From contig NZ_CP121110.1 of NCBI RefSeq assembly GCF_029625315.1, forward strand, positions 310,001 through 374,000: a DNA stretch of 64,000 bases, written 5' to 3'. The translations under genes and the position numbers were made by a program. This DNA is from Flavobacterium ginsengisoli. Lineage in GTDB: Bacteria; Bacteroidota; Bacteroidia; Flavobacteriales; Flavobacteriaceae. This document shows positions 1 through 64,000 of the stretch, piece after piece; the stretch's first letter is position 1; each line of letters opens with the position of its first letter. The notes beneath the pieces were generated by a model. The model was given only the letters and a program-made list of their open reading frames with translations. It was not told the DNA's origin and did no database searches.

Positions 1-1311
1 GCACCAATTTGGGGCTGGGCAGAAAAGAACGCTAACATCATAATCAAAACTTCGTGGGATTCTAAAAGCTATAAAACAAAAGCAGACGCTTCAGGTAAGT
101 GGAAAACAGAATTACAGACTTCTTCTTTTGGTGGCCCATACACGATTGAAGTTTCAGAAGGAAACGAAAAAGTAACCATCAAAAATGTTTTATTAGGTGA
201 AGTTTGGCTTTGTTCAGGACAATCGAATATGGAAATGCCATTGAAAGGATTTCAAGGTCAGCCAGTTAAAAATGGAAACGAAATTATTGTAAGATCGACC
301 AATAAAAACATTCGTTTAATTACGATTCCAAGAGCAACGGTTTTGGAACCTTTGCAAGATTTCGAAGGAAAATGGGAAGAAGCTTCTCCAAAATCGACTT
401 CAAATTTTAGTGCAACAGCTTGGTATTTTGGGTCGCTTTTACAGGAAGTTTTAAATGTTCCGGTTGGATTGATTCATGTTTCGTACGGAGGTTCGAGCAT
501 GGAAGCGTGGATGAATCAGGAAATGCTGAAAGATTTTACAAGTGCTAAAATTCCGACCACAAAAGAAGAATTGGCAAAAGATCCGAATCGTGTTCCGACA
601 ACTTTATTTAACGGAATGCTTTCGCCTGTAATTGGTTACGGAATTAAAGGCTGTATTTGGTATCAGGGCGAGTCGAATTACGAAAGAGCTTCTGAATATA
701 CCGCTTTAATGAAGAAAATGGTCAGCAGTTGGAGAGCGTTATGGAAACAAGGAGATTTTCCGTTTTACTATGCGCAGATCGCACCGTTCAATTATGCTTC
801 TTTTCACCCAAAAGATTATCAGGAAAAATACAATTCAGCTTATTTGAGAGAAGCGCAGTTTAAGGCTTCAAAGGAAATTCCGAATGCAGCAATGGCAGTT
901 TTAATGGATGTTGGAGAAGAAAATAACATTCATCCAATGGACAAAGAAAAAGGAGGGAATCGATTAGCTTTTCAAGCTTTGGCAAGAACATACGGAATTG
1001 AAGGTTTCGAATTCGAAAGTCCGAAATACAAATCGATGGAAATAAAAGATGGTGCTGTAACGGTTTCTTTTGATGATGTTGCAAACGGAATTACATCTTA
1101 TGATAAAGAAGTAACTGGTTTTGAAATAGCAGGAGAAGACAAAGTTTTTTATCCAGCTAAAACTGTGCTCAGAAGAAAATCAGTGGTTTTGACTTCGGGT
1201 AAAGTAAAGAATCCTGTTGCGGTAAGATATTTATGGAAGGATTTCGCTAAAGCGGAATTGTTTAGCGCAGGTGGTTTGCCAGTTTCTTCATTTAGAACAG
1301 ACGAATGGTAA
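1..1311 (+). CDS. Sialate O-acetylesterase (SASA/SGNH), 5' truncated by window edge
   Basis: The reading frame is open from base 1, so the gene begins before the window. The 436 visible residues keep the SGNH block GQSNM, with the nucleophile Ser codon at 223-225, and a late GEENNIHPMD segment that fits the catalytic Asp/His region. The family removes O-acetyl groups from sialic acids, but members in Bacteroidota carbohydrate loci often deacetylate plant polysaccharides. Beside pectinases this one probably deacetylates pectin, which is inference. An internal ATG at 229 is not the true start because it lies just after the catalytic Ser. The next gene follows after a repeat-filled gap of about 305 bp. 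Confidence 0.88.
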   Translation, partial: APIWGWAEKNANIIIKTSWDSKSYKTKADASGKWKTELQTSSFGGPYTIEVSEGNEKVTIKNVLLGEVWLCSGQSNMEMPLKGFQGQPVKNGNEIIVRSTNKNIRLITIPRATVLEPLQDFEGKWEEASPKSTSNFSATAWYFGSLLQEVLNVPVGLIHVSYGGSSMEAWMNQEMLKDFTSAKIPTTKEELAKDPNRVPTTLFNGMLSPVIGYGIKGCIWYQGESNYERASEYTALMKKMVSSWRALWKQGDFPFYYAQIAPFNYASFHPKDYQEKYNSAYLREAQFKASKEIPNAAMAVLMDVGEENNIHPMDKEKGGNRLAFQALARTYGIEGFEFESPKYKSMEIKDGAVTVSFDDVANGITSYDKEVTGFEIAGEDKVFYPAKTVLRRKSVVLTSGKVKNPVAVRYLWKDFAKAELFSAGGLPVSSFRTDEW

Positions 1312-1316
1312 TTATG

Positions 1317-1379
1317 AATTGTTAATTGTGAATTGTTAATTGTGAATTGTTAATTGTGAATTGTTAATTGTGAATTGTG
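1317..1379 (+). repeat. Tandem 14-bp repeat (about 4.5 copies)
   Basis: The unit aattgttaattgtg is repeated four times in full and once in part, directly after the esterase stop codon. The start of the gap 1312-1616 is therefore low-complexity DNA with no coding potential. Confidence 0.85.
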
Positions 1380-1408
1380 AATGATGAGTTATGAGTTTTG
1401 GCGTCTAG

Positions 1409-1459
1409 TTTGTCATTTCGACGAAGGAGAAATCTTCGCAAGTAACTCGACAAAGATTT
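1409..1459 (+). repeat. Left half of dispersed palindromic element (family R1)
   Basis: It starts tttgtcatttcgacgaagg and continues through GAGAAATCTTCGCAAG. It matches the left arm of complete elements at 8733, 20375, 37448 and 52188. The right arm is absent here, so this is a truncated copy. Confidence 0.8.
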
Positions 1460-1498
1460 GGATCCAAAATAATGATTTTTAAGAAGCTTAATTTATAA

Positions 1499-1565
1499 CT
1501 CTCGCAGATTTGGCAGATTTTGGAGATAAAAATAAATCTGCTCAATCTGTCAAATCTGCGAGAGA
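1499..1565 (+). repeat. Inverted repeat of the CTCGCAGATT family (R2)
   Basis: The left arm CTCTCGCAGATTTGGCAG is answered by AAATCTGCGAGAG at the right end, so the whole forms a long hairpin. Related copies sit upstream of many other genes in the window. Confidence 0.8.
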
Positions 1566-1576
1566 ACAAAAAATAT

Positions 1577-1604
1577 ACCTACAAGGTTTTGGAAACCTTG
1601 CAGG
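1577..1604 (+). repeat. Short hairpin repeat ACCTACAAGGTTTT (family R3)
   Basis: The sequence acctacaaggttttggaaac followed by CTTGCAGG is a compact inverted repeat 12 bp before the next start codon. It recurs twice at 48465-48544, with diverged relatives at 20321 and 39160. Confidence 0.75.
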
Positions 1605-1616
1605 AAAACGTAAAAA

Positions 1617-3946
1617 ATGAAAAATAATATACTATTACTACTTCTCTTCACGACGCTTTGTCTTAGAGCGCAAATCCCTGCACTTGATAATTACAATCAG
1701 GTTTGGACAACGCAAAGCAACAATTCATCAGAATCGATGCCTTTGGGTGGCGGTGATATTGGTATGAATGTCTGGGTAGAGAAAGGTGATTTGTATTTCT
1801 ATTTTTCCCGAAGCGGAACTTTCGACGAACATAATACTTTATTGAAATTAGGTCGTGTAAAAGTGACGTTAAGCCCAAATCCTTTTGAAGGAAAAGATGG
1901 TTTTCGTCAGGAATTGAAACTCAAAGACGGTTATATTTTATTAGGGCAGAATAATACTAAAATCAAACTTTGGGTAGATGTTTTTAAACCCATAATTCAT
2001 GTTGATTTAGAAAGTAAAAATGCACTGAAAATGACGGCTTCTTATGAAAGCTGGCGTTATCAAAATCGTTATCCAAAAGGAAAAGAAAACAACGCTAATT
2101 CATATAAATGGGCGCCTAAGGGAGAACTTATTACCTATAAAGATTCTATTTCGTTTGAAAATAATGGAGTTAAATTTTACCACAGAAATAGAGAAAATAC
2201 TGTTTTTGATGTTGCGGTAAAACAGCAGAAAATGGAATCGGTAAAAGACCAAATGCTGAACCCAATTGCGAATTTGACTTTTGGTGGATTCATGAAAGGC
2301 GATAATTTAAAACCAGACAGAACATATCTTGGAAAATATCAGGATACCGATTTTAAAGGCTTTAATTTAACAAGCATTAAACCATCCAAAAAACATGCAT
2401 TAGAAATTTATTTAAACACCAATCAATCTGATTTTTCTACTTGGGATAATGGATTAAAAAGTTTGATTTCGGCAAATAAAAATACAGCAAAACAAGCCGA
2501 AAAAAACACTCAAAAATGGTGGAATAACTTCTGGAATCGCAGTTTTATTTTCACTCAAAAAAATCAGTCAACTGCCAAAGATTCGGTGTATCAAATTGGG
2601 CAGAATTATCAATTGTTCCGATACATGCTTGGATGCAATGCGTACGGAAAATATCCAACCAAATTCAACGGCGGGCTTTTTACGGTTGATCCTGTTTACA
2701 CAAATAAAGACCTCAATTTTACGCCCGATTTCAGAAATTGGGGAGGAGGAACGATGACGGCTCAAAATCAGCGATTGGTTTATTTTCCGATGGTAAAAAG
2801 TGGTGATTTTGATATGATGAAATCGCAATTGGATTATTACGTAAGTCTTCAAAAAAATGCTGAATTAAGAAGCAAAGTTTACTGGAAACATAATGGTGCA
2901 TCATTCACAGAACAATTAGAAAATTTCGGCTTGCCAAATCCAGCTGAATACGAATGGAAACGTCCCGCAGATTACGATCCAGGAATGGAATATAATGCGT
3001 GGCTCGAATACGAATGGGATACGGTTTTCGAGTTCTGCCAAATGATGTTACAGCAGAAAGAATATGCGGGAGAAGACATTCAAAAATACAATCAATTTAT
3101 TATAAGCTGTCTTCGATTTTTTGATGATCATTATCAATATTTAGCAAAACAAAGAGGAAGAAAAACTTTGGATGGAAATGGAAAATTAATTCTTTTTCGG
3201 GTTCAGGAGCAGAAACGTATAAAATGGCGAATAATGCCAATAGTACGATTTCGGCTTTACAGGTAATTACAGAAAAACTTTTAAACCTTTCCGGAAATCA
3301 ATTGTCAAAAGAAGACTCAGAATATTTAAAAGCATTTCAAACTAGAATTCCGCCTTTAAATTTCGGGCAGATTGAAAATCATAAAGTTTTACTTCCCGCT
3401 AAAACTTGGGAAAGAGTTAATAATTCAGAAGTTCCGCAATTGTATCCTGTTTATCCGTGGGGAATTTATGGTGTTGGAAAACCTGATTTGGAAACGGCTT
3501 TAAATACATGGAAATACGATCCAGATGCTTTAAAATTTAGAAGTCATGTAGGTTGGAAACAAGATAATATTTTCTCGGCTCGTTTGGGCTTAACCGAAGA
3601 AGCGATGAAATACAATACACTTAAAATGGCCAATTCAGAAAGACGTTTTCCAGCTTTTTGGGGACCAGGATTTGACTGGGTTCCAGATCATAATTGGGGC
3701 GGATCGGGAATGATTGGCATGCAGGAAATGCTTTTGCAGGAAGCAGACGGAAAGATCTATCTTTTCCCAGCGTGGCCAAAAGATTGGAACGTTCATTTTA
3801 AATTACACGCCAAACAAAATACAACAATTGAAGCCGAACTCGTGAATGGAGAATTGAAGGTTTTAAAAGTAATTCCAGAAGAAAGAAAAAAAGATATTAT
3901 AAATCTGCTTGGAAAATCTGAAGTAGAGAAAACAAAATTAAACTAA
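1617..3946 (+). pseudogene. DUF5703 domain protein (putative glycoside hydrolase), one frame break
   Basis: A secreted protein with signal peptide MKNNILLLLLFTTLCLRAQ. The N-terminal part (SMPLGGGDIGMNVW, YFYFSRSGTFDEHN) is typical of DUF5703. The C-terminal half looks like an (alpha/alpha)6 catalytic barrel of the six-hairpin type. Frame 3 ends at 3266, but homology-like sequence continues in frame 2 (SGSGAETYKMANN). Restoring one C in TTTTTCGGG at 3197-3200 gives a 776-residue protein reading LILFPGSGAETYK. This is the only frame break in the window not at a GCWGC site. DUF5703 proteins occur in pectin and hemicellulose loci and I know of no assigned activity. The type label reflects the assembled sequence; the gene may be intact in the cell. 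Confidence 0.75.
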
Positions 3947-3961
3947 CTATTGCTAATTAAA

Positions 3962-6422
3962 ATGATAAAGAAATTAATAAGTGCTTGCAGTTTTGTCCAT
4001 GCTTTTAACCACAAACGGACAAGCACAATCAGTCGCAAATACTGATAAACAAATTGTAAAAGTTGACTTTGATTTTTTTCAAAGAAGACTAGAAGAAGTT
4101 CATGATCCTAGTTATGATTCTTGGGTGATTAATGAAGGAAAAGAGGCCGAAAAATCATTTAATAATGTATCTTTTAAGTTAAAAGGAAACTTTACTTCAA
4201 AATGGTACAAAGTTGGAATGAGCGCTCCGTTTTACAACAAATTAGGAAGTGACGGTTTGGTTACGTCCGAAAATTTGGAATTGAAAATCAGTGGACTGAA
4301 AGCTGGAAGACATACACTTTTGACATTTCATAACGCTTTTGATGTCATTACAGGAAAAACTTTTTCTCCGATAAAAATCTACGTAAACGGAAAACTTCAG
4401 GAAACCGTAAATGCAAGTCAGAGAGCCAATGCTAAAATTGATGCTTCTATGGCGTATATTACTTTTAATGCTGAAAAAGGAAAAGATGTAATTGTTCGGC
4501 TTGAAATTGATCCTACTTCAAACCCGGATATTATAAAACAGATTGTAATCAACGGTTTTGAAATTGATACGCCAAATTTAATGAATCAGGCCAGAACTCC
4601 AGAACCAAAAAACAGAGACGAACATGTTGAAGTGGGTAAAACTTTAACTCTAAAATGGGATGCTGTAAAAAACGTAGCATCGCATAAAATATATTTCGGT
4701 GAAGATAAAAATGCGGTAGAAAACGCAACTGAATCTTCAAAAGAATTTAAAGGAAAATTAACAGAGAAATCTTTTACAGTTTCTGATTTATATTCGGGAA
4801 CAACTTATTATTGGAGAGTCGATGAAGTGGATAATAATGGCGAAGTTACATTAGGAAATGTTTGGTCATTTAAACCTGCACAATTGGCGTTTCCAGGTGC
4901 TGAAGGTTATGGACGTTATGCTGTTGGTGGACGTGGAGGAAAAGTGATTGAAGTAACCAATTTAAATGACGATGGTCCGGGAAGTTTACGCGATGCCATT
5001 AATCAGGAAATTGGTCCAAGAACGATCGTTTTTAATGTTTCGGGAAATATAAAACTGGCTTCGAGATTAGTAGCAAATCAGCCTTATATCACTATTGCGG
5101 GACAAACGGCTCCAGGTGAGGGAATCACAATCAGCAGAGCGCCAATTGGATTGACAGGAAATGATGGTGTAATTCGATTTTTGAAAGTGAGAATTGGAGG
5201 CGGAACTACTTTTGACGGAATGGGATTAACGGGCGCAGATTATAGTATTATAGATCACTGTTCAATTAGCTGGACAATAGATGAATCGTTTAGTTCGCGT
5301 GGTGCGCATCATATTACTTTACAGCGAACTTTAATTTCTGAAGCTTTAAACATTGCGGGACATGATAAATATCCTGCTGGAAAAATGCATGGTTTTGCGG
5401 CAACAATTGGTGGAGATATTGGTAGTTTTCATCACAATTTATTGGCACATAATCAAGGTCGTAACTGGAGTATAGGCGGTGGCTTAAACGGTGACGGCTA
5501 TTACACAGGAAGATTGGATATCACAAACAATGTGGTTTACAACTGGGGAGGAAGAACAACTGACGGAGGAGCAAACGAAGTAAATTTTGTAAACAATTTT
5601 TACAAACCGGGTGCTTCAACTACCATATTTGTGGCATTAAATGCACAGCATGAGGGCGTTGGAAAAGGAATGCAACGTTATTATTTTAACGGAAATATTA
5701 TGCCAGGTTATTTTGATGAGAAATCTCAGGATAAAGGCAGAAAATCTACTATAAGTCATAATGAGAAAGTAGATTATGAAACTTTTGTAGACAAACCATT
5801 TTTTCCTTCTTATGTAGAAACGCAATCAGCGAAAGCGACTTACAAAAATGTGCTTTCAGATGTTGGTGCTAATCAGCCGTTTTTTGACAAACACGATAAT
5901 AGAATTGTTGATGAAACTTTAAAAGGAACTTTCACTTATAAAGGCAGTAAAAGCGGTTTAGGCGGAATGATCGATAATGAACAAGATGCAGGCGGATGGC
6001 CAAATTTTGCATCAGAAACTCGTCCGACAGATTGGGATACAGATCATGACGGTTTGCCAAACTGGTGGGAAAAAGCTTTTGGCTTAAACGAAAATTCGAA
6101 AGCTGGAGATTTCTCAGATGCAAATCAAGATAATGACAAAGACGGATTTACGCAATTGGATAATTATTTAGACTGGCTGGCTCAACCTCATTATTTTCTG
6201 AATTCGGGAGAGAAAAAGACTTTAAATGCCACAGATTATTTCCAAGGATACGAAAACAAACCAGTGTATACTTTCTCTGATCTTAAAAATGGAAAAGTGG
6301 TTTTAAAAGGAAAAGAAATTCAGTTTACAACTGTTGAAAAAGGATTTGCTTCTTTCGTCTTAACCGTAAAAGATGCAGACGGAGATTCAATGAGTAGAAT
6401 CATTAATTTCTTTATTAAATAA
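3962..6422 (+). CDS. Polysaccharide lyase family 1 (pectate lyase) with N-terminal beta-sandwich and Fn3 modules
   Basis: About 819 residues once the start is repaired. Residues ~25-195 resemble a carbohydrate-binding beta-sandwich. Residues ~205-300 are fibronectin-III-like (LYSGTTYYWRVDEVDNNGE). The PL1 parallel beta-helix starts at AFPGAEGYGRYAVGGRGGK, carries IIDHCSISWTIDES, and extends to about residue 560. A calcium-binding TSP3/dockerin-like stretch follows (DTDHDGLPNWWEKAFGLN). PL1 enzymes cleave de-esterified polygalacturonan by beta-elimination. The long frame starts with a GTG at 3981 and has no basic n-region. ATG 3962 gives MIKKLISA, and deleting one T in GCTTGC (3983-3988) fuses it to AVLSMLLTTNGQAQ, a standard signal peptide. 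Confidence 0.88.
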
Positions 6423-6429
6423 AAAAAGG

Positions 6430-6646
6430 TTTCACGCAGATTTGGCTGATTTAGGCAGATCTGCGCAGATTTTCTTAAAGAATAAAAATCAACAAATATC
6501 TGCTAAAATCTGCAAAATCTGCGTGAAAAAAAATCAGATTAGGAGATTATAATAGATTAAAAGAAAAAAATAAATCAGCGCAATCTGCTAAATCTGCGAG
6601 GAAAATTTAAACTCTCGCAGATTTAGCAGATCCAGCAGATTAAATT
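6430..6646 (+). repeat. Cluster of R2 inverted repeats filling the gap
   Basis: A hairpin from TTTCACGCAGATTTGG to AAATCTGCGTGAAA (about 6430-6529) is followed by a second pair, CTGCTAAATCTGCGAGG and CTCTCGCAGATTTAGCAG. The space between the lyase stop and the next start is almost entirely repeat. Confidence 0.75.
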
Positions 6647-6655
6647 TATATCAAA

Positions 6656-8674
6656 ATGAAAAAGAACATCATCATATCCTCTTTATTTCTTTCAACCGTA
6701 ATCTTTGCACAGAACAAAGGTTTGGTTGCCAATTCAGAAAGTCCTTATTCGAAATTACAGAGTGTTGGTTTGCAAGACGTAAAATGGACAAACGGTTTTT
6801 GGAAAGAACAGTTTGATGTAGAAACCAAAAACACTTTGCCGTATATGTGGGATTTGTATCATAATGATGAGATTTCGCATGCTTACAAAAACTTCGAAAT
6901 TGCGGCAGGTTTAAGCAAAGGAACTTTCAAAGGGCCTTCGTTTCATGATGGTGATTTCTACAAGATTTTTGAGGGAATGGCAGCAACCTATGCGGTTACA
7001 AAAGATAAAAAGCTAGATGCCGAAATGGATAAGGCTATTGCGCTTTTCGCGAAAGTGCAACGTAAAGATGGTTATATTCATACGCCAGTTTTAATTGATG
7101 AACGTTGGGGAACTTTAGGACCAGAAGAAGTAAAAAAACAATTGGGTTTTGAGAAATACAATATGGGACATTTAATGACTGCAGCTTGTATTCATTATCG
7201 CGCGACAGGAAAAACAAATTTCCTGAATATCGCTAAAGGTGTTGCTGATTTCTTGTATGATTTCTATAAAAAAGCTTCACCAGAATTGGCTCGAAATGCC
7301 ATTTGTCCGTCTCATTATATGGGAATTGTAGAAATGTACAGAACGACTAAAAATCCGAAATATCTGGAATTAGCCAATAATCTAATTGACATTCGCGGAA
7401 CTACAAATGACGGAACCGATGACAATCAGGATAGAGTTCCGTTTAGACAGCAGACAACTGCAATGGGGCACGCTGTAAGAGCGAATTACCTTTACGCTGG
7501 AGTTGCCGATTTGTATGCCGAAACGGGAGAAAAAAAATTACTAGATAATTTAGAATCGATTTGGGACGATGTAACGTATCGTAAAATGTACATTACAGGA
7601 GGTTGTGGTTCTTTATATGATGGTGTTTCTCCAGACGGAACATCGTATGATCCAACAGTAGTTCAGAAAATTCATCAGGCTTACGGAAGACCTTTTCAAT
7701 TGCCAAATGCAACAGCTCATACCGAAACCTGTGCAAATATTGGAAATGTTTTGTGGAACTGGAGAATGCTTCAAATTACGGGAGATGCCAAATATGCTGA
7801 CATCGTTGAATTAGCATTGTACAACAGTGTGCTTTCGGGAATGGATTTAGAAGGAGAAAAATTTCTTTACAATAATCCGCTGAATGTTTCAAATGATTTG
7901 CCATTTCACCAAAGATGGGGAAATGAGCGTGAAGGTTATATCGCCTTATCCAACTGTTGTGCACCAAACGTAACGAGAACAATTGCTGAAGTTGGAAATT
8001 ATGCTTACAATATTTCGAAAGATGGTTTGTATGTAAATTTATACGGAAGTAATCAATTGAAAACAAAATCTTTAAACGGAGAAGAAATCGAAATCGAACA
8101 GCAAACCAATTATCCTTGGGACGGAAAAATAACGTTGAAAATTGTAAAAGCACCAAAAGATTTACAAAATTTCTTTTTAAGAATTCCAGGCTGGAGTCAG
8201 AATGCTGAAGTTTCGGTTAATAATTCGAAAATTACAGATAAGATCGCTTCTGGAACTTATTTGAAATTAAACCAAAAATGGAAAAAAGGAGATGTAATCG
8301 AATTGAATCTTCCAATGCCGGTTGAATTGATGGAAGCGAATCCGTTGGTTGAAGAAGTTAAAAATCAGGTTGCTGTAAAAAGAGGACCTTTAGTTTATTG
8401 TTTAGAATCAGATCAGCTTCCTTCGAAAGTAAGTGTTAATGATGTAGCTTTAAATTTAAAATCGAATTTCGCAACAAACAATTTCATCTTGAATAATAGA
8501 AATTTAGTAAGCATTGATGCAGAAGCCGTTATAAATTCAAATAATTCATGGAATAAAACGTTGTACAAGCCGCTTTCTTCTAAAAATGCAGATGCTGTAC
8601 AGGTAAAATTGATTCCGTATTTTGCATGGGGAAATAAAGGAAAAGGTGAAATGACGGTTTGGATGTCGCACTAA
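6656..8674 (+). CDS. Beta-L-arabinofuranosidase, GH127/GH146 (DUF1680) type
   Basis: 672 residues with signal peptide MKKNIIISSLFLSTVIFAQ. It has the (alpha/alpha)6-barrel signature of the DUF1680 clan: GFWKEQFDVE near the N-terminus, then AHTETCANIGNVLWNW around residues 353-368, then LSNCCAPNVTRT around 431. In characterised GH127 enzymes a Glu and three Cys at these positions bind zinc, with one Cys acting as nucleophile; all are present here. The expected activity is removal of terminal beta-L-arabinofuranose from pectic side chains. GH127 and GH146 cannot be separated by eye. Confidence 0.87.
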   Translation: MKKNIIISSLFLSTVIFAQNKGLVANSESPYSKLQSVGLQDVKWTNGFWKEQFDVETKNTLPYMWDLYHNDEISHAYKNFEIAAGLSKGTFKGPSFHDGDFYKIFEGMAATYAVTKDKKLDAEMDKAIALFAKVQRKDGYIHTPVLIDERWGTLGPEEVKKQLGFEKYNMGHLMTAACIHYRATGKTNFLNIAKGVADFLYDFYKKASPELARNAICPSHYMGIVEMYRTTKNPKYLELANNLIDIRGTTNDGTDDNQDRVPFRQQTTAMGHAVRANYLYAGVADLYAETGEKKLLDNLESIWDDVTYRKMYITGGCGSLYDGVSPDGTSYDPTVVQKIHQAYGRPFQLPNATAHTETCANIGNVLWNWRMLQITGDAKYADIVELALYNSVLSGMDLEGEKFLYNNPLNVSNDLPFHQRWGNEREGYIALSNCCAPNVTRTIAEVGNYAYNISKDGLYVNLYGSNQLKTKSLNGEEIEIEQQTNYPWDGKITLKIVKAPKDLQNFFLRIPGWSQNAEVSVNNSKITDKIASGTYLKLNQKWKKGDVIELNLPMPVELMEANPLVEEVKNQVAVKRGPLVYCLESDQLPSKVSVNDVALNLKSNFATNNFILNNRNLVSIDAEAVINSNNSWNKTLYKPLSSKNADAVQVKLIPYFAWGNKGKGEMTVWMSH

Positions 8675-8732
8675 ATTTTGGACGCGGATGAAACGGATTT
8701 TTAAATTTGTCATAGAAGTATAAACGCACAGT

Positions 8733-8840
8733 TTTGTCATTTCGACGAAGGAGAAATCTTCACAAGTAGCTCGACAAAGATTGATGATTTAGATTACGGA
8801 GTTACTTACGAAGATTTCTCCCTACGGTCGAAATGACAAA
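8733..8840 (+). repeat. Complete R1 palindromic element
   Basis: The left arm TTTGTCATTTCGACGAAGG and the right arm ending TCGAAATGACAAA flank a centre containing CTCGACAAAGATTG. The right arm has drifted (CTCCCTACGGTCG instead of CTCCTTCGTCG). Confidence 0.82.
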
Positions 8841-8868
8841 TACAAGATAAATAAGTAAATTGAAAAAC

Positions 8869-9855
8869 ATGAAATACATTCTATCCTTATTTTTAATAAC
8901 GACACTTTCAATATCAGCTCAAACGCTCGATAATAAATTAACACTAACCGTTGCACAAGATGGTTCAGGAGATTTTAAAACCATTCAAGAAGCGGTGAAT
9001 AATGTAAAAGACAATTCGGAGAAACGTGTTGTAATCACTATAAAGCCAGGAAAGTATGTTGAGAAATTGGAAATTCCGGCTTCAAAACCCTTTATTACTT
9101 TAAAAGGTTTAGACAGAAATAAAACGATTATTTTATTTGATGATTATTCTGGAAAACCGCTTCGAGAACCAGATCCATCGGGAAAGAAAGAATTTGGAAC
9201 AGGAACTTCGTATTCTTTCATAATCAAAGGAAATGATTGTACGCTTGAAAATCTTACTGTAGAAAATACGGCAGGAAGAGTGGGACAGGCGGTGGCGCTT
9301 CATATTAAAAGCGATCGCGTTATTGTGAAAAATTGTAATCTTTTAGGAAACCAAGACACTCTTTATTTATCTGAAGAAAAAACTCGTATCTATTTTGAAA
9401 ACTGTTTTATCAATGGTACAACCGATTTTATTTTTGGAGCCGCAACGGCTTATTTTTACAAATGTACAATTGAGAGTTTGGTAAATTCTTATATTACAGC
9501 GGCTTCGACTCCACAAGGACAAGCTTATGGTTTTGTTTTTGTTGATTGTAAGCTTACTGCAAAAGACAAATCAGTAGATAAAGTATTTCTGGGAAGGCCG
9601 TGGAGACCTTATGCACAAACCGTTTTCATTAATACAGATTTAGGTTCGCATATTATTCCAGAAGGTTGGAATGAATGGATTGATACTCGATTTCCTAATA
9701 AAGACAAAACTGCTTATTATGCAGAATTTGGAAGTAAAGGTTTGAGCGCAAAGTATATTTCGCAACGCGTATCGTGGTCGCATCAATTGAAGAAGGAAGA
9801 TCTTAAAAAATACAATCGAGATTTAGTTTTAAACGGATGGGATCCGAATAAATAG
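8869..9855 (+). CDS. Pectin methylesterase, CE8
   Basis: A secreted parallel beta-helix esterase, 328 residues from the ATG at 8869 (MKYILSLFLITTLSISAQ). A TTG three codons upstream is in frame but less likely. Family hallmarks are present: GSGDFKTIQEAV near the start, GNQDTL (general acid Asp, ~162), TTDFIFG (nucleophile Asp, ~186) and FLGRPWRPYA (active-site Arg, ~242). It removes methyl esters from homogalacturonan, preparing the chain for the PL1 lyases and the GH28 enzyme in this locus. The length matches the family. Confidence 0.93.
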   Translation: MKYILSLFLITTLSISAQTLDNKLTLTVAQDGSGDFKTIQEAVNNVKDNSEKRVVITIKPGKYVEKLEIPASKPFITLKGLDRNKTIILFDDYSGKPLREPDPSGKKEFGTGTSYSFIIKGNDCTLENLTVENTAGRVGQAVALHIKSDRVIVKNCNLLGNQDTLYLSEEKTRIYFENCFINGTTDFIFGAATAYFYKCTIESLVNSYITAASTPQGQAYGFVFVDCKLTAKDKSVDKVFLGRPWRPYAQTVFINTDLGSHIIPEGWNEWIDTRFPNKDKTAYYAEFGSKGLSAKYISQRVSWSHQLKKEDLKKYNRDLVLNGWDPNK

Positions 9856-9911
9856 TGCTTTAATTTTACCCAAAATAGGGAACCTTAAACAGAACAAAAT
9901 TTTAATTTAAC

Positions 9912-9948
9912 AAAAACCCGCTGACATCAATGTTTAGTGGGTTTTTTG
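9912..9948 (+). terminator. Rho-independent terminator after the pectinesterase
   Basis: AAACCCGCTGA pairs with TTTAGTGGGTTT (two G-U pairs) and is followed by a T run. It probably ends the upstream transcript before susC. Confidence 0.75.
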
Positions 9949-10198
9949 TTGTTTTTGGGTTAGCAAAAAATGGATAGATTATCGTTTAAATTTCGTTGGT
10001 CAGAATTTACTTTTAAAAAATATATTTTTTAGTAAAAATTATTCAAACTTTTTTTATGCCATCCTGTAACTATCCTGTTTATTGTTTTGTAAGTTTTTTA
10101 TCGTAAAATAAATATACTCTTAGTATTTTTCTCTATCGTTTTCGTAAGAAAAGGGTATTTCATAAGCACTTATTTATCAGTAGGGATACAGTTTAATT

Positions 10199-10229
10199 TT
10201 GCAGAATATATACTATATGTTTATTTTTG
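10199..10229 (+). promoter_or_regulatory. Candidate Bacteroidota promoter for susC
   Basis: TTG at 10199-10201 and TATTTTTG at 10222-10229 are 20 bp apart, matching the TTG-N17-23-TAnnTTTG pattern known for Flavobacterium. It would give a leader of about 325 nt. In such AT-rich DNA chance matches are common. Confidence 0.4.
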
Positions 10230-10393
10230 ATATAAATCTTATTGTTTTTTCGTCAAAATGAGTTTATAAATTTTCTTTTAAGCAAACATTTGCCCGAAAT
10301 ATTTAGGTTCATCTATTTTTTCCATTCGTTTTTTATTAATATTGTTTTTTTAGTCACATTTTTTTTGACATTCTGCGATTAAAACAGGATAGA

Positions 10394-10429
10394 GCAGGAC
10401 GGTTCTCATGTATCATCGTCCTATTTTTG
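10394..10429 (+). promoter_or_regulatory. Leader hairpin followed by a short T run
   Basis: AGGACGGT (10396-10403) pairs with ATCGTCCT (10415-10422) around an 11-nt loop, and ATTTTTGG follows. It could be a weak terminator or attenuator about 135 nt before the susC start. Confidence 0.45.
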
Positions 10430-10563
10430 GAATATTAAAATAAATGTGTTTTAAACATTTAATAATCTTTAGTTAAGATTTCTTTAAATAAAGTTTTATT
10501 AAAATTAAGACATGTTTAAAACATGACTAACTAACATTAATAACCTAACCAAAAAAAACATTT

Positions 10564-13500
10564 ATGAAACAAGCACTTATAAGAAGATGTAGTTTTCTTT
10601 TGTTTGCACTGATGAGTGTATTGAGTTATGCTCAAGGCTCTAGTAATCAAGTTACGGTAACAGGAGCTGTTACTGATAATACATCAGGCCTTCTTCCTGG
10701 CGTAAATGTAACTGAGAAATCTACAAAGAATACAGTTACAACAGATTTTAATGGTAAGTATCAAATAAAAGTAAGACAAGGCGCTACTTTAGTGTTTTCA
10801 TTTATAGGAATGAAAAAATTAGAAATTCCTATTAATGGACGTACTGTAGTAGATGCAAAATTAGCTGAAGATTCAAATGAACTTCAAAATATAGTTGTAG
10901 TAGGTTACGGTACACAGAAAAAGGAAAAACTTACGGGTGCGATTGCAACAATTAATGCAGCAGATGTACAAGATTTACCTGTTTCTAACTTATCTGATGC
11001 ATTGAAAGGATTGGTTCCTGGATTGGCTGTTATAGATGGAGGCGGACGTCCTGGTGATGCTGCTTCATTACAAATTCGTCAAACATTTAGTTTTTCTAAA
11101 GATGGAGGATTTAATACACCATTAATTGTAATTGATGATATGGTTCAGGTAGATCCAGTATCTGGTTTTCCAACTTTAGATGCTTTTAACCGTTTGGATC
11201 CTTCAGAGATAGAAAGTATTACTGTATTAAAAGATGCTTCTGCGGCTATTTATGGTTCTCGTGCTTCACAAGGAGCAATTGTGGTTAAAACAAAAAGAGG
11301 TAAAGCTGGTGTTACCAAATTTTCATACTACAGTCAGTTTGCAGTAAATGATGCGGTAAGCCATAGTAAAACCATGAGCGCTTATGATTATGGAGTTTGG
11401 TCTAATAGATATCTGTCTGTAAAAAATTTAAGCAATAATGGGGTTGGTTATTTTTCTGATCGAGAATTAGAAGAAATGAAAGGCTTGAATTATGATTGGT
11501 TAAAAGAAGCTTGGAAACCAGCAATTCAAGACAAACATACTTTGACAGTTACTGGTGGTAACGAAAAAATGACATATTTTGCAGGTTTAAACTATTTTAC
11601 TCAAGGAGCTAATTTAGGTAAGCAAGATTATCAAAAATGGAATTTTAGAACTGGTATTAATGCTAAAATTTCTAATTCAATGGATTTTTCTGTCGCAATT
11701 GCTACCAATTCTGGAGACATAGAAAAATCGTTTACTAAAGCATCTGCTAATATCAATGACAGTAGTTATGGTAGTATTGCAGGTGGTGGTGAGCAAGCTG
11801 ATTATGGTTATTTGCTACATATGCCTAAATATATTCCTTGGGAAACGGTAGTTAATGATAAAGAATATTACATGTCTCCATTTCCTAAAACAACTAGAAC
11901 TTTAGGAAGTGCTAATGCTAATACTACAATTGCAGGGTGGAACTATTTTGCAACATTAAACAATGGTTCGAAACAAATTTCAGATGATTTTTCATATAAC
12001 GTGAATATGTCTTTGAACTATAAAGTTCCTTTCGTAAAAGGATTATCTCTTAAAGGTACGTTTGCAAGAACAGAAAGCACAGGATATACAGAACAAGTTC
12101 AGTTACCATTTGACTTGGCAAGAATTGTTGGATACGAAAAAGCAGATATGCACTTAGCAAGTTCTGCAGTTCCAACTACTGTAAATAATGGTGTTGACCC
12201 TTATTATCAAATTGATACTAACGTTCGTAACTCACGCGTATACTATAATACTTCTCTTAGCAGAAATAATCAAGCTAACTTTTTTGCAAACTACGCAAGA
12301 GTATTTGGTAATCATGATGTTAGTGGTATGGTTGGTATGGAGCGTACAGAAGCTGAATACAGAACAACACGTTTAGCATATGAAGGTACAGGAAAAGATT
12401 ATGCTGGAACTTATCAGACAGCAGGAACAATTTCTTCAAACTCAATTAATACAAAAGGAGAATCAGGAACACTTTCTTACTTAGGTAGATTTAATTACAG
12501 TTTTAAATCTAGATACTTATTAGAGTTCCTTTTCCGTAGCGATGCTTCAACAAAATTTGCTCCTGAAAACTATTGGGGATTCTTCCCATCACTTCAAGCA
12601 GGTTGGATTGTGTCTAAAGAAGATTGGTTTACTAAAGCATTGCCAGGTGTAGATTTTCTTAAACTTCGTTATTCTATTGGTAAAACAGGAAAAGATAACG
12701 TACAAGCTTGGAGATGGATGCAGTATTATGATGTTATTGTTGATAAAGGTGCTGTGTTTGGAACTGGTGCTACTGGTGGATCTTTAGGAGGAGGAGTTAC
12801 TCCAAAAGTTAACCCAAATAGGAATGTTGGTTGGGATACAACAATCAAAAACAACGTTGGGCTTGATGTAAATGTATTGAAAAATAGATTGCAAATTAGT
12901 ACTGACTTCTATTATGATAGAACAACAGATATGTTAACTAACATGGCTGGTGCTGTTGGTGTGCCAATTTCAGTTGGTGGTGGTTTTGCTGAACAAAACT
13001 ATGCAGCTGTTGATGCTTGGGGACTTGAGGTAAGTTTGAACTGGAGTGATAAAATCAAAGATGATTTTAGTTATAATGTTGGAGTGAACTTTGGTTACTC
13101 AGATAATAAAGTGAAAAAATATCCAGAGCAAGCTTTGCAACATCCATCATTTAATGTAACTCAAACTGGATCTTCTTCTTTCTTCCCATACTGGGGATTC
13201 AAAACTTGGAACGGAACATCTACTGGAGACGGAATTTTACGTACAGATGAAGATATTGCAAACTACTGGGCTTACTTATCAGAAAGAGCTGCTGCAGCCG
13301 GAACAACACCTAGTTTTAATAAAATTACAAGTATATCTGGTATGATTAAAGGTATGTTGGCTTATGAAGATGTCGGTGGAGCATTTGATCCTGCAACTGG
13401 TAAACAAGCAGGACCTGACGGAAGAATTGATAAAAATTTGGATTATCAGAAATTAGTAAATACAAATAGAACCTATGGTTTTACTACCAATTTAGGTATG

Positions 13501-13947
13501 AAATACAAAAGTTTTTATATGAGAACTCAAATCTCTACATCTTGGGGTGGATTCCGCGAACTTGATGTAGTAAAACAAGGAACTGCTACAGCACACAATA
13601 TGTGGGCTCACGAAAGCTATTGGACAGATATGTACGGACCAGATAATGTCAATGGTAAGTATCCTAACTTAGCATTATATGACGATGAATTGGTTGGTGC
13701 TCCTTCAAACTTCTGGCAATTAAATAATTTCCGTTGTTTTGTTAGAAACTTAACAATTGGTTACGGTTTGCCAAAAGATGTTTTAAATAAATTAAATATT
13801 AGTAGTTTGTCATTGGGTGTAACTGGAAATAATCTTTGGGATTTCTACAATCCATATCCTGACCATTATCGTAATATGTATGATTCATCTTATGACACTT
13901 ATCCAACATTGAGAACTTGGTCTGTTAACTTAAGTGTATCATTCTAA
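10564..13947 (+). CDS. susC: SusC-like TonB-dependent outer-membrane receptor
   Basis: 1127 residues. A signal peptide ends near SYAQ, followed by a carboxypeptidase-D regulatory-like domain (VTVTGAVTDNTSGLLPGVNV, residues ~30-115). The plug domain follows, with the SusC-type motif NIVVVGYGTQKKEKLTGAI, and then a 22-strand barrel ending in LSVSF. It imports oligosaccharides across the outer membrane using TonB energy, as a complex with the SusD protein encoded 14 bp downstream. Substrate cannot be read from sequence; the surrounding enzymes suggest pectic oligosaccharides. Several GCTGC motifs inside it are intact (11059-11063, 13288-13298), unlike those broken in neighbouring genes. Confidence 0.96.
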   Translation: MKQALIRRCSFLLFALMSVLSYAQGSSNQVTVTGAVTDNTSGLLPGVNVTEKSTKNTVTTDFNGKYQIKVRQGATLVFSFIGMKKLEIPINGRTVVDAKLAEDSNELQNIVVVGYGTQKKEKLTGAIATINAADVQDLPVSNLSDALKGLVPGLAVIDGGGRPGDAASLQIRQTFSFSKDGGFNTPLIVIDDMVQVDPVSGFPTLDAFNRLDPSEIESITVLKDASAAIYGSRASQGAIVVKTKRGKAGVTKFSYYSQFAVNDAVSHSKTMSAYDYGVWSNRYLSVKNLSNNGVGYFSDRELEEMKGLNYDWLKEAWKPAIQDKHTLTVTGGNEKMTYFAGLNYFTQGANLGKQDYQKWNFRTGINAKISNSMDFSVAIATNSGDIEKSFTKASANINDSSYGSIAGGGEQADYGYLLHMPKYIPWETVVNDKEYYMSPFPKTTRTLGSANANTTIAGWNYFATLNNGSKQISDDFSYNVNMSLNYKVPFVKGLSLKGTFARTESTGYTEQVQLPFDLARIVGYEKADMHLASSAVPTTVNNGVDPYYQIDTNVRNSRVYYNTSLSRNNQANFFANYARVFGNHDVSGMVGMERTEAEYRTTRLAYEGTGKDYAGTYQTAGTISSNSINTKGESGTLSYLGRFNYSFKSRYLLEFLFRSDASTKFAPENYWGFFPSLQAGWIVSKEDWFTKALPGVDFLKLRYSIGKTGKDNVQAWRWMQYYDVIVDKGAVFGTGATGGSLGGGVTPKVNPNRNVGWDTTIKNNVGLDVNVLKNRLQISTDFYYDRTTDMLTNMAGAVGVPISVGGGFAEQNYAAVDAWGLEVSLNWSDKIKDDFSYNVGVNFGYSDNKVKKYPEQALQHPSFNVTQTGSSSFFPYWGFKTWNGTSTGDGILRTDEDIANYWAYLSERAAAAGTTPSFNKITSISGMIKGMLAYEDVGGAFDPATGKQAGPDGRIDKNLDYQKLVNTNRTYGFTTNLGMKYKSFYMRTQISTSWGGFRELDVVKQGTATAHNMWAHESYWTDMYGPDNVNGKYPNLALYDDELVGAPSNFWQLNNFRCFVRNLTIGYGLPKDVLNKLNISSLSLGVTGNNLWDFYNPYPDHYRNMYDSSYDTYPTLRTWSVNLSVSF

Positions 13948-13961
13948 AAAAATAAGTAATT

Positions 13962-15934
13962 ATGAAACTAAGAATAAACTCAATATTAACTCTTGCAGTA
14001 TTACTTATAGTTAGTGCTTCATGTAGTGACAATTTTCTTGAAGATAAGAAAAATTTTGGACAGATTGATGATTCATTTTATGAAAGTCAAGAGCGTACAA
14101 ATTGGTATATAAACAACCTATATTATGACTTTTTCTATGCATTTAAGTCTCCACAAGCTACTTTTGTAGGTCAGTACACCGATGCATATTCTAGATTAAC
14201 AGAAGAAATAGGAGGAATTACAGACCTTGTAAATCCAACAAAAACATTAGTAAATTCTGATGATGCAACAAATTATTTTGGAACAAAACTAGAAGATAAA
14301 ATTAAAAATGAGCCTTACAACCGTATCAGAGACTGTAATAGCTTCTTAGAAGAAGTAGATGTAAAAGGATCTAGTTTAGATAAAACATTCCGTGATCGTG
14401 CAAAAGGCCAAGTGTATTATTTAAGAGCGCTTCAATATTTTGATTTAATGCGAATGTATGGAGGTGTGCCTCTTGTTACTTCAACACAAGCGACAACTTC
14501 TACAAATGATGCAATTAAATTGCCAAGAGCTTCAGTTACTGAAGTAGTAAATCAAATTGTTGCAGATTTAGATATGGCAGCTTCGTTATTACCAGGAAAC
14601 TGGCCAGACGCAGGCGCAGATTATGGACGCTTTACAAAAGGAGCAACTTTGGCACAAAAAGCAAGAGTACTATTAACCTATGCAAGTCCATTGTTCAATA
14701 AAAACTGGGATGGTTCTACAGAAAGATGGGATGCTGCACTACAAGCTGGTTTAGCGACAGAAACTCAATTGACAGCTGATGGATATGGCTTATACGGAAG
14801 TTCAGCAAAACAATGGAATGATATGTTTACATTAGAAGGATTTAATAAAGAAGCTATTGTGGTTCAATTGTTAGGAAACGGAGCAACTCTTTCTGTTAGT
14901 AATAACAATTCATGGGAAAAAGCAATGCGTTTAGTTAGCCAAGGCGGTACAGGAGCATTTGAAGCGCCAAAAGAAATGATCGACTTGTTTCCAATGGATA
15001 ACGGAAAAAAACCTACAGCAGCCAATGGTTACGATCCTTTCTTATTCTTTAAAAAACGTGATCCTAGATTTTACAGAACATTTGCTTTTTCTGGAATGAA
15101 ATGGGGATATGCAGAAAGTACAAGCAGTGTAGCTTGGTCTTATCGTTGGTTAGATGGATCAGATAAAGATAAACCATACTTTAGTGACAATAATCAAGAA
15201 AATAGCCCTGCATACGTAAGAAAAATGTCAAATGTTACTGCATCAAATGCTAGTAGTTTCCAATATTCTGTAACTAATATTCTTGAGTATCGTTATGCAG
15301 AATTGTTACTAAATATTGCTGAATGTTACGCTGCAAAAGGCGATATTGGTAATACAATTAATTACCTAGGAAAAATTAGAGCTCGTGTAGGAATTCCTTC
15401 TGCTGATAACTACGGAATTGGTATTTTGGCTGATAAATATGCTTGCTATTGTCGCTTGTTTATATGAGCGTAGAGTAGAATTAGCTTACGAAGGAAAACG
15501 TTTTTGGGATGTGCAGCGTTGGATGCTTTACAGTGATGAAGCTCTTCCAGGTATTAATGGTGGGACAGTTTCTAAATTAGGTTTAACGCCAATTAACGGT
15601 ACACAACGTACAGGATATTATTTACAATATAAAAATGTCGCTACTAAAACAGATCCATTGTCTAGTGCACGTGCAGCAATCAGCGTAGATCCTGATTCAG
15701 CTAATTTTAGCAGTCAAATTGACGCTTTAGCAACTTTTTACACTGATAATTTTGTATTCACAAACTTATTGACTCCAATGGATAACGTAAACAACGTTGC
15801 TGCGCAAATTAAATTTAACCCAAACTATTATATAATGGGGTTACAAACAAGTATTCTAACTCAGAATAACTGGTTGCAAGCAAACGGTTGGATGGAACGG
15901 CGGAACCGCTGGAACCTTCAATTATCAAGAATAG
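13962..15934 (+). pseudogene. susD: SusD-like outer-membrane glycan-binding lipoprotein, two frame breaks as assembled
   Basis: The signal peptide carries a lipobox (LIVSASCSDNFL), so this is a surface lipoprotein partner of SusC. TPR-like helices and the RagB/SusD segment YLRALQYFDLMRMYGGVPLV are clear. The frame stops at 15467. Removing one T from GCTTGC at 15441-15446 continues into YERRVELAYEGKRFWDVQRW, a core SusD motif. A second break, GCAAGC at 15876-15881, when reduced to GCAGC gives WLQQTVGWNGGTAGTFNYQE with a stop at 15932-15934, the usual SusD ending. The repaired protein is 656 residues. Both breaks are insertions in GCWGC, so I expect the gene to be functional. Without that second fix the frame runs on to 15954 with an unlikely C-terminus. 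Confidence 0.9.
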
Positions 15935-15971
15935 ATTTAATGTCAAAACAATGATTATTATATAAAGCTTT

Positions 15972-16001
15972 TCACCTGTATTCGTTAAAAGATACAGGTG
16001 A
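15972..16001 (+). terminator. Strong hairpin after susD
   Basis: TCACCTGTAT and ATACAGGTGA form a perfect 10-bp stem with a 10-nt loop, followed by TTTGTTT. It is placed to terminate or attenuate transcription, or to protect the susCD message, before the first PL1 gene. Confidence 0.7.
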
Positions 16002-16037
16002 TTTGTTTAAAAAGAATTACCACAACTAGAAATTAAC

Positions 16038-17750
16038 ATGAAAAATTCCGCATTATTTATCGCATCATCTCTGCTTTTTTTAGGAAGTGCAAAATGTTTT
16101 GCTCAATATCCGAAGATTAGTCCAGAAGTTCAGGCTCAGGAAAAAGCTATCAAAGAAGAAGCTCAAAGACTTTCTGATGAAGCTTGGGAAAAAGCTTTAG
16201 TCGTTATTGAAGAAGAAGCTAGACATGGAAAACCATATATTCCATGGGCAGCAAGACCAACAGATTTACCTCAAGCAGAAATTCCTGCTTTCCCAGGTGC
16301 TGAAGGTGGAGGAATGTACACATTCGGTGGTCGTGGCGGAAAAGTTTACACGGTAACGAGTCTAGAAGATCGTGGACCAGGAACTTTACGTGAAGCTTGC
16401 GAACAAGGAGGAGCTAGAATAGTGGTATTTAATGTTGCTGGAATTATCAGACTTAAAAGCCCGTTAATCATTCGTGCACCTTATATCACAATTGCTGGAC
16501 AAACAGCTCCTGGAGATGGAATTTGCGTGGCGGGAGAATCAACTTGGATTGATACTCACGATGTAGTGATTAGACACATGCGTTTCCGTCGCGGAGAAAC
16601 TTTTGTAGGTCGTCGTGATGATGCTATCGGAGGAAATCCTGTTGGAAATATCATGATCGACCACGTTTCTGCAACTTGGGGATTAGATGAAAATATGTCA
16701 ATCTACAGACATATGTACAATCCTGGACCAGGTTATCCAGACATTAAAGTGGGAACGGTAAATATTACAATCCAAAACAGTTTGTTTGGAGAAGCTTTAG
16801 ATACTTACAACCATGCTTTCGGAAGTACTTTAGGTGGTGAAAATTGCTCTTTTATGAGAAATATGTGGGCTAATAATGCAGGAAGAAACCCTTCTATCGG
16901 TTGGAACGGAATTTTCAATTTTGTGAATAACGTAGTTTTCAACTGGTACAACAGATCTACAGATGGTGGAGATTACACTGCTAATTACAACATCATCAAC
17001 AATTTCTACAAACCAGGTCCTGTAACCGATTTAACACAACCAATAAGTTACAGAATTTTAAAACCAGAATCTGGAAGAAGCAAATTGCCTTATATGGTTT
17101 TTGGTAGAGCTTATGTAAACGGAAACGTAATTAACGGAAACGAAAAAGTTACTAAAGACAATTGGGACGGAGGTATTCAAATCGAAAATAAAAAAGGTGA
17201 GTTAATGACTTATGATGAATCGAAAGACTATTTTGCAAAGATGAAAGTAGAGAAACCTTTCCCAATGCCTTGGTTCAATAAATTCATGACTGCTGAAGAA
17301 TCTTATGAGTTCGTACTTAAAAACGTTGGGGCAACCTTACCACTTAGAGATAAAGTTGACGAAAGAATTGTAAGAACAGTAAAAACTGGAGTTCCAGAAT
17401 ATGCAAAAGGATTAGAGAAAAAGACTTTCTATCAATTCGAGCACAGAAGGCTTCCAATGGATTCTTATAAAAAAGGAATAATTACAGATATTTCTCAAGT
17501 TGGAGGATATCCAGAATACAAAGGAAAACCTTATGTAGATACAGACAAAGACGGAATGCCGGATGCATGGGAGAAAAAATACGGTTTAAACCCGAACGAT
17601 CCATCTGATGCGCAAGGAGATTTAAACGGAGACGGATATTCAAATATTGAGGATTACATCAACGGTGTAAATCCTGCGATAAAAGTAGACTGGAAAGATT
17701 TGGCTAATAACAAAGAAACATTAGTTAGACCTTTATTAGATTTAAAATAA
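16038..17750 (+). CDS. Polysaccharide lyase family 1 (pectate lyase), first of a paralogous pair
   Basis: 570 residues with a signal peptide ending CFAQ, then a charged helical region (~25-75) rich in Glu and Lys. The PL1 beta-helix starts with IPAFPGAEGGGMYTFGGRGG and holds MIDHVSATWGLDENMS and NAFNHAF-like DTYNHAFGSTLGG. It ends in a TSP3/dockerin-like calcium segment (DTDKDGMPDAWEKKYGLNP, DLNGDGYSNIEDYING). It should cleave polygalacturonate by beta-elimination using Ca2+. It is close in architecture to the gene at 18602, which suggests duplication. It lies directly behind susCD, so it is probably part of the core operon. Confidence 0.92.
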   Translation: MKNSALFIASSLLFLGSAKCFAQYPKISPEVQAQEKAIKEEAQRLSDEAWEKALVVIEEEARHGKPYIPWAARPTDLPQAEIPAFPGAEGGGMYTFGGRGGKVYTVTSLEDRGPGTLREACEQGGARIVVFNVAGIIRLKSPLIIRAPYITIAGQTAPGDGICVAGESTWIDTHDVVIRHMRFRRGETFVGRRDDAIGGNPVGNIMIDHVSATWGLDENMSIYRHMYNPGPGYPDIKVGTVNITIQNSLFGEALDTYNHAFGSTLGGENCSFMRNMWANNAGRNPSIGWNGIFNFVNNVVFNWYNRSTDGGDYTANYNIINNFYKPGPVTDLTQPISYRILKPESGRSKLPYMVFGRAYVNGNVINGNEKVTKDNWDGGIQIENKKGELMTYDESKDYFAKMKVEKPFPMPWFNKFMTAEESYEFVLKNVGATLPLRDKVDERIVRTVKTGVPEYAKGLEKKTFYQFEHRRLPMDSYKKGIITDISQVGGYPEYKGKPYVDTDKDGMPDAWEKKYGLNPNDPSDAQGDLNGDGYSNIEDYINGVNPAIKVDWKDLANNKETLVRPLLDLK

Positions 17751-17780
17751 GAATCGGCGAGATTAGAAACAGCAGAATAA

Positions 17781-17848
17781 AAATCTGCAAATCTGCTAAA
17801 TCTGCGAGAGAAAAAAATTAGCCCGCAGATTTAGCAGATTAGGCAGAT
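17781..17848 (+). repeat. R2 inverted repeat between lyase and DUF3826 gene
   Basis: AAATCTGCTAAATCTGCGAG is answered by CCCGCAGATTTAGCAGATT. Confidence 0.75.
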
Positions 17849-17878
17849 TAAATATTGTAATTCATAAAATTTATTAAG

Positions 17879-18559
17879 ATGAAATTAATAAAAAATATAG
17901 GTGTTTTAATGATGTTTTTAGTGTTTGGGAGTAATATTGCGCAACAACATTTAGATCCTGAATATGTAAAAGTTACCAACGAAAGAGTCGCGAAAATCGT
18001 TACCAAATTAGATTTGAAAAACGAAGCAAAAGAAAAAGTAGTTTCAAATATCATCGCGCAACAATTTAGAGATTTAACTGAAATTCAGGATGGAAGAGAT
18101 GCTGAAATCAAAAAAGTAAAAGAAGATACTTCTTTAGTTAAAGAAAAGCAAAACGAGAAAATTGATAAACTGAAAGCAAAGGCAGACGAGTCAATTGCAA
18201 AACTGCATAAATCTTATATCAAAAAATTAGGTAAAGAATTATCAGAAGATAAAATCACTGAGGTAAAAGACGGAATGACTTATGGAGTGCTTCCTATCAC
18301 AGTCGCAGGTTACAACGATATGTTGCCAAATTTAACTGCAGAACAAAAAGACTATATCTACAAAGCTTTAGTTGAAGCCAGAGAGTATGCAATGGATGCG
18401 GGTTCATCTAAAGAAAAACACGGCTGGTTTGGTAAATACAAAGGAAGAATCAACAATTATTTATCAAAACAAGGTTACGATTTAAATAAAGAAAGTGCTG
18501 ACTGGCACAAACGTATCGAAGAAAGAGAGAAAGCAAAAGATTCTACTGCAAAAGAATAA
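17879..18559 (+). CDS. DUF3826 domain protein
   Basis: 226 residues. A signal peptide (MKLIKNIGVLMMFLVFGSNIAQ) is followed by a highly charged, mostly helical protein with likely coiled coil at ~60-115. The signature TYGVLPITVAGYNDMLPNLT and EAREYAMDAGSSKEKHGWFG fit DUF3826, which repeatedly neighbours pectate lyases in Bacteroidota. No catalytic motif is visible. It lies between two PL1 paralogs in the same direction, so I infer a periplasmic or surface accessory role in pectin use; no function is established that I know of. Confidence 0.8.
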   Translation: MKLIKNIGVLMMFLVFGSNIAQQHLDPEYVKVTNERVAKIVTKLDLKNEAKEKVVSNIIAQQFRDLTEIQDGRDAEIKKVKEDTSLVKEKQNEKIDKLKAKADESIAKLHKSYIKKLGKELSEDKITEVKDGMTYGVLPITVAGYNDMLPNLTAEQKDYIYKALVEAREYAMDAGSSKEKHGWFGKYKGRINNYLSKQGYDLNKESADWHKRIEEREKAKDSTAKE

Positions 18560-18601
18560 TCTCTTAAAAACTAACTGCTATTAACTAGACCACACAATAC
18601 A

Positions 18602-20308
18602 ATGCAAAATATTTTTCCCAACTGTACTTTAAAGAGAACATTAATGGCTTTCTCATTTTGTTCCCTTGTTTCGTCGGCGTATGCCCAATATCCAGTAATT
18701 CCAAAACCTGTTCAGGAAAAAGCAGATGCTATTTTAGCTGATGAAGAAAAAAGATTGAGCGAAATATGGAATGCTAATTATCACATTATTAAAGAAGAAG
18801 CAAAACAAGGGAAACCGTATTTACCTTGGGCATTCTATCCAAAAGATTTTGTTTTTGCTGATATTCCTGCTTTTCCAGGTGCAGAAGGTGGTGGAGCTTA
18901 CACACAAGGTGGACGTGGCGGAAAAATATTTGTAGTGACAAGTTTAGAAGACAGCGGAAAAGGAACTTTCCGTGAAGCTTGTGAAGCGGTAGGAGCAAGA
19001 ACAATTGTTTTTAATGTTTCGGGAATTATTCAATTGAAAAAAAGAATCAGTATGCGTGCGCCTTACGTAACTATTGCAGGGCAAACCGCTCCGGGTGACG
19101 GAATCTGTATCGCCGGAGAAACTTTAGAAATCGACACGCACGACGTTATTATCAGACATATGCGTTTTCGCCGTGGCGCTACAGAAGTTACTAGAAGAGA
19201 TGATGCATTGGGCGGAAACCCAATGGGAAATATCATTGTAGATCACTGTTCTGTAAGCTGGGGATTGGACGAAAATATTTCTTTATACAGACATCAATTT
19301 GCGGCTAATGCAAAATCAAAACTGGAGAAATTACCAGCTTGTAATATCACGATTCAAAACACTATTTCATCAGAAGGTTTAGATACTTATAATCATGCTT
19401 TTGGAAGTACAATCGGCGGATTAAATAGTACTTTTATGCGCAACTTATGGGCCGACAACATTTCAAGAAATGCTTCTATCGGAATGTATGGCGACTTTAA
19501 TTTTGTGAATAACGTAGTATTTAATTGGTGGAATCGTACTCTTGATGGCGGTGATTATCGTTCGATGTTGAACATCATCAACAACTATTTTAAACCAGGG
19601 CCAATAACGCCACAAAACGAACCTATTGCACATAGAATCGTAAAACCTGAATCTGGATATATTGAACCAAAACAATACGGAAGAGCTTACGTTTCAGGAA
19701 ACTTTATTGTAGGTTCTCCAGAAGTTACAGCAGACAACTGGAATGGAGGAGTACAATTGGAAAACCTTCCAGAAGCGGAAACAAAAGAATTTTTAGCGAC
19801 AATTAAACAGCCAAAACCTTTTTCAATGCCAAAATTCAATATCATGTCGGCAGAAGAAGCTTATGATTTTGTTTTGACGAATGTTGGAGCAACAATTCCG
19901 AAAAGAGATGCTGTTGACGAAAGAGTCATCAAACAAGTTCGTACAGGAAAAATCGAAGTAAAAGATGGTTTAGAAAATAATATCGGAAAAGAATATATCA
20001 AAAGAAGATTACCAGCTGACTCATATAAAAAAGGAATTATAACGCATCCTGATCAAGTTGGCGGATATCCAACTTACAAAGGAAAAGCTTATAAAGATTC
20101 AGATAATGATGGAATTCCAGATGCTTGGGAGAAGAAATATGGCTTAAATCCTAACGATGCTTCAGATGCCAATAAAGATGCAAACGGAGATGGTTACACC
20201 AATATCGAAAAATATTTTAACGGAATCGATCCAAACACTAAAGTTGATTGGACGAAAACGGAAAACAATACAGATACATTGTCAAAATTAAAGTCTTTAT
20301 TACAATAG
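18602..20308 (+). CDS. Polysaccharide lyase family 1 (pectate lyase), second paralog
   Basis: 568 residues with signal peptide ending AYAQ and the same plan as the gene at 16038: Glu/Lys-rich helix, PL1 beta-helix (IPAFPGAEGGGAYTQGGRGG, IVDHCSVSWGLDENIS, DTYNHAFGSTIGG), then a calcium-binding tail (DSDNDGIPDAWEKKYGLNP). The main differences from its paralog are in loops around the RHQFAANAKSKLEKL insert, which may tune chain length or methylation preference. Pectate lyase activity is assigned from family membership. Confidence 0.92.
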   Translation: MQNIFPNCTLKRTLMAFSFCSLVSSAYAQYPVIPKPVQEKADAILADEEKRLSEIWNANYHIIKEEAKQGKPYLPWAFYPKDFVFADIPAFPGAEGGGAYTQGGRGGKIFVVTSLEDSGKGTFREACEAVGARTIVFNVSGIIQLKKRISMRAPYVTIAGQTAPGDGICIAGETLEIDTHDVIIRHMRFRRGATEVTRRDDALGGNPMGNIIVDHCSVSWGLDENISLYRHQFAANAKSKLEKLPACNITIQNTISSEGLDTYNHAFGSTIGGLNSTFMRNLWADNISRNASIGMYGDFNFVNNVVFNWWNRTLDGGDYRSMLNIINNYFKPGPITPQNEPIAHRIVKPESGYIEPKQYGRAYVSGNFIVGSPEVTADNWNGGVQLENLPEAETKEFLATIKQPKPFSMPKFNIMSAEEAYDFVLTNVGATIPKRDAVDERVIKQVRTGKIEVKDGLENNIGKEYIKRRLPADSYKKGIITHPDQVGGYPTYKGKAYKDSDNDGIPDAWEKKYGLNPNDASDANKDANGDGYTNIEKYFNGIDPNTKVDWTKTENNTDTLSKLKSLLQ

Positions 20309-20320
20309 AAAAATTATGAA

Positions 20321-20351
20321 GACCTAACAGGTTTTTAAAACCTGTTAGGTC
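20321..20351 (+). terminator. Perfect hairpin after the second lyase (R3-like)
   Basis: GACCTAACAGGTTTT and AAAACCTGTTAGGTC form a near-perfect stem and can act as a terminator. It belongs to the same loose family as 39160-39190. Confidence 0.65.
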
Positions 20352-20374
20352 TCTTAAATGTAATATCCGCTTAG

Positions 20375-20476
20375 TTTGTCATTTCGACGAAGGAGAAATC
20401 TTCGCAAGAAACTCCGCAAAGTATGTCAATCTTTGTCGATTTAGCAACGAAGATTTCTCCTTCGTCGAAATGACAA
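20375..20476 (+). repeat. Complete R1 palindromic element
   Basis: The arms TTTGTCATTTCGACGAAGG and CCTTCGTCGAAATGACAA are nearly perfect complements about 50 bp apart. Confidence 0.85.
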
Positions 20477-20567
20477 GATTGGAGAAAATAGGATTTTATA
20501 AATTTATTGTTCCTTTAAAAGGTTAATTTTAAGAATCTAAACTCTGAAATTTAAATTAAGAAAAAAA

Positions 20568-23500
20568 GTGAATTTCGATCAATTAAAAAATATAGTTTCT
20601 TCTTTTAAAAACACATTTTCTTTAATGTGTATTACTCTGTTTATTAGCGGAAACATCACAGCCCAAAACAATTCCCCAGACATTGTAAAAACCAAAGAAG
20701 GCAAACTTTCTTTCACAGCTGATAATCAAGGAAATCAAATCCCAGATTTTTCTTTTGCAGGCTATAGAAACTCAGAAGTTGCCATTCCGAATTTGGATAA
20801 CAAAATTTTTGTTTCGCAGACAAGAAGAAGATGCAACACAGAAAATCCAAAATGCAATTGATTATGTAAGTTCTCTTAAACCAGATAAATCAGGGTTTCG
20901 TGGAGCAGTTTTGTTAGACAAAGGAACTTTCAAAATCAGTGGAACATTATACATTAGAAAATCGGGAGTTGTTTTAAGAGGAAGCGGTAATACCGAAAAC
21001 GGAACTGTACTTTTAGGAACCGGATTAGAAAGAGAAGCTCTAATTAGAATTTTGGGTGAAAATGATAAAGTGTACAAAGATTCATTTGAATTCGCAAACG
21101 CTTACACGCCACTTGGAACACAGAAAATCCAATTAAAAAATACATCAAAATTAAAAGTTGGCGAGGAAATCGAAATCAGCAAACCTTTAACGGATAATTT
21201 CATTAAAGAGGTTAAAATGCAGGATTTCGGCGGAGAAACTTCTTGGATTGGCTGGAAAAAAGGGGATTGGACGACAACTTGGAATCGTGTTGTAACCAAA
21301 ATCAACGGAAACGAAGTAACGGTAAATGCTCCAATCACAATGTCTTTAGATGATGTTTTCGGGACTTCTAAAGTAACTGTTTATTCTTGGCAAGGAAGAA
21401 CTGAAAATAACGGAATTGAAAATATCTTAATTAAATCAACCTATAATTCTTCAAATTTAAAAGACGAAGAACATAGATGGCAGGCAATCAGCATTGAAAA
21501 TACCAGAAATGCGTGGGTAAAACAAGTTAATTTCAAACACTTTGCAGGCGGAGCTGTTACGATTTTAAAAACAAGTCAGCAAATTACAGTTGAAGATTGT
21601 ATTGCTACAGAACCAATTTCAGAAATCGCTTCATTCAGAAGACATACTTTTTATACCGAAGGTCAGCAGACTTTATTCCAGCGTTGTTACTCCGAATTTG
21701 GATATCATGATTTCGCCGTGGGCGGATTCGGAACAACTGGACCAAATGTGTTCGTACAATGCGAATCACATTTGCCATTCGAAAACAGTGGCGCAATCGG
21801 AAGCTGGGCAACTGGAGTTTTATTTGACATTGCTAATATCGACGGAAAAGCATTAAGCTATAACAACAGAGAACAAGGCGGAAGAGGCGCTGGATGGACA
21901 GCCGCTAATTCTGTAATCTGGGAATCATCGGCTTCAAAAGTTGAATGTTATAGTCCGCCAACAGCACAAAACTGGGCTTTTGGAGTTTGGGGACAATTTG
22001 GAGGAAACGGACATTGGAAAAACGTAAACGAACATATCAGTCCAAGAAGTTTATTCTACACACAACTAGAAGCTAGATTAGGAAAACTTCCAGTTCAGCC
22101 ATTTATCTATGATTTAGGTTCAGAAGCTTCTTCAAGTCCGAGTGTAGAAGTTGTCGCAGAATTGACTAAAAACTCTGCTACAACGGCAAAAAGTTTACAA
22201 GAATTGATTGCAGAAGCTTCAAAAGCAAATCCGATTAATACAGACATTAAAGGTTTAAAAAATGCAAACGATTTAAAAGTTGCATCAAATAAAACAGAAA
22301 AATCAACTTCTAAAGTAACTACAGAAAATGGCTGGTTAACTTTTGAAGGAAAAGTAATTGCAGGAAAACAAACGAACGTAGCATGGTGGAGAGGCGATTT
22401 AAGTGATGATTTCGTTAACAAATCAACACCACATATTACTCGTTTTGTACCTGGAAGAACAGGAAACGGATTGACAGATAAAGTACAGGAAACAGTAGAT
22501 TATTTGACTAAAAATAATATCGTTGCCTTAGAACACAATTACGGTTTATGGTACGAAAGAAGAATGGACGATCACGAACGCGTACGCCGATTTGATGACG
22601 ATGTTTGGCCTCCATTTTACGAACAACCTTTCGCAAGAAGCGGAAAAGATTTCGCTTGGGATCATTTAAGTAAATATGATTTAACAAAATTCAACGATTG
22701 GTACTGGAGCCGTTTAGCGCAGTTTGCAACGCTGGCAGAACCAAACGGACAAATGTTAATCAATCAGCAATATTTTCAGCACAATATTTTAGAAGCTGGA
22801 GCGCATTGGGCAAGTTCGCCTTGGCGTTCAGCAAACAATATCAACAGCACGGGATTTCCGGAGCCACCACCATACGCAGGAGACAAACGTATTTTTATGG
22901 CGGAGCAGTTTTATGATATTACGAATGCCGAAAGAAGAAAATTACACGAAGGTTTCATCAGAAAATCGTTCGAAAACTTTCAGGAAAACAGCAACGTAAT
23001 TCAGTTAACAAGTGCCGAGTATACAGGTCCGTTACATTTTATGGAATTCTGGTTAGACCAAGCCCAAAAATGGAAAGACGAAACAGGAAAAAAAGGCTTA
23101 ATTGGATTAAGTGCTACAAAAGACGTTCAGGATGCTATTTTAAATGATGCTAAAAGAAATAAAACCGTTGACGTAATCGACATTCGTTATTGGTATTACA
23201 AAGAAGACGGTTCAGCTTACGCTCCACAAGGAGGCGTAAATTTAGCACCAAGACAGCACGCCAGAAAACTAAAAACCGGAAAAGAAACCGATAATCAAGT
23301 GTATCGTGCAGTTAGAGAATACAGAGAAAAATATCCTGAAAAAGTCATTTTATATTCAACAGACGGTTCTTCAAGATTTGGATGGCCGGCTTTAATGGCG
23401 GGAGCTTCATTGCCAAATATTCCAAAAATCGAATTGCCTCAGTTTTATTCTGCTTTAAGCGAAATGAAATTAGTTGATGGAAATACGTTTTCAGATAATC

Positions 23501-23721
23501 TTTGGAAACTGGAAAATAAGGGAAAAAGCTATCTTTTTTATGTAAAAAAAGACCAAGATATTACAATCGATTTATCAAACGAAAAAGGAACATTTGAAGT
23601 ATTTGCAATTAATGCAACAACAGGAAATATAACGAAAAAAGCAAATGTCAGCGGAGGAAAACAAATGGTAATCCCACAAGCTGAAATAAAAGAAAAAGTA
23701 CTTTTCTTAATTAAGAAATAG
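20568..23721 (+). pseudogene. DUF6298 protein: pectate-lyase-like beta-helix fused to a large C-terminal domain; one frame break
   Basis: The first frame (GTG 20568) gives a signal peptide ending ITAQ and runs to 20861. The rest reads on in another frame from EEDATQKIQNAIDYV. Removing the A from GCAGAC (20816-20821) restores GCAGC and the join SQQEEDATQKI, for about 1050 residues. The N-terminal half is a right-handed beta-helix of the pectate-lyase superfamily (GFRGAVLLDKGTFKISGTLY, IENTRNAWVKQVNFKHFAGG). The C-terminal half, from ~540, matches DUF6298 (ALEHNYGLWYERRMDDHERV, ILYSTDGSSRFGWPA) and looks like a TIM-barrel hydrolase. It is probably a pectin-active enzyme of unknown linkage specificity. 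The gene is likely intact in the cell. Confidence 0.72.
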
Positions 23722-23722
23722 T

Positions 23723-23850
23723 TAGCCACAGATTTCACAGATTAAAAGGATTAAAAATAAAATCTGCCTAATCTGTGAAATCTGTGGGAAAAAATATAAA
23801 GACAAAGCTTGGGAAATCCATTAAATCAGTGAAATCTGTGGCAAAAAAAT
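23723..23850 (+). repeat. R2-type inverted repeats (CACAGATT variant)
   Basis: AGCCACAGATTTCACAGATT is answered by AATCTGTGAAATCTGTGG, and a further right-arm copy (GTGAAATCTGTGGC) follows just before the GH140 start. Confidence 0.7.
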
Positions 23851-23877
23851 AAGAACACAATTCAAAAACAAACCAAA

Positions 23878-25281
23878 ATGAATCTGAAAATTAAATCTTT
23901 ATACGCTCTTTGTATAAGCTTTATGTTGACAGCACAAAGCGGATTTTCGCAATCTGCCAAAACAAAAGCATCTCTGCCTGAAATCAAAGTATCTAAAAAT
24001 CAGCATTATTTTGTAACCGAAAACGAAAAACCATTTTTCTGGCTTGGTGACACAGGCTGGCTAGCATTCGGGAAACTGGACAGAGTAGGAATTGAGAAAT
24101 ATTTTAAAGACAGAAAAGAGAAAGGATTTAATGTCGTTCAGGTAATGGTTTTGCACAACATCAATGCCGTTAACGTTTATGGCGATGCGGCTTTAATCAA
24201 CGAAGACGTTTCAAAACCGTTGATTACGGCAGGAAATGATTTCAAAGATGCAAAGCAATACGATTACTGGGATCACGTAGATTACACTTTAGATGTAGCT
24301 CAGAAAAACGGAATTTATGTAGCGATGGTTCCAGTTTGGGGAACCAATGTTTCAAAAGGGAATAAAGTAAGCAAAGAACAGACAACAGAATACGCTCAGT
24401 TCTTGGCTAACCGATATAAAAACAGAACCAATGTAATTTGGTTAAACGGAGGAGATACACATGGAAACGAATTTCAGGATATCTGGAATGCTATCGGAAA
24501 TACTTTAAAAACCAACAATCCAAACCAGTTAGTAACTTTCCACCCGTTCGGAAGAACCGATTCTTCAGAGAATTTCCACAACGAAAAATGGCTGGATTTC
24601 AATATGTTCCAATCAGGACACAGAAGATACGATCAGGATTCTATAAAAACGAATTTCAAAGAAGACAATTACAAGTTTGTACTAAGAGATTTCGAATTGA
24701 AACCAACGAAACCTACACTTGATGGAGAACCATCTTATGAAGGAATTCCACACGGTTTACACGATACTTTACAGCCAAAATGGACAGCAAACGATGTTCG
24801 CCGTTACGGATATTGGTCGGTTTTATCAGGCGGAGCAGGATACACATATGGGCACAATGCTGTAATGCAAATGTTCAGAAAAGGAGATAAACCAGCTTAC
24901 GGAAACAAAGAATTATGGACATCAGCCATTAATGCGCCTGGAGCAAAGCAAATGGTTTATATTAAGAAATTAATGGAAGAAGTGCCATTTTTAGAAGGAG
25001 TTCCAGATGTTTCTTTAGTAGTTAACCAAGGCGAGAAATACGATTATATTCCAGCGATAAGAGGAGAAAAATACGCTTTATTATACACCTACAACGGAAG
25101 AATAATAGAAGTAAAACTAGGAAAAATTGCTGGTGATAAATTCGAAGCGACTTGGTACAATCCAAGAAATGGCAAAAAAACTAAAATCGGAACATTTGAT
25201 AATAAAGGAACTCAAAATTTTCAGCCAGAAGGTAAAAAAGAAGATGGTAATGACTGGGTTTTGATTTTGAAGTCAAAGTAA
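23878..25281 (+). CDS. Glycoside hydrolase family 140 (apiosidase-like, DUF4038)
   Basis: 467 residues with signal peptide ending GFSQ. A TIM-barrel DUF4038 domain covers most of it (PFFWLGDTGWLAFGKLDRVG), followed by a short C-terminal beta-sandwich. The putative acid/base Asp lies in LNGGDTHGNE (~193) and the nucleophile Glu in LDGEPSYEGIPHG (~283), as expected for the family. Characterised GH140 enzymes release apiose from rhamnogalacturonan II side chains. The start ATG 23878 follows an R2 repeat by 27 bp. It points to decorated galacturonans as a target of this locus. Confidence 0.85.
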   Translation: MNLKIKSLYALCISFMLTAQSGFSQSAKTKASLPEIKVSKNQHYFVTENEKPFFWLGDTGWLAFGKLDRVGIEKYFKDRKEKGFNVVQVMVLHNINAVNVYGDAALINEDVSKPLITAGNDFKDAKQYDYWDHVDYTLDVAQKNGIYVAMVPVWGTNVSKGNKVSKEQTTEYAQFLANRYKNRTNVIWLNGGDTHGNEFQDIWNAIGNTLKTNNPNQLVTFHPFGRTDSSENFHNEKWLDFNMFQSGHRRYDQDSIKTNFKEDNYKFVLRDFELKPTKPTLDGEPSYEGIPHGLHDTLQPKWTANDVRRYGYWSVLSGGAGYTYGHNAVMQMFRKGDKPAYGNKELWTSAINAPGAKQMVYIKKLMEEVPFLEGVPDVSLVVNQGEKYDYIPAIRGEKYALLYTYNGRIIEVKLGKIAGDKFEATWYNPRNGKKTKIGTFDNKGTQNFQPEGKKEDGNDWVLILKSK

Positions 25282-25295
25282 AAAAAGTCTAGTAT

Positions 25296-25380
25296 GTCCT
25301 CCTGAGCGAAGTCGAAGGACTGCAACGATTGGACACTGTAATTGACATTGCATGCGCCCTTCGACTTCGCTCAGGGTGAC
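25296..25380 (+). repeat. Palindromic repeat CTGAGCGAAGTCGAAGG (family R7)
   Basis: CCTGAGCGAAGTCGAAGG and CCTTCGACTTCGCTCAGG are exact complements about 45 bp apart. A half copy (CTGAGCGAAGTCGAAGCC) lies at about 52144-52162. Confidence 0.8.
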
Positions 25381-25397
25381 AAAAAATGAGAATAAAA

Positions 25398-25496
25398 ACT
25401 CTCGCAGATTTTGCAGATAAAGCAGATAAAAATCATTTTAATCTGTGTAATCTGTGGTAGAAAAAAAATCTGCACAATCTGCTAAATCTGCGAGAG
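25398..25496 (+). repeat. R2 inverted repeat upstream of GH28
   Basis: ACTCTCGCAGATTTTGCAG is answered by CTGCTAAATCTGCGAGAG, with a CTGTG-type unit in the middle. Confidence 0.78.
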
Positions 25497-25512
25497 AACA
25501 AAAAAATAAACT

Positions 25513-27081
25513 ATGAAAAACATACTAATAATACTCTGCTTTATAACCGGATTAAACACCACTTTCGCAAACGACGGCTGGTTAAACATTCTAAACGAAG
25601 GCGGAAACAACAAAGGAATAAAATGTACTCAAGCCATTCAGAATGCTATAGAAAAAGCATCTAAAAACGGCGGAGGAACGATCTTTTTCCCTGCGGGAGA
25701 ATATTTAACAGGAGCTTTAACATTAAGAAGCAACATTACGATTCATTTAGATTCGGGAGCGCTTTTAAAGTTCTCAGAGAACTTTGATGATTTTCTTCCT
25801 TACGTAGAAATGCGTTACGAAGGAATTGTAATGAAAAGTTTCCAACCATTATTTTATGCAAAAGACGTAGAAAATATTACCATCACAGGAAGAGGCGTAA
25901 TCGACGGACAAGGAAAAGCATGGTGGAATGAAGTTTACCGAATCGAAACAGCCAAAGAACCGCTTCCTCCAACCAAGTATCAAACTATGTGGGAAGAACA
26001 AAACAAAGGCCTTTACACAGAACCATATTATAAAAGAACAGTTGATAAAAAATTCTTTAGACCTTCTTTCTTTCAGGCTTACAATTGCAAAAACATTTTG
26101 ATTGAAGGCGTAACCTTTAAAAACTCGCCTTTCTGGACCATCAACCCAGAATTCTGTGATAATGTAACCGTTACCGGAATTTCAATTTTCAATCCACATT
26201 CACCAAATACAGACGGAATCAATCCTTCTTCTTGTACCAATGTTCACATTTCAAACTGCCATATCAGCGTTGGCGACGATTGCATCACGATCAAATCAGG
26301 AAGAGATGGTGATGGACGTAAATATGGGAAAGCGACAGAAAACGTTACCATCACAAACTGCACCATGTTAAGTGGTCATGGTGGAGTGGTTATTGGAAGT
26401 GAAATGTCAGGAGGAATCAAAAAAATCACAATATCCAACTGTGTTTTCGACGGAACAGATCGCGGAATCCGTATCAAATCGGCTCGCGGAAGAGGCGGTG
26501 TTGTAGAAGATATTCGTGTCGATAATATCGTAATGAAAAACATCAAAGAAGAAGCAATCGTTTTGAGCCTTTTCTACGATAAAGGAACTACAGTTGAACC
26601 TGTAACCGAGAAAACTCCGATTTTCAGAAATATTCACATGAGCAACATTACAGCTTCAAACGTAAACAAAGCCGGACAGATTCTTGGAATTACCGAAATG
26701 CCAATTCAAAACATTACGTTCTCCAACATCAATATGGACGGAAAAGAAGGTTTTACAATAAGTACAGCCACAGATGTTGAATTTCATGATGTAAAAGTAA
26801 ATGCAACAATTGGTTCCTCTTTCAAAATATCAGATTCAAAAAATATTATTTTAGACAATGTTGGATCTTCAACACCAATAAAAGATGTTCCGGTTATCAA
26901 ATTAGATAATGTTTCGAATGCGTTGATCAACAATAATTTTCCATTCAATCCAACTGATATTTTTATCGAGGCGGATGGGAAAGACACTAAAAACATTTTC
27001 TTGAAAAACAATGTTTTAAACAACGTAACAACGAAAATCAAAAAAGGCACTTCTTTAGATAAAAAAGCAATTACAGAATAA
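25513..27081 (+). CDS. Polygalacturonase-type glycoside hydrolase family 28
   Basis: 522 residues with signal peptide MKNILIILCFITGLNTTFA. It is a right-handed beta-helix with all four GH28 signatures in order: NTDGI (~233), GDDCI (~254), GHGG (~288) and RIKS (~320), so the catalytic Asp triad is complete. Family members hydrolyse alpha-1,4-galacturonic acid linkages or, in some subgroups, rhamnogalacturonan or xylogalacturonan. The GTIFFPAGEYLTGAL start and the insert around 150-180 resemble exo-acting bacterial forms, though exo versus endo is not decidable here. The spacing to the GH43 gene (43 bp) suggests co-transcription. Confidence 0.92.
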   Translation: MKNILIILCFITGLNTTFANDGWLNILNEGGNNKGIKCTQAIQNAIEKASKNGGGTIFFPAGEYLTGALTLRSNITIHLDSGALLKFSENFDDFLPYVEMRYEGIVMKSFQPLFYAKDVENITITGRGVIDGQGKAWWNEVYRIETAKEPLPPTKYQTMWEEQNKGLYTEPYYKRTVDKKFFRPSFFQAYNCKNILIEGVTFKNSPFWTINPEFCDNVTVTGISIFNPHSPNTDGINPSSCTNVHISNCHISVGDDCITIKSGRDGDGRKYGKATENVTITNCTMLSGHGGVVIGSEMSGGIKKITISNCVFDGTDRGIRIKSARGRGGVVEDIRVDNIVMKNIKEEAIVLSLFYDKGTTVEPVTEKTPIFRNIHMSNITASNVNKAGQILGITEMPIQNITFSNINMDGKEGFTISTATDVEFHDVKVNATIGSSFKISDSKNIILDNVGSSTPIKDVPVIKLDNVSNALINNNFPFNPTDIFIEADGKDTKNIFLKNNVLNNVTTKIKKGTSLDKKAITE

Positions 27082-27124
27082 AAACTGGTGAGCCAACTTT
27101 GACAAAGTTTAAACAGAATGAAAC

Positions 27125-28042
27125 ATGAAAAAAATATTCATCATAGTAACCCTTTCACTTTTTGCGATTAGTTATTCGCAGAAAAAGAAAGATTTATATC
27201 TTTTTACGTCGTTTAGAGAACCTGCAACAGAAGGTTTATATTTGGCCTATAGCGAAGACGGTTACAATTGGAAAGGATTAGAAGGATCATTTTTAAAACC
27301 AGAAATCGGAGCCAGTAAAATCATGCGCGATCCGTCAATTACAATAGGAGCAGACGGAACCTATCACATGGTTTGGACAACTGACTGGAAAGGCGGAAAC
27401 GGTTTTGGCTACGCAAGTTCAAAAGACTTAATTCATTGGTCAGAACAGCAGTATATACCCGTAATGAAAAACGAGGCAGAAGTGGTAAACGTTTGGGCGC
27501 CCGAAATTTTTTATGATGATGTGAAAAAAGAATACATAATTATCTGGGCATCGACAATTCCGTTTCGATTTCCAAAAGGAGTGGAAGAAGAGAAAAATAA
27601 TCACAGAATGTATTACGTAACGACAAAAGATTTCAAAACGTTTTCGGATACAAAATTATATTACGATTCCGGTTTCAGTGTAATTGATTGTGTGATTGTC
27701 AAAAAAAGCAAAAAAGATTATGTTTTGGTTTTGAAAGACAATACAAGACCTATGCGAAACATAAAAGTAGCTTTCGGAAAATCGCCTTTAGGGCCGTTTG
27801 AAAAACCTTCAAAACCTCTAACCGAATATTTATCTGAAGGTCCAACAGTTGTGAAAGTCGGTAAAAACTGGTTATTGTATTATGATAATTATGGCTCAAA
27901 GAATTATAAAGCGTTAAGCACAACAGATTTTGTTCATTTTGAAGATGTATCATCCAAAATTAGCCTTCCAGAAGGACACAAACACGGAACGATTACAACA
28001 ATTTCAAATGAAGTTTTAAAAGGATTAATTGATAGAAAATAA
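27125..28042 (+). CDS. Glycoside hydrolase family 43-like five-bladed beta-propeller
   Basis: 305 residues with a signal peptide (MKKIFIIVTLSLFAISYSQ). The clan GH-F pattern is visible: an Asp in IMRDPSITIG (~68), a WAPEIF element (~125) and a Glu in LSEGPTVVK (~238), corresponding to catalytic base, pKa modulator and acid. GH43 proteins mostly remove alpha-L-arabinofuranose or beta-xylose/galactose. Given the pectin context an exo-arabinofuranosidase or galactosidase is likely. It is shorter than most family members and has no accessory module. Confidence 0.78.
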   Translation: MKKIFIIVTLSLFAISYSQKKKDLYLFTSFREPATEGLYLAYSEDGYNWKGLEGSFLKPEIGASKIMRDPSITIGADGTYHMVWTTDWKGGNGFGYASSKDLIHWSEQQYIPVMKNEAEVVNVWAPEIFYDDVKKEYIIIWASTIPFRFPKGVEEEKNNHRMYYVTTKDFKTFSDTKLYYDSGFSVIDCVIVKKSKKDYVLVLKDNTRPMRNIKVAFGKSPLGPFEKPSKPLTEYLSEGPTVVKVGKNWLLYYDNYGSKNYKALSTTDFVHFEDVSSKISLPEGHKHGTITTISNEVLKGLIDRK

Positions 28043-28052
28043 AAAGAAAAGA

Positions 28053-28208
28053 CCGCAAATTTCAAAGATTAAAATGATTTTATAGTATTTAATAATCAAA
28101 AAATAAATCTGCACAATCTGCCAAATCTGCGAGACTAAATTTTTCTCCCGCAGATTTTGCAGATCAAGCAGAAAAAAAATCTTTTTAATCTGTGAAATCT
28201 GTGGCAAA
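28053..28208 (+). repeat. R2 repeats upstream of the propeller gene
   Basis: AATCTGCCAAATCTGCGAG pairs with TCCCGCAGATTTTGCAGAT, flanked by a CCGCAAATTTCAAAGATT and AATCTGTGAAATCTGTGG outer pair. The outer arms enclose the inner pair. Confidence 0.7.
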
Positions 28209-28222
28209 AAAATAAAATACCA

Positions 28223-30088
28223 ATGATTACTTTCCAAAACATAAAAACCAACATCATTACAACAGCCACAATCCTTTTGGCATGTACCGCTGTAAATGCG
28301 CAGAACGATACTGTGCGTTATGTTGGCAAAACACTTTCAAACATCGATTACCATCACGGACAATTGAGTCCTGCCGTTGGAGTCCACGCTACACAAATCA
28401 TGCGTGCAAGCCGTGAACATCCTGAAAAAGCAGATGGTTTTGGATGGACGTACAATCACCAGCCGATGATGGCGTATTGGAATAATACCTTTTATCTGCA
28501 TTATTTAAGCGACCCATCAGGCGAACATATTCCGCCAAGCCAAACTTTATTAATGACTTCTAAAGATGGCGTAACGTGGACAAAACCTGAAGTAATTTTT
28601 CCAATTTATAGAATTCCTGACGGATGGAAGAAAGAAGGCGTTGAAGGCGTTGCCAAAAATCTGGATGCGATTATGCATCAAAGAATGGGCTTTTATACGT
28701 CAAAAGACAACCGACTTTTTGCTTTAGCCTATTACGGAATTGCAATGGATGAAAAAGATGATCCAAACGATGGAAAAGGAATTGGTCGTGTGATTCGTGA
28801 AATCAAGAAAGACGGTAGTTTCGGCGAAATTTATTTCATTAGATACAACAAAACTTGGGACAAATCGAAATCGAAATTCCCATTTTATACCGCATCAAAA
28901 GACAAAGGTTTGAAAAAAGCCTGCGAAGAAATCTTATCAGAACCTTTGGTTTTACAGCAATGGGTAGAAGAAGCCGATCGTGATGATGAATTAATTCCGT
29001 TACAGAAACCTTATAAAGCCTTTAGTTATTACCATTTGCCAAACGGAAATGTAGTAGGATTATGGAAACACGCTTTAACTTCAATAAGTAGAAATGGTGG
29101 AAAATCTTGGGATTATATGCCATTGCGTGCTCCTGGATTTGTAAACAGCAATGCTAAAATCTGGGGACAAAAAACGTCAGACAATCGTTATGCAACGCTT
29201 TATAATCCGTCGGAATATCGCTGGCCTTTGGCAATTTCAACAAGCGATGACGGATTAAATTATAAAGATTTATTATTGGTTCATGGAGAAGTAAGTCCGA
29301 TGCGTTACGGTGGAAATTATAAATCAGCAGGTCCTCAATACGTTCGTGGAATTACAGAGAAAAATGGAACTCCGCCAGATGGAAAAATCTGGGTGGGTTA
29401 CAGTATGAACAAAGAAGATATTTGGGTGGCTTCGATCCCTGTTCCTGTAACTTCGGTAGTAACAGAAAATGTAAATGACGTTTTCAATAATCTTCCTGAC
29501 GGACAAGAGTTAAAATTGTGGAATACGTATGACCTTTCATGGGCATCAACCAAAATCGAAAAGAAAGCCGATGGTAAAAAATGGCTGACGTTAAGAGATC
29601 AGGATTATTTTGATTATTCCCGTGCCGAAAGAGTGATTCCTTTCGCATCAAAAATGGAAGCCGTTTTCACAGTAAAACCAGAGCAAAATAATCACGGTTT
29701 ATTACAGATTGAATTCCAAAACAAACAAGGTTTGCCTTCCGTAAGATTGATTTTTGATTCGGATGGAGAATTAAAGGTGAAAAATGGTGCGCGTTTGAGT
29801 TCGGTTACAAAATACGAAGCAAACAAAGCATATACAATCACAGTTAAGTTAGATGCTAAAAACCGTCAGTACACTATAAAAGTAAACGATGGAAAAGAAT
29901 CAACAAAGATATTTTACGCGCCAACAGACGGTTTCGAGCGAATCATGTTTAGAACGGGAGAACAGAGACATTCGCCAGATCCAGACACAGCGCCAGACAC
30001 AGACGATTACGACGATCTGCCTCAAACCGGAAAATTAATCCCAGAAGCAGTATTCAATATCGAATCTTTGATTACTAAAAAGTTATAA
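28223..30088 (+). CDS. Secreted beta-propeller glycosidase, GH145/BNR-like, with C-terminal lectin-like module
   Basis: 621 residues. A signal peptide ending VNAQ is followed by a multi-bladed propeller. It carries bacterial-neuraminidase-like strands (LLMTSKDGVTWTKP, SISRNGGKSWDYMP, AISTSDDGLNYKD) up to ~410, then a concanavalin-like domain at ~430-600. The N-terminal stretch SNIDYHHGQLSPAVG places two His residues at 44-45. This resembles GH145 enzymes, whose catalytic His lies near the N-terminus and which remove rhamnose linked alpha-1,4 to glucuronic acid; that comparison is from memory. Alternatives are PL27/PL42-like lyases or an uncharacterised sialidase-fold family. The exact family is uncertain, a carbohydrate-active role is not. 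Confidence 0.62.
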   Translation: MITFQNIKTNIITTATILLACTAVNAQNDTVRYVGKTLSNIDYHHGQLSPAVGVHATQIMRASREHPEKADGFGWTYNHQPMMAYWNNTFYLHYLSDPSGEHIPPSQTLLMTSKDGVTWTKPEVIFPIYRIPDGWKKEGVEGVAKNLDAIMHQRMGFYTSKDNRLFALAYYGIAMDEKDDPNDGKGIGRVIREIKKDGSFGEIYFIRYNKTWDKSKSKFPFYTASKDKGLKKACEEILSEPLVLQQWVEEADRDDELIPLQKPYKAFSYYHLPNGNVVGLWKHALTSISRNGGKSWDYMPLRAPGFVNSNAKIWGQKTSDNRYATLYNPSEYRWPLAISTSDDGLNYKDLLLVHGEVSPMRYGGNYKSAGPQYVRGITEKNGTPPDGKIWVGYSMNKEDIWVASIPVPVTSVVTENVNDVFNNLPDGQELKLWNTYDLSWASTKIEKKADGKKWLTLRDQDYFDYSRAERVIPFASKMEAVFTVKPEQNNHGLLQIEFQNKQGLPSVRLIFDSDGELKVKNGARLSSVTKYEANKAYTITVKLDAKNRQYTIKVNDGKESTKIFYAPTDGFERIMFRTGEQRHSPDPDTAPDTDDYDDLPQTGKLIPEAVFNIESLITKKL

Positions 30089-30095
30089 TTATTTT

Positions 30096-30244
30096 ACCAT
30101 TAAGAGATTAAGTAAATTAAGCTGAATGTTTTAGTTTAGTTATTACCATAAAGATATTAAGAGAATTAAGTGGAGTGCTTAATGAAACTTATTTTTAAGA
30201 TTATAAAGTAGTCAAAGCTTAATTTACTTAATCTCTTAATGGTT
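30096..30244 (+). repeat. Long inverted repeat ACCATTAAGAGATTAAG (family R4)
   Basis: The left arm ACCATTAAGAGATTAAGTAA and a matching right arm ending CTTAATCTCTTAATGGTT are perfect complements over about 28 bp, enclosing some 90 bp with a degenerate internal copy. A related element is at 44540-44676. Confidence 0.85.
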
Positions 30245-30262
30245 TGAAAAACAAGTATCTCA

Positions 30263-33067
30263 ATGGTTCAATTAAAAATTTATAAAGTGAATATTTCAAA
30301 ATCCATATTAACCTTCATTTTTGTTTTTTTCTTTTTCATTTCAAATGGACAAATTCTGCCTGTACGTTTAACAACAGAAATGGCTGAAAATCCATTAGCA
30401 GTTGTCGAGAATCAGCCAAAATTAAGCTGGCTATTGGTTTCAAAAGAATCCAATGCATCGCAAGTTGCTTATTTGATTTTAGTAGCTTCATCAGAAGAAA
30501 AATTAAATAATGACGACGGAGATATTTGGAACAGCGGAAGAGTTAATACCGACAAAAACTTGCATATCGTTTATAATGGAAAACCATTAAAAAGCGAAAC
30601 CAAATATTTCTGGAAAGTAAAAGTTTGGAATCAGTCAGGTAAAGTTTCTAAATGGAGTAAAACAGCTATTTTCAGAACCGCTTCGTTAGAATCAGATTTA
30701 AATCCAATTTGGATTGGGGCGATTACAAAAGCCGACAGTCATTTGCCAGAAGGAAGAAATTACCACACAGCCACTTTCAACAGAGAAAAAAAGATGTCCT
30801 TTATCAATGCTTCCGATTCTTTGGCAAGAAGAAGTATCATGTTACGTAAACCTTTCGAAATAGAAAAAGCAGTCAAAGAAGCTGTAGTTTACATTTCGGG
30901 TCTAGGACATTACGAATTGACTATCAACGGGAAAAAAGTGGGTAACAGTCAATTTGCGCCTTTGTGGACCGATTATGACAAAACAGTCAATTACAATGTT
31001 TATGAATTAAATGCAAAAGAATTTCAAAAAGGTGATAACGTAATTGGTGTTTTGTTAGGAAACGGAATGTACAATACGCTTGCTGAAAGATATACCAAAT
31101 TCTTTGTGAGTTTTGGACCGTCGACTTTATTCTTCAAAATGAAAATCAAGTATAATGATGGTTCAGAAGAAATTATAAAGTCAGATAGAACTTGGAAATA
31201 CAGCAAAAGTCCTATTACCTATAATAGTATTTTTGGAGGAGAAGATTACAATGCCAATCTAGAACAAAAAGACTGGAATCGTAAAGGTTTCAAAGATAGA
31301 GATTGGAAAAAAGTAGTGATTCAGGAAGCACCAAAAGGAGTTTTAAGACCTCAGACTGCATCGCCAGTTACCATTCAGAAACAATACGAAGTGCAAACCG
31401 TAAAAGAGCTGAAACCCAATTTCTATGTTTTTGATATGGGACAGAATCTTTCGGGATTTCCAACCATCAAAGTAAAAGGAAAAAGAGGGCAATCGATTCG
31501 TGTTTGGGTTGCCGAAGGTTTAAATGAAGAAGGCACAATTGCTCAGGGAAGATCAGGAAAACCATACTATTACGATTATACTTTAAAGGGCGATGGAGTG
31601 GAAGAATGGACGCCAAAATTTAGTTTCTACGGTTATCAATATGTTCAGATTGAAAATATTAATTATAAAGAAGATAAGAATAAAGAGTTTCCAACTTTGG
31701 TCGATTTAAAATCGAATTTCATTTACAATTCGGCTGGAGAAGCAGGAAATTTTGCTTGTTCGAATGAGATTTTCAATAAAACACACGAATTGATCAATAA
31801 TTCGATTAAAAGTAATTTCCAAAGCGTTTTTACCGATTGTCCGCAACGTGAAAAATTAGGCTGGTTGGAAGAAATTCAGCTGAATGGTCCAGGTTTAATG
31901 TTTAATTACAATCTTCAGAATTTCCTTCCCGCAACCATGCAGAATATTTCTGATTCACAACGTGATAACGGCTTAATTCCGACAATTGTTCCTGAATATG
32001 TAATCTTTGGAGGCGATTTTACCGATTCTCCAGAATGGGGAGTTACAGGCGTAATTCTGCCTTGGATGTATTATGAATATTACGGAGATGCTTCACTATT
32101 AGAAAAATATTTTCCTGTAATGAAAAACTATGTGGATTATTTAGGAACAAAAGCAACAAATCATATCGTTTCACACGGATTAGGTGATTGGTATGATTAT
32201 GGAACACATCCTGCTGGATATTCTAAAAATAGTCCGATTGCGCTTTCTGCGACTTCGCACTATTATTATGGAGCTTATTTAGTAGCAAAAGCATCAAAAT
32301 TACTAGGTAAAACCGAAGATTTTGAGAAATACGATACATTGGCTTCTGAGATTAAAACGGCTTTCAACAAAGAATTTTTTAACGAAGAAACCAAACAGTA
32401 CGGAACAAACAGCCAGTTTAGCAATGCTGTTCCGATTTTTATGGATATTGTGGAGCCTCAGTATAAAGAAGCTGTAATGCAGAATTTATTAGCAGATATC
32501 AAAGAAAAAGGAGATCGCTTGACAACAGGAGATGTTGGAAATCGTTACTTATTTCAGACTTTGGCAAGAAATGGCGAAAACGAAACCATGTACAGAATGC
32601 ACAATCATTACGATGCGCCGGGTTATGGTTTTCAGATTAAATTTGGCTTGACTACTTTAACGGAACAATGGGATCCGAGAAAGGGAAATTCGTGGAATCA
32701 TTTTATGTTAGGACAAATTGAAGAATGGTTTTATCAAAGTTTAGCTGGAATCATGTCTGATCCTGAAAAACCAGGATTCAAACATTTCTTTATTCAGCCA
32801 GAAGTAGTTGGCGATATGACTTTCGCGAAAGCGGACTATCAATCAGTTTACGGAAAAATCGCTTCTTCTTGGGAAAAGAAAGACGGCAAATTTATTTTGA
32901 CAGTTCAGATTCCGGTGAATACAACTGCGACAATAAAATTGCCGGTTGCTAAAAATTCGGAAATAAAAATTGACAATAAAAAGGTTAGGGTAGGTTTTGA
33001 TGAAAAAGCTCAAAAGCCTGTTTTGGAATTAGGATCTGGAATTTATACAATAGAATGTCAATTGTAA
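30263..33067 (+). CDS. Alpha-L-rhamnosidase, GH78 (first copy)
   Basis: 934 residues. A signal sequence near residues 10-32 is followed by an Fn3-like N-domain (LTTEMAENPLAVVENQPKLSW), a CBM67-like beta-sandwich (EAVVYISGLGHYELTINGKK) and an (alpha/alpha)6 catalytic barrel. The family block is FTDCPQREKLGWLEEIQLNG at ~522-540, with acidic residues in the active-site positions, and TEQWDPRKGNSWNHFMLG occurs later. A beta-sandwich C-domain ends the protein. It should release terminal alpha-L-rhamnose from pectic side chains or backbone ends. The protein is about 20 residues longer than the second GH78 at 40491, and the two are clearly divergent, so probably differ in linkage preference. Confidence 0.9.
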   Translation: MVQLKIYKVNISKSILTFIFVFFFFISNGQILPVRLTTEMAENPLAVVENQPKLSWLLVSKESNASQVAYLILVASSEEKLNNDDGDIWNSGRVNTDKNLHIVYNGKPLKSETKYFWKVKVWNQSGKVSKWSKTAIFRTASLESDLNPIWIGAITKADSHLPEGRNYHTATFNREKKMSFINASDSLARRSIMLRKPFEIEKAVKEAVVYISGLGHYELTINGKKVGNSQFAPLWTDYDKTVNYNVYELNAKEFQKGDNVIGVLLGNGMYNTLAERYTKFFVSFGPSTLFFKMKIKYNDGSEEIIKSDRTWKYSKSPITYNSIFGGEDYNANLEQKDWNRKGFKDRDWKKVVIQEAPKGVLRPQTASPVTIQKQYEVQTVKELKPNFYVFDMGQNLSGFPTIKVKGKRGQSIRVWVAEGLNEEGTIAQGRSGKPYYYDYTLKGDGVEEWTPKFSFYGYQYVQIENINYKEDKNKEFPTLVDLKSNFIYNSAGEAGNFACSNEIFNKTHELINNSIKSNFQSVFTDCPQREKLGWLEEIQLNGPGLMFNYNLQNFLPATMQNISDSQRDNGLIPTIVPEYVIFGGDFTDSPEWGVTGVILPWMYYEYYGDASLLEKYFPVMKNYVDYLGTKATNHIVSHGLGDWYDYGTHPAGYSKNSPIALSATSHYYYGAYLVAKASKLLGKTEDFEKYDTLASEIKTAFNKEFFNEETKQYGTNSQFSNAVPIFMDIVEPQYKEAVMQNLLADIKEKGDRLTTGDVGNRYLFQTLARNGENETMYRMHNHYDAPGYGFQIKFGLTTLTEQWDPRKGNSWNHFMLGQIEEWFYQSLAGIMSDPEKPGFKHFFIQPEVVGDMTFAKADYQSVYGKIASSWEKKDGKFILTVQIPVNTTATIKLPVAKNSEIKIDNKKVRVGFDEKAQKPVLELGSGIYTIECQL

Positions 33068-33131
33068 TTATGAGTTATGAGTTATGAGTTTTGAATTGTA
33101 AATAAACTCGAAAAAGTAGAAAAAATCAATT

Positions 33132-33252
33132 GCCTCCAGCTTTAGCTGGAGGTTTAAAATAAAGCAAGTCACAAGGCTTTAGCCAAATGAATAAGTTCGG
33201 CTAAAGCCAATTTTAGAAATTAATTTGTTTTCCTCCAGCTAAAGCAGGAGGC
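33132..33252 (+). repeat. Composite hairpin repeat CCTCCAGCTTTAGC (family R5)
   Basis: GCCTCCAGCTTTAGCTGGAGG is itself palindromic, and GGCTTTAGCC pairs with GGCTAAAGCC in the middle. The element closes with CCTCCAGCTAAAGCAGGAGG. Confidence 0.8.
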
Positions 33253-33272
33253 AAATCAAAAAAAATGTAATA

Positions 33273-34692
33273 ATGAAAAGAATAAAATACATCTTCTTAG
33301 TTTCCATTTTTGCTTTGACATTCGCCAATGCGCAAAGTACTTCTGACACTAATTTTAGAAAGCCTGTATCAGAAACACTGAAAAAAATAGAAACACTTTT
33401 TAACGTCACAATCAACGATGACAGAGGTTTGCTAAAAGGAAAAGAACTAGATTATGCCGATTGGAGAATTGAACCTGGAAATTTAGCGCTTTCGCTAACG
33501 AACATTCTAGCGCCGTTTGAATTGATGTATTTTAAACAACCCGATGGAACCTACATTATACGCAAATATGAAAACCATAAAGTTTCGGTAGATAAAGGAA
33601 AAGAACGCTTGTTTTACTTAGAAAGCCTTTACTCGACCAAAGAAGAATGGGAAAAACGTAAAACGGAGTTAAAAGCTTGTATGATTGAATCATTTGGTTT
33701 GGATAAGGCGCCCCCTACGCCAAAATCTAAACCACTTTTAACTCCAAAAAGAATTTACAAAGATTACAGTGTCGAAAATATTGCATTGGAAATTTTGCCT
33801 GGTGTTTATGCGACAGGATCGATTTACAAACCATATCCGTTAAATAAAAAAGCAACTGTTATTTTAACTCCTGACGGACATTTTGGCGACGGAAGATATA
33901 GAAAAGACGAGCAGTACCGTTGTGCTATGATGGCAAAAATGGGAGCAATTGTGGTAGGTTACGATTTATTTGCTTGGGGAGAATCGTTACTACAATTTCC
34001 AGAAGAAACACACAGAAACAGCATTGCATCAACGGTTCAGGTTTTAACAGGAATTCGTTTTTTGGATTATTTAGCAACGGTTAAGAATGCTGATATGACA
34101 AGAGTTGGCGTTACAGGTGGTTCTGGAGGAGGATCTCACACGATGTTTTTAGCGAGCAATTGATGATAGAGTTAAAGTTTCAGCTCCAGTTGTAATGGTT
34201 TCGTCTCATTTCTCTGGCGGTTGTCCATGCGAAAGCGGACGCGGAATTCACTTGTGTGGAAATGGAACAAACAATGCCGAAATCTCAGCGATGATGGCAC
34301 CAAAACCGCAATTGATTGTCTCTGATGGAAAAGACTGGACATTGGCAGTTCCGGAATTGGAATTTCCTTTTATCCAAAGAACGTATGAATTGTACGGAAA
34401 GAAAGATTTAGTCGAAAATGCACATTTTGCAAAAGAAGGACACGATTTCGGAATCTCGAAACGTATGGCTTTGTATCCGTTTATGGCGAAATATTTAAAT
34501 CTTGATTTGAATAAAGTGAAGAACGACAAAGGCGAAATCGACGAATCGACTTGTGTAATTGAGCCGAAAGAGAAGTTGTTGGTTTTTGGAGATAAAGGAG
34601 AAAAACTACCGAAGAATGCTTTGAAAGACATCAACAAATTATATGAAATGTTCGGAGAAAAAAATCTGAAAGTTTACGAGGTTAAGAAGTAA
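33273..34692 (+). pseudogene. STN-domain/alpha-beta hydrolase fusion (carbohydrate esterase-like), one frame break
   Basis: A signal peptide ending ANAQ is followed at ~28-105 by a domain resembling the secretin/TonB N-terminal (STN) fold (ETLKKIETLFNVTINDDRGL, then GTYIIRKYE). After a linker comes an alpha/beta hydrolase with nucleophile Ser284 in VTGGSGGGSH and a catalytic His in EGHDFG. The frame stops at 34163. Removing one base from GCGAGC (34152-34157) restores GCAGC and reads FLAAIDDRVKVSAPV, for a 472-residue protein. Related acetyl-xylan-esterase-like hydrolases remove acetyl or feruloyl groups from plant polysaccharides. The STN fusion is unusual for a secreted esterase. The break is probably a sequencing error. 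Confidence 0.75.
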
Positions 34693-34696
34693 TAGA

Positions 34697-34930
34697 GTTT
34701 GCCACTAATTTCACGAATTGGCACGAATTATTTTTTTGCCACAGATTACACAGATTAAAAGGATTTTTTATCTCCCTAATCTGCTAAATCTGCGAGAGTA
34801 ATTTTTTTTCACGCAGATTTAGCAGATTTAGCAGATTTTTTAATCGGTGGAAATCCATTAATCTATGGCAAATAAATTAGAGAAATTGAAAAAAATTAAA
34901 AAAGAAATTAGTGCAATTCGTGTAATTCGT
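34697..34930 (+). repeat. Nested inverted repeats (three shells)
   Basis: The outer arms are GCCACTAATTTCACGAATT and AATTCGTGTAATTCGTGGC. Inside them lie GCCACAGATTACACAGATT and TTAATCTATGGC. Innermost are CTGCTAAATCTGCGAGAG and CACGCAGATTTAGCAGATT. The three families therefore nest like shells and fill the gap before GH95. Confidence 0.75.
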
Positions 34931-34946
34931 GGCTGAAAAAAATACT

Positions 34947-37399
34947 ATGAAGTTAAAAATTAAAATAACGGCAATCTGTATCGGAATTTTTTCCTTGACA
35001 GCAACAGCACAAAATGACCTAAAATTATGGTACGATAAACCCGCATCAATCTGGAACGAAGCTTTACCTTTAGGCAACGGACGTTTGGGTGCAATGGTTT
35101 TTGGCGATCCAGCGGTAGAACGTTTACAATTGAACGAAGAAACCATTTGGGCAGGTTCTCCAAACAGCAATGCACATAATAAATCTATTAAAGCACTTCC
35201 AATTGTTCGTCAGTTAATTTTTGACGGAAAATTTGAAGAAGCGCAGGATTTGGCGACGCAAGATATTATGTCGCAAACTAATGACGGAATGCCGTATCAG
35301 ACTTTTGGAAGCGTTTATATTTCATTCGCTGGACATCAAAAATATACGGATTATTACCGTGATTTAGATATCAGCAATGCTACGGCGAAAGTAAAATACA
35401 AGGTAAACGGTGTTGAATTTACGAGAGAAATTTTAACCGCATTTTCAGATCAGGTAATTGTAGTAAAACTTTCTGCTAGTCAGCCGGGACAGATTACTTG
35501 TAATGTTTTCATGAACAGTCCGATTGATAAGACAGTTGCATCCACAGAAGGAAATCGGATTATACTTTCGGGAGTTGGAACTAACTTTGAAGGTGTAAAA
35601 GGAAAAGTAAAATTTCAAGGCCGATTAACAGCTAAAAACAAAGGCGGTGAAATAGATGCCAGCAACGGTGTTTTAAGTATCAACAAAGCTGATGAAGTAA
35701 TTTTATACATTTCTATTGCTACGAATTTCAAAAACTATCAGGATATTTCAGGAGATGAAATTGCGAAAAGCAAAGATTATTTAGCAAAAGCCGAAGTAAA
35801 AGATTTTGAAACGATTAAGAAAGCCCACGTTGATTATTACCAAAAATTCTTCAACAGAGTTGCTTTAAATTTAGGCTCAAATGATTTGATTAAGAAACCA
35901 ACAAACGAAAGAATCAGGGATTTCTCTAAACAATTTGACCCGCAATTGGCGAGTTTGTATTTCCAGTTTGGACGTTATCTTTTAATTTCAAGTTCACAGC
36001 CAGGCGGACAGCCAGCCAATTTACAAGGAATTTGGAACGACATGGTCACTCCGCCTTGGGATAGTAAATACACAACAAACATTAATGCCGAAATGAATTA
36101 CTGGCCGGCACAAGTAACCAATTTGCAGGAAATGCACGAACCTTTTGTACAAATGGCAAAAGAGTTGGCTGTAACTGGTGCAGAAACTGCCAAAACAATG
36201 TACAATGCTAGCGGTTGGGTTTTACATCACAATACCGATATTTGGCGTGTAACTGCTCCGGTAGATTCAGCTGCGTCGGGAATGTGGCCGACGGGTGGCG
36301 CTTGGGTTTGTCAGGATTTATGGGAAAGATATTTATATACAGGAGATAAAAAATATTTAGCAGAAATTTATCCAATCATGAAAGGTGCTTGCTGATTTCT
36401 TTTTGGATTTCATGGTGATAGATCCAAACACAAAATATTTAGTTGTTGTTCCTTCAAGTTCTCCTGAAAACACACACGCAGGCGGAACAGGAAAAGCAAC
36501 AATTGCATCAGGAACTACAATGGATAATCAGTTGGTTTTTGATTTATTTACGCATGTTATGGAAGCTTCGGCTTTGGTTTCTCCTGATGCTTGCTTATGT
36601 GAAAAAAGTAAGTGATGCTTTGGCAAAAATGCCACCAATGAAAGTCGGAAAACACAATCAGTTGCAGGAATGGCAGGAGGATTGGGATAACCCGAAGGAC
36701 AATCACAGACACGTTTCGCATTTGTACGGATTGTATCCAAGTAATCAGATTTCGCCAATTAAGACGCCTGAATTATTTGAAGCGACCAAACAATCTTTAA
36801 TTTACAGAACAGACGAATCTACAGGTTGGTCAATGGGCTGGAAAGTGAATTTATGGGCGAGATTATTAGACGGAAATCATGCTTATAAATTAATTCAGGA
36901 TCAATTGCATTTGGTAACAGCGGATCAAAGAAAAGGTGGCGGAACGTATCCGAATATGTTAGATGCGCATCAGCCATTTCAAATTGACGGAAATTTTGGA
37001 TGCACAGCCGGTTTTGCAGAAATGTTAATGCAGAGTCAGGAAGATGCGATTCATTTATTGCCTGCTTTGCCAAGCGTTTGGAAAGATGGAAGCATAAAAG
37101 GGTTAGTGGCAAGAGGTGGATTTGTAATTGATATGACTTGGAAAAATAATAAAGTTTCGGAGTTAAAAATCTATTCGAAAATAGGGGGAAACTGCCGATT
37201 GAAAGTTGAGAATAGACTGAAAGGTTCTTCGCTTAAAAAAGCAAAAGGAAAGAATCCGAATTCGTTGTTTTACGATGTAGAAGTGAAGAAACCGATTATT
37301 TCTAAAGAAGCAAAACTGCCTAAAGTGCAATTGCCAACTTACAATATTTATGATGTAAATATGAAAGCAGGGCAGACGTATACTTTTTCGGGGAATTAA
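34947..37399 (+). pseudogene. GH95 alpha-L-fucosidase/alpha-L-galactosidase, two frame breaks
   Basis: The start ATG 34947 gives signal peptide MKLKIKITAICIGIFSLTATAQ; the upstream GTG at 34929 lies inside a repeat arm. The N-terminal beta-domain has ALPLGNGRLGAMVFGD. The barrel holds TTNINAEMNYWP (two active-site Asn), LQEWQEDW (putative acid Glu) and IDGNFGCTAG (catalytic Asp). The frame breaks at 36387-36392 and 36589-36594 are both GCTTGC. Deleting a T in each restores KGAADFFLDF and PDAAYVKKVSDAL and yields 816 residues. GH95 enzymes act on alpha-1,2-L-fucose; an RG-II-targeting member acts on L-galactose. With GH140 nearby either is possible. Both breaks look artefactual. Confidence 0.87.
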
Positions 37400-37447
37400 T
37401 TTTTTGAACCATATAAGTTATTTAAGAAAATATAATAGCACGTCATA

Positions 37448-37551
37448 TTTGTCATTTCGACGAAGGAGAAATCTCCACAAGTAACTCCGCAAAGTGAGTC
37501 GCCAATCTTTGTCAAATTTCTAACGAAGATTTCTCCTTCGTCGAAATAACA
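37448..37551 (+). repeat. Complete R1 palindromic element
   Basis: TTTGTCATTTCGACGAAGG and CCTTCGTCGAAATAACAA are the arms, with ACTCCGCAAAG and AATCTTTGTC in the centre. Confidence 0.85.
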
Positions 37552-37585
37552 AGATTGAGTAAAAAGAATAAAATAAAAACAGAAT

Positions 37586-39154
37586 ATGTTACAACATTTC
37601 AAACATAAAATAATTACGCTTTCAGTTGTCGTTGCTTGTATAAACAGCAGTTGCAAATCGACTGTGGATCATTCGCAAAAAGGAAAATCGGTTATTTTAA
37701 AAGAAGAAAACTTCAAACATTATGTTGATTATTTCAATACAATGGAAGATGAAAATTTGAAGTTTGCAATTCCGAATGACAGCGCTTGGACCTGGATGGA
37801 AAAGAATATTCCGTTGTTTGAATGTCCACAGCAGAATTTTGAGGAAATCTATTATTTCCGTTGGTGGAGTGTTCGAAAACATATTAAAAATACACCACAG
37901 GGATTTGCAATTACAGAGTTTTTGGTAGATCGTTCGTATGCCGATAAATACAATATGATTAGTTGTGCTTTGGGGCATCATATCAACGAATTCAGATGGG
38001 TTCACGATCCGAAATACATTGAGCAGGATGTGAAAATCTGGTACCGAGGAAATGATGGAAAACCAATGAACAAATTGTATAAATTTAGCAGTTGGACAGC
38101 CGATGCTTTATACAATCGTTATTTGGTGAATAAAGATGAAAAATTCTTATTGGATTTGTACCCAGACATGGTTACAGATTATGTCGTTTGGGAAAAAGAC
38201 CGTCAGAGAAAAGATGGTTTGTTTTGGCAGCATGATGTGAAAGATGGAATGGAAGAATCTTTAAGCGGAGGAAGAAAAGTGCAAAATGCGAGACCAACGA
38301 TTAACAGTTATATGTACGGGAATGCTATAGCAATTTCTAAAATGGCTGAGTTGAAAGGCGATAAGGAAACAGAAACCAAATTCAAAGCGAAAGCTGACGT
38401 TTTACAACAATTAGTCGAAACCAAATTATGGAATCAGAAAAGCGAATTTTTTGAAACTTTAACAGAAAAAGATACTTTAGCACAAGTTCGAGAAGCAATC
38501 GGATTTATTCCGTGGTATTTTAATCTTCCAGAGCAAAACAAAGGATTTGAAAAAGCCTGGGAACAGATTAAGGATGAAAAAGGATTTTCGGCTCCGTTTG
38601 GTTTGACAACGGCTGAAAGAAGAAGTCCAAGATTTAGAACACACGGAACAGGAACCTGTGAGTGGGATGGTGCGATTTGGCCATTTGCAAGTTCGCAGAC
38701 TTTAACGGCTTTGGCGAATGTTTTGAATAATTACAATCAGGATTTTGTAGCCAAACCCGATTATTTCAAACAAATGGAATTGTATGTTCAATCACAATAT
38801 TATAGAGGAAAACCTTATCTTGGCGAGTATTTGGATGAAACAACAGGTTATTGGTTAATGGGCGACAGAGAAAGAAGCCGTTACTACAATCACTCGACTT
38901 TTAATGATTTAGTGATTACGGGTTTGGTTGGTTTACGTCCGAGAGCAGATGAAAAGATTGAAGTAAATCCATTGATTCCGCAAGAAAAATGGGATTGGTT
39001 TTGTCTTGACAATGTTCTGTATCACGGCAATATTATTACCATTCTTTGGGACAAAACTGGAGAAAAATATAAAAAAGGAAAAGGTTTTAGAATCTTTAAA
39101 AACGGAAAAGAAATTGCAGTTTCTGAGAAATTGGAGAAGTTAGTTTCTGAATAA
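37586..39154 (+). CDS. MGH1-like (alpha/alpha)6-barrel glycoside hydrolase lipoprotein
   Basis: 522 residues with a lipobox in VVVACINSSCKST, so it is probably membrane-anchored. The body is an (alpha/alpha)6 barrel of the MGH1/trehalase-like superfamily (WTADALYNRYLVNKDEKFLL, RPTINSYMYGNAIAISKMAE, GTGTCEWDGAIWPFASSQT). Acidic residues in KDGMEESLSGGRK and GTCEWDGAIWP are candidates for catalysis. Its exact CAZy family is not decidable by eye; I considered GH142- and GH63-like enzymes. It lies between GH95 and an unrelated membrane gene within the pectin locus, so a side-chain hydrolase is a reasonable inference. Confidence 0.65.
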   Translation: MLQHFKHKIITLSVVVACINSSCKSTVDHSQKGKSVILKEENFKHYVDYFNTMEDENLKFAIPNDSAWTWMEKNIPLFECPQQNFEEIYYFRWWSVRKHIKNTPQGFAITEFLVDRSYADKYNMISCALGHHINEFRWVHDPKYIEQDVKIWYRGNDGKPMNKLYKFSSWTADALYNRYLVNKDEKFLLDLYPDMVTDYVVWEKDRQRKDGLFWQHDVKDGMEESLSGGRKVQNARPTINSYMYGNAIAISKMAELKGDKETETKFKAKADVLQQLVETKLWNQKSEFFETLTEKDTLAQVREAIGFIPWYFNLPEQNKGFEKAWEQIKDEKGFSAPFGLTTAERRSPRFRTHGTGTCEWDGAIWPFASSQTLTALANVLNNYNQDFVAKPDYFKQMELYVQSQYYRGKPYLGEYLDETTGYWLMGDRERSRYYNHSTFNDLVITGLVGLRPRADEKIEVNPLIPQEKWDWFCLDNVLYHGNIITILWDKTGEKYKKGKGFRIFKNGKEIAVSEKLEKLVSE

Positions 39155-39159
39155 TTTTA

Positions 39160-39190
39160 AACCCGACAGGTTTTTAAAACCTGTCGGGTT
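39160..39190 (+). terminator. Perfect hairpin after the MGH1-like gene
   Basis: AACCCGACAGGTTTT and AAAACCTGTCGGGTT are exact complements around a short centre. It can terminate transcription, separating the carbohydrate genes from the next gene. Confidence 0.7.
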
Positions 39191-39224
39191 TAGCAGATAA
39201 AATTGATTTAGTTTAGAATAAAAT

Positions 39225-40313
39225 TTGGAGAAAACAGTATTAAATTATTCAATCAAAGGTGGTGTATTTCATATTATATGGAATATGGTATTTGTGGTTT
39301 TAGGGATTTACTTTTTATCACTTATAAATGTTGAAAAATTTGCATTTAAATTTAGCAATTTAGTATTGCCAATTGTTGCTGTTTTGTTTATCGTCGTTTA
39401 TGGAAAAAAGGCGGTAATGACTCTTTTTAATTTTCATAAAAAAATAATATTCTCACAAGAAGGATTAGAACTTAATGAGATTTTTTATGAATGGAAAGAT
39501 ATTGTATTTCCAAGAGTTATTGTCAAAACAGAACACACGGCAAAGTACAATTTGTCATACAAGGAGTTTTACCTCACTTTTGTTTATAAGCAGAAAACGA
39601 TCGAAATAAAAATAGATGATTACGATGTATCTGAAAATGAAATTAAAGAACTTCTAAAAAAATATACTCCAAAGTTTACACCAAGCACTATGAGCGAAAA
39701 TAAAATAGTTTACCAACCGATACATGATTTTGACCAGATCATCACTTTAGATGAATATTATGATCTTGAATATGAGGAATCTGAAGAAGCCATTAAAGAC
39801 ATTCAGAAATTAGCTGTAAAAGATCTAGACTCAGTAAAGCGTTTTTGTGAAACCAATATTTATGCACAGCCTGATAAAGTTAGGTTTGTCTATTACGCAT
39901 TAAGTGAGGATGAAGATCTTGATAAATGGGCAGATTTTCTTTCGGATGAATTCAGAAGGGTTTATCAAATAGGATTAGAGCAAAATGAAGTAAAGGAACT
40001 TTCTTCTGTTATTAATGAGATTATTGTCGAGACAATAGATTCTTATCCTGCAGAAAGGGTTAGAGAAATACTGCTAAAGGGTTTAGATCATAAAGAATTT
40101 GAAACTCGCTTGAATGCCTTGGAATTTCTTCCTGACTGGATTGATGAACAGGTTTTAAAGAGTAATCCATCTATAGTATCGAAGCTGAGACAAAAGCTGA
40201 AAGATCCAGAATGGAAAATACGTTGGGAAACAAGTAAGTTATTAGAACGGAATAAAATAGCGTTTGAGAGTTTAAACGTATTGGATAAATTAAGACGATT
40301 TATTAATCCTTAA
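39225..40313 (+). CDS. Hypothetical two-TM protein with C-terminal HEAT-like helices
   Basis: 362 residues, TTG start. Two transmembrane helices lie at ~15-35 and ~43-62. A beta-rich PH-like domain follows (~70-150), then a soluble helical region whose last part (EFETRLNALEFLPDWIDEQV, KLKDPEWKIRWETSKLLE) reads like HEAT repeats. There is no signal peptide of the secreted type and no carbohydrate-active motif, so it looks like a foreign passenger inside the locus. Repeats lie on both sides (39160-39190 and 40317-40480). Function unknown. Confidence 0.6.
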   Translation: MEKTVLNYSIKGGVFHIIWNMVFVVLGIYFLSLINVEKFAFKFSNLVLPIVAVLFIVVYGKKAVMTLFNFHKKIIFSQEGLELNEIFYEWKDIVFPRVIVKTEHTAKYNLSYKEFYLTFVYKQKTIEIKIDDYDVSENEIKELLKKYTPKFTPSTMSENKIVYQPIHDFDQIITLDEYYDLEYEESEEAIKDIQKLAVKDLDSVKRFCETNIYAQPDKVRFVYYALSEDEDLDKWADFLSDEFRRVYQIGLEQNEVKELSSVINEIIVETIDSYPAERVREILLKGLDHKEFETRLNALEFLPDWIDEQVLKSNPSIVSKLRQKLKDPEWKIRWETSKLLERNKIAFESLNVLDKLRRFINP

Positions 40314-40316
40314 CAA

Positions 40317-40480
40317 TCTAGTTGTGAGCTTCGGAGAAGCATAATATTTATAGCATAATATATATCCAAATGATAAAAAGCTCCAGCGGAGCGATACCTA
40401 TAGAAAATTATGTCACTCCGCTGGAGCTTATTGAACTTGTTATTATAAAATCTATAAATATATCGTCCCTCTGGGACTGA
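40317..40480 (+). repeat. Hairpin repeat AGCTCCAGCGGAGCG (family R6)
   Basis: AGCTCCAGCGGAGCGATA is answered by CACTCCGCTGGAGCTT, preceded by GAGCTTCGGAGAAGC and the AATATTTATAG box that recurs in the copies at 54765 and 63890. Confidence 0.75.
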
Positions 40481-40490
40481 AAATAAAATC

Positions 40491-43241
40491 ATGAAAAAGT
40501 TTTTTTTACATCTTACCTTAATCATTTCACTTTTCACAGTTTCGGCGAAAGCCCAAAACAAAATCATTGTGAGTGATTTAAAATGCGAAATGCTGACCAA
40601 TCCTGAAGGAATTGACGTTTTACAGCCAAGATTAAGCTGGAAAATTAAAGCAGATATTAATGATGTAAAACAAACTCATTATCAAGTTTTAGCATCGTCA
40701 TCTTTAGAAAAATTAAATGCAGGAGACGCAGATTTATGGGATAGCGGAAAGGTACAAAGCGAGGAATCTGTAAATGTAATTTATAATGGAAAAAAGCTAA
40801 AAGACCGACAAGATGTTTATTGGAAAGTAACGGTTTTTACCAATAAAGGAGAAGTTCAATCAAAAGAAACAGCACATTTCAGCATCGGAATTTTGACTTA
40901 TGCTGATTGGAAATCAACACGATGGATTGGTTATGAGAAAACTTCTCCTGGAGATAGTATTTCGCAATACTCTCGATTATCAGCGAGATATTTAAGAAAA
41001 GAAATCAACTTAAAAAAGAAAGTCAAAAACGCCAAGGTTTATATCATGGGAATGGGCTTGTACGAGCTATACATTAACGGAAATAAAATTGGAGATCAGG
41101 TTTTAGCTCCCGTTCCTACGGATTATACGAAGAACGTGAAATACAATGTTTTTGATGTGACTTCGCAATTGCAGGAAGGTAAAAATACGTTGGGAACGAT
41201 TTTAGGAAACGGACGTTTTTTTACGATGCGTCAAGATTATAAGCCCTATAAAATCAAAACTTTTGGATATCCTAAAATGGCTTTGCAGTTGTTTGTAGAA
41301 TATACAGATGGAAGTAAAGATGTGATCAGAACCGATGATACTTGGAAAATCACAACTGACGGTCCAATTTTATCCAACAACGAATACGATGGTGAAGAAT
41401 ATGATGCCCGTAAAGAAATGAAAGGCTGGAATACCATTAATTTTAATGATAAAAAATGGCTTTCGGCAGAATATGTGCAAGAACCAGGCGGATTCTACGA
41501 AGGACAGATGTCGGCGAATATGAAGGTAAAACGCGAAGTAAAACCTATTTCGATAAAACAAACATCAAAAGGAACTTATATCTTAGATATGGGGCAAAAT
41601 ATGGTGGGCTGGTTGCAATTGAAAGTAAAAGGAAACGCTGGAGACAAAATCACCATGAAATTTGCTGAATCTTTACAGCCAGATGGTTCGTTGTATATTG
41701 CGAATTTACGTGATGCCAAAACAACTGATATTTATACTTTAAAAGGTGAAGGAGAAGAAGTTTGGGAACCTCGTTTTATTTTTCACGGATTTCGATTTGT
41801 GGAGATTTCAGGTTTGAAAACAAAACCAAGTTTAGAAAATTTCGTTGGGAAAGTCGTTTATGATGACATTGCCACAACAGGAACTTTTGATTCTTCAAAC
41901 CCAATAATGAATCAGATTTTTAAAAATGCTTGGTGGGGAATCAGTGGAAATTATAAAGGAATGCCAATCGATTGTCCGCAACGAAATGAGCGTCAGCCTT
42001 GGTTGGGAGACAGAACAACGGGAGCTTATGGAGAAAGTTTCTTGTTTGATAATCAAACGTTATACGCAAAATGGTTAGATGATATTAAAAATGCCCAGAC
42101 TATCGATGGCGGAATTCCAGATGTGGCACCAGCTTTCTGGCGTTATTATGGTGATAATGTGACTTGGCCGGGAACTTATATTACAGTTGCCGATATGTTG
42201 TATCAGCAGTTTGGAGATAAAAAAGTGGTTGAAAAACAATATCCGTCTATGAAAAAATGGATGGATTACATGGAAGAAAACTATTTGGTTGACGATATCA
42301 TGATCAAAGACAAATATGGCGATTGGTGCGTTCCGCCAGAATCGTTAGAATTAATTCGTTCGAAAGATCCTTCACGTTTAACCGATGGCGAATTGATTTC
42401 TAGTGCGTTTTATTATCAGCTTTTAAATATCATGAAAAAGTTTGCTGTGATTGCAAATGCTCAAAATGATATTAAACATTATGATGAATTAGCTTCAAGA
42501 ATTAAAAAAGCATTCAACGCTAAATATTTTAATGCGACCAAAAATAATTACGCCAATAATACGATAACAGCCAATTTACTGCCTTTAACTTTCGGAATGG
42601 TTCCGAATGAATTAGAGCAAAAAGTTTTCGAAAATCTGGTACACCAAGTGGAAGTGACAAAAAACGGTCACGTAAGCACGGGAGTTATTGGAACCCAGTT
42701 TTTAATGCGAACATTAACCAATTTTGGTCGTGGCGATTTGGCTTTTAAACTGGCCTCAAACAAAACCTATCCAAGTTGGGGTTATATGGTCGAAAATGGC
42801 GCGACAACCATTTGGGAACTTTGGAACGGAAATACAGCAGATCCAGCAATGAATTCGCAAAATCACGTCATGCTTTTAGGCGATTTATTGATTTGGTATT
42901 ACGAAAATATGGCGGGAATCAAAAGCAATCCTGAGACTCCGGGTTTCAAACAAATTATTATGAAACCAGATTTTAATGCTGGATTGACTTATGTAAATGC
43001 TTCATACGAATCGATTTACGGAACAATTAAAAGTGATTGGAAAAAAGATAAAAAAGCTTTGGTTTGGAATATTACGATTCCAGCTAATACTTCTGCAATT
43101 GTGTATCTTCCTGCGACTGATATTTCGGCTATTTCAATCAATAAACAGAAGCTGGATAAGACTTCTTATACTTATTCGGTAGAAAAAAATCAAATAATTG
43201 TCACACTTTCGTCAGGAAATTTTGCTATTAGCGTTAAATAA
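40491..43241 (+). CDS. Alpha-L-rhamnosidase, GH78 (second copy)
   Basis: 916 residues with a signal peptide ending AKAQ. The domain order is Fn3-like N-domain (CEMLTNPEGIDVLQPRLSW), CBM67-like sandwich (KVYIMGMGLYELYINGNKIG), catalytic (alpha/alpha)6 barrel with PIDCPQRNERQPWLGDRTTG (~490-510) and TTIWELWNGNTADPAMNSQN, and a C-terminal sandwich. The block DCPQRNERxPWxGD is closer to the textbook GH78 sequence than that of the first copy. It removes non-reducing alpha-L-rhamnose. The start ATG lies 10 bp after an R6 repeat. Confidence 0.92.
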   Translation: MKKFFLHLTLIISLFTVSAKAQNKIIVSDLKCEMLTNPEGIDVLQPRLSWKIKADINDVKQTHYQVLASSSLEKLNAGDADLWDSGKVQSEESVNVIYNGKKLKDRQDVYWKVTVFTNKGEVQSKETAHFSIGILTYADWKSTRWIGYEKTSPGDSISQYSRLSARYLRKEINLKKKVKNAKVYIMGMGLYELYINGNKIGDQVLAPVPTDYTKNVKYNVFDVTSQLQEGKNTLGTILGNGRFFTMRQDYKPYKIKTFGYPKMALQLFVEYTDGSKDVIRTDDTWKITTDGPILSNNEYDGEEYDARKEMKGWNTINFNDKKWLSAEYVQEPGGFYEGQMSANMKVKREVKPISIKQTSKGTYILDMGQNMVGWLQLKVKGNAGDKITMKFAESLQPDGSLYIANLRDAKTTDIYTLKGEGEEVWEPRFIFHGFRFVEISGLKTKPSLENFVGKVVYDDIATTGTFDSSNPIMNQIFKNAWWGISGNYKGMPIDCPQRNERQPWLGDRTTGAYGESFLFDNQTLYAKWLDDIKNAQTIDGGIPDVAPAFWRYYGDNVTWPGTYITVADMLYQQFGDKKVVEKQYPSMKKWMDYMEENYLVDDIMIKDKYGDWCVPPESLELIRSKDPSRLTDGELISSAFYYQLLNIMKKFAVIANAQNDIKHYDELASRIKKAFNAKYFNATKNNYANNTITANLLPLTFGMVPNELEQKVFENLVHQVEVTKNGHVSTGVIGTQFLMRTLTNFGRGDLAFKLASNKTYPSWGYMVENGATTIWELWNGNTADPAMNSQNHVMLLGDLLIWYYENMAGIKSNPETPGFKQIIMKPDFNAGLTYVNASYESIYGTIKSDWKKDKKALVWNITIPANTSAIVYLPATDISAISINKQKLDKTSYTYSVEKNQIIVTLSSGNFAISVK

Positions 43242-43384
43242 TCTGCATTTTTAATAATTCGGGACAGTACAGGATACATTGTTAATTTTTTGGTGTTATT
43301 TTTACACTTATTAAATATTTTTACCTAAAAAAATGTTAGGTATGTATTTATAGTCAAAAAAAATAATTCATAATTTAATTAAGA

Positions 43385-44530
43385 ATGAAGTTAGCAAAAT
43401 TAGCATTTGTCTTGTTTGGACTTTTCCTTTTAGGAAGTTGTAAATCGGCTTTAGAGAAAAAGACTTGGAAAGAAGGAATTTTAGTAGATGAATTTATTTA
43501 TGATAAAGCACCTTATCCGTCTTGCCACGCCGTTACAATTGTCGAAGCTACAAATGGTGATTTAGTTGCCTCATGGTTTGGTGGAACTCACGAGAGACAT
43601 CCAGATGTTTGCATTTATGTGGCCATTAAACCAAAAGGAAGTGATAAATGGGGAGAAGGTGTAAAAGTTGCCGATGGTGTGATGAAAGAAGGGCCGAGAT
43701 TACCAACTTGGAACCCAGTTTTATATCAAATTCCGGGAGGCGATTTAATGTTATTCTACAAAATAGGTCCAAAACCATCGGAATGGTGGGGTGTTATCAG
43801 AACTTCATCTGATGGCGGAAAAACTTGGTCCGAGGCTCAGAAAATGCCAGACGGTTTCTTAGGCCCAATCAAAAATAAACCAGTTTTATTAAGCAACGGA
43901 ACTTTATTATGTCCGTCAAGCATTGAAGGCGACGGCTGGAGACTTCGTATGGAATCTACTCCAGATTTCGGAAAGACTTGGGTAATGGGCGATACGCTTC
44001 CAAGAGGAAAACAAAAAATCAATGCGATTCAACCAAGTATTTTATTCCATAAAGACGGAAGTATTCAGGCTATTGGAAGAACTAGAAACAGAGCTATTTT
44101 CAGCACATTCTCAAAAGATAACGGAAAAACTTGGTCGGATGTAGAGTTAATCGGACTTCCAAATAACAATTCAGGAACTGATGCTGTAACGTTAAGAGAT
44201 GGTAGACATTTATTAGTTTACAATCACGTTCTTCCTCCAGGAAAAGAAGCAAAAGGGCCAAGAACGCCTTTGAATGTTTCGGTTTCTAAAGACGGAATTC
44301 ATTGGAACGCTGCTTTAGTTTTAGAAGATTCAAAAATCAGCCAATATTCTTATCCTTCAATGATTCAAAGTTCAGACGGAATGGTGCATATTGTATATAC
44401 TTGGAGAAGAGAAAAACTGAAATATGTAAAAGTTGATCCAAGTAAATTAGTGGCGCTTCCAATTAAAAACGGAATCTGGCCAGGCGAAGAAGGAAAAGTA
44501 GTTACAGCGGTAAAAGCCGAAGAAGAGTAA
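43385..44530 (+). CDS. Sialidase-fold (BNR) lipoprotein
   Basis: 381 residues. The lipobox FLLGSCKSA marks a lipoprotein. Six-bladed propeller repeats with Asp boxes are visible (TSSDGGKTWSEA, FSKDNGKTWSDV), as are an early RPD-type element (THERHPDVCIYVA) and late TYTWRREKLKYV. A classical GH33 sialidase needs a catalytic Tyr/Glu pair and an Arg triad that I cannot place with certainty. In pectin loci this fold also hydrolyses other acidic sugars such as DHA of RG-II. I call it a sialidase-superfamily enzyme of unknown substrate. Confidence 0.7.
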   Translation: MKLAKLAFVLFGLFLLGSCKSALEKKTWKEGILVDEFIYDKAPYPSCHAVTIVEATNGDLVASWFGGTHERHPDVCIYVAIKPKGSDKWGEGVKVADGVMKEGPRLPTWNPVLYQIPGGDLMLFYKIGPKPSEWWGVIRTSSDGGKTWSEAQKMPDGFLGPIKNKPVLLSNGTLLCPSSIEGDGWRLRMESTPDFGKTWVMGDTLPRGKQKINAIQPSILFHKDGSIQAIGRTRNRAIFSTFSKDNGKTWSDVELIGLPNNNSGTDAVTLRDGRHLLVYNHVLPPGKEAKGPRTPLNVSVSKDGIHWNAALVLEDSKISQYSYPSMIQSSDGMVHIVYTWRREKLKYVKVDPSKLVALPIKNGIWPGEEGKVVTAVKAEEE

Positions 44531-44539
44531 AATAAATTG

Positions 44540-44676
44540 AACCATTAAGAGATTAAGAAAGTTAAGTTGTTGTATCTATTTATTCTTTTAAAAAGAACAT
44601 TAAGCTTAATTTTCTTCATCTTCTAATGATAATAATAAAAAGTATTGAAGCTTAATTTCCTTAATGCCTTAATGGT
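44540..44676 (+). repeat. R4 inverted repeat, second copy
   Basis: ACCATTAAGAGATTAAG on the left and CTTAATGCCTTAATGGT on the right, with AAGCTTAATTTCC inside. It is more diverged than the copy at 30096. Confidence 0.75.
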
Positions 44677-44689
44677 AAAACCAATTAAC

Positions 44690-45574
44690 ATGAAGCTAAA
44701 TAAAAATTTAATTGTTGTATTGTTTGTTACTTTATCAACGACATTTAATAGCTGTGCAACGGCGCAGTCTTCCAATAAAAAGCAAAAATACAAAGTTGCT
44801 GTTTGTGACTGGATGATTTTAAAAAGACAAAAATTAGGTGCTTTTGGTTTGGCAGCTGAAATAAAAGCGGATGGAATCGAACTGGATATGGGAGGTTTAG
44901 GAAATAGACCAACTTTTGACAGCAAATTGGGTGATCCAGTTGAAAGACAAAAATTCTTAGATAAATCGAAAGAAACTGGCGTTGGAATTAGCTCAATTGC
45001 GATGTCTGGATTTTATGCACAGTCTTTTGCTACAAGAGAAATCACACCAATGATTACGGATTGTATCAAAGCTATGAAAGACATGAAAGTAAAAGTGGCT
45101 TATCTTCCGTTAGGAACACAAACTGATTTGGTTAAAAATCCAGAATTACGTCCAGAAGTGATTAAAAGATTGCAATGGGCAGGAAAAAAAGTCGGTAAAA
45201 TAGGTGGAGTAATTGCGATTGAAACTTCTTTGGACGCGACAGAAGAGAAAAAACTTTTAGATGAAGTAGGTTCAAAATATATTAAAAGCTCTTTCAATTT
45301 TGCGAATGCTTTAGATAATAAAAGAGATATTTCATCAGAATTGAAAATATTAGGAAAGAAATACGTAGCACAAATTCACGCTTCCAACACCGATCAGTTT
45401 TGGTTAGAAAATGACAAAGCGATCGACATGCCAAAAATCAAACAAACTTTGGATGAAATGAAATGGAGCGGATGGCTAATTGTTGAGCGTTCTCGCGACG
45501 TGACACAAGTACATAATGTTAAAGCCAATTATGGAGCAAACGTGGCTTATTTGAAGAAAATTTTCCAGAATTAA
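44690..45574 (+). CDS. Sugar phosphate isomerase/epimerase-like TIM-barrel lipoprotein
   Basis: 294 residues from ATG 44690; in-frame starts at 44645 and 44672 fall inside the R4 repeat. The lipobox TTFNSCATAQ indicates export. The rest is a xylose-isomerase-like TIM barrel (IKADGIELDMGGLG, GVGISSIAMSGFYAQ, IAIETSLDATEEKKLL, YVAQIHASNTDQFW, WSGWLIVERSRDV). Metal-binding Glu/His positions appear in IAIETS, IHAS and VERSR. Cytosolic relatives isomerise or epimerise sugars. An exported, lipid-anchored form beside glycosidases suggests action on released sugars or a role as an exo-acting hydrolase, which is inference. Confidence 0.78.
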   Translation: MKLNKNLIVVLFVTLSTTFNSCATAQSSNKKQKYKVAVCDWMILKRQKLGAFGLAAEIKADGIELDMGGLGNRPTFDSKLGDPVERQKFLDKSKETGVGISSIAMSGFYAQSFATREITPMITDCIKAMKDMKVKVAYLPLGTQTDLVKNPELRPEVIKRLQWAGKKVGKIGGVIAIETSLDATEEKKLLDEVGSKYIKSSFNFANALDNKRDISSELKILGKKYVAQIHASNTDQFWLENDKAIDMPKIKQTLDEMKWSGWLIVERSRDVTQVHNVKANYGANVAYLKKIFQN

Positions 45575-45625
45575 ACAATAAACAGTGATCAATATGTAAT
45601 CGTTAAACAACACAATTTTTCACTA

Positions 45626-45696
45626 TAAATCTGCCGAATTTGCTAAATCTGCGAGAGATATTTTTCACGCAGATCAGGCAGATTTAGCAGATTATT
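45626..45696 (+). repeat. R2 inverted repeat
   Basis: AATTTGCTAAATCTGCGAG is answered by CACGCAGATCAGGCAGATTT ending a few bases before the next start. Confidence 0.75.
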
Positions 45697-45702
45697 TTTA
45701 GA

Positions 45703-48456
45703 ATGAATACCCAAAAACAGCATACTATGAAATATTTACAATTACTTTTTTTATGTCTTTACGTCTCTTTCGCGACAGCGCAGAACATCACAGTTGTGAG
45801 TGATCCGAGTTCGCCGAGAGCAAAATTTGGAGCAGAGAAATTATCAGAAACCCTTTCAGCAAAAGGATTCAGCGTAACTTCTTCTGATAAATTCAAAAAA
45901 TCAAAAGATAAAGTAATTGTAATTGGAGAAAAAGGAACCGATTTCTGGAAGAAAAATGCTAAAAGCGCTAAAATCGATGATAGCAAATTAACCAAGAAAG
46001 AAGGTTTCCAGATTCGCACTCAAAATAATATAATTTATATTGAAGGAACAGATGCAAGCGGAGCTTTGTATGGCGCTTTAGAATTAACAGATAAAATTAA
46101 AGCTTCAGGAAAACTTCCTTCAGAAATCAATATTGACGATAGTCCAGAAATGGTTTTGAGAGGCGCTTGTATCGGAATGCAGAAACCGGTTTATCTGCCT
46201 GGACGAGATGTTTACGAATATCCATATACGCCAGAAACTTTTCCGTGGTTTTATGATAAAGCTTTATGGATTAAATATTTAGATATGCTGGTAGAAAACC
46301 GCATGAACTCTTTGTATTTATGGAACGGACATCCATTTGCTTCTTTGGTGAAACTAAAAGAATATCCGTTTGCAGTTGAAGTGAGTGATGAAGATTTCAA
46401 AAAGAACGAAGAAATCTATAAATTCTTAACAGTTGAGGCCAACAAACGTGGAATCTGGGTAATTCAGATGTTTTATAACATTATTGTTTCTAAGCCTTTT
46501 GCAGAGCATTACAACATTAAAACACAAGATCGTTCAAGACCAATCACGCCATTATTGTCTGATTATACTAGAAAATCTATTGCGGCTTTTATCGAAAAAT
46601 ATCCAAATGTTGGATTAATGGTTTGTTTGGGAGAAGCAATCAATACCGTTGATGATGATGTAGAATGGTTTACCAAAACTATTATTCCGGGTGTTCGTGA
46701 CGGTTTACAAGCATTAGGAAAAACAGAAGAACCACCAATTATTCTTCGTTCTCATGATACAGATGGGCCTTTAGTAATGGAAAAATCACTTCCGTTATAC
46801 AAAAACTTATATACAGAAAGTAAATATACAGGAGAATCTTTAACGACTTATACGCCGGGAGGTCCTTGGGGAGAAACGCACAAACAATTAAGCGCTTTAA
46901 AATCAATTCACATTGAGAACGTTCATATTTTGGCTAATTTAGAACCTTTCAGATACGGTTCACCAGACTTTATTCAGAAAACGGTAAAAGCAATGCATAG
47001 CGTTCACGGAGCAAATGCACTGCATTTATATCCGCAAGCTTCGTATTGGGATTGGCCATATTCGGCAGATAAAACGAAATCAGGAGAACGTTTATTAGAA
47101 ATGGATCGTGACTGGATTTGGTACAAAGCTTGGGCAAGATATGCTTGGGACAGCAAAAGAGATAGAAATGAAGAAGTTAAATTTTGGGATAATGATTTAG
47201 TCGCAAAATTCGGAACGAGTCAGGAAGCTGCAAATAACATTTTAAAAGCTTACGAAGAAACAGGAGAAATTGCTCCAAAAACATTAAGACGTTTCGGAAT
47301 TACAGAAGGTAACCGTCAGACTTTATTGTTGGGAATGTTTGAAAGTCAGTTGGTCAATCCGTCAAAATGGAGAGTTTATCCAGGATTCCACGAATCATGC
47401 GGACCAGCGGGCGAATTGCTTTTAGAATATGCTAAAAAAGAGTGGAACAAAGAACCGCATTCGGGCGAACTTCCAACTCAGATTATTGCTGAAATTACAG
47501 AACATGGAAGATTGGCAGTTGAAGCAATAGATAAAGCAGAAGCAAGCATAACTAAAGACAAAGAAGAATTTGCACGTCTTAAAAATGATATGCATGCTTA
47601 TAAGGCTTTCGCCGATTTCTTCTCAGAAAAAGTAAAAGCCGCTTTATTGGTTTTAAGATACAGTTATTCAAATGATATTACCGATTTAGATAAAGCTTTG
47701 CCTCATTTAGAAAAGAGCATTGAGTACTATGAGTTATTGGTAAAACTAACAAAAGATACGTACTATTATGCTAACAGTATGCAGACTGCTCAACGCCGAA
47801 TCCCGATTGGAGGAGACGACGGAAACAACAAAAATTGGGCTGAATTGTTACCGCATTATGAGCGTGAATTGGCTAATTTCAAAAGAAATCTAGAGAAGCT
47901 AAAATCTTCAAAAGACGGTAAAATAGAAACTAAAGAAGGAAAACCTTGGAAACCAGCCGAAGTAACTTTTATAGATGAAAAACCGGGAACGTATCTAGTT
48001 AAAACAGGGACAAAAGTGTACGGAACAGATATTTCTGAATTGACCAAAGTTGCTCCAGAACTTCAGAATTTAAGAGGTTATTCTTTTGTTGAAAACGATC
48101 AAAACGAAAAAGGAACACATTTGAAGTTTAGAAATACAAAAGCGGTTAAATTAGTGGTAGGATATTTTAATTCTGATCAGAAGCGATTTTTATTGTCGCC
48201 AAGTTTGGAGACAGATGCAGCAGGAAATGCGCACGGTCAAGCTGAAGTAATTCTGGCAAGTGCAATGAATTTAAAAGATTTACCTCGTGTAAACATTCAT
48301 ACCTATACGTTCCAGCCGGGCGAGAATAAATTAGATTTAGGAAAAGGAAAAGTATTGATTTTAGGTTTCATCGACGCAGATCAAACTATAACACCACGTG
48401 ATGTTGGATATATCGATGCAGGAGAAAAAGCGACAATTGACTGGTTGTTTTATTAG
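45703..48456 (+). CDS. Putative glycoside hydrolase with GH67N/GH20b-like N-terminal domain
   Basis: 917 residues. A second in-frame ATG at 45727 gives the cleaner signal peptide MKYLQLLFLCLYVSFATAQ and may be the true start. Residues ~25-150 resemble the alpha-glucuronidase N-terminal domain (IYIEGTDASGALYGALELTD). A TIM barrel follows (~165-480) with MVLRGACIGMQKPVYLPGRD, NRMNSLYLWNGHPFASLV, LMVCLGEAINTVDDDVEWF and AMHSVHGANALHLYPQASYW, then a helical domain and a C-terminal sandwich. Glu in CLGEAIN is an attractive catalytic candidate. Classical GH67 or GH115 signatures are not evident. I infer an alpha-uronidase or similar exo-enzyme for pectic or arabinogalactan chains. Confidence 0.62.
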   Translation: MNTQKQHTMKYLQLLFLCLYVSFATAQNITVVSDPSSPRAKFGAEKLSETLSAKGFSVTSSDKFKKSKDKVIVIGEKGTDFWKKNAKSAKIDDSKLTKKEGFQIRTQNNIIYIEGTDASGALYGALELTDKIKASGKLPSEINIDDSPEMVLRGACIGMQKPVYLPGRDVYEYPYTPETFPWFYDKALWIKYLDMLVENRMNSLYLWNGHPFASLVKLKEYPFAVEVSDEDFKKNEEIYKFLTVEANKRGIWVIQMFYNIIVSKPFAEHYNIKTQDRSRPITPLLSDYTRKSIAAFIEKYPNVGLMVCLGEAINTVDDDVEWFTKTIIPGVRDGLQALGKTEEPPIILRSHDTDGPLVMEKSLPLYKNLYTESKYTGESLTTYTPGGPWGETHKQLSALKSIHIENVHILANLEPFRYGSPDFIQKTVKAMHSVHGANALHLYPQASYWDWPYSADKTKSGERLLEMDRDWIWYKAWARYAWDSKRDRNEEVKFWDNDLVAKFGTSQEAANNILKAYEETGEIAPKTLRRFGITEGNRQTLLLGMFESQLVNPSKWRVYPGFHESCGPAGELLLEYAKKEWNKEPHSGELPTQIIAEITEHGRLAVEAIDKAEASITKDKEEFARLKNDMHAYKAFADFFSEKVKAALLVLRYSYSNDITDLDKALPHLEKSIEYYELLVKLTKDTYYYANSMQTAQRRIPIGGDDGNNKNWAELLPHYERELANFKRNLEKLKSSKDGKIETKEGKPWKPAEVTFIDEKPGTYLVKTGTKVYGTDISELTKVAPELQNLRGYSFVENDQNEKGTHLKFRNTKAVKLVVGYFNSDQKRFLLSPSLETDAAGNAHGQAEVILASAMNLKDLPRVNIHTYTFQPGENKLDLGKGKVLILGFIDADQTITPRDVGYIDAGEKATIDWLFY

Positions 48457-48464
48457 TTTGCATT

Positions 48465-48544
48465 CCTGCAAGGTTTTGAAAACCTTGTGGGTATTCTAAA
48501 TGAACGTTAAAAATAAACCTACAAGGTTTTCAAAACCTTGCAGG
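48465..48544 (+). repeat. Two R3 hairpins in opposite arrangement
   Basis: CCTGCAAGGTTTTGAAAACC with TTGTGGGT is followed after 24 bp by ACCTACAAGGTTTTCAAAAC with CTTGCAGG. The two copies are inverted relative to each other. Confidence 0.8.
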
Positions 48545-48555
48545 AAATAGAAAAT

Positions 48556-51500
48556 ATGAATAGAATAGTTTTTTTTATTTTTTGTTTTTTTTCAAGTCTT
48601 TGCTTTGTTTGGAGTCAGAGCAAAGATTCGGGGAAGTTTCGTAAAGAAATTTCACTGAATTCGTCTTGGGAAACCATAATACTGGATAATCTTCCGCTGA
48701 AAGAAGAAGATTTTGTAGAAAATCCAAAAACTGATTCCAATTGGCAAAAGGTTAGTGTGCCTCACAATTGGGATCAGTATTATGGTTTCAGAAGAACAAA
48801 ACATGGGAATTTACATGGTACCGCCTGGTACAAAAAAACACTAAAACTCGATAAGAAAGACAGTTCAAAACAGCATTTTCTCTATTTTGAAGGTGTAAGT
48901 TCTTATGCAACCGTTTGGATAAATGGTAAAAAAGTGGGCGAACACAAAGGCGGAAGAACTACTTTCACCTTAGACATTACAAAAGCAGTTTCTTTCAACA
49001 AAGAAAATATCATTTTAGTAAAAGCAGCGCATCCCTCTTTTATTGCAGATCTTCCTTGGGTTTGCGGAGGTTGTTCAGGAGAATGGGGATTTTCTGAAGG
49101 TTCTCAGCCAATGGGGATTTTCAGGCCAGTTTCTTTGGTAGTTACAAACAATGTTAGAGTTCAGCCGTTTGGTGTTCATATCTGGAACGATAAATCGGTT
49201 TCTAAACAAAAAGCGATTCTTCATACCACTACAGAAATCAAGAATTACAGCACTTCACAACGAAACTTAACTGTCGAAAATATCCTTTTGGATGCTTCAG
49301 GAAAGAAAGTTGCTATCAATAAAAGCGATAACAAAATCAATTCGGGAGAAATAAAGGAAATAGCAATGACACTTCCAGAGATTCAGAATCCGAAATTATG
49401 GTCGCCATCCAATCCGTATTTGTATAAATTGGTGACTTCGGTTTATGAAAATGGAAAAATAATCGATCAGTTAACAACTTCGTACGGAATCCGTTGGGTA
49501 AGCTGGCCGGTTAGTCGTGACGGGAAAGACAATCGTTTTTTCATAAATGATGAACCTGTTTTTATAAACGGCGTTTGCGAATACGAACATTTGATTGGAA
49601 AAAGTCATTCGTTTTCAGATGAAATGATTCATTCCAGAATCGAACAAATCAAAGCAGGCGGATTTAACGCTTTTAGAGAAGCGCATCAGCCTCATAATTT
49701 ATTATATCAAAAAGAATTAGACGAAAACGGAATCCTGTTTTGGAGTCAGTTTTCAGCACATATTTGGTACGATACGCCAGAATTTAAAGAAAACTTCAAA
49801 ACCTTATTACGAGAATGGATTAAAGAACGCAGAAATAGTCCATCTGTAGTAATGTGGGGATTGCAGAATGAAAGCACGATTCCGAAAGAATTTGCAGAAG
49901 AATGCACTCAGATTATCCGCGAAATGGATCCGTTATCAGCATCGCAAAGAATCGTAACAACTTGTAATGGAGGAGAAGGAACAGATTGGAATGTCGTTCA
50001 AAACTGGTCGGGAACGTATGGCGGAGATCCGTTAAAATACCATCTGGAAATGACTACTCAGTTATTAAACGGAGAATACGGCGCATGGCGTTCTGCCGAT
50101 TTACATACAGAAGGTGAGTTTGACCAAAAAGGAGCTTTAAGCGAAAACCGTTTTTCTCAATTAATGGAAATTAAAGTTAGAGAAGCCGAATCGGTAAAAG
50201 ATAAAATTGCGGGACAATTCAACTGGCTTTTTGCTTCGCATGAAAATCCGGGACGAGTACAAAACGGAGAAGGATTTAGAGATATTGACAAAGTTGGACC
50301 AGTAAACTACAAAGGACTTTTTACGATTTGGGGCGAACCTCTGGATGCGTTTTATATGTATCGAGCCAATTATGTTTCAAACAAAACCAATCCAATGGTG
50401 TATATAGTTTCGCATACTTGGCCAAGCCGTTGGGAAAAACCAGGAATCAAAAACGGAATCGATATTTATTCGAATTGTGACGAAGTAGAATTATTTAATG
50501 ATGTCAATAAAGCTTCACTTGGAAAACTAAAAAATCCAGGAATTGGACAGCATTTTCAGTTTAATAATATCAATATTCAGTACAATGTTTTATATGCTGT
50601 TGGGTATGTAAACAAAAAAGCGGTTGCTAAAGATTATATCGTTTTAAATAACTTTCCAAAAGCACCAAGTTTTGATGCTTTAACCACCAATAAAGCAGAT
50701 ATTACAAAAGCCAAAAGCGGTTATAATTATATTTACAGAGTAAATTGTGGAGGTTTTGAATTGACAGATTCTGCTGGAAATACTTGGTTTACCGATACAC
50801 ATAAAAACGGACAAAACAGTTGGGGTTCGTTATCGTGGACAGATAATTTTGAAAAATTGCCCGACTTTTTTGCCAGTCAAAGAACAACTTTCGACCCAAT
50901 AAACGGAACAAAAGATCCTGAGTTGTTTCAAAGTTTTAGATACGGAGTTGATAAACTGCGTTACGAATTTCCAGCATCAGACGGAGAATATTTAGTTGAA
51001 TTATATTTTACAGAACCTTGGTACGGAACTGGCGGAGGCTTAGACTGCAAAGGCTGGCGTTTGTTTGATGTTGCTATCAATGAAAATGTAGTTTTAAAAG
51101 ATTTCGATATTTGGGCAGAAGCTGGACATGATAACGCTTTGAAGAAAACATTCAAAGTAAAAAGCACAAACGGAAAAATTGTGATTTCGTTTCCAAATGT
51201 AAAAGCTTCGCAGGCGATCATTTCTGCGATTGCGATTGCAACAAAAGACATTCATGCAAGACCTGCGTCAGAATCTTCAAAAAATATCCAGAATTTGGTT
51301 TTAGATACTTATGATAAAACTAACAAAGTAGCTTCATGGCTAGATATTAATTCAAAACAATATTCAGATTCTGATGTTATTTTTACCGAATTGCCTTCTG
51401 AGATTTTTGGAGCAGATTATTTACAGTTTTCAGTTAATTCTAAAAATAAAGGTTCGTTTACAGCTAAAGAAGATTCAGATATTTATGTTTTTGCTGATGC

Positions 51501-52083
51501 TAAATTCAAAACGTCAGGAAGTTTTTCGGAGTATAAAAAATTAGAAGAAAATGCGAGAAACAGCAATGGGATTTCATTTGATGTTTTCACTAAAAAAGTA
51601 AAGAAAGACGAGAAAGTTCTTTTTGATAATTCAGAAACTATAAACACAATTGCAGTAGTTCCAACTTACGATATGGGCGAAAAAGATGATTCGAGACCAG
51701 TTGTAATCATTGAAGCTGAAAAGACAAAAACAACGGGAACAGGAATCGAAAAAGGAAATTTCAAAAAAGCCGATTATATTGAATTCATTAAAAAGACAAA
51801 CAATAGCATCGAGTTTGAAGTTAAGCCAGGAGTTGCCGGAATTTATTTAATGCGTTTTCGTTTTATGAATAGAAATGAAACACCATTAAAAGTCAAATTC
51901 AAAATGGAAGATGCCTACGGAATTTTAATGCGAAATGATACGATTGAGTTTTTCCCTTCGCCTGAAAAATGGAAAATTTTGAATACGACTTCTGGGGGTT
52001 ATATTAATGCAGGAACGTATAAAATAACACTTGAAGGTGATGATTTGAAGGGATTAATGTTGGATAATTTCGAATTTCAATAG
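48556..52083 (+). CDS. Large GH2 beta-galactosidase-like enzyme with malectin and C-terminal binding domains
   Basis: 1175 residues from ATG 48556; the in-frame TTG at 48538 lies in a repeat. After a signal peptide comes the GH2 sugar-binding domain (SVPHNWDQYYGFRRTKHGN), an Ig-like domain and the TIM barrel. The acid/base Glu is in VMWGLQNESTI (~439) and the putative nucleophile Glu in LNGEYGAWRS (~506). A DUF4982-like strand region precedes a malectin domain at ~725-900 (YRVNCGGFELTDSAGNTWF). A further C-terminal sandwich (EIEAEK-like VVIIEAEKTKTTGTGIEKG) looks like a carbohydrate-binding module. It should release beta-galactose or another beta-linked sugar. The size is well above the ~800 residues of ordinary GH2. 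Confidence 0.85.
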   Translation: MNRIVFFIFCFFSSLCFVWSQSKDSGKFRKEISLNSSWETIILDNLPLKEEDFVENPKTDSNWQKVSVPHNWDQYYGFRRTKHGNLHGTAWYKKTLKLDKKDSSKQHFLYFEGVSSYATVWINGKKVGEHKGGRTTFTLDITKAVSFNKENIILVKAAHPSFIADLPWVCGGCSGEWGFSEGSQPMGIFRPVSLVVTNNVRVQPFGVHIWNDKSVSKQKAILHTTTEIKNYSTSQRNLTVENILLDASGKKVAINKSDNKINSGEIKEIAMTLPEIQNPKLWSPSNPYLYKLVTSVYENGKIIDQLTTSYGIRWVSWPVSRDGKDNRFFINDEPVFINGVCEYEHLIGKSHSFSDEMIHSRIEQIKAGGFNAFREAHQPHNLLYQKELDENGILFWSQFSAHIWYDTPEFKENFKTLLREWIKERRNSPSVVMWGLQNESTIPKEFAEECTQIIREMDPLSASQRIVTTCNGGEGTDWNVVQNWSGTYGGDPLKYHLEMTTQLLNGEYGAWRSADLHTEGEFDQKGALSENRFSQLMEIKVREAESVKDKIAGQFNWLFASHENPGRVQNGEGFRDIDKVGPVNYKGLFTIWGEPLDAFYMYRANYVSNKTNPMVYIVSHTWPSRWEKPGIKNGIDIYSNCDEVELFNDVNKASLGKLKNPGIGQHFQFNNINIQYNVLYAVGYVNKKAVAKDYIVLNNFPKAPSFDALTTNKADITKAKSGYNYIYRVNCGGFELTDSAGNTWFTDTHKNGQNSWGSLSWTDNFEKLPDFFASQRTTFDPINGTKDPELFQSFRYGVDKLRYEFPASDGEYLVELYFTEPWYGTGGGLDCKGWRLFDVAINENVVLKDFDIWAEAGHDNALKKTFKVKSTNGKIVISFPNVKASQAIISAIAIATKDIHARPASESSKNIQNLVLDTYDKTNKVASWLDINSKQYSDSDVIFTELPSEIFGADYLQFSVNSKNKGSFTAKEDSDIYVFADAKFKTSGSFSEYKKLEENARNSNGISFDVFTKKVKKDEKVLFDNSETINTIAVVPTYDMGEKDDSRPVVIIEAEKTKTTGTGIEKGNFKKADYIEFIKKTNNSIEFEVKPGVAGIYLMRFRFMNRNETPLKVKFKMEDAYGILMRNDTIEFFPSPEKWKILNTTSGGYINAGTYKITLEGDDLKGLMLDNFEFQ

Positions 52084-52187
52084 TTTTTTTGAGGTTCAAA
52101 GAGGCAAAGGAGCAAAGGTGCAAAGATTTATGTTGTTTGTCAGGCTGAGCGAAGTCGAAGCCCACGTAAAGTTTATACCAAGTCTAG

Positions 52188-52291
52188 TTTGTCATTTCGA
52201 CGAAGGAGAAATCTCCACAAGAAGCTCGACAAAGATTGGCGAATTACGTTGCGGAGTTACTCGCGAAGATTTCTCCTTCGTCGAAATGACA
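52188..52291 (+). repeat. Complete R1 palindromic element
   Basis: The arms TTTGTCATTTCGACGAAGG and CCTTCGTCGAAATGACAA are perfect complements. Just upstream at 52144-52162 is half of an R7 repeat. Confidence 0.86.
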
Positions 52292-52337
52292 AGATTGTAG
52301 AAATTTGGAATTTTAAAAAAGAGATTATTTATATATT

Positions 52338-54749
52338 ATGATTTTAAAAAAGATAATAATTGCTTTAACAATATTGTTTTCGGTATCAGTTTTTGCACAA
52401 AAACAAGCCAGAATTGTCGAAGATTTTAACAAAAACTGGAACTTCAAATTAGGAGATTATCCAGAAGCAATAAATGCCAATTTCAATACATCAGATTGGA
52501 GAACACTTCAATTGCCGCACGATTGGAGTATTGAAGGTGCTTTTGACAAAGACAGTAAAACGAAACAAGCACAAGGATTTTTACCTGCAGGAAAAGGCTG
52601 GTATCGTAAAGTATTTACAATTCCTGCAAACTGGAAAAACAAAACGGTTTCAATTGAATTTGACGGTGTTTTTAAGAACAGTGAAGTTTTTATAAATGGG
52701 AAATCATTAGGAATGCGTCCGAATGGATATATTTCTTTGGGATATGACTTGACGCAATATTTAAACTTTGGAAAATCAAATACAATTGCCGTAAAAGTCG
52801 ATAACGATGCACAACCCAATTCAAGATGGTATACGGGTTCTGGGATTTACAGAAATGTACGTTTGGTTGCCAGTGAAAAACTGCATGTAGGGAAGTGGGG
52901 AACTTTTGTAACAACGCCAGAAGTTTCAGCAGAAAAATCAAAAATACATCTAGAAGTTACGATTGATAATGATAATGCTGTTGCAAAAGAATTTAAACTG
53001 GTTACTTCGATTGTAAATTCAGAAAATAAAGAAGTTGCCAATTTTACATCAACAGAAAAAATTGGTGCTAAAACCTCAGAAAAAAAGATTCATGATTTAA
53101 AAGTAAAACAGCCGAAATTGTGGAGTACAGAAAATCCGTATTTGTATAAAGTCATTACAAAGGTTTACGAGAAATCGAAATTGGTTGATAATTATGAAAC
53201 TCCACTTGGATTTAGATATTTTAATTTTGATTCAGAAAAAGGATTTTCTCTAAATGGTGTTCCAACCAAAATTTATGGCGTTTGCTTGCATCACGATAAT
53301 GGTGCTTTGGGTGCGGTTGAAAACATTCATGCGGTTAGAAGAAAACTGACTTTAATGAAAGAAATGGGAGCAAATGCTATCAGAATGTCTCATAATCCAC
53401 ATTCTTTAGAAATGATGCAATTGTGCGATGAAATGGGATTTATCGTTCAAGACGAAGCTTTTGACGTTTGGAAAAAGAAAAAAGTTACCAACGATTATCA
53501 TAAAGATTGGGATGCTTGGCACAAACAGGATTTGGAAGATTTTATCAAAAGAGACCGAAATCATCCATCGGTTATGATGTGGAGTATTGGTAATGAAATT
53601 AGAGAACAGTTTGATTCGACAGGAATTGCGATTACGAGAGAATTAGCTAAAATCGTAAAATCATTAGATGTTACTCGTCCTGTAACTTCGGCTTTGACAG
53701 AAAATGTAATTGAGAAAAACTTTATTTATCAGTCAGGAGCTTTAGATCTTTTGGGATTCAATTATAAACACGAAGATTATAAAGATTTTCCAACTAAATT
53801 TAAAGGACAAAAAATATTGGCTTCAGAAAGTGTTTCGGCTTTAGAAACTCGCGGGCATTATGATTTTCCAGACGGAATTAAAGCTTGGCCAACAAAACAC
53901 GGCGCTCCTTTTGACGGAAATGCTGATTGGACGGTTTCGGCTTACGATCAGGTGAAATCGTATTGGGGAGCCACGCACGAAGAAAACTGGAAAACTATTA
54001 AAAGTCAGGATTTCATGGCGGGAACTTTTATCTGGACAGGATTCGATTATATCGGAGAGCCAGACCCGTATCCATTTCCTGCAAGAAGTTCATATTTCGG
54101 AATTGTAGATTTAGCTGGTCTTCCAAAAGATGTGTATTATATGTACCAAAGCGAATGGTCGAATAAAACGGTTCTGCATATTTTACCGCATTGGAACTGG
54201 AAAAAAGATCAAGAAGTAGAAGTTTGGGCGTATTACAACAATGCCGATGAAGTAGAATTATTTTTAAATGGAAAGTCGCTAGGAAAGAAAGCAAAACAAA
54301 ATGATGATCTTCATATCTCTTGGCTTGTGAAATTTGAACCTGGAACTTTAAAAGCGGTTTCAAGAAAGAACGGAAAAATAGTTTTAGAAAAAGAAATCCG
54401 CACAGCAGGAGAAGCTTCTAAAATCGATTTAAAAGCTGAAAAAACATCAATTAAAAACGACACTTATGATTTGGTTTATGTAACCGTTTCAATGGTTGAC
54501 AAAGACGGAAACTTATTGCCAACCGCAATGGATTTAATTAATTTTGAAGTTTCTGGCGGTGGAAAATTAGTTGGTGTTGATAATGGTTATCAGGCCAATT
54601 TAGAATCTTTTAAAGCGAATTCTTGTAAGTTGTTTAATGGAAAATGTGTTGTTATTATTCAGTCAAATGGGAAGAAAGAGAATATTCAGTTGAAGGCGAA
54701 GGTTGGGAATAGAATTCCGATTTCATTGATTAAAATAAACGTTAATTAA
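52338..54749 (+). CDS. GH2 beta-galactosidase with DUF4982
   Basis: 803 residues with a signal peptide ending VFAQ. Order: galactose-binding-like domain (LPHDWSIEGAFDKDSKTKQA, YTGSGIYRNVRL), Ig-like domain, TIM barrel, then a DUF4982 segment (NNADEVELFLNGKSLGKK) and a C-terminal Ig-like domain. The catalytic acid/base is Glu in MWSIGNEIREQ (~418) and the nucleophile is probably Glu in ASESVSALETRG (~496). HNPHS in the barrel is a conserved GH2 element. It likely trims beta-galactose from galactan or arabinogalactan side chains. It is the last enzyme before the unrelated gene island. Confidence 0.92.
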   Translation: MILKKIIIALTILFSVSVFAQKQARIVEDFNKNWNFKLGDYPEAINANFNTSDWRTLQLPHDWSIEGAFDKDSKTKQAQGFLPAGKGWYRKVFTIPANWKNKTVSIEFDGVFKNSEVFINGKSLGMRPNGYISLGYDLTQYLNFGKSNTIAVKVDNDAQPNSRWYTGSGIYRNVRLVASEKLHVGKWGTFVTTPEVSAEKSKIHLEVTIDNDNAVAKEFKLVTSIVNSENKEVANFTSTEKIGAKTSEKKIHDLKVKQPKLWSTENPYLYKVITKVYEKSKLVDNYETPLGFRYFNFDSEKGFSLNGVPTKIYGVCLHHDNGALGAVENIHAVRRKLTLMKEMGANAIRMSHNPHSLEMMQLCDEMGFIVQDEAFDVWKKKKVTNDYHKDWDAWHKQDLEDFIKRDRNHPSVMMWSIGNEIREQFDSTGIAITRELAKIVKSLDVTRPVTSALTENVIEKNFIYQSGALDLLGFNYKHEDYKDFPTKFKGQKILASESVSALETRGHYDFPDGIKAWPTKHGAPFDGNADWTVSAYDQVKSYWGATHEENWKTIKSQDFMAGTFIWTGFDYIGEPDPYPFPARSSYFGIVDLAGLPKDVYYMYQSEWSNKTVLHILPHWNWKKDQEVEVWAYYNNADEVELFLNGKSLGKKAKQNDDLHISWLVKFEPGTLKAVSRKNGKIVLEKEIRTAGEASKIDLKAEKTSIKNDTYDLVYVTVSMVDKDGNLLPTAMDLINFEVSGGGKLVGVDNGYQANLESFKANSCKLFNGKCVVIIQSNGKKENIQLKAKVGNRIPISLIKINVN

Positions 54750-54764
54750 TTTTATATGCCGCTC

Positions 54765-54930
54765 CTTTGGAGCTTTGCTTCTGTAACCGTTGATTATTTT
54801 CTATAAATATTGCGCTTCTCCGAAGCTTTGTTTTAGGTAATTAGTCGTTTTCAATATTAGCTCTGGAAGAGCGAAATATTTATAGAAAAGATTAATTCAA
54901 TATGGAGAAAAAGCTCCGGAGGAGCGAAAC
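54765..54930 (+). repeat. R6 hairpin repeats
   Basis: CGCTTCTCCGAAGC, GCTCTGGAAGAGC and AGCTCCGGAGGAGCG occur with the ATTTATAGAAAA box between them. Together with the terminator it fills most of the 322-bp gap. Confidence 0.7.
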
Positions 54931-54935
54931 AAAAA

Positions 54936-54966
54936 AATCCGTTTCTAACTAGAATCGGATTTTTTT
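54936..54966 (+). terminator. Rho-independent terminator closing the main carbohydrate block
   Basis: AATCCGTTTCTA pairs with TAGAATCGGATT with one extra base, and a run of seven T follows. It separates the GH2 gene from the SDR gene. Confidence 0.82.
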
Positions 54967-55071
54967 GTTTTTAATATTATTCGTCATTTTGGCTAAGACA
55001 TCTTCCAAAACGGCTACAAACAACTTTAGGCTTCGGATGATCTTTGCATTATAATTTTAAAACAATTAAAA

Positions 55072-55878
55072 ATGCAAAAGACAATTTTTATTACAGGAGC
55101 TTCAACAGGATTAGGAAAATCTACAGCAAAATTATTTCAAAGTAAAGGATGGCAAGTCATTGCCACGATGCGAAATCCGGAAAAAGAAACAGAATTAAAC
55201 CAGCTGGAAAACGTCATTGTACTTCCGTTAGATGTTACAAATCCAGAACAGATTGATTCAACGATTAAAAGTGTTTTGGAGAAATATTCTGTCGATGTGG
55301 TTCTGAATAATGCAGGTTATGGTTTAATTGGCGCTTTGGAATCTCTGGAAAATCATCAAATTGAACGTCAGATCGTGACTAATTTATTTGGCGTTATTAG
55401 GGTTTCAAAGGCATTTGTGTCTCATTTCCGTGAGAAAAAAAGCGGTATTTTCATTAATATAACTTCTACTTTTGGATTAATGGGTTTTCCAACTTGCTCT
55501 ATTTACGGCGCTACAAAATTTGCTGTTGATGGATTTTCGGAAAGTCTGGCATCAGAATTAGTTCAGTTTGGGATACAGGTAAAAGTGGTTGCGCCAGGCG
55601 GAATGAAAACAGATTTTGCCATAAGATCTATGGAAGTTGCTCAGCATGAAGCGTATGAAAAATTAACTTTAGAAGTTAGCAAAGGTTATAGCGCTGAACA
55701 AATTGACAATTATACAAATGCTGAAGATGTTGCCCAAATCATTTTTGAAGCTGCTACAGATAATAAAAGTCAACTTCGATATGTAGCGGGAAAAGATGCA
55801 AATGCATTGTATAACGAACGATTAAGTTTGGGAGCTGAAACTCAGATTCAGAACATCAAATCAATGTTTACTTTTTAA
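55072..55878 (+). CDS. Short-chain dehydrogenase/reductase (SDR)
   Basis: 268 residues, cytosolic. A classical SDR: cofactor motif TGASTGLGKS (8-17), NNAGYG near 80, a Ser around 133 (NITSTFG) and YGATK near 145-149. It is an NAD(P)-dependent oxidoreductase of unknown substrate. The gene is followed after 12 bp by a small ABM-like gene and then by an AraC regulator, so the three probably form one unit in which the regulator controls or is induced with the oxidoreductase. Nothing ties it to polysaccharide use. Confidence 0.93.
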   Translation: MQKTIFITGASTGLGKSTAKLFQSKGWQVIATMRNPEKETELNQLENVIVLPLDVTNPEQIDSTIKSVLEKYSVDVVLNNAGYGLIGALESLENHQIERQIVTNLFGVIRVSKAFVSHFREKKSGIFINITSTFGLMGFPTCSIYGATKFAVDGFSESLASELVQFGIQVKVVAPGGMKTDFAIRSMEVAQHEAYEKLTLEVSKGYSAEQIDNYTNAEDVAQIIFEAATDNKSQLRYVAGKDANALYNERLSLGAETQIQNIKSMFTF

Positions 55879-55890
55879 TTTACAAATCAG

Positions 55891-56196
55891 ATGAAAAATC
55901 AAGCTATAGAATTGACTACCTTTAAACTCAAAGGTTTTACAGCCAAACAATTTATTGAAGCAAATACTGAAATTGATGCTTTTTTGAAACGCCAAAAAGG
56001 ATTTCGTTCCCGAACAATTTTTGAATTAAAAAAAGATTTTGTGTATGACGTGCTTGTTTGGGATAGCGTAGAAGAAGGTACTAATGCCATGCATAAATTA
56101 ATGACAGAACTTAGTGATTCTCTTGTACACGATATGATTGATCAAAGCACCGTGAGTTGGAATATTGCACCGGTTGAACATTTTGTAAATTTGTAA
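55891..56196 (+). CDS. Small ABM-like dimeric alpha-beta barrel protein
   Basis: 101 residues with no signal peptide. The pattern IELTTFKLKGFTAKQFIEAN, then FLKRQKGFRSRTIFELKKD, then YDVLVWDSVEEGTNAMHKLM reads as the ferredoxin-like fold of antibiotic-biosynthesis-monooxygenase relatives. Such proteins often accompany oxidoreductases as detoxifying or regulatory factors. Specific activity unknown. Confidence 0.65.
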   Translation: MKNQAIELTTFKLKGFTAKQFIEANTEIDAFLKRQKGFRSRTIFELKKDFVYDVLVWDSVEEGTNAMHKLMTELSDSLVHDMIDQSTVSWNIAPVEHFVNL

Positions 56197-56235
56197 AAAG
56201 CGGAGCATTTTAAGTCAAAATTTAATTCATAAAAA

Positions 56236-57150
56236 ATGAAAAATCAACCCAGAATATTCCAGTCTGTTCCAGAATTGCATAAAGCTATGGGACAGCCTAA
56301 ACCGTTGCATCCGCTGATTAGTATTCTGAATTATGGTGAAGCAGTTTTTGATCCCAAAGATTTTGAAAACGGAATTGTTTTGGATTTTTATAAAATATCT
56401 TTCAAAACAAATTTTTCAGGAAAACTGAGATACGGACACGGTTTCTATGATTTTGAAGAAGGTGGAATGTCGTTTGTGTCTCCGGGACAAGTTCTGAAAA
56501 TGCAGGACGAAGAAGCGGATTACAGCGGAATGTCATTAAATATTCATCCTGATTTTTTTCGTCCTTATTCCTTAAATGCCACGATCAAAAAATATGGTTT
56601 TTTCTCTTATTCTGCTGCCGAAGCTTTATATCTTTCTGAGAAAGAAAAAGAGACTATTTTGGGCGTTTTTAATAATATTCAGGATGAATTGAATCAACGT
56701 ATAGACAATTTCAGTCAGGATGTTATTATTTCGCAGATAGAACTTTTGCTTAATTACAGCAATCGTTTTTACAACCGTCAGTTTATAACCAGAAAAGCGG
56801 TTAATAATGATGTGCTTTCTAAACTGGAAGAACTATTAGAAGGTTATTTTAATAGCGAAAAACCAGAAGAAAACGGTTTGCCAACCGTACAATTTGTAGC
56901 CAATGAAATGCAGTTGTCACCCCGATATTTGAGCGATTTATTACGCAGTATTTCGGGACAAAATACTCAGCAGTTTATTCATGACAAATTAATTGAAAAG
57001 GCTAAAGAATATATTGCAAAAGGAACTCTTTCAGTCTCTGAAATTGCCTATAAATTAGGTTTTGAGCATCCACAGTCGTTCAATAAACTTTTTAAAAAGA
57101 AGACAAATGTAAGTCCGATTGCATTTAAAGAATTATTTACTAAAAACTAA
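56236..57150 (+). CDS. AraC-family transcriptional regulator
   Basis: 304 residues. The N-terminal cupin-like domain (ILNYGEAVFDPKDFENGIVL, YGHGFYDFEEGGMSFVSPGQ) precedes a C-terminal double helix-turn-helix (VQFVANEMQLSPRYLSDLLR and VSEIAYKLGFEHPQSFNKLF). The last block is the standard AraC signature. It lies downstream of the SDR and ABM-like genes in the same direction, a common arrangement for regulators sensing small electrophilic or aromatic compounds in Bacteroidota. It is more likely to control the SDR gene than the pectin locus. Confidence 0.93.
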   Translation: MKNQPRIFQSVPELHKAMGQPKPLHPLISILNYGEAVFDPKDFENGIVLDFYKISFKTNFSGKLRYGHGFYDFEEGGMSFVSPGQVLKMQDEEADYSGMSLNIHPDFFRPYSLNATIKKYGFFSYSAAEALYLSEKEKETILGVFNNIQDELNQRIDNFSQDVIISQIELLLNYSNRFYNRQFITRKAVNNDVLSKLEELLEGYFNSEKPEENGLPTVQFVANEMQLSPRYLSDLLRSISGQNTQQFIHDKLIEKAKEYIAKGTLSVSEIAYKLGFEHPQSFNKLFKKKTNVSPIAFKELFTKN

Positions 57151-57153
57151 ATT

Positions 57154-57471
57154 ATGGCATCATTAAATTTTGAAGAATTAAAACAACGTTCTGCACAGAT
57201 AAGAAAGCGTTATCACGAACTAGAAATAGCGCATCATGGAAGTGAATGGACAATAGAAGAAGATGCGTTGGCTTTTCTAACCGATGCTGGTTTGGTTGGC
57301 CGCCATGTTATGTCGCACGAAGGCAGATGGCCAAAAGCAAATACAGAAGAAGAATTGAAGCATAAAATTGGAGAATCAATTTGGTGGCTTACAGTTTTAG
57401 CTGAAAGAATGAATATCAATATTGAAACCGTTACAGAAGATTTCTTAGCTAAAACAGAAAAATTATTATAA
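57154..57471 (+). CDS. MazG-like nucleotide pyrophosphohydrolase-type protein
   Basis: 105 residues, starting 3 bp after the AraC stop codon, hence translationally close. Helical throughout; the segment KHKIGESIWWLTVLAERMNI followed by INIETVTEDFLAKTEKLL resembles the C-terminal helices of all-alpha NTP pyrophosphatases (MazG). The usual EExxE metal site is only partly recognisable (EELKHKIGES), so activity is uncertain. Confidence 0.62.
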   Translation: MASLNFEELKQRSAQIRKRYHELEIAHHGSEWTIEEDALAFLTDAGLVGRHVMSHEGRWPKANTEEELKHKIGESIWWLTVLAERMNINIETVTEDFLAKTEKLL

Positions 57472-57497
57472 GGTTATTAAAAATAAAATAGATATAG

Positions 57498-58055
57498 ATG
57501 ACACCAACTTTCTTCCCAAATCAATTAGAATTTAGAAAATGGCTTGAGAAAAACCATCAAAAAGAGAAAGAACTTTTGGTTGGTTTTTATAAAGTTACGA
57601 GTAAAAAGCCTTCTATAAGCTGGTCAGAATCTGTAGATCAAGCGCTTTGTTTTGGCTGGATTGATGGTGTTAGAAAATCTATTGATGCGGAAAGTTATAC
57701 AATTCGTTTTACTCCAAGAAAGCCTTCTAGCATTTGGAGTGCGATTAATATTCAAAAGATAGAAGATTTGACCAAAGCGGGTTTAATGACCGATGCTGGT
57801 TTGAAAGCGTTTAGTTTTAGAACCGAAAATAAGTCTAAGATTTATTCGCACGAAAAAGAACCAGTTCCGTTGTTAGATGTTTACGAGAAACAGTTTAAAG
57901 ACAATAGAACTGCTTGGGAATTCTTTGAGAAGCAAGCTCCTTCGTATAAAAAAGTAATGATTCATTGGATTATGACCGCCAAACAAGAAAAAACACAGCT
58001 TTCAAGACTAGAAAAAACTATTACTGAAAGTGAAAAACAGAAAAGAGTCTTGTAG
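57498..58055 (+). CDS. YdeI/OmpD-associated family protein
   Basis: 185 residues, cytosolic. It matches the YdeI-like family: FPNQLEFRKWLEKNHQKEKE, SWSESVDQALCFGWIDGVRK, YTIRFTPRKPSSIWSAINIQ. These proteins are linked to bacteriocin or peptide resistance in some species, but the biochemical role is not established. The last ~30 residues are basic. Confidence 0.82.
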   Translation: MTPTFFPNQLEFRKWLEKNHQKEKELLVGFYKVTSKKPSISWSESVDQALCFGWIDGVRKSIDAESYTIRFTPRKPSSIWSAINIQKIEDLTKAGLMTDAGLKAFSFRTENKSKIYSHEKEPVPLLDVYEKQFKDNRTAWEFFEKQAPSYKKVMIHWIMTAKQEKTQLSRLEKTITESEKQKRVL

Positions 58056-58104
58056 TTATTTTGAATAAAATGTTTTACTTTAGTAATCTGACTTCTAGTG
58101 AAAT

Positions 58105-58762
58105 ATGGAAAAAGAAAATACCACAAAAATAAAAGGAGAAATTTTGCTGGGTATTATTTTTGCCCTAGAATTATACGCCTTGCCTGTACAGTTTTATTTA
58201 CTGTTGAAAAATCCTGAATTCACTTTTTTTAGTGCAAGCAGTTCGTTTTTTTAGTTTCTTTACCATTACAACCAATACGATTGTTTTTATTTGCAGTGCT
58301 TTGTTATTATTTGGCGGCAAAAGTAAGGCAAATGCTTTTTTCAGAAAGTGTACTACTATTACGGCCATTACAGTTTATATATTGATTGTCGGAATTGTTT
58401 TTAATGTGCTCCTTCGCCCAATTTTAGATTTGCAAGGACACCATCGCATTGTAAGCGAAATTTTCCATACTGTTGTACCAGTTTTATTTTTCTTTTTCTG
58501 GCTGTTTTTTGTAAGTCCAGAAAAGATCTCTTTTAAAACCATTTGGTTTTGGTTGGTTTACCCGATTATTTACATGATTTATACCATAATCCACGGTTTT
58601 ATTTCTAGTTTTTATCCTTATCCTTTTATTGATGTTACTAAGCTCGGATTGCAAACAGCACTCATAAACGGAGTTTTCGTTTTAATCTCTTTTGTGGTAT
58701 TGTCTGTGATTTTGATTTCGATTTCAAAAATTAGGACTAAGAAGATTAGCTTGGAAAACTAA
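58105..58762 (+). pseudogene. Pr6Pr-family six-TM membrane protein, one frame break
   Basis: ATG 58105 starts MEKENTTKIKGEILLGIIFA and the frame stops at 58254. A second frame continues VRFFSFFTITTNTIVFICSA and four further membrane helices. GCAAGC at 58234-58239, reduced to GCAGC, joins them as FFSAAVRFFSFF and gives 218 residues with about six membrane helices. RFFSFFTI is the typical Pr6Pr motif. Function of the family is unknown. An ORF caller would wrongly start this gene at 58232 and lose the first helix. Confidence 0.78.
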
Positions 58763-58986
58763 AATAAAATATGCAATCTTCTAGTCAGGAATTGGCAAAA
58801 AAAGGAACTTTCTTCTTTCCTTCTTTCTTCTGAAATTTTTCTACAAACTTCCGATGGCATTAATTTAATAGATCAAAAATATCTTCATTTTTGTATCTAA
58901 ACTTTATTTTAAGGTTGTAATTGATTGTTTTTTAGGTTATTAAAGATGAAAATTCATTACCTGAATATTGCGTAATTACTGGTCTG
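58763..58986 (+). other. Intergenic stretch without visible features
   Basis: The gap 58763-59067 holds no credible ORF or repeat in its first ~220 bp. The remainder is the operator and promoter of the BlaI gene. Confidence 0.5.
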
Positions 58987-59042
58987 ACTAATTAATTAGT
59001 ACAAATATTAATCAATTAGTTTTGCTACTAATTAATTAGTAG
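58987..59042 (+). promoter_or_regulatory. Two palindromic BlaI-type operators
   Basis: ACTAATTAATTAGT occurs at 58987-59000 and again at 59027-59040. The second copy extends to the 18-bp perfect palindrome CTACTAATTAATTAGTAG (59025-59042). Their centres are 40 bp apart, about four helical turns. Position and symmetry fit binding of the BlaI dimer encoded directly downstream. Confidence 0.75.
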
Positions 59043-59051
59043 TTATATTTG
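59022..59051 (+). promoter_or_regulatory. Flavobacterial promoter of blaI with the operator between its boxes
   Basis: TTG at 59022-59024 and TATATTTG at 59044-59051 are 19 bp apart, matching TTG-N17-23-TAnnTTTG. The 18-bp palindrome occupies the spacer, so repressor binding would block the polymerase. Confidence 0.7.
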
Positions 59052-59067
59052 TCAAAAGATTTCTACT

Positions 59068-59430
59068 ATGATAAAATTAGCCAAACGAGAAGAACAGATT
59101 ATGCAGGTTTTTTGGGATTTAAACAAAGCCTTCATCAGAGACATTATTCCATTGTTGCCAGATCCGAAACCACATTATAATAGTGTTGCAACGATTGTCA
59201 AAATATTAGAAGAAAAAGGGTTTCTAAATCGGGAAACAATAGGGAATATGCATTGCTTTTTTCCGGTAATTCAAAGAGAAGAATATCAACAATTTGCGCT
59301 TAAAGATGTTGTGAGTCAATATTTTGATAATTCGTATCCACGTATGCTTGCCTTTTTTGCTAAAGAGCAAAAATTAACCGAAAAAGAATTGGACGAAATC
59401 GTAAACATGATAAAAAAAGATTCTATATGA
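59068..59430 (+). CDS. blaI: BlaI/MecI/CopY-family repressor
   Basis: 120 residues. A winged helix covers ~1-75 (LAKREEQIMQVFWDLNKAFI, PHYNSVATIVKILEEKGFLN) followed by a dimerisation helix region. The family represses its own operon until a membrane metalloprotease of the BlaR1/M56 type inactivates it. The stop codon overlaps the start of the M56 gene (ATGA at 59427-59430), showing translational coupling. Two palindromes and a promoter lie just upstream. No beta-lactamase gene is seen nearby, so the signal is probably something else. Confidence 0.92.
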   Translation: MIKLAKREEQIMQVFWDLNKAFIRDIIPLLPDPKPHYNSVATIVKILEEKGFLNRETIGNMHCFFPVIQREEYQQFALKDVVSQYFDNSYPRMLAFFAKEQKLTEKELDEIVNMIKKDSI

Positions 59431-61442
59431 TACCATATATTCTATACACAGCGCTTATTCTTTTTGCTTGTCTTATGTTTTATAAGTCTGCTTTTGCAGA
59501 AGGAAACTTTTTATAATTTGAATAGATTTATTTTGCTGGCGTGCATGCTAGTAGCTTTTACTTTGCCGTTGCTCCCGATTCCGCAAGCAATTCTCCCTTC
59601 AAAAACAAAAAGAAACTGCGGCTATTCCTTCCATAAAAAAAACATTTGCAAAAGAATCAACTGCTGAGCTGAAAACACTTCCTGTAAATGAAGTTTTAGT
59701 AAATGAAACAAAGCAACAGTTTAATATGTCTTTGATCCTACAGTGGATAGTGTATTTGTATTGGTTTGGTGTCATTGTTTTTGCGCTTAATTTTTTGATG
59801 CAAGCGGTTATATTATTTTACAGAGCGTACACATCAGAGATTATTAGGGATGGAAAATTTAGAATTGTCGAAATAACAGGCGATAAAGCACCTTGTTCTT
59901 TTGCTAATAATATTTTTATAAATCCTGAAAAATACGAATGGGAAACGTACAATCAGATTTTGCTCGCATGAAAAAATTCACATTGAGCAAAAACATACTA
60001 TTGATCTTTTGCTTGCAGAAATCGTACTTGTTTTTCAGTGGTTTAATCCTTTTGCTTGGCAATGGCGAAAAGCATTAGAAAGTAATCTTGAATTTTTGAC
60101 TGATAACGAAATGCTACAACAAGGTAGCGTAGAAAAAGAAAGTTATCAATTTAGCCTGCTAAAAGTAGCGGCGCCACAATTTCCTTTGAGTCTTACAACT
60201 AATTATAATCAATCATTACTCAAAAAACGAATCATTATGATGAATTCAAAAAAATCAAACGTAAACACAACATGGAAATATTTTTTCCTGTTACCATTAT
60301 TGGTATTGTTTGCCTGCCTTTTTAATCAACCGGCAGCGCAAAGTCAGACGCTAACTTCGAATATTAAAAACGAAGGAACTAAAGCGAGTCCAAACACTCA
60401 AAAGGGTGATCAAACGGAAGGAAACTGGTTTGCCACAATCAAAGGCAATAAAGTAGAAATGGAGTTTAAAAACGACGAGAATAGTCATTCTACTCATACT
60501 TATGATATTAGCGAGTTTAGCGGATTATCAAAAGATAAACAAGGAACATTTTCTCTAACGCGTGAAGCGGGAACAATGAACTTTACCGGAAAATTTGAAG
60601 GAAATAGTGGAAAGGGAACGTATAAGTTTGTTGGCAATAAAAATTTCGCCAAAGAAATGGTCGCACAAGGGATTACATTGGCAGATGATACAGATCTTAT
60701 GGTTTTCTTTGCTGTAAATATAAAAACGTCGTATGTAAAAATGCTGCATAAAAAAGGGTATAAAAATGTAGACAAAGAACAAGTAATTCCGTTGGCGGCT
60801 TTAAACGTAAGTGAAGATTACATCGATTCTATTAAAGATGCCGGAATTGGAAATATAGATATTGAAACGCTGATTCCTTTTAAATCCTTAAACATTGATA
60901 AAGCTTTTATTGAAGATATTATTAAATCGGGTTATAAAAATGTTTCACCAGAAAATCTGATCACTTTAAAATCTCAAAATATTGACGGAAAGTATATTAA
61001 TGATTACCGTTCTTCGACAAAAACAAAAAAGAATGAAAGTGGAGAAGAAAATGAGGACAATATTGTTGCTTTCAAAACTTTAAACATAGATAAAGCTTAT
61101 ATTGATTCTTTTAAGAAAATGGGTTATAATGATCTTTCAAATGACGACTTAATTGCTTTAAAAGCTTTAAATGTAACTCCAGAATATGTTACTCAATTCG
61201 AAAAAGTAGGTTATAAAAACATTTCGTCTGAAAATCTTGCGGCTTTAAAATCGCAAAATATCACGGCAGATTTAATTAAGGAATATAAGGATTTGGGTTT
61301 TTCAGATCTAGATTTAAATGATATTGTGGGTGCAAAAGCGGTTGGTGCAACGCCAACTTTCATTAAAGCTATGAGAGAAAAAGGACATAACTTTAAAGGT
61401 ATTGAAAAGTATATAGCTTTAAAAGCAGTTGTTGGCAACTAA
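59427..61442 (+). pseudogene. BlaR1-like M56 membrane metalloprotease with C-terminal repeat region; three frame breaks
   Basis: ATG 59427 overlaps the blaI stop. Three insertions break the frame: GTCTGC at 59486-59491, GCAAGC at 59583-59588 and GCTCGC at 59962-59967. Each reverts to GCTGC or GCAGC and the joins read FYKLLLQKETFYNLNRF, PIPQQFSLQKQ and QILLHEKIHIEQKHTID. The last contains the zinc motif HEKIH. The repaired protein has 670 residues with four or so membrane helices. After a further helix (FFLLPLLVLFACLF), residues ~330-670 form an extracytoplasmic domain. It ends in repeats of the type LKALNVTPEYVTQFEKVGYK, not a penicillin-binding domain. It probably senses an unknown ligand and relieves BlaI repression. 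Confidence 0.85.
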
Positions 61443-61531
61443 GCTAATATTGCTTTTGATAGTTAAAGCAATACATTTTCTCTGTAAATAAAATATTTCA
61501 AGTTGTAAGACTACAATCAAAATATATTAAT

Positions 61532-61567
61532 AAAGCCCGAATCTACAGATTTGGGCTTCATTTTTTA
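61532..61567 (+). terminator. Rho-independent terminator after the M56 gene
   Basis: AAGCCCGAATCT pairs with AGATTTGGGCTT (one G-U pair) and a T run follows. The rest of the gap 61443-61737 shows nothing else recognisable. Confidence 0.85.
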
Positions 61568-61737
61568 GACAACTTCAAAAACAGTTGTTTTAAAATAGCA
61601 TACTCAACACGAATTATTTAAATAAAATCATTTTATACCAAAATGCTGTAAAAAATGTTGTTGGTCGAAATTCTATTCGAGAGATTTCAATTTATACTAC
61701 ATTTATGCTTTATAGACTATTCTAAAGCAAATCAGCA

Positions 61738-63831
61738 ATGAAAAAAATATTTCTTTCCTTATGTCTTTTTGGTGTAATTTCTAGTGCTTCAAGTCAGGAA
61801 TTGGCAAATGCACCTAAGCCTTTTGGACCAGTTCCGACCCAGAAACAAATTGATTGGCAGGAAATGGAATTTTATGCTTTTGTGCACTTTTCATTAAATA
61901 CTTTCACGAATAAAGAATGGGGTTATGGAGACGAATCACCAGAACTTTTTAATCCGTCGCAGTTAGACGTTCGCCAATGGGCGCGCGTGGTAAAAGAGGC
62001 TGGAATGAAAGGAATTATTTTGGTTGCCAAACATCATGACGGTTTCTGTTTATGGCCTTCAGCTTATACAGAACGTTCTGTAAAAAATTCTCCGTGGGAA
62101 AATGGAAAAGGAGATTTGGTAAAAGAACTGGCTGCTGCCTGTAAAGAATACGATTTAAAATTAGGATTATATCTTTCTCCTTGGGATAGAAATCATCCAC
62201 AATACGGCAAACCAGAATATATATCGTATTTCAGAAATCAGTTAAAAGAATTATTGACGAATTATGGAGACGTTTTCGAAATGTGGTTTGACGGAGCAAA
62301 TGGCGGAGACGGTTATTATGGTGGTGCAAACGAAACTAGAAAAATCAATTCTTTGACTTATTATAATTGGGATGAAACGTATAAGCTAATTTACGATATC
62401 GCGCCAAAAACGCTAGTTTGGGGAGTTGGACCATCTGAAGCAAGATGGATTGGAAATGAAGAAGGACGCGCAGGAAAAACGAATTGGTCGTTACTTCGTC
62501 AGAAAGATGAATTGGCTGGAAAAGTACATTACTCTGAGTTTATGTCTGGGCATGAAGATGGAGAAAAATGGGTTCCTGGCGAAGCCGATGTTTCCATTAG
62601 ACCAGGATGGTTTTATCATTCAGTAGAAGACGATAAAGTGCGTTCGCTTGACGAAATGGTCGATATTTATTATGAATCGATTGGACGAAATGCGACTTTA
62701 TTATTAAATCTTCCAGTTGATACGCGTGGTTTAGTTCATGAAAATGACGAAGCAAGATTGAAAGAATTGGTTGCCACAATTAAAGCCGATTTCAAAAAAG
62801 AACTATTGGCAGGAACTCAGGTTCAAGCTTCAAATATTCGTGCAAACGATTCTAATTTTGGTCCGCAGAATGTTATTGACGGAAATAAAAATACGTATTG
62901 GGCAACTGACGATAAAGTGAAACAAGCTACAGTTGAATTTACGTTTAAAAAGCCAACTGCAATCAATAGAGTTTTGCTTCAAGAATATATTAAACTTGGA
63001 CAGCGTGTAAAAGCATTTTCGGTAGAAGCAAAAGTTGACGGACAATGGAAAACAATCGCCAACGAAACGACAATTGGCTACAAAAGGATTTTACGTTTAG
63101 ATCGCGTTACGGCTTCTGCACTTAGAATAAATATTCTGGATGCAAAAGCAGGATTTGTAATTAGTGCAATTGAGGCATATAATGCGCCAACTTTTGTAAA
63201 AGAACCTCAAATTCTTCGTGATAAAAATGGCTTGGTTACGATTAAATCGGAAGAAGGAAATGCAGTTTATTATTCGCTTGACGGAAAAAATCCTTCAGAA
63301 AAAAGTACTTTATACAAAACTCCATTCGTATATAATAAAGCAGTAGAAATAAAAGCTATTTCGAGAAATACAAAAGAGAAAATTAATAGCGCGGTAAAAA
63401 CAGCTAAATATGGTGTTTCTAAAGAGAAATGGAGAGTGATTTCTATTTCAAGCGGAGACAATAAATCGGTTGAACGAATTATTGATGGCGATGCGAATAC
63501 CGATTGGGCTTTTGGAAACAATGAAAATAAATTGCCGCAGGTAGTCATTATTGATATGGGCGAATTGCATACGATAAATGGCTTTACTTATACGCCACAG
63601 CAAGTTGGAAATAATTTGAATTTGATTTCGAATTACGAATTCTATACGAGCGAAGATAATATTACTTGGACGAAACAATCTGAGGGAGAATTCTCCAATA
63701 TCAAACATAATCCAATTGAACAGCTTAAGAGTTTTACTGCGGTAAAAGCTAGATTTTTAAGATTTGTTGCCACAGCAGCTGTTGGGAAAACACAAACAGT
63801 TTCGATAGCCGAAATAGGTGTTGTGGAATAA
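61738..63831 (+). CDS. GH29 alpha-L-fucosidase with two F5/8-type (CBM32-like) domains
   Basis: 697 residues with signal peptide MKKIFLSLCLFGVISSASSQ. The GH29 TIM barrel runs to ~345 (HFSLNTFTNKEWGYGDESPE, ILVAKHHDGFCLWPS), with the nucleophile Asp in FEMWFDGANGG (~184). A discoidin-like domain follows (~350-480), then a chitobiase-like Fn3 strand region (VYYSLDGKNPSEKSTLYKTP) and a second discoidin-like domain to the end. The general acid, variable in the family, is not identifiable by eye. It should release alpha-L-fucose from xyloglucan, arabinogalactan or RG-II chains. It is separated from the other enzymes by the 6.5-kb island of ordinary genes. Confidence 0.9.
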   Translation: MKKIFLSLCLFGVISSASSQELANAPKPFGPVPTQKQIDWQEMEFYAFVHFSLNTFTNKEWGYGDESPELFNPSQLDVRQWARVVKEAGMKGIILVAKHHDGFCLWPSAYTERSVKNSPWENGKGDLVKELAAACKEYDLKLGLYLSPWDRNHPQYGKPEYISYFRNQLKELLTNYGDVFEMWFDGANGGDGYYGGANETRKINSLTYYNWDETYKLIYDIAPKTLVWGVGPSEARWIGNEEGRAGKTNWSLLRQKDELAGKVHYSEFMSGHEDGEKWVPGEADVSIRPGWFYHSVEDDKVRSLDEMVDIYYESIGRNATLLLNLPVDTRGLVHENDEARLKELVATIKADFKKELLAGTQVQASNIRANDSNFGPQNVIDGNKNTYWATDDKVKQATVEFTFKKPTAINRVLLQEYIKLGQRVKAFSVEAKVDGQWKTIANETTIGYKRILRLDRVTASALRINILDAKAGFVISAIEAYNAPTFVKEPQILRDKNGLVTIKSEEGNAVYYSLDGKNPSEKSTLYKTPFVYNKAVEIKAISRNTKEKINSAVKTAKYGVSKEKWRVISISSGDNKSVERIIDGDANTDWAFGNNENKLPQVVIIDMGELHTINGFTYTPQQVGNNLNLISNYEFYTSEDNITWTKQSEGEFSNIKHNPIEQLKSFTAVKARFLRFVATAAVGKTQTVSIAEIGVVE

Positions 63832-63889
63832 AAGTCCTTTTTTTGGAAAAAAAGTTGTTTTAAAAAGAGCCGATATTGTAATTGTATAT

Positions 63890-63990
63890 TATTTCTATAA
63901 ATATTAAGCTTCCCGAAGCTTATAAAAAAAGGAGTTGCTTTTTTGAAACTGTCCTATTTTGTCTTTTGCCGAAGCTTAGCCGTTATTAGT
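63890..63990 (+). repeat. R6-type hairpin repeats at the window end
   Basis: ATTTCTATAAATATTAAGCT followed by TCCCGAAGCTTATAAA, and later GCCGAAGCTTAGCCG, resemble the boxes at 40317 and 54765. No gene is visible after 63831. Confidence 0.55.
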
Positions 63991-64000
63991 CGAATTTTTA

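Follow-up and report, generated by a model that had tools for sequence, protein, structure and literature searches.

Frame breaks in the window and the word they share

The 64,000-nucleotide window analysed here (Flavobacterium ginsengisoli, contig NZ_CP121110.1, positions 310,001 to 374,000) contains several genes with broken reading frames, which raises the question whether these genes are mutated or misread, and why the breaks gather at one five-letter word, GCWGC (GCTGC or GCAGC). A previous sequence-only reading attributed them to basecalling errors at a methylated motif. The broken genes are almost certainly misreadings at one probably methylated word and not mutations. The explanation as a whole, nanopore consensus errors at a methylase-modified GCWGC with a lesser footprint at CCGG, is given a probability of about 0.94.

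The eleven inserted hexamers described earlier are all found at their positions and in the reported forms (on the strand reading GCTGC, seven GCTTGC, two GCTCGC and two GTCTGC). Alignment to the same-species genome IB48 gives a net +1 in the F. ginsengisoli assembly at each of the eleven sites. The claim that removal of one base restores GCWGC is borne out: IB48 has GCTGC or GCAGC at 10 of the 11 sites and the relative G015 has it at the eleventh. Their clustering is indeed far beyond chance (10/11 vs 0.81% of IB48 positions, binomial P ~1e-20). At the seven insertion sites where the outgroups G015 and G006 are readable, none has the F. ginsengisoli form (0/7), and at four GCWGC is present in at least one outgroup. 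The eleven sites lie in seven IB48 genes; the twelfth break, previously left unplaced, is likely near 3198 from the aligned sequences (CCAGG in IB48 and G006, CGGG here) and would give the eight genes that had been counted. The sites are as follows (+1 misreadings of GCWGC, aligned to IB48, except the last).

3983..3988, + strand, GCTTGC
15441..15446, + strand, GCTTGC, in a SusD-like gene
15876..15881, - strand, GCTTGC, in the same SusD-like gene
20816..20821, - strand, GTCTGC; motif intact in IB48 and also in G015
34152..34157, - strand, GCTCGC; motif intact in IB48, G015 and G006
36387..36392, + strand, GCTTGC
36589..36594, + strand, GCTTGC; IB48 differs, GCTGC in G015
58234..58239, - strand, GCTTGC
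59486..59491, + strand, GTCTGC
59583..59588, - strand, GCTTGC
59962..59967, + strand, GCTCGC
3190..3202, + strand, likely twelfth frame break, outside GCWGC and beside a T run; CCAGG in IB48 and G006

In-frame misreadings

Insertions are the minority of the damage. Among the 67 GCWGC sites of the window aligned to IB48, 25 are intact, 10 have an insertion and 32 are otherwise changed (13 GTCGC/GCGAC, 10 GCGGC, 2 GCAAC and 7 other). Substitutions at GCWGC preserve the frame, so they are invisible to reading-frame inspection and had been overlooked. The insertions described as the footprint are confirmed as sites of misreading, but they are the lesser part of it, and a second motif, CCGG, shows a weaker footprint. 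The changes from GCTGC to GTCGC in the window (in-frame, alignment to IB48, listed without strand) are:

5835..5839, GCTGC read as GTCGC
11692..11696, GCTGC read as GTCGC
14490..14494, GCTGC read as GTCGC
14754..14758, GCTGC read as GTCGC
15451..15455, GCTGC read as GTCGC
15637..15641, GCTGC read as GTCGC
17987..17991, GCTGC read as GTCGC
19796..19800, GCTGC read as GTCGC
22153..22157, GCTGC read as GTCGC
42534..42538, GCTGC read as GTCGC
47200..47204, GCTGC read as GTCGC
48430..48434, GCTGC read as GTCGC
60660..60664, GCTGC read as GTCGC

Error spectrum over a 382-kb alignment

For a larger comparison, 382 kb of the F. ginsengisoli genome were aligned to IB48, whose SPAdes-style contig names point to a short-read origin. 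GCWGC occupies 0.81% of positions and holds 83 of the 108 coding +1 insertions. Matching flanks are present at 405 GCWGC sites, of which 172 are intact and 70 have an insertion; the other 163 are changed in some other way, 75 of them from GCTGC to GTCGC. Ranking all 5-mers with at least 15 sites by +1 rate, a comparison with a close relative that had been proposed as a check, places GCAGC/GCTGC at the top (70/405), and the next five 5-mers overlap it; in the reverse direction of the comparison, +1 at GCAGC/GCTGC is 0/201. The altered sites follow a simple rule: in 195 of 233, the GCTGC strand reads G-(C/T)2-3-GC. At ungapped GCAGC sites (n=332), mismatches concentrate at positions 3 (127) and 4 (102), with few at positions 1, 2 and 5 (4, 6 and 12, respectively). 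GCSGC sites are little damaged (118/139 intact, +1 in one). A weaker footprint, of deletions, marks CCGG as the second motif: 10 of 100 single-base deletions lie near it, vs 0.6% of positions.

The same comparison bears on whether modification matters at all, or whether GCWGC is merely a hard k-mer in an error-prone long-read assembly. Homopolymers also account for some indels, 16 of the 31 coding -1 and 12 of the 108 coding +1 cases, as such an assembly would have. However, similar words are barely affected: CCAGC is unchanged at 396/433 sites (no insertions), GCAAC at 452/490 (one) and GATGC at 505/533 (none), against 172/405 for GCAGC/GCTGC. The single-contig Flavobacterium genomes G133 and G136, whose platforms are not given, also lack the 23S rRNA misreading described below. 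We consider this explanation very improbable.

The in-frame changes reach the proteins. GCWGC codons are 1,058 of the 115,328 compared, yet they hold 137 of the 1,288 amino-acid differences from IB48, and in 96 of these Ala is replaced by Thr or Val.

Mutation or misreading

Methylated GCWGC might instead be truly hypermutable through deamination and faulty repair, with the genes really broken. That a single motif is affected, that a C-to-T-type form (GCAAC) is found at 17/405 sites and that a Vsr gene adjoins the candidate methylase would all fit. So would the rarity of +1 forms at the least diverged sites (9/100 in the least diverged quartile vs 23/100), although divergence has no clear effect on +1 in the regression (0.08, sd 0.09). 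Codon phase 0 also has fewer +1 forms (regression -1.22, sd 0.36); both scarcities could also be produced by selection or by homology polishing. Against mutation, deamination inserts no bases, yet +1 forms are found at 70/405 sites, and the rates of the GCGAC form are broadly alike across codon phases (31/152, 3/23, 8/42, 29/153, 1/8 and 3/20). The motif is also intact in IB48, the one same-species relative, despite its having both methylase genes of F. ginsengisoli.

The genes affected are themselves informative. The matches to rpoA, rplF, fusA and rpsG are each split over two frames, that to accC over three, and +1 forms stand at GCWGC in all of them; the form in rpsG falls outside the pyrimidine rule. 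These five genes are essential in bacteria, and real mutation, copy number aside, is contradicted because it would have broken them.

Real mutation is likewise contradicted because the rRNA operon copies conflict with one another at two GCWGC sites. One spacer site has four readings among five copies. The other is a 23S GCAGC in what we take to be the GTPase centre, read as GCGAC in one of two readable copies. The misread 23S pattern (GATAAGTCGC...) is found in five places in the genome analysed here and in 0/397 other Flavobacterium. In other Bacteroidota the GTPase-centre misreading is found in 0/394. Both counts cover the misread form only, and a draft whose 23S cannot be read counts as 0 in them. 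In total the rRNA copies vary at 14 positions, nine of them outside GCWGC, and five of those nine are differences in called length within or next to base runs.

The 16S rRNA behaves differently from expectation. We expected misreading at its universal GCAGC sites, and at a 58% alteration rate intact sites are unexpected; all five 16S GCWGC sites were inspected and none is misread (27/27 readings correct in readable copies). Our guess is that the basecaller has memorised the rRNA context.

Taken together, the breaks in essential genes, the conflicting rRNA copies, the broadly similar codon-phase rates and the intact motif in IB48 favour misreading at a presumably methylated GCWGC, as originally proposed, over motif-directed mutation, which we regard as exceedingly improbable.

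A proposed mechanism of misreading at modified GCWGC begins with an assembly made most likely from nanopore reads alone. A cytosine-5 methylase would modify, on each strand, the first cytosine of the motif, and a basecaller untrained on the modification would fail to resolve the C-T step of GCTGC, writing it as two or three pyrimidines; the forms observed are TC, CC, TT, CTT, CTC and TCT. Three-letter readings give the frame breaks and two-letter readings the false substitutions, which are mostly Ala to Thr or Val.

Candidate methylases

Family scans find two PF00145 cytosine-5 methylases in the genome, and no match to PF01555 or PF02086 (N6/N4 methylases):

C1:4007465-4008451, candidate GCWGC methylase, 328 aa, PF00145 (285 bits); Vsr (PF03852) gene adjoins
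C1:3188408-3189583, second methylase, PF00145; HpaII nuclease (PF09561) gene adjoins

The HpaII-linked methylase is the likely source of the CCGG deletions. The 328-aa methylase beside the Vsr endonuclease gene is the likeliest enzyme for GCWGC, judging from a recognition region like that of Bsp6I-linked plasmid methylases. Those of pAF22, pSt0 and pTM1 are 51-53% identical to it over 94-95% of the query, and the block YQxRRxYVRxNK..PTLTANMGxGGHNVP is present in all eight alignment rows (the 328-aa methylase and seven plasmid relatives, inspected out of the 15 matches listed by a plasmid search covering up to 5000 records). A Bsp6I-family nuclease adjoins the methylase in four of these seven; of the other three, one has an NgoFVII-family nuclease with Vsr, one a PLD-domain nuclease, and one nothing but a hypothetical protein ahead of the methylase. 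Since the block is also found in the methylase beside the NgoFVII-family nuclease, it does not fix the motif, and part of it may be general to many m5C methylases. Beside the 328-aa methylase itself no Bsp6I-family nuclease was found: one neighbour is Vsr, and of six further ORFs around it none matches a nuclease family and three have no Pfam match. The names of homologues give no specificity among the 120 matches listed, nor do those of phage homologues among 25 listed, save one gene labelled hpaIIM; the neighbours of the plasmid methylases were more informative.

GCWGC might be modified by another enzyme, of a methylase family outside the search or from a plasmid or prophage, with the Vsr-linked methylase targeting something else. 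The scans covered PF00145, PF01555 and PF02086 only, and m4C enzymes for GCWGC are described in PMC6329791. We rate this as unlikely: the two footprints pair one to one with the two m5C enzymes, which counts against it, and the recognition block is common to methylases beside Bsp6I-family nucleases.

The Vsr-linked methylase is our best candidate for GCWGC. Of 20 methylase loci fetched, 13 encode a product of 80% identity or more, and each of these has a Vsr-like gene within ~1.5 kb; none was found near the methylase in the other seven. Markov counts of GTWGC in IB48 show nothing striking as a trace of Vsr repair (GTAGC 1.00, GTTGC 1.05). It is more probable than not that a lineage of Flavobacterium maintains, on its chromosome, a GCWGC methylase with a linked Vsr repair nuclease of its own, a counterpart of E. 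coli Dcm-Vsr with a different motif, and that the modification is readable from a finished assembly even when raw signal is lacking.

Consequences for the use of the assembly

The genome is a single contig and looks finished. Scaling site density and misreading rates to 5.41 Mb, with a few percent natural differences, gives ~7,500 GCWGC sites, over half of them misread or differing from IB48, and some 1,100 false frame breaks. More harmful to users are the in-frame errors, as they place false, unflagged amino acids in otherwise intact genes. Such assemblies are an unsafe basis for inferring gene loss, counting pseudogenes, studying protein evolution or typing strains; the footprint also indicates the methylases of the strain.

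Comparison with known systems

Among the papers listed in our literature searches, none describes this artefact in Flavobacterium. The closest parallel is Listeria monocytogenes ST87, where lineage-specific nanopore consensus errors at the same motif, GCAGC/GCTGC, are ascribed to an untrained modification (PMC10687267). Unlike F. ginsengisoli, it belongs to a different phylum, and the candidate named there is the mza system. Modpolish, described in that source, treats mismatches and ignores gaps, whereas here frame-breaking insertions occur together with a pyrimidine-run rule. Nanopore errors at Dcm sites are similarly concentrated at an m5C motif that the training data lacked, homopolymer errors ranking second, but that motif is CCWGG, in Enterobacteriaceae (PMC6591954). 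Within Bacteroidota, Prevotella intermedia has an orphan enzyme, M.Pin25611FIII, placing m5C at position 2 of GCAGC/GCTGC (PMC5608340).

The 328-aa methylase shares the recognition block of the plasmid Bsp6I-family systems (pAF22, pSt0, pTM1), but differs from them in its Vsr neighbour and in a footprint at GCWGC, not clearly at GCSGC. Bsp6I-type enzymes are specific for GCNGC, and the scant GCSGC damage counts against such an assignment. In E. coli, the m5C methylase Dcm is accompanied by Vsr, a Vsr-type mismatch nuclease. GCGGC and GCCGC are named as Bsp6I sites in PMC3884633. Caulobacter ScmA-VsrA also joins an m5C methylase and a Vsr-type mismatch nuclease, with vsrA unlinked to the methylase gene (PMC12907096); it and Dcm-Vsr combine methylase and Vsr as here, at other motifs.

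Fate of GCWGC sites relative to IB48

The source genome comprises one contig (C1) of 5.41 Mb with an estimated completeness of 95.5%; among the relatives found, Flavobacterium sp. IB48 is the closest, and its contigs are named in SPAdes style. A genome whose methylase coordinates match carries the listing 'same species' (5.6 Mb, 100% complete). We aligned 464 kb around the window with 400 kb of the corresponding IB48 contig, and the aligned stretch covers 382 kb at 92–99% identity. The eleven hexamers described by the sequence-only reading as frame-breaking insertions in GCWGC (GCAGC or GCTGC) were all found where it placed them, with the 7/2/2 split it claimed. All are net +1 relative to IB48, which has GCWGC at ten; the eleventh is GCWGC in another relative (G015). 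The count it proposed, GCWGC against other words, also came out in its favour: 83 of 108 coding +1 insertions over the 382 kb lie at GCWGC (homopolymers 12, other 12, CCGG 1), and only 0.81% of positions are equally close to such a site. The coding −1 deletions show a different pattern (n=31: homopolymer 16, CCGG 9, other 5, GCWGC 1).

Insertions are just the visible share of the alteration. Among 405 aligned IB48 GCWGC sites with identical 4-base flanks, the source genome has 172 unchanged, 70 as +1, 75 as GCGAC, 38 as GCGGC, 17 as GCAAC and 33 as other forms (GCAGC strand); adding 113 sites with differing flanks, 217 of 518 are unchanged. Comparable words are unchanged at 396/433 (CCAGC), 452/490 (GCAAC) and 505/533 (GATGC) sites, and GCSGC, at 118/139, has at most weak damage. 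When the comparison is reversed, none of the 201 GCWGC sites in the source genome has a +1 form in IB48, and 172 are unchanged. GCWGC density is 1.38 per kb in IB48 and 0.72 in the source genome.

A single rule accounts for most altered forms: of 233 altered sites, 195 read on the GCTGC strand as G, two or three pyrimidines, then GC (GTCGC 75, GCCGC 38, GCTTGC 31, GCTCGC 19, GTTGC 17, GTCTGC 15). The mismatches fall on the two positions facing 'CT', rarely on the outer ones, as a basecaller would yield if a modified C before T gave an unfamiliar signal, for which it would write such pyrimidine readings. Natural transitions will make up part of the GCCGC and GTTGC counts.

Evidence against real mutation

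The IB48 genes rpoA, rplF, fusA and rpsG match the source genome in two frames each and accC in three, with the breaks at GCWGC; these genes are known to be essential in bacteria and, if single-copy here, their breaks would argue against mutation. In four 20-kb regions, within which rpoC and rplA keep their frame, 77 of the 132 GCWGC sites are unchanged, 10 are +1 and 45 have a substitution or another alteration. The rRNA operons of one genome are expected to be near-identical, and their disagreement at two GCWGC sites likewise speaks against mutation: the five copies of one spacer site read GCGAGC, GCGGC, GCGAC, GCAGC and GCAGC; of the two readable copies of a 23S site that we take to be the GTPase centre, one has GCGAC. 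In all, fourteen rRNA positions vary among copies, five within these two GCWGC sites and nine elsewhere, of which five are differences in called length in or next to base runs. Counting the misread form only, the GTPase-centre reading occurs in 0 of 394 other Bacteroidota, and another 23S misreading, present in five copies here, in 0 of 397 other Flavobacterium genomes. The GCGAC form is found in all codon phases at broadly similar rates, and codon changes are non-synonymous in 46% of cases at GCWGC (137/296) vs 16% elsewhere (1,151/7,165), which also argues against mutation. Unless reads show the contrary, the broken genes are best regarded as intact, and Ala-to-Thr or Ala-to-Val differences that keep the frame at GCWGC are also to be distrusted.

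Some results fit less well. The five 16S GCWGC sites are intact in all readable copies (27/27 readings), and the +1 form is rarer where the motif begins a codon and among the quarter of sites with the least divergence; in a regression, flanking bases had an effect on +1 and divergence had no clear one. Possible explanations are a basecaller accustomed to conserved sequence, an influence of the flanks, or homology-aware polishing. The readable 16S copies differ from IB48 by a four-base cluster (IB48 operon positions 629-636, fetched locus L153), which resembles a compensated stem and is probably a real strain difference rather than a GCWGC error.

Other features of the window

Genes for GH127, pectinesterase, a SusC/SusD pair, DUF6298 and an apiosidase-like protein (6656-9855 and 10564-25281) suggest a pectin-type polysaccharide utilisation locus. 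An IB48 locus has copies, in both orientations, that are 80-88% like a dispersed element of ~105 bases in the window (8733-8839, 20372-20502, 37449-37552, 52168-52298).

Candidate methylases

The methyltransferase search that the sequence-only reading had suggested found two C-5 cytosine methylases (PF00145) in the genome, one of them a candidate for GCWGC; PF01555 and PF02086, the other methylase families searched, had no match.

C1:3188408-3189583, methylase 1 (PF00145), followed by an HpaII-family nuclease (PF09561)
C1:4007465-4008451, methylase 2 (PF00145), 328 aa, unbroken, adjoining a Vsr gene

Near CCGG lie 10 of 100 single-base deletions vs 0.6% of positions, which methylase 1 would fit. 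The start of the methylase 1 gene is itself broken by a GCWGC insertion. This methylase is 98% identical to that of IB48; over the nuclease gene (C1:3189580-3190731, locus L165) the DNA alignment with IB48 (L166:9537-10622) is interrupted, and the nuclease allele seems exchanged or fast-diverged.

Six further ORFs near methylase 2 gave no match to a nuclease family. Seven plasmid relatives (50-54% identity) were inspected among the matches listed; their neighbours are a 'Bsp6I family' nuclease (four), an NgoFVII-family nuclease with Vsr (one), a PLD-domain nuclease (one) and a hypothetical protein (one). All seven share the recognition block (the target-recognition region of the alignment) with methylase 2, which, with neighbours so mixed, hints at the target without fixing it. 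Bsp6I cuts GCNGC, and the block suggests a GCNGC-like target. PMC3884633 partially supports GCNGC for Bsp6I. Given the at most weak GCSGC damage, methylase 2 may be GCWGC-specific, or it may methylate GCNGC with only GCWGC misread. Matches to it occur in 69 of 121 Flavobacterium genomes, with identity of at least 80% in only 13, source genome included; among 20 loci fetched, a Vsr-like gene lies near all 13 of these and was not found at the other seven. The Vsr link extends to a Gram-positive plasmid, NZ_CP065336.1 of Priestia megaterium (L207), where a methylase with 52% identity has a Vsr gene, an NgoFVII-family nuclease and a regulator nearby.

Comparison with known cases

Both the observation of the sequence-only reading and its interpretation, basecalling errors at putatively methylated GCWGC, hold. 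The case belongs to a kind already known. PMC6591954 describes consensus errors concentrated at Dcm sites. In PMC10687267, nanopore genomes of Listeria are of low quality and have their errors at GCAGC; that paper cites M.BatI, which according to PMC8936443 methylates the first C of GCWGC. For Prevotella intermedia, PMC5608340 shows that the m5C of GCWGC is at position 2. The present case comes with an error rule that is clear and with a candidate enzyme that can be named.
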